Position numbers and translations under genes: made by a program. From positions 1 through 39,533 of IMG/VR virus record IMGVR_UViG_3300046642_000352: a stretch of DNA of 39,533 nucleotides; one strand, given 5' to 3'. The DNA comes from a virus. Below the pieces are notes generated by a model. The model saw only the letters and a list, made by a program, of their open reading frames with translations. It made no database searches and was not told the origin of the DNA. Within the stretch, counting starts at the first letter, position 1. Each line of letters begins with the position of its first letter. Below, piece after piece: positions 1-39,533 of this stretch.

Positions 1-41
1 CGCTGGCCTGGTCACAGCGCCGGACGGCTGGCGCGGATAGG

Positions 42-99
42 TCCATGTACTCAAGGGTGTGCATGTGACCCCTGACGTGTGTAGCCTTGAGTACATGGA
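42..99. other. attP: Putative phage attachment site attP
   Basis: A perfect 15-bp inverted repeat, TCCATGTACTCAAGG at 42-56 and its complement at 85-99, flanks a 28-bp centre. Serine integrases such as that of phiC31 use attP sites of about 50 bp with inverted arms around a central crossover dinucleotide, usually next to int, and this site abuts the integrase gene. The right arm covers the preferred int start codon at 95, so the same DNA could also control integrase expression. The crossover dinucleotide cannot be fixed from sequence alone. An intact symmetric site suggests non-integrated phage DNA. Confidence 0.65.
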
Positions 100-1564
100 T
101 CAGAAAACGTTGAACGTCGCGCTGTACCTGCGCCTGAGCCGGGACGCCGAAGGCAGCGCCAGCATCGAGACCCAGCGTGCTGCGGCCCTTGCCTGGCTGG
201 CCGCGAACGGGATCACTGACTACGTGCTCACTGAGTACCTAGACGCTGGCGTGTCCGGCGCGAAACCCCTGGAAGCCCGTAAGGGCATGGCCCAGCTCAT
301 GACCGACGTACAGGAGCGTGTCACGGCCGCAGGGCGGAACGGGCCGGGAGAGACGATTGTCATAGCGTGGAAGCTGGACCGGTACGCGCGCAGCGTGAGT
401 GAGTTCCTCCGCCTGGTCGCGTGGGGCCAGCCTCGCAATGTGCGGTTGGCCACGACAGACAACACGATCAACACCACCACCGCCACGGGCCGCATGGTCG
501 CAACGTTCCTTGCAGCGCTGGCCGAGTGGGAACGCGACCTGATCAAATCGCGCATCACCGAGGGGCAGGCCACTCGACGGACGCAGGGCCGATGGGGCGC
601 CGGAAACCCCCCGTACGGGTACCGAATCGTGTTTCGGGACGGCGCTGCGTATCTCGAAATACACGAAGAGCAAGCGGCCGTAATCCGGAAAGCCGTCGAC
701 GAGCTGTTGAACAATGAAGACAGTTCGGTAGCGAGCACAGCGCTGATGGTGGACGTGTCAGAGGCCCAATGGCGCCGGTTGCTCAAAGCGCCGACGCTGA
801 AAGGCCAGCGCACGCACCATGGCCAACTTGTCGTTGCCGATGATGGAATTACGCCCGTGCAATTCGCTGAGCCGATCATCGGCGCCGCTGAATTCAAAAA
901 GATTCAAGCCAGGCTGGCGAGGCTGTCCACTGGGGCGCAGCAGACGCCTAGGGCGGGGGCTAACCTCTGCGCCGGTATGTCCTGGTGCGCTGTCTGCAAC
1001 GGGCGACTGAACGGCGGACGCAGCGACAGGGGCGAACAGCTCTACCGGTGCAAGGCTGGGCACGTAGCCATCTACGCCCGTGTGCTCGACGAGAAAGTTG
1101 AGGCCGAATTCATGACCAGGTTCGGCGGCATGGCTGAGTACGTGGTGCGACTTGAAGGCGGTAACGATCTCAGCGACCAACTGACGGAGGCGGAGGAGCA
1201 AGCGAAGCGTCTGTCCAAGCGCATGGCTACCGCTGGTCCGCTGATGCTCGGATCGCTCGAAGAGCTGGGCGCTGAGCTGGAAGCCACGTACGCCGCTCTA
1301 AGGGCCGCGCACGACCCTGACGTACGCGAGGTGCTTGAGCCCACTGGAAGGACGGTAGGCGACGCGTGGGAGGCCTCCCCGGGGTCGCGTGGCCGCTTGC
1401 TCCGGGACCTAGGGCTACATGTAGTGCTGGCCGCCAACGGGCGGGGACGAATCAGCGCGGAGCGGGTAGGCGAGCGCGTGTCGGTCTCATGGGCCATCGG
1501 GGGCGATGATCATGACCTTGCCGAAATGCTCGGCGACCTTGACGCAGAGATGGTGTCCCAGTGA
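95..1564 (+). CDS. int: Large serine recombinase (phage integrase)
   Basis: Catalyses site-specific integration between attP and a host attB. The N-terminal resolvase-type domain has the catalytic serine at residue 15 (YLRLSRD) and the arginine motif KLDRYARS (R96, R99). It is followed by a recombinase domain beginning near NPPYGYR, a zinc ribbon (C298, C301, C319, H323) with a coiled-coil-like stretch behind it, and a short C-terminal domain. At 489 residues it is at the small end of the family. The ATG at 95 puts the serine at the usual distance from the N-terminus; GTG starts at 59, 65 and 77 are possible but would run through the attP arms. No good Shine-Dalgarno precedes it. The stop overlaps the next start (GTGA), so the two genes are probably translationally coupled. 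Confidence 0.95.
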   Translation: MDQKTLNVALYLRLSRDAEGSASIETQRAAALAWLAANGITDYVLTEYLDAGVSGAKPLEARKGMAQLMTDVQERVTAAGRNGPGETIVIAWKLDRYARSVSEFLRLVAWGQPRNVRLATTDNTINTTTATGRMVATFLAALAEWERDLIKSRITEGQATRRTQGRWGAGNPPYGYRIVFRDGAAYLEIHEEQAAVIRKAVDELLNNEDSSVASTALMVDVSEAQWRRLLKAPTLKGQRTHHGQLVVADDGITPVQFAEPIIGAAEFKKIQARLARLSTGAQQTPRAGANLCAGMSWCAVCNGRLNGGRSDRGEQLYRCKAGHVAIYARVLDEKVEAEFMTRFGGMAEYVVRLEGGNDLSDQLTEAEEQAKRLSKRMATAGPLMLGSLEELGAELEATYAALRAAHDPDVREVLEPTGRTVGDAWEASPGSRGRLLRDLGLHVVLAANGRGRISAERVGERVSVSWAIGGDDHDLAEMLGDLDAEMVSQ

Positions 1565-2064
1565 TTCACTGCACGATTTGCCAGCACGACAAACAGCGAA
1601 GCGAATTCGCTGACAGCGAGGTGCGGAACGAGACCACCGGTTGGTGTAAGTCCTGCATGGTCCTGTACAGGGAAGCGGTCCGCTTGGGTGTCCGGGACCC
1701 CGCGCAGCACGTACGCAACGCCCTGCCTCCCATTGAGTGCTCTAAGTGCGGCGAGACCAGGCCCACCCGAGAATTCGCCCCGGGCGCGCAGGTAGCCACC
1801 TGTGTGGCGTGCTGGGACGGAGGCAAGGGCGAGCGCAGGCGGGAGTCAATGCGCAAGATCCGGGCAGCTACCCCAGCGGAGGACAAGGCGAAGGCACAGG
1901 CGGCATTCCGCGCTGGCATGCGCAAGGACAAGTGCGCCATCTGCGGAAGCCCCATCGAAGGGCACGGCATCTGCGTGCAGTGTGAAGGCCACGTGATGGC
2001 GCTGGGCGGGCTCGACGGGTTGAAGCAAGCCGTTCGCGCTGTGCGGTATCTGCAAAGCGAGTGA
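1561..2064 (+). CDS. Multi-zinc-finger protein, relic of endonuclease VII-like type
   Basis: A 167-residue protein with three pairs of Cys-x2-Cys knuckles: CTIC/CKSC at the N-terminus, CSKC/CVAC in the middle and CAIC/CVQC near the C-terminus. The first two resemble the Cys-rich N-terminal segments of actinophage HNH or endonuclease VII proteins (CxxC, polar-EF, CxxC). The last resembles the endonuclease VII core but lacks its His-Val-Asp-His-Asp-His catalytic stretch, so nuclease activity is doubtful. The GTG start overlaps the integrase stop by GTGA, implying co-translation with int. A DNA-binding or integrase-accessory role is inferred from context only. Confidence 0.75.
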   Translation: MIHCTICQHDKQRSEFADSEVRNETTGWCKSCMVLYREAVRLGVRDPAQHVRNALPPIECSKCGETRPTREFAPGAQVATCVACWDGGKGERRRESMRKIRAATPAEDKAKAQAAFRAGMRKDKCAICGSPIEGHGICVQCEGHVMALGGLDGLKQAVRAVRYLQSE

Positions 2065-2089
2065 GCTGGGTCACACTGTTTGGTAACGG

Positions 2090-2119
2090 GGCGATCACGG
2101 GCGAGTGCCGGTGGTCGCC
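2090..2119 (+). terminator. Hairpin terminator after the int operon
   Basis: GGCGATCAC pairs with GTGGTCGCC (9 bp, one G-U) around a loop that can itself pair (GGC/GCC). It starts 25 nt after the stop of the zinc-finger gene. No U-run follows. Terminators lacking poly-U tails are documented for Streptomyces phage phiC31. Confidence 0.5.
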
Positions 2120-2190
2120 CTTCGGCGCTACAGCGCACAGGGTCGGTGACGTTTTGTTTTCAGCGCCCAAGATCAAGACCCCCTCTGACC

Positions 2191-2291
2191 AGCAAGAAGT
2201 GATGAAGTGACGATTTAGCCCATGTCTTACCAACACCTATGGGGCTACTAAGGGAAACCGGGGAGGCATGGTCGAGCGTCACTTCGTCACT
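2191..2291. repeat. Inverted-repeat block with tandem octamers, copy 1
   Basis: The left arm carries the tandem octamers AGTGATGA-AGTGACGA at 2198-2213; the right arm CGTCACTTCGTCACT at 2277-2291 is its complement with one mismatch. A second version of the block is at 25794-25887, and the shared sequence also extends to the left (CTGACC and GCAAGAAG before the octamers). Both copies lie just upstream of a GGTAACCGA element, which suggests a regulator-binding site or a replication or partition iteron. This block occupies part of the gene-free stretch 2065-2451. The rest of that stretch holds the terminator-like hairpin and the promoter-like element. Confidence 0.65.
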
Positions 2292-2310
2292 CCCCCGGTC
2301 CGGTGCCTCT

Positions 2311-2327
2311 GGTAACCGACTCGCTAG
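2311..2327 (+). promoter_or_regulatory. GGTAACCGACTCGCTAG element 1 (putative tRNA promoter)
   Basis: First of eight copies of a 17-bp element otherwise found upstream of early genes. Here it lies 125 nt before the first tRNA gene and after the inverted-repeat block. It most likely drives the tRNA cluster. Confidence 0.6.
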
Positions 2328-2451
2328 ATATATGGTATGGGCCGGTTGTTCCCGCGCATCAAGATGCAAGCGCACGGCGGACTGCGGACCCGTCCCATAA
2401 ACGGCCCCGAGCGCTCCCCTGCCTCTCTCCCAGGGTTGAGCCCGGGGCTAC

Positions 2452-2527
2452 GCCGCATTAGCTCAGTCTGGCTAGAGCGCCCGCTCGTTGAGGCGGGAGG
2501 TCCTCGGTTCAAATCCTGGATGCGGCA
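2452..2527 (+). tRNA. tRNA-like gene with 8-nt anticodon loop
   Basis: A full cloverleaf can be drawn: acceptor GCCGCAT/ATGCGGC, D-arm GCTC/GAGC, anticodon stem CCCGC/GCGGG, variable loop AGGTC and T-loop TTCAAAT with one mismatch in the T-stem. The anticodon loop is TCGTTGAG, 8 nt instead of 7, with no T in the usual position 33, so no anticodon can be assigned safely (GTT and TGA are possible readings). No CCA is encoded. It is either an altered tRNA or a decaying one. Confidence 0.75.
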
Positions 2528-2592
2528 CGGAGCGCGGGACATATGCGGGGCATACACTCCCTAGGCACTGGCAGACAGTGGCTCTCGCGCAA

Positions 2593-2663
2593 CGGCGTAT
2601 AGCTCAAGGGTAGAGCGTCCGACAAGGGTCGGAAGACTGTTGGTTCGATTCCAACGGCGTCGA
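2593..2663 (+). tRNA. tRNA-like gene with 6-nt anticodon loop
   Basis: Cloverleaf with D-arm GCTC/GAGC, anticodon stem TCCGA/TCGGA and T-arm GTTGG/CCAAC around TTCGATT. The acceptor CGGCGTA/GGCGTCG has two wobble pairs and one mismatch. The anticodon loop is CAAGGG, only 6 nt and without the usual T33, so amino-acid identity is unassigned. No CCA is encoded. The irregular loop echoes the neighbouring tRNA at 2452, whose loop is one base too long. Confidence 0.7.
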
Positions 2664-2777
2664 CGTAGGTGCAGGCAGTAGGCCTTGACCGGTCCACGGT
2701 ATGCACCCTGGGTGAAACCGGCTCGTACTGGCCAGCTAGTCACTGGTTGCAGCGCGCGGCGAGTAGCCCTAAATCTT

Positions 2778-2874
2778 GCTTCGCGTGCGGTGTGCTGGCT
2801 ATTGGCGCGGCCAGTGGGAACACAATTCCCAGCCCGTTAAAGGGCGCCGGTTCGATTCCGGACCATGCGAAGCA
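2778..2874 (+). tRNA. Irregular class II-like tRNA or tRNA-like RNA
   Basis: A perfect 7-bp acceptor stem GCTTCGC/GCGAAGC and a T-arm (CCGG, TTCGATT, CCGG) frame a 97-nt RNA. Inside are a D-like arm CTGGC/GCCAG with a GG-containing loop, a hairpin TGGGA/TCCCA with the 7-nt loop ACACAAT, and a GCCC/GGGC hairpin where a long variable arm would sit. A 10-nt linker replaces the usual 2 nt after the acceptor, and the loop lacks T33. It may be a decayed Leu/Ser-type tRNA or another structured RNA. Confidence 0.45.
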
Positions 2875-2955
2875 CTTGGTAAGGGGCAGCGTCAGCGCTG
2901 GAAATGCCACCACCCCCAAGCATCGGTGCCGCGTAGCGGAATGGCCTGGTGCCAA

Positions 2956-3028
2956 TGACACGTAGCTCAACAGGCAGAGCGCCGGACTGTTAATCCGGAG
3001 GTCGCAGGTTCGAGCCCTGCCGTGCCAG
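2956..3028 (+). tRNA. tRNA-Asn (GUU)
   Basis: Regular cloverleaf: acceptor TGACACG/CGTGCCA with one A-C mismatch at the third pair, D-arm GCTC/GAGC, anticodon stem CCGGA/TCCGG with loop CTGTTAA (anticodon GTT), T-arm GCAGG/CCTGC with loop TTCGAGC, and discriminator G as usual for tRNA-Asn. CCA is not encoded. Confidence 0.93.
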
Positions 3029-3082
3029 CGGGGGTAGACTGACGCCCCTAAGCGGTGAAACATCCGTGAAGTCAGTCACTAC

Positions 3083-3165
3083 CCGCTGGTGGTGGAACGG
3101 TAGACACGCCAGGCTTAGACCCTGGTGCCTGTGAGGGTGTGCGCGTTCGAATCGCGCCCAGCGGA
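3083..3165 (+). tRNA. tRNA-Leu (UAG)
   Basis: Class II tRNA with acceptor CCGCTGG/CCAGCGG, anticodon stem CCAGG/CCTGG with loop CTTAGAC (anticodon TAG), a long variable arm, T-arm GCGCG/CGCGC and discriminator A. It should read CUA and probably CUG. CUA is rare in Streptomyces genes but recurs in the phage genes here, which fits a codon-supply role. Confidence 0.93.
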
Positions 3166-3213
3166 CGAGCCCTGTACGGGGCGCCTGGTTAGCACACCAT
3201 GAACGTGCGAAGC

Positions 3214-3289
3214 GTGGGTATGGCCCAGTTGGTAGGGCGCCTGGTTTGGGACCAGGAAGTCACAGGTTCGAGCCCTGTTACCCGCACCA
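3214..3289 (+). tRNA. tRNA-Pro (UGG)
   Basis: Acceptor GTGGGTA/TACCCGC with one G-U pair, D-arm GCCC/GGGC, anticodon stem CCTGG/CCAGG with loop TTTGGGA (anticodon TGG) and T-arm ACAGG/CCTGT. Unlike the others it has an encoded 3' CCA (3287-3289). The CCA overlaps the start of the operator-like repeat at 3288, so tRNA 3' processing and the next gene's leader are contiguous. Confidence 0.93.
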
Positions 3290-3309
3290 CATACGGATAT
3301 CCGGAGGTG
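3288..3309. repeat. 22-bp repeat, Shine-Dalgarno type
   Basis: Copy of the dispersed palindrome with T-to-G changes at repeat positions 17 and 19. The right arm becomes GGAGGTG (3303-3309), an excellent ribosome binding site 5 nt before the GTG at 3315. The left arm and centre (CACATACGGATATCCG) are unchanged. Two other loci, 5168 and 29114, carry the identical 22-mer. Confidence 0.85.
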
Positions 3310-3314
3310 CCCTG

Positions 3315-3812
3315 GTGGGCGAGCATGTCCCCCAGCCTGGCGACTTCGGCCTATGCCGGATATCCGGGCTCACTGGTGTTGCCGTGTCCGCTGGCCAACG
3401 CCTGATCGGCTCCGGTAGCTATTTCACGCACGCGTTTGTCTATGTCGGCAACGGCGAAGTGGTTCAGGCCCAACCGGGCGGAGCTAAGCGCATGCCGCTG
3501 AGCGACGCAGTGAGCAACCACAGCCGCGTAGCGTACTCATCCTTTCCGCTGGCCCCTGTTCAGCGTGCTGCCATTTTGGGTGCGGCGACGTACCTGATTG
3601 GCACCCCGTACAGCTTTGCGGATTACGCGGCCATTGGTGCTCGTCGGCTGCTTGGCATTGCTGCGCTAGAACGCTTTGTGCGTGATAGCGGCCACATGAT
3701 TTGTAGCCAGTTCGTCGACGAGTGTTATCGGCGCGCTGGCTTTGAACTTTTCCCCGGGCGAATTCCGGGCGACGTTGCACCGGGCGACCTTGCCAGACTG
3801 ATTGGAGCGTAG
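3315..3812 (+). CDS. NlpC/P60- or YiiX-type papain-like hydrolase
   Basis: A 165-residue protein with the features of permuted papain-like amidases or peptidases. It starts PQPGDFGL, has a histidine motif FTHAFVYVGNGEVVQA, a GTPYSFADY segment and a cysteine motif MICSQFVDECYRRAGF, and ends near PGDLARLI. The order His before Cys fits the permuted YiiX-like branch, which cleaves amide or ester bonds of cell-wall or lipid substrates. The GTG start was chosen because it lies 5 nt after GGAGGTG. It lies in the tRNA-to-cos region rather than the lysis cassette, so its role is uncertain. Confidence 0.75.
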   Translation: MGEHVPQPGDFGLCRISGLTGVAVSAGQRLIGSGSYFTHAFVYVGNGEVVQAQPGGAKRMPLSDAVSNHSRVAYSSFPLAPVQRAAILGAATYLIGTPYSFADYAAIGARRLLGIAALERFVRDSGHMICSQFVDECYRRAGFELFPGRIPGDVAPGDLARLIGA

Positions 3813-3814
3813 CT

Positions 3815-4117
3815 ATGCCAGCCTGCGGAGCATGCGGCAGCACTGCGCTTGTCGTCTGGGTAAGGCGCCCTAGCGATGCTGAGCTAGCGGCGATTCCTGC
3901 TGAGCATGGCGGAGAATCCGCGAACGCCGGTAATACCACGGTCGCTGTGTACGCCTGCGGATCACATGCCATTTCCGCTGATCTAGGCGCCCTAGTCCAC
4001 CAGGCCGCATGCGCTGGTCCTTCTAGCCCTGCCTTGCCTGACTGCACGTGCACCCCGGAGCCTGCCCCTGTGGCTGTACCGGAGCCTGTGCAGGAGCTAC
4101 CGGCTGGGTGGCAGTAG
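3815..4117 (+). CDS. Small putative zinc-binding protein
   Basis: A 100-residue protein opening with a CGACG knuckle, followed by YACGSH and AACAG, then a Pro-rich tail (TPEPAPVAVPEPVQ). The cysteine and histidine spacing suggests one zinc ribbon. The start lies 2 nt after the hydrolase stop, and the 3' end is 4 nt before the HNH gene, so the three form one operon. No known function is recognised. Confidence 0.7.
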   Translation: MPACGACGSTALVVWVRRPSDAELAAIPAEHGGESANAGNTTVAVYACGSHAISADLGALVHQAACAGPSSPALPDCTCTPEPAPVAVPEPVQELPAGWQ

Positions 4118-4121
4118 GCCC

Positions 4122-4460
4122 ATGGCTAAGCGTCCCTGCCTGGTGTGCAGGCGTCTGACTACCAACCCTTCCCGCTGTGCTGTATGCCAGGCCAAGTACA
4201 TGGCAGGGCGTGAGCGGCAGCGTGGCAGTGCTAGCCAGCGTGGGTACACCAGTGCCTACCGAGTAGTAGCTAAGCAGGTGGTGACAGAGCACAGGGCAAG
4301 GCACGGCGGTTGGTGTCCTGGCTACGGCGTGCCCGATCACAGGACCCACGATCTGACCATTGACCACATCATTCCGCTTGCCCATGGTGGCACGCACGAC
4401 CGTGCCAATCTTCGTGTGCTGTGCAGGGGCTGCAATGCCCGCAAGCGTGACTCTCTGTAG
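4122..4460 (+). CDS. HNH endonuclease (packaging-associated)
   Basis: A 112-residue protein with N-terminal Cys knuckles (CLVC, CAVC) and a canonical HNH core: C-P-G-Y-G...LTIDHIIPLAHGGTHDRANLRVLCRGCNARK. HNH nucleases beside the small terminase are typical of HK97-like cos phages and assist terminase cutting at cos (established for HK97 gp74). It lies directly before the putative cos region and terminase genes. Confidence 0.9.
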   Translation: MAKRPCLVCRRLTTNPSRCAVCQAKYMAGRERQRGSASQRGYTSAYRVVAKQVVTEHRARHGGWCPGYGVPDHRTHDLTIDHIIPLAHGGTHDRANLRVLCRGCNARKRDSL

Positions 4461-4699
4461 GGCTATGCCCGCACTCCCCTGCCCCGCTGTGATGGCATAA
4501 CCATGCATGGTCGTGCCCCGCGAAGTGCATATGTATGCGATGACGGGGGGTGGGTCAAAGTCCAGCGAAGATCATCCCAGGGACCCGGCTCCCATGGCTG
4601 GGGACACCGCTGCGAAATTAGGGCCCCGGGGGTCTAGCCCAGAAACGCTCTAGAACTGCATAAAAATGCAGAATTCACGTCCGGCAGGGGGTAAAGCGC
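4461..4699. other. Non-coding region with candidate cos site
   Basis: No gene is seen here. The stretch CGGGGGGTGG at 4544-4553 fits the CGGnnGGTnn pattern of several actinophage cohesive ends. Symmetric elements lie just upstream: ACCATGCATGGT (4500-4511) and GCATATGTATGC (4527-4538). The position between an HNH nuclease and the small terminase is where cos-type packaging sites usually lie. If correct, the virion DNA would be opened here rather than at the window ends. Confidence 0.4.
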
Positions 4700-5167
4700 A
4701 TGGCTGTGGGCCGTCCGCCCGTCCCCACGGAGCGTAAGCGAAAACTGGGAAATCCTGGCGCCCGCCCTTTGCCTGATCCCGCCACTGTCCTTGACACTGC
4801 GCCAGTCGCCATGGCTGCACCTGCACATTTGGGCCCGTCCGGCGCTGAGCTTTACTCACGGATCGTTACCGGCGCTGCCTGGCTTGCTGACACGGACCGC
4901 CCGACGCTGGAATTGCTCTGCGAAAAGGTCGACCGACGCGAGCAGATGAAGGCCGAGCTAGCGCGCGGCGATTTGGTGCTCTTCACGGATAAGGCTTACG
5001 CCTATCCCAACCCGCTCGTCGGCATGCTCAGCACCATCGAAACCGAGATTGCGAAGCTATTCAGCGCGATGGGTCTGACGCCTACCGACCGCACGCGCAT
5101 GGGGCTCGCCGAGGTGAAAGCCCGAAACGCATTCGAAGACTTCCTAGCCAAAAAGGCTGGGGCGTAG
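4700..5167 (+). CDS. terS: Terminase small subunit (P27 family)
   Basis: A 155-residue protein with the P27-type N-terminus GRPPVPTERKRKLGNPG, a central helical region (LLCEKVDRREQMKAEL), the segment YPNPLVGMLSTIETEIAKLFSAMGLTPTDRTR and a charged C-terminus. It should recognise phage DNA at the packaging site and load the large subunit. The ATG is preceded by AGGGGG. A Shine-Dalgarno-type repeat follows its stop codon directly. Confidence 0.9.
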   Translation: MAVGRPPVPTERKRKLGNPGARPLPDPATVLDTAPVAMAAPAHLGPSGAELYSRIVTGAAWLADTDRPTLELLCEKVDRREQMKAELARGDLVLFTDKAYAYPNPLVGMLSTIETEIAKLFSAMGLTPTDRTRMGLAEVKARNAFEDFLAKKAGA

Positions 5168-5189
5168 CACATACGGATATCCGGAGGTG
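5168..5189. repeat. 22-bp repeat, Shine-Dalgarno type
   Basis: Identical to the copy at 3288. It begins directly after the terS stop codon and supplies GGAGGTG (5183-5189) 5 nt before the GTG at 5195. Confidence 0.85.
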
Positions 5190-5194
5190 ATGGC

Positions 5195-5401
5195 GTGCCA
5201 CGCTGGCTTACGCGGTTCCTCCATTGGAGCCACATCGTTCGGTCACCTGCGCTGGCTTTCCACGATTCCGTCAAGAACATTGACTGGTCGTCTGTCGCTG
5301 AGGGCATGGCCAAGTATGAGGACGCGTACCGCAAGGAAGACGGCGCACGCATCCTGGCTTGGTATGAGGCGCGCGAGGCTTGGCGTAAGGCGAACGAATG
5401 A
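5195..5401 (+). CDS. Small protein between terminase subunits
   Basis: A 68-residue basic and aromatic protein (begins MPRWLTRFLHW, ends REAWRKANE) of unknown function. The GTG start is set by GGAGGTG 5 nt upstream. Its stop overlaps the terL ATG (ATGA), so it is translationally coupled to the large terminase. The ATG at 5190 opens another frame whose product lacks this coupling and is less likely. Confidence 0.75.
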   Translation: MPRWLTRFLHWSHIVRSPALAFHDSVKNIDWSSVAEGMAKYEDAYRKEDGARILAWYEAREAWRKANE

Positions 5402-6915
5402 GTGCCCCCTATCTGCTGACCCCGGTCACTAAGGCGGATGTCAAGCGGGGCGATGGCGCTGACTTCGTCGACTTCTCGCAATCCTTCCTGCGGATCACCA
5501 AAGACTCTGTCGGTGGGTCCAGCGGCGAACTGCTTGTCTTCCGGGACTGGCAGTGCCAACTGTTCGGCCGGTTGCTCGCACGGCGCCCTGACGGCCGTTA
5601 CAAGCATCGCCAGGCACTCGTGGGCATGCCCCGCAAGAACGGCAAGAGCGCCGTAGGTGCCGCGCTGGCTATCTTCGGCCTGGTGTCCGGTCCCCGTGGT
5701 GGTGAGGTCTACTCCATCGCCGCTGACAAGGAACAAGCGCGAATCGTCTTCGGCACTGCCAAGAAAATGATCGAGATGGCGCCAGAGATGGCGAACTCTT
5801 TCAGGGTGTACCGGGACGCTGTTGAGCTACCGGCAACCGGGTCTGTGTACCGCGTGCTGTCTGCGGAAGCCTTCACCAAAGAGGGACTCAACCCGCATCT
5901 GACGATAGCCGACGAAGTCCACGCACAGCCCACCCGTGAACTCTGGGACGTCATGAGCCTTGCCTCTGGCGCTCGCGTAGAACCCATGATGGTGGGCATC
6001 ACCACCGCTGGCGTGAAGTCGGATAGCTCCGGTGGCGACAGCCTGTGTTACGGCATGTACCAGTACGGCGAGAAGATCATTCGGGGCGAGATCAACGACC
6101 CCGCTTTCTACTTTGAGTGGTGGGGGGCGCCGGAAGGTGCCGACCACAAGGACCCAGCGGTATGGGCAGCAGCGAATCCGGGCTTCAACGACATTGTGAG
6201 CGAAGAGGATTTCCACTCCTCCGTGCTGCGGACCCCGGAAGCGGAGTACCGAACCAAGCGGATGAACCAATGGGTGTCGACGGCGCAAGCCTGGCTACCC
6301 GCTGGCGCTTGGGACGAGTGCGCTGGCGACGCTGAGAGCATCGAGCCGGGTACCGAGGTGGTCCTAGGCTTTGACGGCTCGTTCAACAACGACTCAACGG
6401 CGCTTGTGGTGGTTACCTGCCCCCGGGGCGAGGATGACAAGCCCCACATTGACGTCGTGGCAGCGTGGGAAAAGCCTACGGATGCCGGGCAAGACTGGTC
6501 AGTCCCCATCTTCGATGTTGAGGACGAGATACGTAAGGCTTGCCGACGCTGGCAGGTTCGCGAGATTGTCTGTGACCCGTTCCGCTGGGCGCGCACGTAT
6601 CAGATCCTCGAATCTGAGGGGCTCCCGATCGTGGAGTTCCCGCAGTCCCCCGCGCGCATGGTTCCGGCGACGCAGCGCTATTACGAAGCCGTCATGAATA
6701 AGACGCTGACTCACAGCGGCGACCCGCGCCTAGCGCGCCATCTCTCGAACTGTGTCCTGCGGACCGATTCGCGCGGCTCGCGCCTGAGTAAGGACGCGAA
6801 GGGCTCGCCCCGGAAAATCGACCTTGCCGTTTCCGCTGTCATGGCGCTGGAACGAGCCTGCCAAGAGGCGGAAGTCATTCCCGAACCCCAGTTCTTCAGT
6901 TGGGCGGATCTATAA
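5398..6915 (+). CDS. terL: Terminase large subunit
   Basis: A 505-residue packaging motor. The ATPase domain has a Walker A-type GMPRKNGKS at about 77-85 and Walker B LTIADE with D172 and E173. The C-terminal nuclease domain begins near GFDGSFNNDSTALVVV, whose aspartate is a likely metal ligand, and continues with a second acidic motif around VREIVCDPFRW. Length and domain order fit the Terminase_1 family of HK97-like phages. It translocates DNA into proheads and cuts it. Confidence 0.95.
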   Translation: MSAPYLLTPVTKADVKRGDGADFVDFSQSFLRITKDSVGGSSGELLVFRDWQCQLFGRLLARRPDGRYKHRQALVGMPRKNGKSAVGAALAIFGLVSGPRGGEVYSIAADKEQARIVFGTAKKMIEMAPEMANSFRVYRDAVELPATGSVYRVLSAEAFTKEGLNPHLTIADEVHAQPTRELWDVMSLASGARVEPMMVGITTAGVKSDSSGGDSLCYGMYQYGEKIIRGEINDPAFYFEWWGAPEGADHKDPAVWAAANPGFNDIVSEEDFHSSVLRTPEAEYRTKRMNQWVSTAQAWLPAGAWDECAGDAESIEPGTEVVLGFDGSFNNDSTALVVVTCPRGEDDKPHIDVVAAWEKPTDAGQDWSVPIFDVEDEIRKACRRWQVREIVCDPFRWARTYQILESEGLPIVEFPQSPARMVPATQRYYEAVMNKTLTHSGDPRLARHLSNCVLRTDSRGSRLSKDAKGSPRKIDLAVSAVMALERACQEAEVIPEPQFFSWADL

Positions 6916-6926
6916 GGACGTGACAC

Positions 6927-7079
6927 ATGAAGTTCAGTCGACGCCTGATAGGCGAAATCGCCGATGTCACTGGCATTGGTTGTCTGGTAGGCGCCGGTTG
7001 GGCGTTCAACACGATTCTTGGTCTGGCGCTCGCTGGCGTAGGGCTTATCGTCATTAGCGCTGTGGTGGTGGACAAGTGA
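6927..7079 (+). CDS. Small membrane-type protein between terL and portal
   Basis: A 50-residue protein with a basic N-terminus (MKFSRRLIGE) and a long hydrophobic stretch (about residues 14-47, Gly/Ala/Val/Ile-rich) ending VVDK. It probably has one or two membrane-spanning segments. It is preceded by AAGGACG and its stop overlaps the portal start by GTGA. Small hydrophobic proteins occur at this position in other HK97-like actinophages, but its function is unknown. Confidence 0.75.
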   Translation: MKFSRRLIGEIADVTGIGCLVGAGWAFNTILGLALAGVGLIVISAVVVDK

Positions 7080-8338
7080 GCCTTGCCCGTAGAGCCGGTA
7101 AGGCCATTCGAGAGACCCGCTTTTATGCGCCCTCTGGCGCCGGTGATCCGTGGTCCATTCCCAGTAACGGCAGTCTCGCCGCGTACACGTCCGCTGGCGT
7201 CCCTGTCAACGACGAAACAGCGATGCAGCTACTTGCCGTGTCTGCCTGCGTTCGTCTGCTGTCTGATGCTGTCAGCGGTCTGCCCTTCGATTCCGTCAAG
7301 GCGGATGGTGAGCTGCGGAAGACCGTCGAGCCACCACCTGTCATCATCGCTGACCCGTTCGGCGGAGGTGCTACGCCCGGTCTGCCTACGCGTCGCCAAG
7401 GCTTCGTTCAGATGATGGTTTCGCTGCTGCTGCGCGGGAACGCCTATTGTCTGGTGCTGTCTAAGGACAGTTACGGGCGCCCCACACGGCTGATGGTGGT
7501 TCACCCCGATCGTGTGGACTGTGAGTTTGACGGGAGCGGTCGCCGGAAATACGCGATTGACCGTAAGCCCGTGCCCGACGCTGGCGACATTGTCCACATC
7601 ATGGGAATGGGCTTCCCGGAGTCTCCCACGGGCCTAAGCGTCATCAGCTACGCACGACAGGCCATCGGCCTAGGCCTTGCCGCTGAAGAGTTCGGCGCAC
7701 GGTTCTTCGGTGAGGGCGCCCACATGACGGGTGTCGTCGAGATTGAGGCGGACCTAGACAAGGATCGCGCGCGCACCATTAAGGAGAATTTCTCTGCCTC
7801 GCACAGCGGGCTGAAGAATTCCCACACGGTGGGCGTGCTGACTGGCGGAGCCAAGTGGAAGCCAATCAGCGTCACGCCCGAAGACGCGCAGTTCCTCGGC
7901 ACGCGCGCTGCGCAGAATCTCGATATTGCCATGCTGTTCGGCATCCCGCCACACATGCTGGGGCAGGTCGACAAGACAACCTCTTGGGGCACGGGCATTG
8001 AGCAGATGGGCCTAGGGTTCCTCGCCTACTCGCTGTCCGCGTGGCTGGGCCGTTTCGAAGACGCCTGGTCGACCATGCTGCCCCGCCCGCAAAGCGCCCG
8101 TTTCAATGCTGACGCACTTCTGCGCACTGATACAGCGGGTCGGTATGCGGTTTACTCCGCTGCCCGTTCGGCCGGAATCCTCACCACCAACGAAATACGC
8201 GCTCTTGAGAATTACGCGCCGGTTGATGGTGGCGACGATATCGCGGCGCCGCTGAATTCATCCGCACCGAAGCTGACCAAAGACAACGGCGCTTCGCCGA
8301 GTGCACAGAAAGCCGACGCGTTGGGAGCTGTTCTCTGA
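7076..8338 (+). CDS. Portal protein (HK97 gp3 family)
   Basis: A 420-residue protein that forms the DNA-entry ring at one capsid vertex. The HK97-type signature is seen in AMQLLAVSACVRLLSDAVSGLPF near the start, GNAYCLVLSKDSYGRPTRLMVVHPDRV, and the later FGIPPHMLGQVDKTTSWGTGIEQMGLGFLAYSL. The C-terminus is polar. The GTG start overlaps the preceding stop, and its own stop overlaps the protease ATG, giving a tightly coupled terL-portal-protease series. Confidence 0.95.
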   Translation: MSLARRAGKAIRETRFYAPSGAGDPWSIPSNGSLAAYTSAGVPVNDETAMQLLAVSACVRLLSDAVSGLPFDSVKADGELRKTVEPPPVIIADPFGGGATPGLPTRRQGFVQMMVSLLLRGNAYCLVLSKDSYGRPTRLMVVHPDRVDCEFDGSGRRKYAIDRKPVPDAGDIVHIMGMGFPESPTGLSVISYARQAIGLGLAAEEFGARFFGEGAHMTGVVEIEADLDKDRARTIKENFSASHSGLKNSHTVGVLTGGAKWKPISVTPEDAQFLGTRAAQNLDIAMLFGIPPHMLGQVDKTTSWGTGIEQMGLGFLAYSLSAWLGRFEDAWSTMLPRPQSARFNADALLRTDTAGRYAVYSAARSAGILTTNEIRALENYAPVDGGDDIAAPLNSSAPKLTKDNGASPSAQKADALGAVL

Positions 8339-9021
8339 TGACCGATTTTTCAAGCCGTGACTCACGGCGCAATGTCCGCGAGGATCGCAGGCGCCCGTTC
8401 GAGGGTATGGAGCTGCGGGAGCAGTCCAACGGCACGTTGCGCTTTACGGGCTATGCGTCTGTGACTGAGACCCCGTATGACATGCAGGACTTCCTAGGTG
8501 ACTACACAGAGGTTGTCCGGCGCGGGGCGTTCAGTAAGACGTTGGCCGAGGGCGCTGATGTCCCGTTCAAGTTGAACCATGACGGCATGACGCTCGCTCG
8601 CACGAAGAGCGGCACCATGCGACTGTCGGAAGACTCCACGGGCCTGCACGTCGAGGCGGACCTAGACCCGGGCAACGGGCAGGTGCGGGATATCCGCTCC
8701 GCCATGGACCGGGGCGACCTTGACGAGATGAGCTTTGCCTTCCGCGTGACTCGCCAGGAGTGGTCACCGGACTGGACGCAGCGCGACATCACCGAAGTGA
8801 ACCTCAACAAGGGTGACGTCAGCATCGTGAACTACGGGGCCAACCCGCACACTCAGGGGCTTACCTCGCTGCGTAGTGCGCTGACTGACGGCACGATCAC
8901 ACGTGACCAACTCGAAGCGCTCCTGCGGTCCGTCAGTGACTCCCCTGCCCCGCCTGAGCCTGTGATCGCCCCTGCGGATCTCTCGCTGTACGAAGCGCGC
9001 TTGCGCGCCCTGAATCTCTAA
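8338..9021 (+). CDS. Prohead maturation protease (HK97 family)
   Basis: A 227-residue serine protease of the HK97 gp4 / U35 type that cleaves the capsid N-terminal domain during maturation. Core motifs are GYASVTETPYDMQDF, FKLNHDGMTLAR with the likely catalytic histidine, and MDRGDLDEMSFAF with the likely catalytic serine, followed by ITEVNLNKGDVSIVNYGANPHT. It starts within the portal stop codon (ATGA) and is followed by an operator-like repeat before the capsid gene. Confidence 0.93.
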   Translation: MTDFSSRDSRRNVREDRRRPFEGMELREQSNGTLRFTGYASVTETPYDMQDFLGDYTEVVRRGAFSKTLAEGADVPFKLNHDGMTLARTKSGTMRLSEDSTGLHVEADLDPGNGQVRDIRSAMDRGDLDEMSFAFRVTRQEWSPDWTQRDITEVNLNKGDVSIVNYGANPHTQGLTSLRSALTDGTITRDQLEALLRSVSDSPAPPEPVIAPADLSLYEARLRALNL

Positions 9022-9034
9022 CTCTCGCGTCGGT

Positions 9035-9056
9035 CACCTACGGATATCCGTATGTG
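9035..9056. repeat. 22-bp palindromic repeat (unclassified copy)
   Basis: Carries one mismatch (A to C at position 4: CACCTACGG). It has neither self-complementary flanks nor a promoter behind it. It lies between protease and capsid, 130 nt before the capsid start, and could act as a repressor roadblock. Confidence 0.8.
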
Positions 9057-9125
9057 CCTTCGCTGCCCGCCCGGTTTACGCCGGAGCCTACGCCGGACCC
9101 CGCGCAACAAGGGGCACCACCTAGG

Positions 9126-9148
9126 CCACCACCTAACGCAAGTGGTGG
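9126..9148 (+). other. Hairpin in the capsid leader
   Basis: CCACCAC pairs with GTGGTGG (7 bp) around a 9-nt loop, 38 nt before the capsid ATG. There is no U-run, so it may be an mRNA-stabilising or processing structure or a weak terminator. Confidence 0.45.
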
Positions 9149-9185
9149 GCGATTCCCAAAGAATCGAACCTAGGAAAGGTCCCAA

Positions 9186-10529
9186 ATGCCTACGCACAAG
9201 CGTGCACTTATTGCCGGTCTGGTCGCTCAGCGCTCTGAGGAGCGTGCGAAGCTAGATGTTCTTCTGGGCGAGGCTCGCTCCGCTGAGGGCGGCATGACCG
9301 ACGAGCAGCGCGCCGAGTTTGACAAGGGCGAAGCCGAGATTCGTTCGCTCGACGAGCGGGTTTCCGAGCTAGACGCACAGGTTCGCGCCGACGACGCTGC
9401 GGCGGACATGGCCAAGCGCTATGCGCCGAAGGCTTCGGGTGTCACTGTCACTTCCGAGCCTGAGATCTACCGTTCCGGGCTGAACGGCCAGTCGTACTTC
9501 CGTGACATGTGGAATGCGCGCCAGAACGGCGACCGTGACGCCATGGACCGACTTCAGCGCAACAACAAGGGCCGTGCGGCCGAGCAGCGTGCGCTGACCA
9601 CGGTTAACGGCGCCGGTGGTGAGTTCGTTCCTCCCCTGTGGCTAGAGAAGGAGTTCGTCCGCCTGGCTCGCGCGGGTCGCATTACCGGCAACCTGGTCCC
9701 GACCAGCGCGCTCCCTGCGGGCACTGACTCGATCAACGTGCCCAAGGTGAACACCGGCACCGCTGTCGCCGTTCAGGCCACGCAGAACTCTGCGGTTCAG
9801 CAGACCGACCTGACCACTACGTCGATTTCGTCCACCGTGACGACCATTGCCGGTGGCCAGACTGTGAGCCTTCAGCTCCTAGAGCAGTCGCCGCTGAACG
9901 TGGATGACGTCATCCTTGCTGACCTTGCTGCGGCGTATGCCACTCAGTACAACACCCTGATTCTGAGCGGTTCCGGTTCCGGTGGTAGCCCGACCGGAAT
10001 TCTGACGCTGTCGGGCACCAACGCGATCACCTACACGCAGGCCTCCCCGACTGTCGCGCTTCTGTACTCGCAGATCGCGAACGCGATTCAGACCGTCCAC
10101 ACCAACCGGTTCCTGCCGCCCGACACGATCATCATGCACCCTCGTCGCTGGGCCTACCTGCTTGCGGCGTCTGACACCACGGGTCGCCCGCTGGTCACCC
10201 CTTCGGCCAACTCGCCGATGAACGCCGTTGGTAACCAGGGTGAGGTGGCCGCACAGGGCTACGTCGGCACGATTCAGGGTCTCCCTGTGTTCGTTGACGC
10301 GGTCATCCCGACCACGGTCGGTGGTACGCAGGACCAGATCATCGTGGCTCGCATGGCCGACCTGATGGCTTGGGAGGGCAACGTCAAGGCGGAGGCCTTC
10401 CCGCAGACGTACGCCAACCAGCTATCCGTGTTCGTGCGGCTGTACAACTACATGTCCTTCCAGCCTGCGCGCTACCCGAAGAGCATTTCGGTTATCTCCG
10501 GTACGGGTCTGGTCGCTCCGACTTTCTAA
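9186..10529 (+). CDS. Major capsid protein (HK97 gp5 fold)
   Basis: A 447-residue capsid subunit. The first roughly 95 residues are charged and coiled-coil-like (ERAKLDVLLGEARS, SLDERVSELDAQVRADD) and match the delta or scaffold domain removed by the maturation protease. The shell domain follows with FVPPLWLEKEFVRLARAGRITGNLV, WAYLLAASDTTGRPLV and a C-terminal QLSVFVRLYNYMSFQPARYP. The ATG has AGGAAAGG upstream. The preceding leader has an operator-like repeat and a hairpin, which may set its high expression apart from upstream genes. Confidence 0.95.
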   Translation: MPTHKRALIAGLVAQRSEERAKLDVLLGEARSAEGGMTDEQRAEFDKGEAEIRSLDERVSELDAQVRADDAAADMAKRYAPKASGVTVTSEPEIYRSGLNGQSYFRDMWNARQNGDRDAMDRLQRNNKGRAAEQRALTTVNGAGGEFVPPLWLEKEFVRLARAGRITGNLVPTSALPAGTDSINVPKVNTGTAVAVQATQNSAVQQTDLTTTSISSTVTTIAGGQTVSLQLLEQSPLNVDDVILADLAAAYATQYNTLILSGSGSGGSPTGILTLSGTNAITYTQASPTVALLYSQIANAIQTVHTNRFLPPDTIIMHPRRWAYLLAASDTTGRPLVTPSANSPMNAVGNQGEVAAQGYVGTIQGLPVFVDAVIPTTVGGTQDQIIVARMADLMAWEGNVKAEAFPQTYANQLSVFVRLYNYMSFQPARYPKSISVISGTGLVAPTF

Positions 10530-10548
10530 GTCTGACCTAGTGGCGGTG

Positions 10549-10579
10549 GGGGTCACATACGGATATCCGTATGTGCCCC
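10549..10579. repeat. 22-bp palindrome with extended stem
   Basis: The core at 10554-10575 matches the consensus exactly. Flanking GGGG and CCCC pair with a single bulged T, so the transcript can form a hairpin of more than 12 bp right after the capsid stop. It could terminate or attenuate capsid transcripts as well as bind a repressor. Confidence 0.85.
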
Positions 10580-10607
10580 TGCCCCCTCCCCTACCCGAGA
10601 GGAACGC

Positions 10608-10859
10608 ATGAATCCCATCAACTACGCCAACGGCCTTGTGGTCGAGCTTGGCTTTGCGCAGCAGGACAAGGACAAGGCACACGAAGTGGCCGTTCGCGAG
10701 CAACTCGCGTTGGTGTCCGCTGAGCTAGACAAGGTCAACCCGGAACCCCTCAGCGAAGGCACCCGCGCACTGCTAGCGGAGGCTGTATCCGCTGTTGCCG
10801 ATGCGCTGGCCAACAAGCCCAAGCGGGCCGCTAAGCCTGCCGCTGACCCTACGGAGTAG
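10608..10859 (+). CDS. Small acidic protein after capsid
   Basis: An 83-residue, Ala/Glu/Lys-rich, mainly helical protein (DKDKAHEVAVREQLALVSAELDKV) with a Lys/Ala/Pro tail. The ATG has GAGAGGAACGC upstream. Its position between capsid and connector is where head decoration or assembly accessories can lie, but no family is recognised. Confidence 0.75.
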   Translation: MNPINYANGLVVELGFAQQDKDKAHEVAVREQLALVSAELDKVNPEPLSEGTRALLAEAVSAVADALANKPKRAAKPAADPTE

Positions 10860-10865
10860 TGACCC

Positions 10866-11756
10866 ATGCCGCTGATCTACTTTGCCGGGCAGGATGTAGC
10901 GCTTTCGGCGACCCCGCTCGATGACAGCGGCAACCCCGTGCAGGGCGCTGTGAGCGTCTCTGTGGCCATCACAGACCCGTCCGGGGGGATTACCCACCCC
11001 ACCCCGTCAGGGCCCGTTAGCGGGGCGTACACGGCCGTCGTGCCGTCTGTCAGCGTTAGCGGCGTCTGGCTTGCTCGCTGGACTGCTACCGGCACGGGCG
11101 TGGCCTGGTCGTCTGAGACTCAGTTTCAGGTGCGCCCCCTCGGCGTCGAACAGCTCGTCGACCTGCCCAGCGTCAAGGCCCATCTGAACATCAATCCTGC
11201 GGATACGCGCCAGGATGACGAGCTACAGGGCTTCATTCTCGCTGCGGCTGAGATAGCCCGGAACCATTGCGGCCCGTTCATCCCGGAATCCCACACGGAG
11301 TATTTCGACGGCGGGGTTTCACAGATCGTGCCAGCGTTCACACCGGTTTCGAGTGTGCTGAGCATCACGGAGTACTACGGGCTTTCAGCCTTTCCGCTGA
11401 CTGAGCAAGCCCTAGGCGGGCAAACCAACGCGTTTGCCTTCACCGTGGACACCAACACGGGGCAGATAACCCGCCGCACGTTCGGGGGCGAGGCTGCAAC
11501 GTTCGCTTTCGGTGCGAAGAACATCAAAGTCGTGTACACAGCGGGCCGCGCGGGACAAGTCCCGTGGACTGTTCGCCTAGGCGTGCTTGAGCTGATCCGG
11601 CATCTGTGGCAGATGACTCAGCAAGGCGGAGGGCGGCCGAAGTTCAACTCTGGCGCCTACGACGGTGGCGAAGCCGTTGTTCACACGGGCTTTGCCATTC
11701 CCTCGCGCGTCCTCGAACTCTGGCAGGCCTATTACCGGGGGCCGGGTATCGCATGA
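10866..11756 (+). CDS. Head-tail connector with N-terminal Ig-like domain
   Basis: A 296-residue protein with two parts. Residues 1-90 look like an Ig-like beta domain (DVALSATPLDDSGNPV, GVWLARWTATGTG). The rest matches the HK97 gp6-type connector: LVDLPSVKAHLNINPADTRQDDELQGFILAAAEIARNHCGPF. It should dock under the portal. Fusion of a beta-rich domain to the connector is somewhat unusual and might add a surface or neck decoration. Its stop overlaps the next start. Confidence 0.8.
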   Translation: MPLIYFAGQDVALSATPLDDSGNPVQGAVSVSVAITDPSGGITHPTPSGPVSGAYTAVVPSVSVSGVWLARWTATGTGVAWSSETQFQVRPLGVEQLVDLPSVKAHLNINPADTRQDDELQGFILAAAEIARNHCGPFIPESHTEYFDGGVSQIVPAFTPVSSVLSITEYYGLSAFPLTEQALGGQTNAFAFTVDTNTGQITRRTFGGEAATFAFGAKNIKVVYTAGRAGQVPWTVRLGVLELIRHLWQMTQQGGGRPKFNSGAYDGGEAVVHTGFAIPSRVLELWQAYYRGPGIA

Positions 11757-12220
11757 GCATCCCTTCCAGCACAGCGCCAGCGGTCCGACAGTGGCTTTTT
11801 GACCAGTGCACCGCTGGGCTTGCGCCCGACCCTGACAACGTCCGCGCGTCGTTGCTCGTCTGCTTTGACCAACCGGGGCCGAACGAGCCTGATGACATTG
11901 TGGCTATCGGCCAGGTGCGCAGGCATCTGAACGTTGCTTCGATGGTTGGCGGGGGTGGCGCCGGTTGGCTTGACGAGTCGTATTCCGTCGCTGTCGTCGT
12001 CGATGTGTTCCGGGGCAGTGACAGCGGGCAGGTGGCCTACTCGCGCGCCATGGATCTAGCCAACGCCGTCATTGCAATCGTGCGATCGGATATCACGCTG
12101 GGTGGCCACGTCATCAAAAGCGCCCCGACTGGCGATACGGCCGAAGTCGAGTGGGACAGCGAACACGGCGGTAAGCGCGCCTGCGTAACTGTCGAAATTG
12201 AATGCGTTACGAGGATCTGA
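11753..12220 (+). CDS. Tail terminator or neck protein
   Basis: A 155-residue protein starting within the connector stop codon (ATGA). The mixed alpha-beta pattern with central YSVAVVVDVFRGSDSGQVAYSRAMDLANAV and C-terminal CVTVEIECVTRI resembles tail terminator or tail-completion proteins of siphoviruses. Its place between connector and tail tube supports this, but the family is not certain. Starts further upstream in the frame would overlap the connector by more than 100 nt. Confidence 0.65.
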   Translation: MSIPSSTAPAVRQWLFDQCTAGLAPDPDNVRASLLVCFDQPGPNEPDDIVAIGQVRRHLNVASMVGGGGAGWLDESYSVAVVVDVFRGSDSGQVAYSRAMDLANAVIAIVRSDITLGGHVIKSAPTGDTAEVEWDSEHGGKRACVTVEIECVTRI

Positions 12221-12223
12221 CAC

Positions 12224-12445
12224 ATGCCTGAATTCACATACAGCGGCGACGACGAGCGCTATTACCCGTCACTTGCGCTGAACGTCCACCCTGGCGATCG
12301 CGTGACGCTCGACGCTGACCCTGGGGACGGCCGTTTCGTACCTGCCGATGGCGCCCCCACTCCCCTGCCTGTCTCTGACAGCGCTCCCGATCCTGCGCCA
12401 GTCGCTGACTCTGCGCCCACTGACACCCCGGAGGTAGGCAACTAA
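12224..12445 (+). CDS. Small acidic protein before the tail tube gene
   Basis: A 73-residue protein with an aromatic N-terminus (PEFTYSGDDERYYPSLALNVHPGDRVTL) and a Pro/Asp/Ser/Ala-rich disordered tail. Similar short proteins with a P-G-D motif occur next to tail tube genes in actinophages. It starts 3 nt after the preceding stop and its last base overlaps the major tail ATG, so it is co-translated. Function unknown. Confidence 0.75.
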   Translation: MPEFTYSGDDERYYPSLALNVHPGDRVTLDADPGDGRFVPADGAPTPLPVSDSAPDPAPVADSAPTDTPEVGN

Positions 12446-13410
12446 TGCCCAAGGCAACAGCTCTCTCATTCCTCGGTATTGCCAAGGAAGTTACGCCCGG
12501 CACGCCGGTTGCGTCGTCGCAGTACATCCCGGTCACGACCATTACGCCGAAGGACAATCAGCAGCTACTCGACGATAAGGGCTATCGCGGCTCGCTCGTC
12601 GACGTCTACGACCAGGTGGCGGGAGTCCTAAGCGGCTCGCTGGACTTTGACGGGGACGTTTTCCCGGACACGATCGGTTTCCCGCTGGCTGGTGTGCTCG
12701 GCGATGTCGTCACGTCCGGCGCGTCTGCCCCGTTCACTCACACTTTCTCTGTGCTGAACACGGGTTCGGGCCAGCCCAAGACTTACACGCTGAATGACAA
12801 CTACGTTGCGGGTAACCGGCAGTACCCCAGCGCGAAGTTTTCTGAGATCGGTTTCAAGTTCACGGCCGATGGCCTGCTGACGTACAGCGCTAAGACCACG
12901 ACGTTCGGGTCTGTCCCCGTTGTGGCCCCGACCACGTCCTTTACTGCCATTCCGCCGCTGGTCGGCTGGACGGGTGTCGTGCAGATTGCGGCCGTCACTC
13001 AGGCTGGCGTACTTGATGGCGAAGTCACCATTAAGCGCCCGGTCACCGTGATTAACCCGGTCGATGGTACGCAGGCCCCTTCCACGCTGTGGAGTGGTCC
13101 CGTTCAGGTCGACGGTAAGGCCACGCTCATCATGGAAGATGACACGGCGCTTACGCAGTACCTCACCACGGTAAAGCCTGCGATTGACTTCAATTTCTCG
13201 TCTGGCACTGGCGCTACTGCCGTTCAGCTCAAGCTACACATGAGCAAGTGCAGCATTTCGGCCGCTGATATCACGCGCGGCAAGGACTACATCGAGGTCC
13301 CGATTACGTGGACTGCGCTTGCCAACACCACCGACATTGGCGCGTCGGGCGGGTATTCGCCTATCAAGGTGACCGTTCAGAACGCCGTGACCTCCGGGAC
13401 GTACAACTGA
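12445..13410 (+). CDS. Major tail protein (tail tube)
   Basis: A 321-residue protein with the opening typical of siphovirus tail tube subunits (LSFLGIAKEVTPGTPVASSQYIPVTT). A beta-rich body follows (LSGSLDFDGDVFPDTIGFPLAGVLG, GLLTYSAKTTTFG), with a C-terminal strand-rich segment YIEVPITWTALANTTD. It polymerises into the tail tube whose length is set by the tape measure protein. It overlaps its neighbours at both ends by one base. Confidence 0.9.
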   Translation: MPKATALSFLGIAKEVTPGTPVASSQYIPVTTITPKDNQQLLDDKGYRGSLVDVYDQVAGVLSGSLDFDGDVFPDTIGFPLAGVLGDVVTSGASAPFTHTFSVLNTGSGQPKTYTLNDNYVAGNRQYPSAKFSEIGFKFTADGLLTYSAKTTTFGSVPVVAPTTSFTAIPPLVGWTGVVQIAAVTQAGVLDGEVTIKRPVTVINPVDGTQAPSTLWSGPVQVDGKATLIMEDDTALTQYLTTVKPAIDFNFSSGTGATAVQLKLHMSKCSISAADITRGKDYIEVPITWTALANTTDIGASGGYSPIKVTVQNAVTSGTYN

Positions 13411-13841
13411 TGATCCACCTGACTCTCCCTTCCGGCGCGACCGCTGATCTCCGCGAAGTTGCCGACGTTACCGAGCGCCAGCGCAGGCCCATTAAGCGCA
13501 TTCAGACGAAGCTAGCGGGTCTCCCCGCGTTCACTTCGGCCGTTGCTGAGGCGCAGGCGCAGGGCGACGGCATCGACCTAACCCCTGAGCAGCAGCTACG
13601 TATCGCGGCGGGCATGGGCGAGGCTTTCGACCTACTTGAAGAGCTGAACGACGCGCTGGTGGTCGCGCTGGTCGCCGGTTGGTCCTATGGCTTCGGCGTG
13701 ACTGTGGATGCTGTGCAGGATCTTCCGGGGCGTGACCTTGACGCGCTGCGTAAGGCCGTGTCGCCGTACCTGGCGCAGCTAAACCCTGACTTCGAGCCGA
13801 ACCCTGACCCAGCGTCCCCTTCCGGAGCCTCCGTCGCCTAA
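13410..13841 (+). CDS. Tail assembly chaperone, short form
   Basis: A 143-residue acidic, helical protein (LTPEQQLRIAAGMGEAFDLLEELNDALVVAL) in the position of lambda gpG, between tail tube and tape measure. Its ATG overlaps the tail tube stop. The C-terminus (NPDPASPSGASVA) encodes the probable frameshift site. It should bind the tape measure protein during tail assembly. Confidence 0.88.
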   Translation: MIHLTLPSGATADLREVADVTERQRRPIKRIQTKLAGLPAFTSAVAEAQAQGDGIDLTPEQQLRIAAGMGEAFDLLEELNDALVVALVAGWSYGFGVTVDAVQDLPGRDLDALRKAVSPYLAQLNPDFEPNPDPASPSGASVA

Positions 13842-14056
13842 CGGAGGCTCTTTCCCACAACGGGCAGGGAAGCACCTACACAGCGGATGAAATCCCGTCC
13901 GAGGAGTATCGGGTGTGGCGACTGTGCACGCTGCTGCGCTGTCGCCCATCCGAACTCAGCGGGGAATCCGCCGTGACCCTGGATTGGCTGCTAGCCGTAG
14001 ACGACGCCGTTGGCAAGGCTCGCAAGATAGTTGAGGAGCGGGCCGCTAATGGCTGA
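13410..14056 (+). CDS. Tail assembly chaperone, long form by -1 frameshift
   Basis: The -1 frame is open from about 13814 to a TGA at 14054-14056 and encodes a plausible second chaperone domain (YRVWRLCTLLRCRPSELSGE, TLDWLLAVDDAVGKARK). Two in-frame TGA codons upstream in the -1 frame confine the shift to about 13808-13838, around CCCCTTCC at 13816. The +1 frame closes after some 27 codons. Overlap of the -1 stop with the following ATG (14049) supports expression. Programmed shifts here are a general siphovirus feature (lambda G/GT). Confidence 0.75.
13815..13850 (+). other. Frameshift signal: slip site and stem-loop
   Basis: TCCCCTTCC at 13815-13823 allows a Pro-CCT to slip back to CCC. Beginning 5 nt after that codon is a perfect 9-bp stem GAGCCTCCG (13825-13833) with CGGAGGCTC (13842-13850), whose loop contains the short form's TAA stop. 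A short U-run follows, so a terminator is the alternative reading. The open -1 frame favours frameshifting. Confidence 0.65.
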
Positions 14057-14543
14057 TGGTTTCGGCGCGGTAGTCAAGGGTGTTGGCGAGGTTGGCGCCG
14101 CCATTGAAAAGATGCAGCTTGCTTCCGATGAAGCGACCCGCGCAGCGCTGGGCAAGGCAACCGCGTATACCAAGCGGCGAATTAAGGGCGGCATGCGCGG
14201 TATGCCCCGCTGGGGTGGCAAGGGCCCCGACCCTGAATCCGGTTCACCAGCTTTCCGCACCGGTCGCACGCCGGACCACATCCCCCGGTCTGGTGGACCA
14301 GGTCAACTAACCGGCGAACTACTCCAGTCCATCCGCAAGAGCAAAAGGGCCCGACGTGGGGGCACTGGGGAATGGTCGCAAGTCGTAATGGCGGGCGGAC
14401 GGGGCGGCTACCAAAACCGCTACAAAGCTGAAATTGAAGCCCGGTACCCGTACTTCAAACCTGGGGTGGATAAGGCATCGCCCAAGGTTCGCGGCTATTT
14501 CGAGGGCGCGTGGGCTGCGGCCGTCAACGGAAAGAAATTCTAG
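14049..14543 (+). CDS. HK97 gp10-like tail or neck protein
   Basis: A 164-residue basic protein with the HK97-gp10-like pattern: an N-terminal helical region (VVKGVGEVGAAIEKMQLASDEATRAAL), a G-Q-L-T-G-E-L-L-Q-S-I central motif and a C-terminal RYKAEIEARYPYFKPGVDKA. Members sit at the head-tail interface. Here it lies after the chaperones rather than before the tail tube, an atypical order. The ATG at 14049 has GAGGAG 10 nt upstream and overlaps the frameshifted chaperone; 14031 is an alternative start. Confidence 0.75.
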   Translation: MADGFGAVVKGVGEVGAAIEKMQLASDEATRAALGKATAYTKRRIKGGMRGMPRWGGKGPDPESGSPAFRTGRTPDHIPRSGGPGQLTGELLQSIRKSKRARRGGTGEWSQVVMAGGRGGYQNRYKAEIEARYPYFKPGVDKASPKVRGYFEGAWAAAVNGKKF

Positions 14544-14558
14544 GGAGGTAGCTTCGCT

Positions 14559-17500
14559 ATGGGTGCTCTGCCTCCCGTATTCATTGAGTTTCTCGGCCGC
14601 TCTACGGGCTTTATGACCACGGCCAAGGGTGTCAAGACTGAGCTAGCCAGCGTGGAACGCGAGGGTGGCGGCAACATGGCCAAGATGGGCGGTGTGGCCA
14701 AGGCTGCATTGCTCGGCATTGGCGTAGCCGCTGGCGTGGTCGCAGTCAAGACAGCGCACATGGCCGCTGACTTTCAGACTCAAATGACCCGTGTTCGCAC
14801 TGGTGCTGGCGAGTCTGCCAAGAACATGAGCCTGGTCGGCGATGGTGTGCTGGCCATGGCGGGTAAGGTCGGTGAGTCGACCAAGGATCTAACCGCAGGC
14901 CTGTACATGGTTGAGTCCGCTGGCTTCCACGGACAGAACGCGCTCGACGTGCTTCGCGTAAGCGCGCAGGGTGCCAAGGTTGGTGCCGCTGACTTGGCCA
15001 CGGTTACCGACGCCGTGACCACGGCCATGAACGCCTACAACCTGCAAAGCTCGAACGTAGCCAAGAACACGCAGAACACGACCGACGTCATGAACGCGCT
15101 GGTCGGCACTGAGGCCGAAGGCAAGACGAATCTGGAAGCCCTTGCTGGCTCCATGTCCGGCATTCTGCCTGTGGCTGCTGCTGCGCACGTGAAGCTAAAC
15201 GAAGTGCTCGGGGCCATGGCCACGATGACTTCGCAGGGTACGGATGCGCGCGTGTCGGCTACCTATCTGCGCCAGACGATTGGGCAGTTGTCCAACCCAT
15301 CGGCCAAGGCAGCGACGACCATGAAGGGGCTGGGGCTTAATGCCAACGCCGTTTCCAAGGAGCTGGGCTCGAAGGGGCTCGCGGCGACGCTGAACACGCT
15401 TACGGACGCCATCAAGAACAAGATGGGCCCCGGTGGCGATGTCTTCATCAAGACCCTGGAAAAGGCCTCGAAGAGTAGCAAGGACTTTCAGGGCGAACTC
15501 AACAAGGCCAGCGGCGCGAAGAAGACCTATATCGGCGCGCTGTCCACCATGGTCGGCGGAACTAAGTCGATGATGGGTGCGCTGATGCTTACGGGCTCAC
15601 ACATGGACACGTTCAAGAAGAACGTGGACGGCATCGGCAAGCACGTCAAGGAAGGTGGAAAGTCCGTTGAAGGCTGGGCGGACGTGCAGAAAACATTCAA
15701 TCAGCGCATGGCCGAATTCAAGGGCACTGCCGAAGCCATCGGCATCAAGATAGGTCAGTCGCTGCTGCCTGCGTTCACGCAGTTCGTGGGGGCCCTGGTC
15801 GATGGTGTCGGGTGGCTGACTAAGCACAAGGACGTTGTCATCGCGGTGGGTGGCGCCATCGGCGGTGTGTTGACCTACGGCCTTTACGCGGCGGCAGGTG
15901 CAGCGCTGGTATTCGCCGATGCGATGCTTATGAACCCAGTGACGTACATCGTTCTTGGCGTGATGGCGCTGGGTGCAGCAATTGCGCTTCTGTTCACGCA
16001 CTGGAAGTCAGTTTCATCGTGGCTTTCCGGCGCGTGGCACACGGTAGTGCAGGGGCTTGGTACCGCTTGGCATTGGCTGGCGGACCAGACCATGAGCACT
16101 TGGCACACGATCGAGAATCTCGTAACGGTGGCCTGGCGCGCTGTGGCCAACTTCTTTTCCTCCGCGTGGCACACGGTCACTGACCCAATCGTCAAGGCTT
16201 GGCACTGGGTGGCTAACGCCACGTCCACGGTATGGAACGCCATCGCCGGATTCTTCCGGAAGTGGTGGCCGCTACTGCTGATCATCTTCGCGCCGTTCGT
16301 CGCCCTACTCGTCGCCCTCTGGAATCGCTTCCACACGACCGTTTGGAACAAGGTCAAGTCGACCTGGTCCGCTGTCGCCGGATTCCTAAGCGGCACCTGG
16401 GACGGCATCAAGTCGGTAGCAAAGTCGGTCTGGGCATCCGTACAGCGGAACATTGTCAACCCGGTCATGTCGGTCTGGCACAAGCTAGTCAGCGTTTGGG
16501 ACGCCGTATCGAGCTACCTTGGCGGTAAGTGGTCTGACATCAAGGCCGTTGCGCTGATTACGTGGCTGGAAATCAAAAAGTCGATGATTGACCCGATCAC
16601 CGGCGCTTGGCACACCATCACCAAAACGATGGGCGATATCAAGGACACGATTTCCAAGAAACTCAATGACGCCTGGTCCGCTGTCAAGAACATCGGTTCC
16701 AAGTTCCTGAGCATCGGTACGGCCATCGTTCAGGGCATCATTACCGGCATCAAGAACAAGGTCGGTGATCTGTTCAGTTCGCTCGGCGGGTTGGCCGAAG
16801 ACGCGCTCGCGCACGCTAAGGCTGCTTTGCACGTCAACAGCCCGTCAAAGAAGTTCCGGGACCAGGTCGGTAAGGCCATCCCCGAGGGAATCGCCGCAGG
16901 TGTTCGGCAGAATGCTGGAATGGCTCACGCCGCAGTGCGGGAAACCGCAGGCGACATGGTGACGCACTTCAAGGGCGCACTCGGCATCAACTCCCCCAGC
17001 AAGGTGTTCCGGCAGCTAGGCATTTGGGTCAACCAGGGTCTAGTTGACGGGCTAACCGGCTCGCTGTCGCAGGTAAAGAGCGCGATTAAGAAGACCGAGA
17101 CTGAGCTGATACAGGCTCGGAATCGGCTCGCTGACATGCTCGGTACGAAGGCAGGCAAGGGTCACTCGGGGTGGATCAAGGCGCATGAGGCTGCAATCTC
17201 GCATCTTGAGTCGTACGTCAAGCAAGAGGGCGTGCAGCTAGAGAAACTCGCTAAGCAGCGTGACAGCGTCGCAAAGCGGCTGAAGGCAGCGCAGTCCCAC
17301 CTGAAGGACATTCAGAAGGAATGGACGTCCGAACGGGACAGCATAGCCAGCGGCATCATGCAGGGCGCTTCGGTGGTCATGCAGGCGCAGGCGGACGGCG
17401 CTGTCCTCACTACGGGCGACGTGCTGGCGAACATGCAGAACCAAATGCAGGCTGCTGTCCAGTTCGCGAATGAGCTGAAGGAGCTTAAGAAGCGCGGGCT

Positions 17501-18110
17501 TTCGTCTTCGCTGATTGAGCAGCTAGCTTCGGCCGGTGTTGATCAGGGTGGCGCTACAGCGCAGGCCTTGATGGGCGCCAACGGCAGTCAGATAGCGCAG
17601 CTCAACAACATGCAGTCGACGCTGACCAGTTCGGCAAAGTCCACTGGTGCGGTTGTCGCTGACAGCATGTACGGAGCGGGCATCAACGCCGCAAAGGGAC
17701 TGGTCCGGGGACTTCAATCCCAGGAAAAGGCCATCGACAAGCAGATGTTGAAGATAGCGAAGTCGATGGAGACGGCTATCAAGCGCGCGCTGGGCATCAA
17801 GTCGCCATCGCGCTTGTTCCACCAGATTGGCCAGTTCATCACGGCTGGCCTGGTAGGCGGCATCGACAGCGGCAACCGGGACGTGCAGAGCGCTGCGGCG
17901 CGCATGTCTGACGCTGTGATCCGGGGTTCCGACGCTCCTACGCTGAGTGGCTCGGCTATCGGCTCGACTGCTGCGGGTGTGGTCCACATGGTTCACATTG
18001 AAGTCCATGGCTCCGTGCGAACGGACCAGGACCTACGGGACGTCATCCAGCGGGAAATGTATCGCTTCGGCGGACGCAACTCCCGTACCTGGGTCGAAGC
18101 TAAGCGCTAG
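14559..18110 (+). CDS. Tail tape measure protein
   Basis: A 1183-residue protein that sets tail length and helps DNA pass the envelope. The N-terminal part has a TP901-type pattern (ADFQTQMTRVRTGAGES, LDVLRVSAQGAKVG, MAGKVGESTKDLTAGLY). A hydrophobic segment follows (IAVGGAIGGVLTYGLYAAAGAALVF and ILGVMALGAAIALLF pieces), then an array of Trp-spaced helices (SAWHTV, TAWHWLA, STWHTI, KAWHWVA, TVWNAI). The C-terminal region contains repeated INSPSK / IKSPSR motifs at three or four places. The ATG has GGGAGGT upstream. It is the longest gene of the window, as expected for a tape measure. Confidence 0.95.
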   Translation: MGALPPVFIEFLGRSTGFMTTAKGVKTELASVEREGGGNMAKMGGVAKAALLGIGVAAGVVAVKTAHMAADFQTQMTRVRTGAGESAKNMSLVGDGVLAMAGKVGESTKDLTAGLYMVESAGFHGQNALDVLRVSAQGAKVGAADLATVTDAVTTAMNAYNLQSSNVAKNTQNTTDVMNALVGTEAEGKTNLEALAGSMSGILPVAAAAHVKLNEVLGAMATMTSQGTDARVSATYLRQTIGQLSNPSAKAATTMKGLGLNANAVSKELGSKGLAATLNTLTDAIKNKMGPGGDVFIKTLEKASKSSKDFQGELNKASGAKKTYIGALSTMVGGTKSMMGALMLTGSHMDTFKKNVDGIGKHVKEGGKSVEGWADVQKTFNQRMAEFKGTAEAIGIKIGQSLLPAFTQFVGALVDGVGWLTKHKDVVIAVGGAIGGVLTYGLYAAAGAALVFADAMLMNPVTYIVLGVMALGAAIALLFTHWKSVSSWLSGAWHTVVQGLGTAWHWLADQTMSTWHTIENLVTVAWRAVANFFSSAWHTVTDPIVKAWHWVANATSTVWNAIAGFFRKWWPLLLIIFAPFVALLVALWNRFHTTVWNKVKSTWSAVAGFLSGTWDGIKSVAKSVWASVQRNIVNPVMSVWHKLVSVWDAVSSYLGGKWSDIKAVALITWLEIKKSMIDPITGAWHTITKTMGDIKDTISKKLNDAWSAVKNIGSKFLSIGTAIVQGIITGIKNKVGDLFSSLGGLAEDALAHAKAALHVNSPSKKFRDQVGKAIPEGIAAGVRQNAGMAHAAVRETAGDMVTHFKGALGINSPSKVFRQLGIWVNQGLVDGLTGSLSQVKSAIKKTETELIQARNRLADMLGTKAGKGHSGWIKAHEAAISHLESYVKQEGVQLEKLAKQRDSVAKRLKAAQSHLKDIQKEWTSERDSIASGIMQGASVVMQAQADGAVLTTGDVLANMQNQMQAAVQFANELKELKKRGLSSSLIEQLASAGVDQGGATAQALMGANGSQIAQLNNMQSTLTSSAKSTGAVVADSMYGAGINAAKGLVRGLQSQEKAIDKQMLKIAKSMETAIKRALGIKSPSRLFHQIGQFITAGLVGGIDSGNRDVQSAAARMSDAVIRGSDAPTLSGSAIGSTAAGVVHMVHIEVHGSVRTDQDLRDVIQREMYRFGGRNSRTWVEAKR

Positions 18111-18115
18111 TTACT

Positions 18116-18149
18116 GGGGAGCACATACGGATATCCGTATGTGCTCCCC
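18116..18149. repeat. 34-bp perfect palindrome containing the 22-bp repeat
   Basis: The consensus core at 18122-18143 is extended on both sides by GGGGAG and CTCCCC, giving 17 + 17 bp of perfect dyad symmetry 6 nt after the tape measure stop. As RNA it would be a long hairpin with no U-run. It could be both a repressor site and a terminator or processing site. Confidence 0.9.
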
Positions 18150-18166
18150 TCACTGAAGGGTTACCG

Positions 18167-20995
18167 ATGGCACTGAATCCCAACTACCCCGTGATTGAGG
18201 AGATTTGGGGGCCCTCGTGGGGCGCTGCGGGTGCCTCGCTGCCCTCAACCAGACTGGTGAACCTTGTTGACCGCACGCTGTCATCGGCGTCCGCGCGGCG
18301 GGGAAAGCAGTACGAACTAGACCAGATAAACGCTGGCGAGTACGGCGTCACGCTGGGCTCACAGGATGGCGTGCTAGACCCGACCAACACCAGCGGCCCC
18401 TACGGCGGGAAGATCCTGCCGCTTCAGCCCTACCGGCGCCGTGCCCAGTGGCCACCTACGGCCAACATCCTTGACGCTGTGGTGGCAACCGCTGGCGAGG
18501 GTTACACCGCTGGCACGGTCCCCGCATCCTTCAACATGATTTTCCCGACCGGGGCCATTACCAGCACCATTGCAGTGCCGACGGCCGGTTACGCGTGGCA
18601 GGGCTCAAACGTCTTCTCGTTCGCCATTCCGGCAAACCAGGGGGCTAACTCGAACATCTTCAAGACTGAGGCGTACGGCATTCGCCCCGGCAAGAAACTC
18701 ACGTTCTCTGCGTACATGGCGAACATAACGCCGAGCACTACGGCGCCGGTAAACCTGTTCATTTCCTGGCTCAACGCCGATGGCTCCGCCGTGTTCGCCA
18801 ACGGTGTCTCGGTCACCCTGAACGGCGCCTCTGGCTCCCCTGCCTGGCAGCGCGTCACGGTCACCGCTACGGCCCCCACCACGGGCGCTGTGTATGGCAT
18901 GCGCATTGGACTCAACGTACCTGGCAGTGGCTTCGGCACGTCCGCCGCTACGGTCTACGTCGATGGGCTACAGGCTGAGTGGGCGAGCACGGCGAGCACA
19001 TGGGTTTCTCCCGGCACTTGGTACCCGATCTTCAGCGGTTTCACGGAGCGCTGGCCAACCACTTGGGCCGAAGGGGGTACGTACGGCCAGGTGTCCCCTA
19101 CCGCCGTTGACTCCTTCGCACTGCTCTCGCAGGTGCAACTACGGGAAGTGTTCGCCGAGGAAATCGCCGCGCACTCCCCACGGTTCAACTACACCATGGG
19201 CGACGCAACCGGGGTCACCTCATTCGCGGACGCCACAGGCAACATGCCTTCTGCGCCGTTGGTGAACGCCAAGACAGGTTCAGGCAACTGGACTTCCGGC
19301 AACGCCGTAACAGCGGCGAACCTGGCTACCGGCACATTTACCGGCAGTACGGGCACGGTCACCACCTCTGCGCCGCTGACTCCGGGGGTCAACGGTGCCC
19401 CTAACCCTGCAACCATGCTCGCGCTGAGCGACGCTGGCGTTAAGGGTCCCGCTAGCTCCGCGTGGACGCGAATGATCGCGTTTCGCTACACCGCTGGCAG
19501 TAACCCGGCAGATCTTGCCTACGTCTGGAATTCGCAGACCACGGCCACGCCCGATATTCACGCGGGGCAGATCACGGTCTACATCGAGTCGACCGGGCAT
19601 CTTCGCATCTCCACGCAGGCTGTCGGATTCATTACCGGCTCAACGCCGTTCAATGACTCGCAGTCTGTGACTGATGGGAACTGGCACCTGGCCGTGTTCG
19701 GGATCAGCGGAACGACCATGACCATTTCCCTCGACGGTGTCACCACGACGCAGACCATTTCGTCGTCGCAGATTCCGCCGCTGAATTCCATGTTTGACTA
19801 CGTCGGCGCTAACTACATGCCCGGCACGAAGACAGCGAACTGCGTTTACAAGGGTGATCTGGCATTCGTCGCTGAGTTCCCGTCGCTGCTGTCGTCGGCT
19901 GACATGGGGCAGCTTTACAGCACGTGGCGCACCAGCGCTTCGGGCGAGTCCAGTGCAGCGCGGTACGCACGTATCCTGCGCTACTCCGGTTACGGGGGTG
20001 CCAGCAACATCGGCACAGGCTTGACGACGTCCATGGGGCCTGCCAGCGACATCGGCGGGGCGGACGTCATGTCAGCGCTGAACAATGTGGTGACTACCGA
20101 GAATGGCGAGCACTTCGTAACGGCGGATGGCACGGTGACATTCCGGGGCCGTGGCTACCGGTACAACGCGCTGACTCCGGTCTGGACGTTCGGCGACGGC
20201 ACGGGCGAATACCCGTACGAAGATCTCCAGTTGGACTTTGACAGCACGCACCTAAGCAACGTGGTAACGGTCACTCAGCAGAGCACCGGAACCAACCTCG
20301 TGGCGCAGGACAGCGCGAGCATTGCGAGCTATTACACGCGCACCATGACGCGAACTCTCAACGTCACCAGTGGCCTTGAGTGCCAGGATGCCGCCGACTA
20401 TTTCGTGAGCCGGTACAAGGACCCGCTTACGCGAGTGCAGAGCATCAAACTGCACCCGTCGGCTGCGCCTGCGCTGTGGCCCCTTCTGCTGGGCCTAGAG
20501 CTGGGCACCCGCGTGCGTATCAACCGGCGCCCGCCCGGGGCCCCCCTGGTGTCCGTCGACTGCTTTGTTGAGCAAATCCAGTGGGACATGGACAGCTCTA
20601 ACGAAGCCTTTGTGACGTTGCAGTGCAGTCCGGTCGACCCGCACGTCTACGGGCAGTTCGGCGCGTTCTATACGACGCTGAACAACTCGCCTTCGGCCGG
20701 TGCCACCTCGATCACGCTGAACGCTGGCGCGGACAACATCAACCCGCTGGCCGCGCAGTTGCCCGCTGGCACTCAGCTAGTGGTGGGGCTCGGCACGGCC
20801 AATCAGGAAACGGTGACTCTGACGGCCGTCGGCGTGACCACTTCAGGGTGGACGACGTCCGCTTGTGGTGTGAGCGCGCTAACTAAGTCGCATGCCGCAG
20901 GCGAAACCGTGTGTGAGGTGCTGCCCGCTGGCGTCAGCGATCCCGTGGCATTCGATGCGCCGCAGAAATTCGACCAGGTTGTTTTCGCCTATTAG
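18167..20995 (+). CDS. Minor tail protein with LamG/ConA-like domain
   Basis: A 942-residue tail-tip protein. The N-terminal part (LPSTRLVNLVDRTLSSASARRGKQYELDQI) is of the distal-tail type. A carbohydrate-binding-like beta segment follows around residues 115-290, then a LamG/concanavalin-like domain about 430-600 (SSAWTRMIAFRYTAG, GNWHLAVFGISGTTMTISLDGV, NCVYKGDLAFVAEFPSLLS). The C-terminal part (LGTRVRINRRPPGAP, DCFVEQIQWDMDSS) resembles baseplate-hub sequences. It probably joins the tail tip and contacts host-surface glycans. Confidence 0.8.
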   Translation: MALNPNYPVIEEIWGPSWGAAGASLPSTRLVNLVDRTLSSASARRGKQYELDQINAGEYGVTLGSQDGVLDPTNTSGPYGGKILPLQPYRRRAQWPPTANILDAVVATAGEGYTAGTVPASFNMIFPTGAITSTIAVPTAGYAWQGSNVFSFAIPANQGANSNIFKTEAYGIRPGKKLTFSAYMANITPSTTAPVNLFISWLNADGSAVFANGVSVTLNGASGSPAWQRVTVTATAPTTGAVYGMRIGLNVPGSGFGTSAATVYVDGLQAEWASTASTWVSPGTWYPIFSGFTERWPTTWAEGGTYGQVSPTAVDSFALLSQVQLREVFAEEIAAHSPRFNYTMGDATGVTSFADATGNMPSAPLVNAKTGSGNWTSGNAVTAANLATGTFTGSTGTVTTSAPLTPGVNGAPNPATMLALSDAGVKGPASSAWTRMIAFRYTAGSNPADLAYVWNSQTTATPDIHAGQITVYIESTGHLRISTQAVGFITGSTPFNDSQSVTDGNWHLAVFGISGTTMTISLDGVTTTQTISSSQIPPLNSMFDYVGANYMPGTKTANCVYKGDLAFVAEFPSLLSSADMGQLYSTWRTSASGESSAARYARILRYSGYGGASNIGTGLTTSMGPASDIGGADVMSALNNVVTTENGEHFVTADGTVTFRGRGYRYNALTPVWTFGDGTGEYPYEDLQLDFDSTHLSNVVTVTQQSTGTNLVAQDSASIASYYTRTMTRTLNVTSGLECQDAADYFVSRYKDPLTRVQSIKLHPSAAPALWPLLLGLELGTRVRINRRPPGAPLVSVDCFVEQIQWDMDSSNEAFVTLQCSPVDPHVYGQFGAFYTTLNNSPSAGATSITLNAGADNINPLAAQLPAGTQLVVGLGTANQETVTLTAVGVTTSGWTTSACGVSALTKSHAAGETVCEVLPAGVSDPVAFDAPQKFDQVVFAY

Positions 20996-21010
20996 GAAAG
21001 GTGACCCCGT

Positions 21011-21532
21011 ATGGGCACTGTCCCCACCCCTGCCACGGTCGCAACGGGCAACTTTCTGACGTCCGCGCTGTGGAATGCGCAGGTGCGCGACCCGAATAAC
21101 TTCCTTTTCGGCGTCCCGGTATTCCGTGGATTCCAGAACGCAGCGCAGTCATTCGCGTCTAGTTCGTCGTACGCCCCTATTTTGCTGGACTCTGAGAGTT
21201 TCGACCCTGAGGGTGGGCACAGCACCACCACTAACACGAGCCGGTTTACCGTGCAGACAGCGGGCTATTACTACGTGTCTGTTTTCGCTTCCTTCCTGGG
21301 GAGCGCCACTGGTGGCCGAGCAATTGCCGTGTCAGTCAACGGCACTGCGACTGTTCAGTCACAGCAGGCGCCACCGCCATCTAACTCATGGTCCGGGGGT
21401 ACCAATTGGCTCGGGTACCTCAACGTCGGTGACTACGTGGAAGCCACGGCGTGGCAAAACAGCGGCGCCAGCCTGTCTATGACCACAGGGGCGTTCTCCG
21501 CTTCACTCTCCCTCTTCTGGGTCGCTAGGTAA
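21011..21532 (+). CDS. Tail protein with C1q/TNF-like jelly-roll
   Basis: A 173-residue protein. The N-terminus TPATVATGNFLTSALWNAQVRD is a common actinophage tail-fibre opening. The C-terminal 120 residues have the C1q-like pattern (SRFTVQTAGYYYVSVFAS, VGDYVEATAWQNSGASL, LSLFWVAR), which usually trimerises at fibre tips and binds receptors. It lies 15 nt after the large minor tail gene with AGGAAAGG upstream. Confidence 0.8.
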   Translation: MGTVPTPATVATGNFLTSALWNAQVRDPNNFLFGVPVFRGFQNAAQSFASSSSYAPILLDSESFDPEGGHSTTTNTSRFTVQTAGYYYVSVFASFLGSATGGRAIAVSVNGTATVQSQQAPPPSNSWSGGTNWLGYLNVGDYVEATAWQNSGASLSMTTGAFSASLSLFWVAR

Positions 21533-21540
21533 GGAATCAC

Positions 21541-21789
21541 ATGCAGACATTCCAAGGTACTGACTACAACATCACGGTCACGGACACCTCGGGTAACCAA
21601 CTAGCGTTTCTTGACCTGTCAAGCACGGGTGGCATGACCGACACGGCCGCGCTTGCGCTGGTCGATACGCTTCGCAATTTCGCTTGGCCGTCCGCAATGG
21701 CCCCCGTAACTGTCTACGCGACCAAGTCAGAAAGCAACGTCACAACTACGCAGTGCAGCGCCAGCACCACTCCCCCGACCTTCAGCTAA
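21541..21789 (+). CDS. Small tail-associated protein
   Basis: An 82-residue beta-rich, Thr/Ser-rich protein (DYNITVTDTSGNQLAFLDLSS, VTVYATKSESNVTTT) between the C1q-like fibre and the endolysin. No family is recognised. Its composition is like that of the tail genes before it. AAGGAATCAC precedes the start. Confidence 0.7.
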   Translation: MQTFQGTDYNITVTDTSGNQLAFLDLSSTGGMTDTAALALVDTLRNFAWPSAMAPVTVYATKSESNVTTTQCSASTTPPTFS

Positions 21790-21799
21790 GGAGCAACAC

Positions 21800-22486
21800 A
21801 TGGCAGTTCTAGGCGTAGATGTTTCCGGATATCAGGCGGTCGACTTCCCTACCAAGGGTCTGGCGTTTGCCTTCGTCAAGGCCACTGAGGGTACAGGTTA
21901 CGTGAACCCTCGTTACAGCGGGCAGGTTGCGCATGCGCGTTCCGCTGGCCTGGTGGTCGGTCACTATCATTTCGGCAAGAATGGCGGTGCCGCTGAGGCC
22001 GATTACTTCCTGAGCAAGGTGCAGCTACACACGGGCGATATTCTCGCGTTCGATTGGGAGACCAGCGGCGTAAGCCAGGCCGAGCGTGATGCCTTTGTGG
22101 CGCGCGTGAAGGCTAAGGCGCCCCATCACAAGGTCGTGCTGTACTGCAACACGGATTACTGGCACAACCGCGATGCCGACAACGGCGGGCCGATGGACGG
22201 GCTATGGATCGCCGACCCCAACCACCCCGCTGGCAAGCCCGGCATCAAGGCGCCGTGGCGCTTCCACCAGTATTCGTGGGCGGGTGGTATCGACCGCAAC
22301 GTGGCGAACTTCAAGGACGCTGCTGCGCTTCGCGCTTGGGCCAATCCTCCTGCGGCTAAGCCTCCGGTCGTCACGAAGCCTGCGCCCGTTCCGGCGAAGC
22401 CTGCACCCGCCCCTGCGCCGACGCTGGAATACCGCGTATCCGCTCTTGAGGCCACCGTGAAGGCCATTCAGGCGAAGCTCAAGTAA
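21800..22486 (+). CDS. Endolysin, GH25 lysozyme
   Basis: A 228-residue muramidase that cuts N-acetylmuramic acid linkages in the cell wall. The GH25 fold shows GVDVSGYQ (D7), AFVKATEGTGYVNP, GHYHF, AFDWETSG (D85 and E87, catalytic acids) and WRFHQYSWAGGIDRNVANF. After about residue 180 there is a Pro/Ala/Lys linker and a terminal helix LEYRVSALEATVKAIQAKLK, which looks like an oligomerising coiled coil rather than a wall-binding domain. There is no signal peptide, so export should depend on the holin. Confidence 0.93.
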   Translation: MAVLGVDVSGYQAVDFPTKGLAFAFVKATEGTGYVNPRYSGQVAHARSAGLVVGHYHFGKNGGAAEADYFLSKVQLHTGDILAFDWETSGVSQAERDAFVARVKAKAPHHKVVLYCNTDYWHNRDADNGGPMDGLWIADPNHPAGKPGIKAPWRFHQYSWAGGIDRNVANFKDAAALRAWANPPAAKPPVVTKPAPVPAKPAPAPAPTLEYRVSALEATVKAIQAKLK

Positions 22487-22493
22487 CCAGGCT

Positions 22494-22535
22494 GGTATCC
22501 GACCCGCTAGCTTCCCAGGGAAGAGGGCGGGTCGG
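22494..22535 (+). promoter_or_regulatory. GGTAACCGA-type element variant inside a hairpin
   Basis: GGTATCCGACCCGCTAG at 22494-22510 differs from the commonest variant at one or two positions. Its CCGACCCGC (22499-22507) pairs perfectly with GCGGGTCGG (22527-22535), with an inner CTTCCC/GGGAAG stem. The element may be a promoter for the holin genes, a terminator after the endolysin, or both. Confidence 0.5.
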
Positions 22536-22560
22536 GCACCCGATCGGCAAGGGCATTCCC

Positions 22561-22869
22561 ATGATTGATGGAGCAAGTATTGCCCCTGGTATGGCGTGGG
22601 TCATTGGAGCCATCGGCGCAAGCCTGGTGACCACTGGCCCCGCTTACTTGGCTGCACGTAAGTCCCGTGGCGCTGCACGTGAAGAAGGAGCGCTCACACG
22701 CGATGCAGTCGTGGGCGCTATCGGCGAGCTAAACGGGCGCCTCGATGGCCTCAGGGATGACCTGTCAGAAGTACGCGAGTGGCAGGCAGCACACACGACC
22801 GAGCACGCCATTTCGGCATTTCAGCGAACGGACCCACATCCGCGCCTAGAGCGCAGAAACACGGAGTGA
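22561..22869 (+). CDS. Holin-like protein with one membrane segment
   Basis: A 102-residue protein with an N-terminal hydrophobic helix (about 9-32, PGMAWVIGAIGASLVTTGPA), a basic patch (ARKSRGAAR) and a coiled-coil-like region (AIGELNGRLDGLRDDLSEVREW). Such membrane-plus-coil proteins sit beside holins in actinophage lysis cassettes and may be a holin or a holin partner. AAGGGC lies upstream of the ATG. Confidence 0.7.
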   Translation: MIDGASIAPGMAWVIGAIGASLVTTGPAYLAARKSRGAAREEGALTRDAVVGAIGELNGRLDGLRDDLSEVREWQAAHTTEHAISAFQRTDPHPRLERRNTE

Positions 22870-22874
22870 AACGA

Positions 22875-23228
22875 ATGGCCATTTCCGGCAAGGTAACTGC
22901 GTCCACCGTTGCGGCGGCAGGGACCACGATTGTTGCGGGCATCATCGCGCCGCATGTGTTCAGTCACAGCGTGCCCAGTGACGTGCGGGGGCTCATCGAG
23001 GGTGGCGTGACCGCCGTTCTTACCTTCGTGTCTGGCTACCTCGCGAAGCACGGCATTTCTTACGAGCGGCTCGCCGCTGACACTGCCGCTGTGGCCGAGG
23101 ATCTTGGGGTCCCGTACATGGCCCTGCCTGACGTCACTGCGGAGGCTTCGCCGGACGTCGTCGCCGCTGGTGCTGGCTCGGTCGCTGTCGGCGCAGTTGT
23201 GACCCGTGAGGCTCAGCCGCTGGCGTAG
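22875..23228 (+). CDS. Holin
   Basis: A 117-residue protein with two predicted membrane segments: about residues 9-27 (ASTVAAAGTTIVAGIIAPHV) and 40-58 (LIEGGVTAVLTFVSGYLAK). It has an Ala/Val-rich C-terminus. Size, topology and position after the endolysin fit a holin, which permeabilises the membrane so the GH25 enzyme reaches the wall. The ATG at 22875 follows the previous stop by 5 nt. Confidence 0.75.
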   Translation: MAISGKVTASTVAAAGTTIVAGIIAPHVFSHSVPSDVRGLIEGGVTAVLTFVSGYLAKHGISYERLAADTAAVAEDLGVPYMALPDVTAEASPDVVAAGAGSVAVGAVVTREAQPLA

Positions 23229-23232
23229 CGCC

Positions 23233-23249
23233 GGTAACCGACTCGCTAA
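23233..23249 (+). promoter_or_regulatory. GGTAACCGACTCGCTAA element (putative early promoter)
   Basis: It differs from the consensus only at the last base, ends 37 nt before the dNMP kinase start and lies just downstream of the holin stop. The predicted transcript would start with or within the following hairpin. Confidence 0.65.
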
Positions 23250-23285
23250 CCCTCTCCTAGGTAGCCCCTAGGAGAGGGATTTTTT
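23250..23285 (+). terminator. Rho-independent terminator ending the late operon
   Basis: CCCTCTCCTAGG (23250-23261) pairs perfectly with CCTAGGAGAGGG (23267-23278), loop TAGCC, followed by ATTTTTT. The right arm also holds GGAG/GAGG, the only Shine-Dalgarno-like sequence for the GTG at 23287, so folding would hide the ribosome site of the next gene. Confidence 0.9.
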
Positions 23286-23286
23286 C

Positions 23287-23847
23287 GTGTACAACATCGC
23301 TCTTATCGGTAAGGCCCGTTCCGGCAAGGACACTGCCGCCGCTTTCCTGGTTCGCGAGCGCGCTTATACCCGCGTGGCGTTCGCCGATCCGCTGAAGGAA
23401 ATGGCGCTGAGCATTGACCCGTGGATACCCACCCACCCTTATGGGGATCGGCGCATCCATGTGCGCCTGTCTGCGCTCGTCCGTGACGCTGGCTGGGAAT
23501 ACGCAAAGGACCACTACCCGGAGGTGCGCCACACACTTCAGCGCATCGGGCAGACACAGCGCGAATTCGACGCCGATTACTGGGTGAACGTCGCAGCGCG
23601 GAAGATTGCGGGTGCAGAGCGCTGGAACCTGCCCGTAGTGGTCACAGATGTGCGCTACCGGAACGAGGCGGACATGTTGCGCGCCCGTGGTTTCCGCATG
23701 GTGCGGATCATCCGCCCGTTCGCTGAGATGCGACAGGGGGCGTCAGCCCAGCACGCCAGCGAGACGGAGCTTGACGACTACCCGGCGGACGTCCTGATCC
23801 GCAACGATGGCGACCTGGCGCAGCTTCAACGCGCGATTCTCTTCTAG
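23287..23847 (+). CDS. Deoxynucleoside monophosphate kinase
   Basis: A 186-residue P-loop kinase with IGKARSGKDTAAAFL at residues 7-21, then FADPLKEMAL, a lid-like stretch and LPVVVTDVRYRNEADML. This resembles the T4 gp1 / phiC31-type dNMP kinases that raise dNTP supply for phage replication. The GTG start follows a terminator directly and relies on a Shine-Dalgarno sequence inside that hairpin. It is the first gene of the early region on this map. Confidence 0.88.
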   Translation: MYNIALIGKARSGKDTAAAFLVRERAYTRVAFADPLKEMALSIDPWIPTHPYGDRRIHVRLSALVRDAGWEYAKDHYPEVRHTLQRIGQTQREFDADYWVNVAARKIAGAERWNLPVVVTDVRYRNEADMLRARGFRMVRIIRPFAEMRQGASAQHASETELDDYPADVLIRNDGDLAQLQRAILF

Positions 23848-23852
23848 ACCTG

Positions 23853-23892
23853 AGCCCCTGGCTTGCGCTTCCCGCGCAGGTCGGGGGCTTTT
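23853..23892 (+). terminator. Rho-independent terminator after dNMP kinase
   Basis: AGCCCC pairs with GGGGCT, with an inner GCGC/GCGC stem and a TTTT run. It lies 5 nt after the kinase stop and ends 13 nt before the operator-promoter at 23905. Confidence 0.85.
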
Positions 23893-23904
23893 CTGCGTTC
23901 AGGG

Positions 23905-23926
23905 CACATACGGATATCCGTATGTG
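23905..23926. repeat. 22-bp palindrome, promoter-linked operator
   Basis: Exact consensus copy without self-complementary flanks. It ends 2 bp before a TTGACA hexamer, so a bound repressor would block RNA polymerase. The same geometry recurs at 37410. Confidence 0.88.
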
Positions 23927-23928
23927 GT

Positions 23929-23958
23929 TTGACAGCGCTAGACGCGCGCCGCTAGTCT
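23929..23958 (+). promoter_or_regulatory. Sigma-70-type promoter next to operator
   Basis: TTGACA (23929-23934), 18-bp spacer, TAGTCT (23953-23958). The leader shares ACAACGAAGGGG-type sequence with the other operator-promoter at 37434. It drives the 23997 gene. Confidence 0.75.
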
Positions 23959-23996
23959 CTGCGATGTAAGTTCAAAACAACGAAGGGGCGGGGACA

Positions 23997-25244
23997 GTGA
24001 ACGTGGTCAGCGTGAACGGCGGCAAGGTCCACTCGATGATGTCGGGCATGGATGAGCACCCGTACCCGCTGTGCCGTGGCGGTGGCCAGAACCAAATGGT
24101 GACCAAGTTCCGCGCTGTCGACGCCCCACTGTCCTGCAAGACCTGTCTGACCTATGAAGCGCGGCGCAATGCTGCTGCCGCCAAGGCTGAGGGAGAGACC
24201 ACCATGACGGACCGTAACGACGTGAACACGGACCAGGGCAAGGCCGTAATCGAGCAGGTCGACGCCAACATCGAGCGCGCTGCCTCGCTGATTGCCGACG
24301 GAAGCGACACGACGGAAGCGGTTGCTGAGCTGGACACGGAGACAGAGGCGCTGATTTCCTCGCTCAGCGGCAAGGGCTCCATCGCGATCAAGACTGCGAA
24401 GCGCGCCGCGTGGACTGCTGCTGTCACCACTCCCCCGGAGCCTGCACCGAAGGCAGAGATCGTCAAGTCTGAGGTGGTGGAAGGGGTCGTAGCCCCCAAG
24501 ACGTGGGACCAGTACGAGGGCGTGCAGGAACTTGTCACCATGGGCGCCGAAAAGGTCGCCGACGGAGTCAAGGCCCATCTCAAGACGTCCACGCTGGCGA
24601 AGGAGGTTGCGGCGATCGGTCTGGACATGTGGCTCCGCATGCCGAACAAGGCTGGCCAGCCCGATTTGCTGGGCGACACGGACCCCGCGAAGAAAGCGTC
24701 TGGTGCGTTGCTGCGCGAGGCTGGCGAGCACTTCGATGACAACTACGACACGAAGACGGCGCTTAAGAAGCTGATGCGCAGCGTGCAGGACCAGCGCAGC
24801 GACGTTCGGGCCGAATGGCTGCGCTCGCTGGATGAGGACACCCCGATTGCCCTTGAGCGCCGAGCAATCATGGCAAAGGTGCTGGAGGGCAAGCCCGACG
24901 ACGAGCCTGCCTCTGAGTGGGTCGCCAACGTCTACGGCACTAGCACGATCGGCCAGACCGAGCGCAAGAGGCTGGAGTACGAGGCCAAGAAGGCACTTTC
25001 GGCTAGCGAGAGCACCGGCGCGGGAAGCGACAGTGACAGCGAAGGAGAGGGCGACGGCGACGGCGCAGAGCAGAGCACCCCGGACGAGCGTGTGAAGCTG
25101 GTGGCAAAGAAGATCTATACCGACATCAGCAACGCGAGCGTCGACGACTTCGAGAACGCCAGCGAGGAGACCAAGGAAGCCATCAGGACTGAGCTGGAAA
25201 ACGCGCTTGAAGGCCTGCGCGCCATGATCAAGGCCACTATCTGA
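23997..25244 (+). CDS. Early protein of unknown function, possible regulator
   Basis: A 415-residue acidic protein expressed from the operator-controlled promoter. The N-terminus has a possible Cys/His site (HPYPLC, LSCKTC). The middle is helical (LVTMGAEKVADGVKAHLKTS, TLAKEVAAIGLDMWLRMP). A Ser/Asp/Glu/Gly-rich linker near residue 345 precedes a helical C-terminus. An in-frame ATG at 24204 has its own GAGGGAGAG, so a shorter product lacking 69 residues is likely. Operator control and possible in-frame isoforms recall the phiC31 repressor, but no helix-turn-helix is evident. It could equally be a replication or DNA-binding factor. Confidence 0.75.
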   Translation: MNVVSVNGGKVHSMMSGMDEHPYPLCRGGGQNQMVTKFRAVDAPLSCKTCLTYEARRNAAAAKAEGETTMTDRNDVNTDQGKAVIEQVDANIERAASLIADGSDTTEAVAELDTETEALISSLSGKGSIAIKTAKRAAWTAAVTTPPEPAPKAEIVKSEVVEGVVAPKTWDQYEGVQELVTMGAEKVADGVKAHLKTSTLAKEVAAIGLDMWLRMPNKAGQPDLLGDTDPAKKASGALLREAGEHFDDNYDTKTALKKLMRSVQDQRSDVRAEWLRSLDEDTPIALERRAIMAKVLEGKPDDEPASEWVANVYGTSTIGQTERKRLEYEAKKALSASESTGAGSDSDSEGEGDGDGAEQSTPDERVKLVAKKIYTDISNASVDDFENASEETKEAIRTELENALEGLRAMIKATI

Positions 25245-25257
25245 CGCACCGTCACAC

Positions 25258-25285
25258 GGGGCCCTGGGAACGATCCTGGGGCCCC
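25258..25285 (+). terminator. Strong hairpin before the 112-residue gene
   Basis: GGGGCCCTGGGA pairs with TCCTGGGGCCCC (12 bp, two wobbles) around ACGA, followed only by TT. It is probably a poly-U-less terminator or an attenuator, lying 19 nt before the next start. Confidence 0.6.
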
Positions 25286-25304
25286 TTCCCACTCGGAGGG
25301 GACC

Positions 25305-25643
25305 ATGGACGAATACACACAGGCACGCAACGCGCTGAACGATGCCTCTGAGTCGCTCAACGCACTGATCTACGGCCCGGGGTTCAACTACCTCACGGAA
25401 GAGCAGCAGACGGCCGTACAGGGCGCCTTTGATGCCCTGGCAGATAACGGCGCCACCGCCGAGCCGCAGGCTGCGCCCGTGGAGTTCACGGAGGTGCGCC
25501 CCGAGGTCTGGAAGACAGCTACGCCAGCGGACGGCGAACGGCTCGACTCGCTGATTGATGACGCGCTGGGCAAGTTCGGTACGTCGCTGGAAGAACTGCG
25601 CACCACGGCCGCTGAGCACGAGGACGGCCCACAGCGCCCCTAG
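25305..25643 (+). CDS. Hypothetical acidic early protein
   Basis: A 112-residue helical, acidic protein (YTQARNALNDASESLNALIYG, LTEEQQTAVQGAFDALAD, LDSLIDDALGKFGTSLEELR). The ATG has GGAGGGG upstream. It lies between two hairpins and is probably a monocistronic tail of the preceding operon. No family is recognised. Confidence 0.75.
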   Translation: MDEYTQARNALNDASESLNALIYGPGFNYLTEEQQTAVQGAFDALADNGATAEPQAAPVEFTEVRPEVWKTATPADGERLDSLIDDALGKFGTSLEELRTTAAEHEDGPQRP

Positions 25644-25664
25644 CTGCCCGCGTAGCGCCCTTAC

Positions 25665-25701
25665 AGCCCTGGTAGGCCTCCCTGGTCCGCCAGGGCTTTT
25701 T
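25665..25701 (+). terminator. Rho-independent terminator
   Basis: AGCCCTGG (25665-25672) pairs with CCAGGGCT (25690-25697), followed by TTTTT. It ends the 23997-25643 transcript. Confidence 0.88.
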
Positions 25702-25793
25702 CATGCCAGCAGACGGCCGTACAGGGCTTCGGGCCGCAGGCGTGACGGACAGCGCGAAGGCAAACAGCGCAAGAACCTCTCTGACCTGCAAGA

Positions 25794-25887
25794 AGTGATG
25801 AAGTGACGATTTAGACCACACTCCAGTAATCCCTAAGGAGTTCTATAGGGATTCTGAGACTGCCCTCCAAATCGTCACTCCGTCACT
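25794..25887. repeat. Inverted-repeat block with tandem octamers, copy 2
   Basis: AGTGATGA-AGTGACGA (25794-25809) plus TTT faces AAATCGTCACTCCGTCACT (25869-25887), 19-bp arms with two imperfect positions. The right arm directly abuts a GGTAACCGA element at 25888. An inner repeat AATCCCTA/TAGGGATT lies in the loop. The sequence CTGACC-n-GCAAGAAG upstream is also shared with copy 1. Confidence 0.7.
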
Positions 25888-25904
25888 GGTAACCGACCCG
25901 CTAG
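25888..25904 (+). promoter_or_regulatory. GGTAACCGACCCGCTAG element (putative early promoter)
   Basis: It lies directly after the right arm of the inverted-repeat block and ends 38 nt before the nuclease start. A factor bound to the block would be well placed to control it. Confidence 0.65.
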
Positions 25905-25942
25905 CCCCTCTTCGACAGAGAAATCAACTGAAGGGGGCCACA

Positions 25943-26785
25943 GTGGCCATCCGCACTGTCCACAAGACTGGCGGGCGTTTCTACTTCAACGAGGATTTCC
26001 CGGATATCAAGTACCCGGGCGTTACCTCCGTTGTCGGCATGGTGCCCAAACCCTTTCTCGCGTACTGGCAGGCGAAGGAAGCGGCCGAACTGGCTGTCGA
26101 CTCCATCGACTTCATTAAGGACATGGCCGCGCGGGATCGGCAGGGCGCTGTCGACTACGTCAAGGGTGCCGCGAACCGCTACACGAAGCGACGCAGTCAG
26201 GTTGGCAGCGACGCGCACGATCTGTTCGAGCGGATGATCAGGGGCCAGCGCGTAGGCCGTGTCCACCCCGACATGGTCCCGTACCAGCGCAACTTTGCTG
26301 AGTTCCTCGACGGCGTGCAGCCTGAGCTAGTCCGCGCCGAAGATGTCGCCTGGTCCGACGAGCACCAGTACGCGGGCAGCTTCGACGGCATTCTGCGCCT
26401 GCGCCTCGACGAGCACGGCAAGCCTGCGAAGCATGGCGAGCCCTCCCTTGTGATGGCCGACTGGAAGACAAGCAAGGCCACCTACCCGGACGTGGCGCTT
26501 CAGATGAGCGCTTACGCACACGCTGAGCACATCATCAGCCCGGACGGAACCCGCACGGACATGCCCGACTTTGATGGGGCTGTGGTCCTGCACATCACCC
26601 CGGATCAGGCGGCGTTCAAGCCCGTGCGCATCGCCGATGAGAACGGCCAGCCTGATGTGTTCGCACACTTCCTGAGCCTTCGGCACACGTTCGAGTGGGT
26701 CAACAAGGTGTCCAAGACCGTACTCGGGGACCCGATTTGGTCGACCGATGGCGCCCTGGTTACCGGCACTCAGCGAAGGGCGTAG
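25943..26785 (+). CDS. Cas4/RecB-like PD-(D/E)XK exonuclease
   Basis: A 280-residue nuclease with the RecB-type order: GVTSVVG near the start, GSDAHDLFERMI (early helix with His), a YAGSFDGILRL metal-binding aspartate, MADWKTSKATYPDVALQMSAYAHAE (D-x-K and the QxxxY motif). Phage relatives process DNA ends in replication or recombination. The four cysteines of Cas4 iron-sulphur proteins are not seen. The GTG start has GAAGGGGG upstream. Confidence 0.85.
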   Translation: MAIRTVHKTGGRFYFNEDFPDIKYPGVTSVVGMVPKPFLAYWQAKEAAELAVDSIDFIKDMAARDRQGAVDYVKGAANRYTKRRSQVGSDAHDLFERMIRGQRVGRVHPDMVPYQRNFAEFLDGVQPELVRAEDVAWSDEHQYAGSFDGILRLRLDEHGKPAKHGEPSLVMADWKTSKATYPDVALQMSAYAHAEHIISPDGTRTDMPDFDGAVVLHITPDQAAFKPVRIADENGQPDVFAHFLSLRHTFEWVNKVSKTVLGDPIWSTDGALVTGTQRRA

Positions 26786-26788
26786 CCC

Positions 26789-26869
26789 GTGGCACACAAG
26801 CACACCGGCCAGTGCTGCGGGCATGGGTACTGCGCGTGCGGGAAGTCCTGCAAGGTGGCGAAGCCGTGA
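26789..26869 (+). CDS. 26-residue Cys/His-rich microprotein
   Basis: A GTG-started reading frame, 3 nt after the nuclease stop, encodes 26 residues with five cysteines and three histidines in the series CC-GHGYCACGKSC. That would suit one small zinc or metal site. Its stop overlaps the next GTG by GTGA, which supports translation. AAGGG lies upstream. No family is known to me. Confidence 0.55.
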   Translation: MAHKHTGQCCGHGYCACGKSCKVAKP

Positions 26870-26970
26870 CGCTCATGAATGTGCTGTCTAGCCCCTGGTT
26901 TTGGGCCTTCGCGCCCCTGTGGCTGATTGCCGTTGTCCTGTTCGCTGCCTGGCTCGACGGCGACTGGTAA
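26866..26970 (+). CDS. 34-residue membrane microprotein
   Basis: The GTG overlaps the Cys/His microprotein stop. The product is a single hydrophobic helix (LSSPWFWAFAPLWLIAVVLF) with an acidic Trp end (WLDGDW). An ATG at 26875 is an alternative start. Its TAA stop lies within the GGTAACC of the next promoter-like element, showing how compactly the region is packed. It may act at the membrane with its coupled neighbour; this is inference. Confidence 0.6.
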   Translation: MTLMNVLSSPWFWAFAPLWLIAVVLFAAWLDGDW

Positions 26971-26982
26971 CCGACCCGCTAG
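26966..26982 (+). promoter_or_regulatory. GGTAACCGACCCGCTAG element (putative early promoter)
   Basis: It overlaps the stop of the membrane microprotein. The next start, 27124, is 141 nt downstream, giving an unusually long leader for this family. Confidence 0.65.
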
Positions 26983-27123
26983 GACCACTTCGAAGGGGGA
27001 CGGGCGGCAGGCTACGCCGAACTAGCGACCCTGCATGGGTTGCACGTAAGCGATGCGCCCCGCCCGTTCCCGTTCCACATTCACAGCCTGCGCGCGAGCG
27101 CTTCACAGATACGGCGGTAACCC

Positions 27124-27852
27124 ATGGCCCTGCGCATTTTCGACACCGACCCTGACGCAAAGCCGAAGCCTCGCACGGCGAAGGTTGAGTACGAGCGGCC
27201 CGTGTTTCAGTTCCGATCCGGCATGCAGGTGCGCAACCCTGACACGCGCCGCATGGAGCCTGTCAGCCTCTCCAACTGGCGTGTCCTGACGGACGATCCG
27301 ACTGTGGCCGAGAGCATCGCCGAACTTCTGGGCGGCAGCGCTGAGGAGCACGACCCGACGAAGGCGATGCACCTTCAGGTACTCACTGAGACTCCCTCGG
27401 TTGAGATCGTCATTGCGGGCTCGCGCGCCATTGAGGACAAGCTCATCCTGTGGGGCATCGGCGGACCCGCCCACGAGTGCGACGGCGAGTATTCGCTACT
27501 GCCCGACGACAAGGGCGAGCCGTGTGGTTGCCCGCGCACCATGGCCGAGCGCAAGGACCTGGCGAAGCGCCGTCCGCCCAAGGGTCCGTCCCCGTCCATC
27601 AACGTGACTTTCCGGCTCGCTGGGCTGGGCTACGAGCTGGGCGCTGGACGCCTGATAGCTACCGCCTGGTCGCTGGCCGAGGTCATCCACGAAGTGAAGG
27701 ATGCGCTAGACCAGGTCGACGGAGAAGCCCTTTGCCGACTGGAGCTTGAGCACGTCCAGTACACCAACAAGGCGGGCATTGACGTCAGCTATCGCAAGCC
27801 GGTTATCACGGTGCTCGGGTCCTACAACGACGCCATCGGCGAAGAGCGGTAG
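27124..27852 (+). CDS. Recombination directionality factor (phiC31 gp3-like)
   Basis: A 242-residue protein matching the general pattern of the phiC31/phiBT1 gp3-type family: N-terminal LRIFDTDPDAKPKPRT, FQFRSG, PVSLSNWRVLTDDPTVAESIAELLGG, LWGIGGPAHECDG, CGCPRTMAERK, then SINVTFRLAGLGYELG and WSLAEVI, and LELEHVQYTNKAG near the end. H117, C119, C134 and C136 could bind zinc. The family binds its cognate serine integrase and switches it to excision. It lies some 25 kb from int on this map, or about 14 kb if circular. It has no strong Shine-Dalgarno. Confidence 0.8.
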   Translation: MALRIFDTDPDAKPKPRTAKVEYERPVFQFRSGMQVRNPDTRRMEPVSLSNWRVLTDDPTVAESIAELLGGSAEEHDPTKAMHLQVLTETPSVEIVIAGSRAIEDKLILWGIGGPAHECDGEYSLLPDDKGEPCGCPRTMAERKDLAKRRPPKGPSPSINVTFRLAGLGYELGAGRLIATAWSLAEVIHEVKDALDQVDGEALCRLELEHVQYTNKAGIDVSYRKPVITVLGSYNDAIGEER

Positions 27853-27859
27853 GCAAGCC

Positions 27860-28045
27860 GTGCCGCTGAACGAAACTCAGCGGGTGAACGTGGTGGCTGT
27901 GCTGGCTCGCGCATCAGATGAGTACCTGGCCCAGCCACTCTGGAACTTCCACCCGTACTACGCGCCGTTCGTGCTGTCTGCGCGAGCGCGCCGCAATGTC
28001 CTGCAACACGACCCTGAGCCTTCGGGCGATCCCGAATACAGCTAG
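27860..28045 (+). CDS. Small hypothetical protein
   Basis: A 61-residue protein (ETQRVNVVAVLARASDEYLA, NFHPYYAPFVLSARARRN) from a GTG 8 nt after the directionality factor stop. Helical N-terminus and polar tail. The spacing suggests co-expression with the directionality factor. No function recognised. Confidence 0.65.
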   Translation: MPLNETQRVNVVAVLARASDEYLAQPLWNFHPYYAPFVLSARARRNVLQHDPEPSGDPEYS

Positions 28046-28058
28046 GAGAGCGAAGCAC

Positions 28059-28328
28059 ATGGCCCTTTACGAGGTTATCCGCACCGACGACGTTGCCCCC
28101 GGTGAGTTCGTCTCTGCGTTCGTCATCGCTGGCGGTGCGGCGCAGGCACGTAACGCTGTGGCGCACCTGGCGGGCGTGGTGGCTACCGGCAAGCGGACGA
28201 ACATTCTCGCTGCCAAGGTCGACACCACGAAGCGAGTCCAGATCATCAGCATTTACGACGACGAGCGCGCTCCTGACGCTGCCGCCGACCACATCACGGC
28301 GTTCCCTGAGGCTCACGAAGCCTGGTAG
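28059..28328 (+). CDS. Small hypothetical protein
   Basis: An 89-residue mixed alpha/beta protein (YEVIRTDDVAPGEFVSAFVIAGG, VQIISIYDDERAPD). AGGAGAG lies upstream of the ATG. It ends the directionality factor operon just before a strong terminator. No family recognised. Confidence 0.75.
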   Translation: MALYEVIRTDDVAPGEFVSAFVIAGGAAQARNAVAHLAGVVATGKRTNILAAKVDTTKRVQIISIYDDERAPDAAADHITAFPEAHEAW

Positions 28329-28335
28329 GCCGATT

Positions 28336-28373
28336 GCCCGGAGCTTCCGCACTGCGCGGAGGTTCCGGGCTTT
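28336..28373 (+). terminator. Strong rho-independent terminator
   Basis: A 15-bp stem, GCCCGGAGCTTCCGC with GCGGAGGTTCCGGGC (two wobbles), loop ACTGC, then TTT. Confidence 0.88.
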
Positions 28374-28407
28374 AGGCAGTAGCGAAGCAAGGAGAGAGGC
28401 TACGCCG

Positions 28408-28764
28408 ATGGCTTTCATCTTTACGTCCGAACGTGACCCGAGGAGAGAAAACGTGGCTGCTTTCAAGGCTGGCGACAAAGTCAAGTACCGGGGCATGGTG
28501 ATGCCCGCTGAGGTGCTGTCCGGCCCGCACCAGTCCAACGGCCGTAACCGCTACCTGATTACCAAGGCCGACGGCAACGTCTCGCTGGTGCCTGTCACCG
28601 ACCTTGAGCGAGTGGTCCCCCGACTCGACCAGGTGGCGGGAACGCTGTCCGTGGTCCTTTACGGGCGCGCGTTCGTGTCGCTCCCGCGCCACACTCAGTT
28701 GCAGTTGGCGCAGGCCGCTTCCCGCGTAATCGCCATCGCTGATGACACGAAGGGCCAGGCGTAG
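28408..28764 (+). CDS. Small protein, possible SH3-like fold
   Basis: A 118-residue protein with an SH3/KOW-like start after a short leader: FKAGDKVKYRGMVMPAEVLSG, RYLITKADGNVSLVPVTDLERV. The ATG at 28408 has GGAGAG 11 nt upstream. A GTG at 28453 has the better GAGGAGAG at 5 nt, and the SH3-like part begins there, so 28453 may be the true or a second start. Its first 15 residues would then be leader. Function unknown. Confidence 0.7.
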   Translation: MAFIFTSERDPRRENVAAFKAGDKVKYRGMVMPAEVLSGPHQSNGRNRYLITKADGNVSLVPVTDLERVVPRLDQVAGTLSVVLYGRAFVSLPRHTQLQLAQAASRVIAIADDTKGQA

Positions 28765-28767
28765 CGC

Positions 28768-29058
28768 ATGGGAAAGCGCGGAGTAGTCACCGACTACGCA
28801 GGCGAGGAACTCTACGCTGGCGACCTGATCACGTTCGCTACACGGCACGCTAACCGGGTCCGCATGTCCGATGCGGTGGTCCTGGATGTGACCACAAAGT
28901 CTGTTGGTGGCCGCCTGGTGCCCACGCTGATGGTTCAGCCCACGGGCAGGGACAGCGGATGGGGGCTGGGCGCTCGCAAGACGCTTCGGCCGGTTGAGGT
29001 CAGCGCGGAGCATGTGCGCCTGGTCACGCCCGATTTCGCTGTGCAGGACCGCAAGTAA
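28768..29058 (+). CDS. Small hypothetical protein, possible SH3-like fold
   Basis: A 96-residue beta-rich protein (AGEELYAGDLITFATRHANRVRMSDAVVLDV, KTLRPVEVSAEHVRLVTPDF). It starts 3 nt after the preceding stop and resembles it in layout, so the two could be distant duplicates. It is followed by a terminator. Function unknown. Confidence 0.75.
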   Translation: MGKRGVVTDYAGEELYAGDLITFATRHANRVRMSDAVVLDVTTKSVGGRLVPTLMVQPTGRDSGWGLGARKTLRPVEVSAEHVRLVTPDFAVQDRK

Positions 29059-29065
29059 CAGAAGG

Positions 29066-29103
29066 GGGGTCAGTGTTGCGCTCTGCGCTCGCTGGCCCCT
29101 TTT
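29066..29103 (+). terminator. Rho-independent terminator
   Basis: GGGGTCAG pairs with CTGGCCCC (8 bp, one wobble), followed by TTTT. It lies 10 nt before the Shine-Dalgarno-type repeat at 29114. Confidence 0.85.
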
Positions 29104-29113
29104 CGTGTCGGAC

Positions 29114-29135
29114 CACATACGGATATCCGGAGGTG
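29114..29135. repeat. 22-bp repeat, Shine-Dalgarno type
   Basis: Same 22-mer as at 3288 and 5168. GGAGGTG at 29129-29135 precedes the GTG at 29142 by 6 nt. Confidence 0.85.
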
Positions 29136-29141
29136 ACCCCT

Positions 29142-29312
29142 GTGACTATCTCGGGGACGGCTGCACCCGCGCTGGGTGATGTGCGGGCAGCAGCGTACGG
29201 AGAAACCATCTGGCTTAAGCCAGGTGCAACGAAGCGTAAGGACTGGCCCCGGTACATGGACGCGCTCACTGTGGCGCTGACTCGGGGCGTTGACGTTAGG
29301 TGGGTCCGATGA
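29142..29312 (+). CDS. Small basic hypothetical protein
   Basis: A 56-residue protein (GDVRAAAYGETIWLKPGATKRKDWPRYMDALTV). The start is set by the repeat-derived GGAGGTG. The stop overlaps the ATG of the next microprotein (ATGA). It opens an operon with the microprotein and an HNH nuclease. Function unknown. Confidence 0.7.
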   Translation: MTISGTAAPALGDVRAAAYGETIWLKPGATKRKDWPRYMDALTVALTRGVDVRWVR

Positions 29313-29374
29313 CAACGCTGAATGCTCTTTGCTGGGGCCTGCTACTCGGGTACCTGATTTGGGGGAAGCGGTGA
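29309..29374 (+). CDS. 21-residue membrane microprotein
   Basis: A very short reading frame coupled at both ends: its ATG overlaps the preceding stop, and its stop overlaps the HNH GTG (GTGA). The product is almost one hydrophobic stretch (LCWGLLLGYLIW) with basic ends. It could act at the membrane or serve mainly as a translational bridge to the nuclease. Confidence 0.5.
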   Translation: MTTLNALCWGLLLGYLIWGKR

Positions 29375-29793
29375 AGGTCTGCCGACTATGCGGGCGGGGA
29401 AAGCCCGCCGAACAGTTCCTCGCTGGCAAGGCCCAGAAGCCGTCTTCGACGTGCAGCACATGCCGCCGCAAGGCCCAGCAGCAACACATCAAGAATTTCT
29501 ACCGCCGGTTGCCGCCAGACAAGCGCCATGAGCTAACCCACAAGCGGCGCGCGGAGTCCTACGGCGTCGAGCATGCCCCTTACAGCCGTACGGCCATCCT
29601 CGCTCGCTGGAAGCACAAGTGTGCCTACTGCAACCGTGTTGCCACGCACCTTGACCACGTCCACCCGCTGAGCAAGGGCGGGGCAGATGCAGAGCACAAC
29701 ATCGTTCCGGCATGTGCCCCGTGCAATCTGAGTAAGGGGGCTAAGACGCTGGCCGAGTGGGCGCTCACCTTCACATACGAGCCACCCTTCTGA
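29371..29793 (+). CDS. HNH endonuclease
   Basis: A 140-residue nuclease with N-terminal Cys knuckles (CRLCGRGKPAEQF, CSTCRRK) and the core CAYCNRVATHLDHVHPLSKGGADAEHNIVPACAPCNLSKGAKTLAEW. Its C-terminal half is a clear paralogue of the HNH at 35819. It is followed within 6 nt by a GGTAACCGA element. It could be a free-standing homing-type nuclease or a replication accessory. Confidence 0.88.
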   Translation: MKVCRLCGRGKPAEQFLAGKAQKPSSTCSTCRRKAQQQHIKNFYRRLPPDKRHELTHKRRAESYGVEHAPYSRTAILARWKHKCAYCNRVATHLDHVHPLSKGGADAEHNIVPACAPCNLSKGAKTLAEWALTFTYEPPF

Positions 29794-29798
29794 GCGCT

Positions 29799-29815
29799 GG
29801 TAACCGACTCGCTAT
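29799..29815 (+). promoter_or_regulatory. GGTAACCGACTCGCTAT element (putative early promoter)
   Basis: It lies directly after the HNH stop and ends 31 nt before the primase start at 29847. Confidence 0.65.
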
Positions 29816-29846
29816 ACCCCCGTGAACGACAGAGAGGATGCTGCAC

Positions 29847-32291
29847 ATGCAGTTCACTGAAATGCTCGACCGCTTCACGGGGGTCAGCGAACAGGATGAC
29901 GGCGGGTACCTGGCGCACTGCCCAGCGCACGCCGACAGTAAGCCTAGCCTTCGGCTGTGGCGGGGCGACGACAACAAGGTTCGGATCACATGCCGCGCGG
30001 GGTGTTCAACGGGCGCTGTGATACAGGCAGTTGGGCTCACATGGTCCGATCTGTTCAACGCCGAGGGCGACGGCGCCACCGTTCCGAAGGAGCGCCCTGC
30101 CATGGTCGGCATAGCCCACATCGCTGGCCTTCAGAGCTACGTCGACATTGCCGGGCAGAACTTGCGCGGTAGCGGGTCACGCAACGCAGACCATGCAGCG
30201 CGCTATGCGGCACACAGGTTCGGCATCACCCCAGCCATGTTCGAGGATCTTGAGCTTGGGCTCAGCGACGACGACACACGGGCCACGTTCCCGTACCTGA
30301 GTCGTGCGTTCCTGGCGTTCCCTCGCCTGGTTGTCCCCCTGTGTGACTTTGACGGGACCGTGCGCGGGTTGCAGGGACGTGACCTTACCGGCGAATGCCC
30401 AGGGCGCTGGGTATCGCTGAGCAACCCTCAGGGCCACCGTTGGGCGCCGTACGGCGTCTTTCGCGGGCAGGGTGGCTACGGGGTCACGCTCATCACTGAG
30501 GGCCCCGGAGACGGGCTTACAGCGGTTGCGGTGGGCTACGACGTCGTCATGGTCCGGGGCGCTGCGCTCGCTGGCTCACCCGAGTTGCTGGCAGAGATTG
30601 CCGAAGGGGTGCGCGGTACCCAGGTAATCGCCTGCGGTGACGCTGACAAGTCAGGGCAGGACTTCAATCAGAAGTTGGCCGATGGCCTGAAGGCCCATGG
30701 CATTGAGGTCTACGCGCTGCCCCTGCCTACCTCGCTGCCCAATAAGGGCGACCTTACTGACTGGCGCGCGCTCGACCCTGACGCGTTCCCGTGGGCAATC
30801 CACAACGCCATCAAGGCCGCTCGACCCGTGGCCAAGCCTGAAGAGGCACGGCGCGAAGCTGTCAGTGTTGAGCTGAACGAAGCCACCGGCGCGGACACAG
30901 TCAGCCGTGACCAGGGCAGTGAAGCGGGCCGCATCCTGGCTTCGGTCATGGAACGCTACGGCGAGTCTGATGCGATGAACGCTCACGCACTGGTCGCTTG
31001 GACGGACGGCCGCATCAAGTACGCCCCGGGGCTTGGCTTCTATGTGTGGAACGGCCGCACGTGGGAGCGCAGCGAAGTCAAGGTTCGCCAAGAGATTCAC
31101 CGTATGGGCGCCGCCCTGGTGCTCGCTGGCAAGCTGCAAGAGTCCAAGGGTTTCACCATGACGACGCGTATAGACGCGCTCATGACGGAGCTGCGCAGTG
31201 TGCCCAGCGTGTACGTGGCGGTGCAGGATTTCGACAACCGGCCCGACCTGCTGAGCTTCCGTAACGGCACCGTCGAGCTACGCACGGGCCACCTGCGGCC
31301 ACATGCAAAGCAAGACATGCTCACGTATTGCCTGGCGCTGGACTACGACGCTGCCGCGCAAGCTCCGCGCTGGGAAGCGTTCCTACAAGAAATCATGCCT
31401 GGCATGCCTGAGATGCCTGCCTACCTGCAACGCCTCATTGGCTACGGCGTCACCGGCAACACGGATGAGCAGTGTTTCGCCGTGCTGTGGGGTAAGGGCG
31501 CCAACGGCAAATCTGTCCTCACCGAGACGCTATCCAGCGTGTTCGGCAACGTCACGAAAACGACACCCTTTGCAACCTTCGAAGAAAAGCAGTCAGGCGG
31601 CATTCCGAACGATATTGCTGCGCTGCGCGGTGCGCGTCTGGTCATGGCTTCGGAGGGCGAGTCGGGCAAGCCCATGAGTGAGGCTGTGCTAAAGCGGGTC
31701 ACCGGTAAGGACATGGTCAGCGCACGATTCCTGCGCCAAGAGTTCTTTGAGTTCCGGCCGTCCTTTCTGCTGATGCTGGCCACCAACCACAAGCCGAAGT
31801 TTCGCGGGCAGGATGACGGGCTTTGGCGACGGGTCAAGATGATCCCGTTCAAGCGGTTCTTTGCGCCCCATGAGCGTGATTACGACCTTGACAGCAAGCT
31901 GCGGGCAGAGGCGCAGGGCATCGCAGCGTGGGCGGTCCGGGGCGCTGTCGAGTGGTACTCCAACGGCTTGCAGGACCCCAGCGTCATCACAGCGGCTAGC
32001 CGCGAGTACCGCGAAACGTCTGACGCGCTGGTCGGTTTCTTCCCCGGAGTCTTCGAGCGGGACGAGTCGCACAGCGTGCCCGGGGCGGACGCATACAACG
32101 CCTACCGCGAGTGGTGTGAGGCCGAGGGACTCCCGTCCAAGGAAATCTGGACGCGTCGCAGCTTCTATGACGCGATGGAAGAGCGGCAGGTGTCGCGAAA
32201 GAAGACGAACAAGGGAATCACGCTGGTGGGTATCCGCCCCGCCGACGCTGCCACGAAGGCAACGGGTCCGGGCATCTTCGGGAAGGACTAA
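29847..32291 (+). CDS. P4-type primase-helicase
   Basis: An 814-residue replication enzyme. The N-terminus is a CHC2-type zinc finger (AHCPAHADSKPSL, CRAGC). A Toprim-like domain has ITEGPGDGLTAVAV (E218) and CGDADKSGQD. The C-terminal D5/SF3 helicase has Walker A GKGANGKS (about 549-556), an acidic Walker B-type stretch near RLVMASEGE and LMLATNHKPKFRG as sensor. It should prime and unwind phage DNA. The ATG at 29847 has GAGAGG at 9 nt; the ATG at 29838 is too close to that site. Confidence 0.93.
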   Translation: MQFTEMLDRFTGVSEQDDGGYLAHCPAHADSKPSLRLWRGDDNKVRITCRAGCSTGAVIQAVGLTWSDLFNAEGDGATVPKERPAMVGIAHIAGLQSYVDIAGQNLRGSGSRNADHAARYAAHRFGITPAMFEDLELGLSDDDTRATFPYLSRAFLAFPRLVVPLCDFDGTVRGLQGRDLTGECPGRWVSLSNPQGHRWAPYGVFRGQGGYGVTLITEGPGDGLTAVAVGYDVVMVRGAALAGSPELLAEIAEGVRGTQVIACGDADKSGQDFNQKLADGLKAHGIEVYALPLPTSLPNKGDLTDWRALDPDAFPWAIHNAIKAARPVAKPEEARREAVSVELNEATGADTVSRDQGSEAGRILASVMERYGESDAMNAHALVAWTDGRIKYAPGLGFYVWNGRTWERSEVKVRQEIHRMGAALVLAGKLQESKGFTMTTRIDALMTELRSVPSVYVAVQDFDNRPDLLSFRNGTVELRTGHLRPHAKQDMLTYCLALDYDAAAQAPRWEAFLQEIMPGMPEMPAYLQRLIGYGVTGNTDEQCFAVLWGKGANGKSVLTETLSSVFGNVTKTTPFATFEEKQSGGIPNDIAALRGARLVMASEGESGKPMSEAVLKRVTGKDMVSARFLRQEFFEFRPSFLLMLATNHKPKFRGQDDGLWRRVKMIPFKRFFAPHERDYDLDSKLRAEAQGIAAWAVRGAVEWYSNGLQDPSVITAASREYRETSDALVGFFPGVFERDESHSVPGADAYNAYREWCEAEGLPSKEIWTRRSFYDAMEERQVSRKKTNKGITLVGIRPADAATKATGPGIFGKD

Positions 32292-32333
32292 GGCTGGCGC
32301 CAACGGCGACCAGTGACACAAAGCATGCCCGAG

Positions 32334-32365
32334 GGGGTCACCTACGGATATCCGTATGTGACCCC
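32334..32365. repeat. 22-bp palindrome with extended stem
   Basis: The core at 32339-32360 has one change (CACCTACGG). Perfect flanks GGGGT and ACCCC extend the dyad to 32 bp with a single internal mismatch. It lies between primase and DNA polymerase, 27 nt before the polymerase start. Confidence 0.85.
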
Positions 32366-32391
32366 TTCGCGCTGAACAGAGGGGCTTCGCA

Positions 32392-34248
32392 GTGAAGATC
32401 TACCCGTACGAGATTGCTGGCGAGCCGGTTACCGTCAAGGTTCCGGAGACGCGCGAGGATCTAAGCGAGTTCCAAGAGTGGTTTATGCGCGCCAACTCTG
32501 CGGGACCGATCGCGCTGGATACCGAAACCACCGGCCTCGACATCTACTCCCACGGATACCGCCTGCGCACCATTCAGTTCGGCGATCGGCGCACAGCGTG
32601 GGTCATCCTGTACGAGCTGGGCGGGCATTTCGTCGCTGCTGCGCTGTGGGCCCTGCGCCGTGGTCGGAAGTTCCAGATTCACAACGCGCCCTTTGACTGG
32701 GCCGTCATCGACCGCCATGCAGGCGTCAGCATTGAGTCGCTCGCCCCGCGAACCATTGACACTCGCCTAAAGGCTGGCCTGGTTGATCCGCGCCAGCCGC
32801 AGGAAGGTGGGCGAGGCACGGCCCTTAAGCCCCTCAGCGCGTACTACGTCGACCCCGCAGCGCCGGATACTCAGGGCGACCTGACAGCAGTCTTCCGCTC
32901 GCTGAAACTGACGAAGGCAACGGGCTGGGCCGGTATTCCGCTGGACCACCCCACTTACCTTCTGTACGCGGGTCTCGATGTGCTGCTCACGGCGCGTCTT
33001 GATGTGGAACTGGACCGTGAACTCAGCGCGCTTGATGTGCGTCCGCGCCTGGTCCAGTACGAGCACGAGATAGCGCGCATATGTGCGGTCATGCAGCGCA
33101 AGGGCATGGTCCTTGACGTCGACTACACGCGCACGCTCGACGAGTCGCTACAGGCTGAGGCCGCTGAGTTTGAGTTGAAGGCCCAGCGCTACGGCGTGAC
33201 CAACGTCAACGCTCCCGCACAGTTGCGCGAGGCACTCTTCGCCATGGGTGAAACCTGGCTGTCTGACGAGCGCACAGCTTCCGGCGCACTGAAGGTAGAC
33301 AAGGCGGTCTTGCACCGCTTTGCAGACCTTGACCAGAACAGCGGGGCACCCCTCGGCACGCGCAGGCCCAACCCGCTGGCCGAAGCCATCATTCGCAGTA
33401 AGCGGGCGGGGAAATGGCGCAGTGCCTACACACAGACGTTCCTCGACACCATGGACGCTGAGGGCAGGGTGCACAGCTTCATCAACAGCATGCAGGCACG
33501 CACCGGCCGTATGTCCATCACTCGTCCGGCGCTGCAAACCCTGCCGTCCGGTGATGCCATGGTCCGGCGCGCGCTACTCGCTGATGAAGGCGAGGTGATC
33601 GTGTCCACTGACTTCGCTGCCGTTGAACTGCGCGTGCTCGCTGCGCTGGGTGATGTGAAGCGTATGAAGGAAGCCATCACGAAGGGCGAAGACCTGCACT
33701 CCTTCACTGCCCGACTCGTCTTCGGCGAAGGCTTCACAGCGAAGCACCGGAAGATCTCTAAGGGGATTGCCTTCGGCAAGGTCTATGGGGGTGGCGCTGC
33801 AACCATCAGCCGACAGACCGGAGCACCGATCGAGGATGTTCGCCGCGCGATGGCCGCCTATGACCGGGTCTACCCGGAGGTGCGGCGCATGTCGAACGCG
33901 TGGCAGCGCGAAGCGTACGAGACGGGCATGGTGCATGTGTCTGTGACCGGGCGCAGGCTTCCGCTGGACCGTGATCGGACGTACGCCGTTGTGAACTACG
34001 GGGTGCAGAGCGCTGCCCGTGACTGCCTGGGGCAGAGTCTCATCAACCTTGAAGAGGCTGGCGTGCTTGATGCGCTCCGCTTGCCGATTCATGACGAGGT
34101 GCTGGCGAGTGTGCCGCGCGCTGAGGCCAGCGACTACGCGAAGATCATTCAGGACTGTATGACGTTCGACCTGTACGGGGTCCCGATCGAGGCAGAGGCA
34201 GAGATAGGCGGGCGGTCCTGGGGCTCGCTCTACGGCGCTGACTTCTAG
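32392..34248 (+). CDS. Family A DNA polymerase
   Basis: A 618-residue replicative polymerase. The N-terminal 3'-5' exonuclease has LDTETTGL (D43, E45). The polymerase domain has motif A STDFAAVELRVLAAL (D407), motif B RKISKGIAFGKVYGGGA, and motif C PIHDEVLAS (H567, D568, E569). The segment GRMSITRPALQTLP before motif A is canonical. No 5'-3' exonuclease domain is present, as usual for phage enzymes. The GTG start follows AGAGGGGC. Confidence 0.95.
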   Translation: MKIYPYEIAGEPVTVKVPETREDLSEFQEWFMRANSAGPIALDTETTGLDIYSHGYRLRTIQFGDRRTAWVILYELGGHFVAAALWALRRGRKFQIHNAPFDWAVIDRHAGVSIESLAPRTIDTRLKAGLVDPRQPQEGGRGTALKPLSAYYVDPAAPDTQGDLTAVFRSLKLTKATGWAGIPLDHPTYLLYAGLDVLLTARLDVELDRELSALDVRPRLVQYEHEIARICAVMQRKGMVLDVDYTRTLDESLQAEAAEFELKAQRYGVTNVNAPAQLREALFAMGETWLSDERTASGALKVDKAVLHRFADLDQNSGAPLGTRRPNPLAEAIIRSKRAGKWRSAYTQTFLDTMDAEGRVHSFINSMQARTGRMSITRPALQTLPSGDAMVRRALLADEGEVIVSTDFAAVELRVLAALGDVKRMKEAITKGEDLHSFTARLVFGEGFTAKHRKISKGIAFGKVYGGGAATISRQTGAPIEDVRRAMAAYDRVYPEVRRMSNAWQREAYETGMVHVSVTGRRLPLDRDRTYAVVNYGVQSAARDCLGQSLINLEEAGVLDALRLPIHDEVLASVPRAEASDYAKIIQDCMTFDLYGVPIEAEAEIGGRSWGSLYGADF

Positions 34249-34273
34249 TTACCAACCCGTACGGTGAGGGTGA

Positions 34274-34305
34274 GGCCATGTTCCGGTTGCGGAGCGTGGC
34301 CTTTT
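34274..34305 (+). terminator. Rho-independent terminator after DNA polymerase
   Basis: GGCCATG (34274-34280) pairs with CGTGGCC (34295-34301), one wobble, then TTTT; a second T-run follows shortly. Confidence 0.8.
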
Positions 34306-34641
34306 CCTACTTTTTACCAAATCCGTTGAACGCTGGTCACGCCTTCAAATCTGTGTGCGCCACATGTGAAGGAACCGTGTCTTCCGATCATTCCAAGGGA
34401 TGAACCCCGGTCTCGCCTTCGAAACCGCTACAACGATCTTGCCTAGTAGCAGGTCTAACGGGTGCTCAGCGCAGAAAAGATCGTTGACCACCTACGAAAA
34501 ACGGCGTTGAGTGCACACAGCAACGACGAGTGATCCGGCCGGACACTCGTCCACGCAGACACCCCACCGAGTGGGAGTCGTCTGGTACCCCGCGCCGCCC
34601 TCACATGCTTTGAGTTGCGCAAATCCGGCCGAACTCCGCTT
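34306..34641. other. Non-coding region with repeats, possible origin
   Basis: No convincing gene is seen on either strand. It holds imperfect 23-nt direct repeats at 34327-34349 and 34401-34423 (TGAAC-n-GGTC-n-CGCCTTC-n-AA), a perfect inverted repeat CAACGATCTT/AAGATCGTTG (34431-34440, 34477-34486), a loop-less dyad ACGAGTG..CACTCGT around CCGGCCGG (34526-34550), and CACATGTG near 34372. Position after the polymerase gene and repeat density make a replication origin or a small-RNA locus possible. Confidence 0.5.
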
Positions 34642-34658
34642 GGTAACCGACTCGCTAG
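34642..34658 (+). promoter_or_regulatory. GGTAACCGACTCGCTAG element (putative early promoter)
   Basis: Consensus copy ending 33 nt before the sigma-like gene. Its end forms GCTAGGG/CCCTAGC dyad symmetry with the next bases. Confidence 0.65.
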
Positions 34659-34691
34659 GGCCCCTAGCAAGCCAACCGAACGGAGTCCCCC

Positions 34692-35822
34692 ATGTCTCTC
34701 ACCATCGAGCACATTCGCGCCGCGCAGGACAACGACCTTGCCGCCATCACGGCAGTCATCGCCGACATGGACGAGCGCATATCCCGGCTCGCTGCGCAGG
34801 CTGCACGACGACTGAACGGCGACCACCGCGAAGACTTCGAGCAGGACGCACGCGAGGCACTCTTCAGGGCGCTCCCGCGCTTCGACGCTGACACCGTGGA
34901 CGCGTTCCACGGGTTCATGTTCAGCAGCATTCAGGACGCACTGAAGGACAAGGTTCGCTCTGCGCGATACGTCGGTGTGGACAAGGACGCAGTGAAGGTC
35001 TTCATGTCGATGCTGGGCGACGCTGAGGGCGACCCGTACCGCGCTGAGCAGATGGCGCAGACCGTTCCCGCTAAGGGGCTCCGACTCAGCGCCGACCGTG
35101 CCCACGCTGCGCGGCTCGCATGGCAGGGCATCGTGTCTGTGGACCAGGTGGCCGGTTCGGGTGGCACACAGCACGGGAACGGGTTCGCAGGTAACGGCAC
35201 GATTGCCGACACGCTGGCCGTGACTGACGAACTCCCCCAGGTTCAGCCGAAGGTTGGTCACGGTGCCGCTCTGGAAGCGCTGGCCGTGCTCAACCGGTAC
35301 GTGTGCGTGGGTGTCCGGCGCATGACTCCGGGCGAGTTTTCTGCCAACCTGCCCGCGCTGGTCGAGGCGCTGGAAGACACCGTGCGGGTGCCCAGTGACC
35401 CGACGATTCGCCGCTATGTGCTGGACGCGATGGCCATCCTGCGTTCCGCTGTGTCGACTGCTTCCGATGGCGACCTTGCCGATGAACTGCGGGATGTGTC
35501 CGACGATCGGCGCGACGAGCGGGTAGCCAAGATCGAAATGATTCGCAATGCGCTGGGCAGGGTGAGCGCGCAGCAGTACACCATCTTGGTTCACTCGTTC
35601 GGCATCGGCGGCGCGGAAGACTTCGGGTGGGGCGATGGCTCCGACCTTGACGGGCTTGCCAAGTTCCTCGGCACGACACCTGGCAACGTCAAGAAGCAGC
35701 GCTCGGCCGGACGGCTGGCGTTTACGAAGCACTTCATAGCCTTGGCGGTGCACACCCTCGAAGCTGCGATGGCGTGGGAAGCTGCCGCCGCTGAGATGCG
35801 CAAGCCTGCTGGCCGCAAGTGA
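34692..35822 (+). CDS. Sigma factor-like protein
   Basis: A 376-residue protein with distant features of a sigma-70-type factor. About residues 45-100 resemble region 2 (REDFEQDAREALFRALPRFD, then FHGFMFSSIQDALKDKVRSA). About 285-350 resemble region 4 (VSAQQYTILVHSFGIGG, LDGLAKFLGTTPGNVKKQRSAGRLAF, with a helix-turn-helix-like GLAKFLGTTPGNVKKQ). It could direct host RNA polymerase to phage promoters such as the GGTAACCGA elements, one of which precedes it. The match is weak and the central part is unlike known sigma factors. GGAG precedes the ATG. Confidence 0.6.
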   Translation: MSLTIEHIRAAQDNDLAAITAVIADMDERISRLAAQAARRLNGDHREDFEQDAREALFRALPRFDADTVDAFHGFMFSSIQDALKDKVRSARYVGVDKDAVKVFMSMLGDAEGDPYRAEQMAQTVPAKGLRLSADRAHAARLAWQGIVSVDQVAGSGGTQHGNGFAGNGTIADTLAVTDELPQVQPKVGHGAALEALAVLNRYVCVGVRRMTPGEFSANLPALVEALEDTVRVPSDPTIRRYVLDAMAILRSAVSTASDGDLADELRDVSDDRRDERVAKIEMIRNALGRVSAQQYTILVHSFGIGGAEDFGWGDGSDLDGLAKFLGTTPGNVKKQRSAGRLAFTKHFIALAVHTLEAAMAWEAAAAEMRKPAGRK

Positions 35823-36133
35823 CCGACGAATGTTGTGAGTGCGGAGGGGCTAAGCGTCCCTCCGCCTCTCGTCGTCCGCGCGCGACCCAGCCCCCTGACA
35901 TGACGGCGCTGTACATGCGCACTCGGAGGCGCAGGAAGGCCCCTTACAGGCGCGCGGATGTGTTCGCCCACTGGGGAGGGCGCTGTGTGTACTGCGGGGC
36001 GCCAGCGGAGCATCTAGACCACGTGCAGCCGCTATCGCGCGGTGGCCGAGACATCTTGTCGAACGTGGTCCCCGCATGTGCCGACTGCAACCTATCCAAG
36101 GCAGCGCTCACCCTCGCTGAGTGGCTGGCGTAG
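35819..36133 (+). CDS. HNH endonuclease
   Basis: A 104-residue nuclease: N-terminal ECCECGG knuckle, core CVYCGAPAEHLDHVQPLSRGGRDILSNVVPACADCNLSKAALTLAEW. Its core is paralogous to that of the HNH at 29371. The GTG overlaps the sigma-like stop (GTGA), and a GGTAACCGA element lies 4 nt after its stop, the same arrangement as at 29371. Confidence 0.88.
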   Translation: MTDECCECGGAKRPSASRRPRATQPPDMTALYMRTRRRRKAPYRRADVFAHWGGRCVYCGAPAEHLDHVQPLSRGGRDILSNVVPACADCNLSKAALTLAEWLA

Positions 36134-36137
36134 CCCT

Positions 36138-36154
36138 GGTAACCGACTCGCTAG
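36138..36154 (+). promoter_or_regulatory. GGTAACCGACTCGCTAG element (putative early promoter)
   Basis: Consensus copy ending 35 nt before the start at 36190, directly after the HNH stop. Confidence 0.65.
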
Positions 36155-36189
36155 GCCCCAAGCACAGAACGAGAAATGGAGAGATTCTC

Positions 36190-36354
36190 ATGACCTACAA
36201 CCTGCGCAACGGTTACAGCGTGGTCACTCGCAAGGCTGAGGGCGGGACGGAGTTTGAGACCCGTAACCCGCAGGGCGCCACCATCAGTACTGTGACGCTG
36301 CCCTACGTCGAGGCGAACGCGCTGGTGCGCAAGCTGTATCTGGGCCGTGTCTGA
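36190..36354 (+). CDS. Small hypothetical protein
   Basis: A 54-residue beta-rich protein (YNLRNGYSVVTRKAEGGTEFETRNPQG, VTLPYVEANALVRKLY). GGAGAG lies upstream. The last base of its stop is the first of the next ATG. Function unknown. Confidence 0.7.
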   Translation: MTYNLRNGYSVVTRKAEGGTEFETRNPQGATISTVTLPYVEANALVRKLYLGRV

Positions 36355-36527
36355 TGGCGCACGTTGATGGTTCGCTGAACGACCCGACTCCCACCAGCGG
36401 ACTAGCGGGGCGAGCGGATGTGTACCGGATTGCTGCCGCATTGATCAAACAGGTCGGATTGGTCGCAGAGGCCACCGCCGATGATGTGCTGCGGCTGGCC
36501 GAGTTTCTTGCAGGCGGCGACTTTTAG
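36354..36527 (+). CDS. Small hypothetical protein
   Basis: A 57-residue protein beginning within the previous stop (TGATG). The C-terminal half is helical (ADVYRIAAALIKQVGLVAEA, DDVLRLAEFLAGG). Coupling to the preceding gene supports its expression. Function unknown. Confidence 0.65.
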   Translation: MAHVDGSLNDPTPTSGLAGRADVYRIAAALIKQVGLVAEATADDVLRLAEFLAGGDF

Positions 36528-36528
36528 T

Positions 36529-36563
36529 TGGGAGGCACATACGGATATCCGTATGTGCTCCCA
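36529..36563. repeat. 22-bp palindrome with extended stem
   Basis: Exact core at 36536-36557. Flanks TGGGAG and CTCCCA pair with one bulged G, extending the hairpin by 6 bp. It follows the 57-residue gene and ends 20 nt before the GTG at 36584. Confidence 0.85.
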
Positions 36564-36583
36564 TCATCCCTAAGGCGGAGAGA

Positions 36584-36940
36584 GTGACACGCATCACAAC
36601 AGACCCGCGTGAAGAGCGCTTGCCTAAGTGGGCGCAAGAGGAACTGCGGAGCCTGCGCATGCGAGTGCGCGTTGCGGAATCCAAGATCGAAGATCTAAAG
36701 GGCAACACCCCCGAGACGGACACGTACCTACTCGATTACGGCTCGCTGGATAACTTCCCGCTTCCGAAGGGTGCGCGCGTTGCGTACCACCTGACTCCCC
36801 CGGGCTTTGAGCGGAAAGTGCGCCAGGCAATTCAGGTCTATATCAGCGATAGCGCGTTGCACATTCAGGGTGATACCTCGCTGGTTATCTACCCGCAAGC
36901 GTCAAGTTCCCTTAATATCGAATTGGAGCGTTACCGCTAA
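36584..36940 (+). CDS. Hypothetical coiled-coil protein
   Basis: A 118-residue protein. Residues 10-42 look like a coiled coil (LPKWAQEELRSLRMRVRVAE), followed by a beta-rich part (YHLTPPGFERKVRQAIQVYI, LHIQGDTSLVIYPQ). Proteins of this layout are common in Streptomyces phage genomes without known function. The GTG has GGAGAGA immediately upstream. The lipoprotein gene starts directly after its stop. Confidence 0.75.
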   Translation: MTRITTDPREERLPKWAQEELRSLRMRVRVAESKIEDLKGNTPETDTYLLDYGSLDNFPLPKGARVAYHLTPPGFERKVRQAIQVYISDSALHIQGDTSLVIYPQASSSLNIELERYR

Positions 36941-37153
36941 ATGCGCAGGCTCGTAATCCTCGCCATTCCCGCAGTGCTCGCCCTCAGCGCATGCGGGGCC
37001 GACCCGTATAACACAGGAGACTGCGGCACGGTAGTGCACCACCACGTGATTCATCACACAGGCACACACCGTGTAGTTACACGCCACCAGCGGGTTACCA
37101 TCAAGTCCGCTCGACGGCATGTGTCGCTGAGCAAGTCAACCCGGAAGAGGTAA
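36941..37153 (+). CDS. Small lipoprotein
   Basis: A 70-residue protein with a basic start (MRR), a hydrophobic segment and a lipobox LSAC with C18, so it should be exported and lipid-anchored on the outer face of the host membrane. The mature part is rich in histidine (HHHVIHH) and basic residues. Some phage lipoproteins block superinfection, for example by stopping DNA entry, so a superinfection-exclusion role is possible but unproven. The ATG directly follows the previous stop. Confidence 0.8.
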   Translation: MRRLVILAIPAVLALSACGADPYNTGDCGTVVHHHVIHHTGTHRVVTRHQRVTIKSARRHVSLSKSTRKR

Positions 37154-37157
37154 AAAG

Positions 37158-37352
37158 ATGAGAGTCCTGGCCATCCTGTTCGGCACGGTGGCGCTGACAG
37201 TGGGTGCTCCCGCGTACGCGTCCGATGCCCCGCACCCTCCGACTCCTCCGCAGGCGCACGCTCCGCACACGGTGCATCTGCCGTCCGGTGCCCCGCGCTG
37301 GGTCAAGTGCCCGGGTAACCCGCGCATCTTGATGGCCTGCTTCACGCACTAA
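37158..37352 (+). CDS. Small secreted protein
   Basis: A 64-residue protein with a Sec signal (RVLAILFGTVALTVG) and a likely cleavage after AYA (residue 21). The mature part is Pro/His-rich with two cysteines (KCPGNPRILMAC). It starts 4 nt after the lipoprotein stop, so the two exported proteins are co-expressed and may act together at the envelope. Confidence 0.75.
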   Translation: MRVLAILFGTVALTVGAPAYASDAPHPPTPPQAHAPHTVHLPSGAPRWVKCPGNPRILMACFTH

Positions 37353-37365
37353 GGCTCAGCGAGAA

Positions 37366-37396
37366 ACCCCCTGGTCAGCGCGACCGGGGGGTTTTT
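37366..37396 (+). terminator. Rho-independent terminator
   Basis: ACCCCCTGGTC pairs with GACCGGGGGGT (11 bp, one wobble), loop AGCGC, then TTTTT. It separates the exported-protein operon from the operator-promoter. Confidence 0.9.
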
Positions 37397-37409
37397 CTAT
37401 GCCTCGGAT

Positions 37410-37431
37410 CACATACGGATATCCGTATGTG
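37410..37431. repeat. 22-bp palindrome, promoter-linked operator
   Basis: Exact consensus copy. It ends 2 bp before a TTGCGC hexamer, the same geometry as 23905, and its flanks are not self-complementary. Confidence 0.88.
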
Positions 37432-37433
37432 GG

Positions 37434-37463
37434 TTGCGCGAGTGCCCCACATGCCCCTAGGTT
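37434..37463 (+). promoter_or_regulatory. Sigma-70-type promoter next to operator
   Basis: TTGCGC (37434-37439), 18-bp spacer, TAGGTT (37458-37463). The distances to the operator equal those at 23929, and the leaders share an AACGAAGGGGC-type segment. Confidence 0.65.
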
Positions 37464-37499
37464 GAGACCACAACAACAGCAACGAAGGGGCAGGACACG

Positions 37500-37865
37500 A
37501 TGGAGATCACGGTTCGAGTCAGCGGCGGAATGTACTGCGCACAGGTCCGCGACGGCCGCAAGCTCGTGCACTGCACCCAGCGTTTCTACACGGAAGGCAT
37601 GGCGCTCGCAGACGCGAAGTGCTGGGTGGCGTTCCACGGAGAGGGAGAGATCATGAACGACCTGGTCAAGCCTGGTGACAAGTTCGAGGCGCACCGGAAG
37701 GTTACGGGTGAGCTGCGCCCGGTCGGCGCTGGTGAGATGCTGCGGCTGATCGCTGAGGCTAAGTCGTTCGGGCTGGAAGTCGTCGAAAAGATGGGCACGG
37801 AGCGGGCTTACATCGAGATTGGCCGGAACGGAAGCTCTTACGGCCAGTACTTCCGCGTGGCCTAG
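37500..37865 (+). CDS. Operator-controlled protein, two possible starts
   Basis: A 121-residue protein in two parts. Residues 1-51 (VRVSGGMYCAQVRDGRKLVHC, DAKCWVAFHGEGE) have scattered Cys/His. An in-frame ATG at 37653 with its own GAGGGAGAG starts a 70-residue product (LVKPGDKFEAHRKVTGELRP, GEMLRLIAEAKSFGLEVVEK). The same two-start layout is seen in the other operator-controlled gene at 23997. No known family is recognised. Confidence 0.75.
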   Translation: MEITVRVSGGMYCAQVRDGRKLVHCTQRFYTEGMALADAKCWVAFHGEGEIMNDLVKPGDKFEAHRKVTGELRPVGAGEMLRLIAEAKSFGLEVVEKMGTERAYIEIGRNGSSYGQYFRVA

Positions 37866-37880
37866 TCGCATCAGCAGAAT

Positions 37881-37908
37881 GCCCGGGGCCGTAGCTGCGA
37901 CCCCGGGC
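37881..37908 (+). terminator. Hairpin after the operator-controlled gene
   Basis: GCCCGGGG pairs with CCCCGGGC, plus two inner pairs past a mismatch. It has no U-run. The next gene starts 13 nt later. Confidence 0.6.
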
Positions 37909-37921
37909 TGGGGAGGGAACC

Positions 37922-38167
37922 ATGTTCGTTCACACTGAGAACATCAAGCGCGTGGTGGCTGTGACGACCGAGACGGGCGAGGATGGCAACTTTGTTCTCT
38001 GCCTCGAAGTGCAGACCACCGGGAATGTGCGCAAGGTGCTTCGCGTGCCGCACTACTTCGCTGACTTTCTTCGGGCATCGCTGGAAAGCGAATTTGATAT
38101 GATGCCCGAAGATGAGCGCAAGCGCAGTTTTCAAGCCAGCATGGCCAGCGTCCGTAAGGGGAAGTAG
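37922..38167 (+). CDS. Small hypothetical protein
   Basis: An 81-residue protein (NIKRVVAVTTETGEDGNFVLCLEVQ, HYFADFLRASLESEFDMMPEDERK). GGGAGGG lies upstream of the ATG. First of three closely spaced small genes. Function unknown. Confidence 0.75.
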   Translation: MFVHTENIKRVVAVTTETGEDGNFVLCLEVQTTGNVRKVLRVPHYFADFLRASLESEFDMMPEDERKRSFQASMASVRKGK

Positions 38168-38168
38168 C

Positions 38169-38366
38169 GTGCCGCAAATCAAGCTCGATATCCTGGAAAT
38201 CACGGGCTTCGAAGAGTTCGCCGATCGCAGCGTTGATATTCAGGTGGTCGACCGGGTCCGGGGGCCGGTTGTCCTCCGCATGCAGGAAGATACGGCGCGC
38301 TGGCTGTTCGCTCTGGGTACGGATAAGCTCACTTCGTGGCGCAAGGCTGATGGAGAGGACGACTGA
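38169..38366 (+). CDS. Small hypothetical protein
   Basis: A 65-residue protein from a GTG next to the previous stop (IKLDILEITGFEEFADRSVD, VLRMQEDTARWLFALGTDK). It is a beta-then-helix pattern similar to its neighbour at 37922, so the two may be related small proteins. Function unknown. Confidence 0.7.
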   Translation: MPQIKLDILEITGFEEFADRSVDIQVVDRVRGPVVLRMQEDTARWLFALGTDKLTSWRKADGEDD

Positions 38367-38367
38367 C

Positions 38368-38538
38368 ATGGAATACCAGACGCGAGAGTTCCGGGCGGAC
38401 ATGACGTGCGAGTACTCCACGCGGGATCGCTGGGACGGAGTCAGGGCGGTAACGCTGATTGATTGCGGGCCAGTGGTCGGCATGGTGGCAGCGTGCCAGG
38501 AGTGCGCGGACATGTACGAGCGCCTGCAAGCGAAGTAA
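38368..38538 (+). CDS. Small Cys-containing hypothetical protein
   Basis: A 56-residue protein with four cysteines (MTCEYS, IDCGPVVGMVAACQECADMYE), perhaps one zinc site. The ATG lies 1 nt after the previous stop with GGAGAGG upstream. Last gene of the operon before a strong terminator. Confidence 0.7.
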   Translation: MEYQTREFRADMTCEYSTRDRWDGVRAVTLIDCGPVVGMVAACQECADMYERLQAK

Positions 38539-38544
38539 GGAACG

Positions 38545-38570
38545 GGGCCCCTTCGGGGGCCCTTTCTTTT
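38545..38570 (+). terminator. UUCG-capped rho-independent terminator
   Basis: GGGCCCC and GGGGCCC pair perfectly around a TTCG loop (UUCG tetraloop), followed by TTTCTTTT. It closes the right-hand early operon. Confidence 0.92.
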
Positions 38571-38721
38571 GGCCTCAATAAGGTTGCTTGACTCAATTAA
38601 TGAACACAACATGAATGTAATGTACAGGTTTGGCAAACCATACGGCGTATGTCGGAGTATTTGATTCCGGAACCTTTACGCTTCCTGTGAGCCCCCCACC
38701 CGTCGCCCCTAGTTAGCGATC
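38571..38721. promoter_or_regulatory. AT-rich control region with tandem palindromes
   Basis: Visibly lower GC than the rest of the window and gene-free. It contains a -35-like TTGACT at 38588 with only weak -10 candidates, then two abutting 13-nt odd palindromes, GGTTTGGCAAACC (38627-38639) and CATACGGCGTATG (38639-38651). The second reuses the CATACG/CGTATG half-sites of the dispersed operator at a spacing 5 bp shorter. It is probably the promoter-operator for the genes leading towards int. Confidence 0.55.
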
Positions 38722-39129
38722 ATGACTTGTATTGAGCCGACCCCCACGACAGACCTTTATTTGTTCATACCCGGACCGCTGGGCCACGGTTCCTGGGCAT
38801 GGTCCGAACACCCGCGCTGGCCTGGTGTGCTGGCCTCTGACTTCGCTTACAGCGCCCGTGAAGCCTCAGCGCTCGTACGGGCCTACGCAACGACCGTGGC
38901 GCGCCTGATAGCCCCCCGCGAAGCCAACCGGTTCATAGTGCTCGGGCGTGGCCGAGTGACTGGCCTGGTGCTCGCCCGGGACGAGTGGGAGTGGCACCAG
39001 CGGGATAGGGAGTACGCGCCGACCGACGACGAGCCTTGGAACACGTGGCGTACTGCCGCCCGCGCCTACTACGAAATCACGGGCAAGTTGATCGAGCGTC
39101 AGAAGTTCAGACCTAGGCTGGACGTGTAG
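38722..39129 (+). CDS. Hypothetical protein of the lysogeny-side region
   Basis: A 135-residue protein (TTDLYLFIPGPLGHGSWAWSEH, SAREASALVRAYATTVARLIAP, WRTAARAYYEITGKLIERQK). It has no recognisable DNA-binding motif. It lies behind the AT-rich control region and, if the map is circular, upstream of int. The ATG lacks a strong Shine-Dalgarno. Function unknown; a role in lysogeny is only inferred from position. Confidence 0.7.
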   Translation: MTCIEPTPTTDLYLFIPGPLGHGSWAWSEHPRWPGVLASDFAYSAREASALVRAYATTVARLIAPREANRFIVLGRGRVTGLVLARDEWEWHQRDREYAPTDDEPWNTWRTAARAYYEITGKLIERQKFRPRLDV

Positions 39130-39152
39130 CACGCACCGGTACGCTCGCCTGC

Positions 39153-39371
39153 ATGAACGACGAGACGAACGGGATCACCCCGCCCAAGATCAAGACCTAC
39201 CGCAGCGTCCCCGAGCTACTCGCCAAGCTTGAGGGGCGTGCAGCCATGTGGGAGCGCGTATCGCGGGAGAACAAGGAACGGGCGGAAGACTTCGAGCGCG
39301 CTGCCCAAGAGATCAGGAACGGTGCAGCAAGCGTTGTCGTAGGGCGTACAACGTACGTGCTAGGGGAGTAG
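39153..39371 (+). CDS. Small coiled-coil-like hypothetical protein
   Basis: A 72-residue charged protein (PELLAKLEGRAAMWERVSRENKERAEDFERAAQEI) with a central helix and a short beta end. No Shine-Dalgarno is apparent before the ATG, so it may be translated from a leaderless or weak start. Function unknown. Confidence 0.65.
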   Translation: MNDETNGITPPKIKTYRSVPELLAKLEGRAAMWERVSRENKERAEDFERAAQEIRNGAASVVVGRTTYVLGE

Positions 39372-39429
39372 CCTGATTCAACTAGTCCGGTAACGGGCCG
39401 GGCGTGGTGGTGAGTTAGGACAACCGAAG

Positions 39430-39533
39430 ATGACCCAAGCGGACAGCGTGCAAGCGCTGCGAATGTCGCTTGACTCGGAGCCTGCGGGTGCCGGGCAAGC
39501 GAAGATCGTTTTCCCGGAGTCGTGGGCTCTCTG
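39430..39533 (+). CDS. Partial small gene running off the right end
   Basis: An ATG with AGGA upstream opens a frame of 34 codons that reaches the window end without a stop (QADSVQALRMSLDSEPAG, IVFPESWAL). If the two window ends are joined, the frame continues without interruption and stops at TAG 38-40, giving a 48-residue product just before attP. No family is recognised. Confidence 0.45.
   Translation, partial: MTQADSVQALRMSLDSEPAGAGQAKIVFPESWAL

Follow-up and report, generated by a model that had tools for sequence, protein, structure and literature searches.

What are ten near-identical palindromes doing between the genes of a viral genome, and which protein, if any, reads them all? The stretch of DNA analyzed here (the window, 39,533 nt) is a phiC31-type phage, and its host group is Streptomyces-type bacteria. 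An earlier note on this DNA had proposed that a single phage repressor binds the palindromes, with the phages phiC31 and L5 as parallels. Here we show that the palindromes form a distinct set that changes in step with the repressor c among related phages, and we describe how the sites differ according to their surroundings.

Ten palindromes form a sharply defined set

The ten palindromes, of 20-22 bp, lie where the earlier note had placed them, all copies being present and the 20-bp core beginning one base past each start that it gave (Table 1). Allowing three or fewer mismatches, we found ten matches in the window and none in 100 dinucleotide-preserving shuffles. The set is sharply set apart because the closest further 20-mer in the window differs at seven positions, with no other match within six. 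The copies are of three exact types with no graded series between them, namely a perfect palindrome (five copies), a type with an ACCT left half (9036 and 32340), and a type with the right half CCGGAGGT (3289, 5169 and 29115). With the genes called by hand, all ten are intergenic as had been claimed, except that the copy at 3289 starts at, and shares, the final base of a predicted tRNA-Pro gene (3214-3289). Alternative overlapping ORFs or longer starts touch some copies (e.g., 3246, 9052, 29073, and 37399), and we judged these not to be the genes. The bare 10-bp core is also present within a gene at 3357. The sites occupy both the early and the late regions, and they are not equivalent: two adjoin promoter-like pairs (class P), three contain a Shine-Dalgarno sequence (class R), four are associated with RNA stems (class S), and the 9036 site is intermediate.

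Table 1 Putative operator copies, promoter-like patterns and the c gene in the window
Feature	Position	Strand	Context	RNA fold
Operator copy, class R	3289..3308	+	Right half CCGGAGGT = Shine-Dalgarno; GTG start 3315, 6 nt on	
Operator copy, class R	5169..5188	+	GGAGGT; GTG start 5195, 6 nt on	z -1.27
Operator copy, intermediate	9036..9055	+	Protease/capsid junction; left half ACCTACGG	Weak stem, z -2.76
Operator copy, class S, perfect palindrome	10555..10574	+	After capsid gene	MFE -33.7, z -5.71
Operator copy, class S, perfect palindrome	18123..18142	+	After tape measure gene	MFE -32.7, z -9.11
Operator copy, class P, perfect palindrome	23906..23925	+	Directly before presumed c promoter	
Presumed c promoter	23929..23958	+	TTGACA - 18 nt - TAGTCT; pattern match	
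c repressor gene	23997..25244	+	415 aa; PF25746 Phage_Repressor_c, E 6.1e-78	
Operator copy, class R	29115..29134	+	GGAGGT; GTG start 29142, 7 nt on	z +0.79
Operator copy, class S	32340..32359	+	Primase/polymerase junction; left half ACCTACGG	MFE -34.3, z -7.18
Operator copy, class S, perfect palindrome	36537..36556	+	Between small early genes	z -5.90
Operator copy, class P, perfect palindrome	37411..37430	+	Directly before early promoter-like pair	
Promoter-like pair for gene at 37500	37434..37463	+	TTGCGC - 18 nt - TAGGTT; pattern match	

A near-identity phage search with window bases 1-25000 returned two short matches, both at tRNA genes. The motif search in related phages that had been suggested yielded 89 further copies on 36 IMG/VR stretches (99 rows minus the window's ten), and among these stretches the repeat was not found in coding positions of unrelated phages. 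All but one of the copies (88/89) have a match to a window gene no more than 150 bp away, and the remaining one, on the stretch L036, lies in a region with a 4.3-kb alignment to phage Rowa.

The palindromes co-vary with the repressor c

The window encodes a homologue of c, and one perfect-palindrome copy lies directly upstream of its gene, as the parallel with phiC31 predicts. The protein scores 263 against the PF25746 profile (cut-off 27) and shares 55% identity with the immunity repressor of Rowa across 360 aa. A minus-strand ORF (23952-25619, 555 aa) was considered as the repressor and rejected, having no PHROG match; the plus-strand ORF is the one that matches PF25746. A genome-contig search for c gave one relative, Streptomyces sp. 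NRRL S-31. For the AlphaFold2 model of c (pLDDT 80.9, pTM 0.44), Foldseek against the PDB gave nothing at E ≤ 0.001, and against BFVD it gave three matches at that level, from Vash, Shawty, and Nesbitt, all of which are also among the sequence matches of c. Further structural comparison of the model gave helical bundles with middling Z, and searching solved structures by profile yielded none at E ≤ 0.001 and one match at 0.015. No DNA-binding fold could be named from the predicted model, but this is no evidence for a novel fold.

Related phages that encode other c proteins each carry a dispersed palindrome family of their own, with a core other than that of the window and partly at the same gene junctions: phiC31 (16 sites), phiBT1 (17), TG1 (15), Rowa (17), Vash (16), Nesbitt (14, among which the match at 3909 is probably chance), Shady (23), and Heather (11). 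No palindrome family was found in SASD1. Across the 19 c-bearing loci with an operator family, for which the operator seeds were set by hand, operator distance correlated with PF25746 distance (Mantel r 0.88, p 0.0002), and the partial r was 0.77 given the RDF, 0.75 given the primase (18 loci), and 0.85 given the exonuclease (p 0.0005 each). Left out of this set were duplicates of named phages as well as Dubu, L052, L068, L069, L072, and L073, in which no clear operator family was seen; among these, Dubu encodes c and L072 has c on 20.8 kb. L052 and L013, the latter of which does have window-type sites, are one and the same contig. Shared descent accounts for part of the co-variation. The co-variation with c goes beyond what neighbouring genes account for, and a single phage repressor, as had been proposed, is the likely, putative binder.

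The same junction can carry different cores. L036, which shares 79% identity with Rowa across 4,328 bp, nevertheless carries a window-type palindrome in the place of Rowa's own. The sharing of junction slots with phiC31 is modest, with 4 of 5 window junctions that have a reciprocal-best upstream gene being shared (Fisher p 0.028; TG1, p 0.12; Rowa, p 0.08). Since cores differ among c-bearing phages, an identical operator sequence does not define a phiC31-type network. Taken together, the tracking of c divergence by operator divergence, the c homologue, and the palindrome families of the relatives support the phiC31-type operator reading well.

The sites differ with their surroundings

For class P, a -35/-10 pattern drawn up after inspection of the two sites has two matches in the whole window when both strands are searched, each adjoining an operator. 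TTGCG occurs at the corresponding place in 7/8 sites of the 37411 junction. A sigma-70 scan gave one promoter-like site, at 28219, away from any operator.

For class R, the CCGGAGGT half-site was present at 26/26 sites of the three junctions and at 0/73 sites of the other junctions; these numbers comprise the window, its three sites included, and its relatives with the Rowa rows left out, and they are not independent because there is overlap among the relatives, some of them almost identical to the window. With duplicate contexts merged and Rowa counted separately, a start codon lay 4-8 nt downstream in 15/16 distinct contexts with the half-site compared with 6/48 without it (Fisher 5e-9). In the Rowa annotation, made by others, the starts at 26380 and 42116 each follow an operator GGAGGT by exactly 6 nt. 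GGAGGT is found at 9/17 Rowa sites, with a start codon in range at only three, one of which is a promoter-type site. Because it is common in Rowa without start codons, the GGAGGT half-site is an ancestral variant that was co-opted rather than newly made. The RNA of the 3289 site folds no better than shuffles (z -0.07). The ORF starting at 5195 reaches into the large terminase gene, whose start is at 5398. A literature search, with the main phiC31 papers outside its reach, found no paper on repressor operators with a second role as Shine-Dalgarno sequences.

For class S, the stems at 18123 (15 bp, 18116-18149) and 32340 (about 32330-32369) are clean and uninterrupted, extending 6 and 9 pairs beyond position 11, respectively. 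The other two require a bulge or mismatch: the 10555 stem (about 10545-10583) has an irregularity adjoining the palindrome and an uninterrupted ungapped extension of 0 pairs, and the 36537 stem (about 36529-36562) has an irregularity and an ungapped extension of 2 pairs only. A simple terminator scan of the window listed none of the ten sites. When the flanks of 138 sites from 9 phages were pooled, with the Nesbitt match at 3909 dropped as chance, 332/690 pairs were complementary compared with 263.4 ± 11.8 after permutation (maximum 307 in 5,000). The flanks of the window alone (39/100, p 0.11) and of Rowa alone (p 0.09) were not significant, and the signal comes from the pooled phages and not from the window by itself. 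At stem positions, descriptive counts with duplicate contexts merged gave 39 G-U and 9 A-C (permuted means 23.8 and 14.8), as expected for plus-strand RNA, and compensating pairs were seen at two junctions.

A proposed dispersed operator network and its alternatives

We propose that the ten palindromes are, very probably, operators of the phage's own c, forming a phiC31-type dispersed network whose sites are fitted to their RNA surroundings. In a lysogen, occupation of 23906 and 37411 by c would mask the -35 regions and shut the c and early promoters, and at 23906 c would also limit its own synthesis. At the other eight sites, within operons, c would hinder read-through polymerase as a roadblock. 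These operon-internal sites would be adapted to their RNA context. At three junctions the CCGGAGGT variant would provide the Shine-Dalgarno for the gene that follows, and its break in the palindrome would leave this sequence unpaired in the mRNA; at four junctions the palindrome would form the top of an extended RNA stem that lacks a U-tail and probably acts as a terminator or processing hairpin. More speculatively, and we are doubtful on this point, the operator might unite repressor recognition in DNA, ribosome binding in mRNA, and the tip of a stem in RNA. A permitted half-site of the repressor, ACCTCCGG, reads on the other strand as CCGGAGGT, a Shine-Dalgarno, and the phage might thereby use its immunity operators as ribosome landing sites and couple repression strength to translation strength gene by gene.

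The complementary flanks in the pooled phages, the G-U excess, the compensating pairs, and the strong folds at four sites could also mean that the palindromes are primarily repeated RNA elements (terminator, RNase-processing, or mRNA-stabilising hairpins) with repressor binding secondary or absent. However, the core is near-invariant while the stems vary, the core changes between phages in step with c, no extended stem is present at any of the three class R or two class P sites, and the class P sites lie upstream of presumed promoters, where RNA would be irrelevant; we therefore consider this explanation improbable. The sites might instead serve a different DNA-binding protein of the phage or its host, such as the phage sigma factor or a partition or packaging protein, with c uninvolved, given that the phage encodes a sigma factor (34692-35822) and that we infer binding by c from sequence patterns. 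The co-variation with c holds given the RDF, primase, and exonuclease, and one site adjoins c, making this very improbable. As copies are located at gene junctions and L036 combines a Rowa-like structural stretch with a window-type palindrome, the repeats could instead be recombination-promoting module boundaries or a small mobile repeat without a regulatory role. Neither junction-specific exact half-site classes nor the promoter and start-codon spacing would be required for recombination, and in L036 compared with Rowa the core is swapped at the same junction with the surrounding module kept, so that we give this explanation hardly any weight. The network of c operators, if correct, places a family of phages within the phiC31 immunity system, and the nineteen matched repressor-operator sets are what is needed to learn how the c family reads DNA.

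Comparison with known systems

In phiC31, c binds the conserved inverted repeats (CIRs), and a 1994 paper reportedly deals with the phiC31 operator. Going by a 1995 title, hairpin use of the CIRs is likely already in print. The window and phiC31 (ten and 16 sites) both have dispersed palindromes of comparable length, with many near-identical intergenic copies spread over early and late regions, some gene junctions with sites common to both, a PF25746 repressor, and an inverted repeat directly before c, annotated in phiC31 as inverted repeat B (X12865). They differ in operator sequence (CTACTCACGTGAGTAG in the window, ACATACGGATATCCGTATGT in phiC31), with the core GGAT/ATCC in place of TCAC/GTGA, although the outer arm ACCTAC is common to both as a variant, and their c proteins share about 27% identity across 245 aa. 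The phiC31 sites inspected showed no Shine-Dalgarno half-site. Rowa is the closest named relative (polymerase 79%, c 55%); its 17 operators have a near-identical half-site, and the GGAGGT of two of them precedes annotated starts by 6 nt. Unlike those of the window, the majority of Rowa sites are asymmetric at the centre (GGATTTTC type), and GGAGGT occurs frequently among them regardless of start codons.

The repressor of mycobacteriophages L5/Bxb1 belongs to a different family from c. According to PMC6550527, one L5/Bxb1 immunity repressor has many scattered sites, few of them promoter-located, and the motif follows the repressor; the stoperators are 13-bp, asymmetric, and oriented along transcription. 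The L5 parallel that had been drawn thus holds at most functionally, in that one (here putative) repressor has many scattered sites with few near promoters (here, promoter-like pairs), and fails structurally, the window sites being 20-22 bp palindromes. Scattered intergenic sites are likewise shared with the repressor-stoperator system of Streptomyces phage R4, and PMC10276819 describes phiScoe phages with eight or more R4-type sites and the repressor between lysis and early genes. Class R resembles the Start-Associated Sequences (SAS/ESAS) of Cluster K mycobacteriophages, a scattered repeat holding the Shine-Dalgarno of the next gene, about half of them inverted-repeat-linked; according to PMC3203893, the SAS is a 13-bp asymmetric sequence, GGGATAGGAGCCC, in the non-structural genome half, with no known binder. 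GGGATAGGAGCCC is not the sequence of the window's ten copies. In the window, in contrast to Cluster K, the Shine-Dalgarno is half of the putative repressor operator itself, which would make these sites a clean case of regulatory DNA under simultaneous translation-initiation and RNA-folding constraint.

The palindromes of the window

The earlier note had claimed ten near-identical palindromes, all between genes, and both parts of this claim hold. Allowing up to three mismatches, exactly ten matches were found in the window and none in 100 shuffles, the next-nearest 20-mer has seven mismatches, and all ten copies are intergenic with genes called by hand. Exactly three versions of the palindrome occur: five copies are perfect, two have an ACCT left half, and three have a CCGGAGGT right half. 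Operator 3289 overlaps by its first base a predicted tRNA-Pro gene, which ends there with the A of CCA; a bare core, CGGATATCCG, without outer arms starts 68 bases past the start of this operator, at 3357, within the gene beginning at 3315.

The 39,533-base record carries terminase, portal, protease and capsid genes, as well as dNMP kinase, exonuclease, primase, polymerase and sigma factor genes, and an integrase gene with matches to PHROG integrase and invertase. The polymerase shares 79% identity with its counterpart in Streptomyces phage Rowa and 59% with the one in phiC31. Perfect 15-bp inverted arms (42-56 and 85-99, centred at about 70) at the integrase gene start look like attP or an integrase-gene operator.

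Features of the window and of Rowa (operators by start of the 20-bp core)
Feature	Position	Strand	Match or folding z
c gene, phiC31 c-type repressor	23997-25244	+	PF25746
Sigma-70 region 2 protein, phage-encoded	34692-35822		PF04542; phrog_15865
Class P operators (beside promoter-like pair)	23906, 37411		-5.51, -2.67
Class R operators (Shine-Dalgarno half-site)	3289, 5169, 29115		-0.07, -1.27, +0.79
Class S operators (atop longer RNA stem)	10555, 18123, 32340, 36537		-5.7 to -9.1
Intermediate operator	9036		-2.76
Second motif of Rowa, GCATTCGAC	18694, 21761, 23956, 24299, 24354, 27122 and others		

Operators in relatives and their probable reader

The parallel with phiC31 drawn earlier is supported by the c homologue of the window and by the family of phiC31 itself (CTACTCACGTGAGTAG, 16 places). 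Seven other phages each have a family with its own core (TG1 15, phiBT1 17, Vash 16, Nesbitt 14 matched, Shady 23, Heather 11, Rowa 17), and the family finder gave no clear family in SASD1 or in Dubu, which has a c protein. Five junctions with an operator in the window could be compared through an upstream gene that is a reciprocal best match; of these, four hold an operator in phiC31 as well (table 4,1,2,10; p 0.028), four do so in Rowa (p 0.08) and three in TG1 (p 0.12). Rowa also has a second repeated intergenic motif, with CTAG close behind in several copies; its copies are perhaps promoters read by the phage sigma factor. There are 11 occurrences of ATTCGAC in Rowa against two in the window.

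Across 19 loci, the outer ACCTAC-like arm of the half-site is mostly common and the inner part differs; in TG1 and Nesbitt the outer arm differs as well. Among loci where a family was found (18 for primase, 19 for other genes), operators diverge in step with c (r 0.88), more closely than with the neighbouring RDF (0.66), primase (0.70) or exonuclease (0.47). Controlling for these neighbours leaves a partial correlation with c of 0.75-0.85. The 4,462-bp contig L036, nearly all a structural stretch, matches Rowa at 79% along 4,328 bp and has a window-type palindrome at the tail-gene junction where Rowa has its own type. The MNVVSV-type N-terminal module of c, common to the window, L060 and phiBT1, appears to be exchanged between phages. 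Since L060 has the window-type operator and phiBT1 the phiC31-type, the specificity of c more likely sits in the PF25746 part. One 81,716-bp contig (IMGVR_UViG_3300046690_000279) holds two related phage stretches with the same operator, whose c proteins are 100% and 81% identical to that of the window; it may represent a double prophage or a concatemer, if not a misassembly.

Three classes of site

At the class P sites, the -35/-10 pattern begins two bases past the operator with 18-nt spacing, and these are its only two matches on both strands; because the pattern was composed after inspection of these sites, the evidence lies in its absence elsewhere in the window and not in the match itself. 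Class P junctions in relatives have TTGAC or TTGCG downstream of the operator and flanks without a stem.

The right half is CCGGAGGT in 26/26 class R junction sites of the window and relatives versus 0/73 at other junctions, overlapping contigs included. A start codon follows this half by 4-8 nt in 15 of 16 distinct contexts versus 6 of 48 with other halves, the sole exception (L015) having ATG at 3 nt, and the type of start codon at the same place varies among ATG, GTG and TTG. The annotated Rowa starts 26380 and 42116 each lie 6 nt after such an operator; however, six GGAGGT sites in Rowa have no start codon in range. Since the three class R sites of the window show no clear gain in folding over shuffles, their Shine-Dalgarno sequence is probably open in RNA.

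The class S sites fold at -26.1 to -34.3 kcal/mol, in part owing to the palindrome alone, since class P sites fold as well. Further evidence comes from the flanks: the first pairs beyond the palindrome co-change across relatives, for instance at the tape-measure junction (G-C, C-G, T-A, T-G) and the primase-polymerase junction (T-A, T-G, C-G). Only these two sites (18123 and 32340) have an uninterrupted extension in the window; 10555 and 36537 require a bulge or mismatch. With all nine phages taken together (138 sites), 332 of 690 flank positions pair, versus 263.4 permuted. By phage (positions 12-21), the phiC31 value was reached by none of 2,000 permutations, followed by TG1 (p 0.0015), Heather (0.017), phiBT1 (0.022) and Vash (0.039), with higher values in Shady (0.06), Rowa (0.09), the window (0.11) and Nesbitt (0.21). 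G-U exceeds A-C at stem positions (39 versus 9; permuted 23.8 versus 14.8, the ratio itself carrying no p-value), an excess that speaks for + strand RNA over DNA.

Proposed mechanism and known systems

We infer binding and repression by c from homology, placement and co-variation. In the proposed phiC31-type immunity network, c would silence two promoters and perhaps impede read-through at the other eight sites, the majority of which seem adapted to what their own junction requires at the RNA level.

Repressor sites are dispersed in phiC31, whose early region, according to a paper title from 1995, has hairpins without U-tails. The X12865 annotation places inverted repeat B ahead of phiC31 c. 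Our literature search, with the main phiC31 papers outside its scope, found no paper joining a repressor operator with a Shine-Dalgarno sequence. Dispersed repressor sites are also described in L5 (PMC6550527) and R4 (PMC10276819), and repeats bearing a Shine-Dalgarno sequence in Cluster K (PMC3203893). The window resembles phiC31, L5 and R4 in its dispersed sites, and Cluster K in the Shine-Dalgarno sequence carried by its class R repeats.
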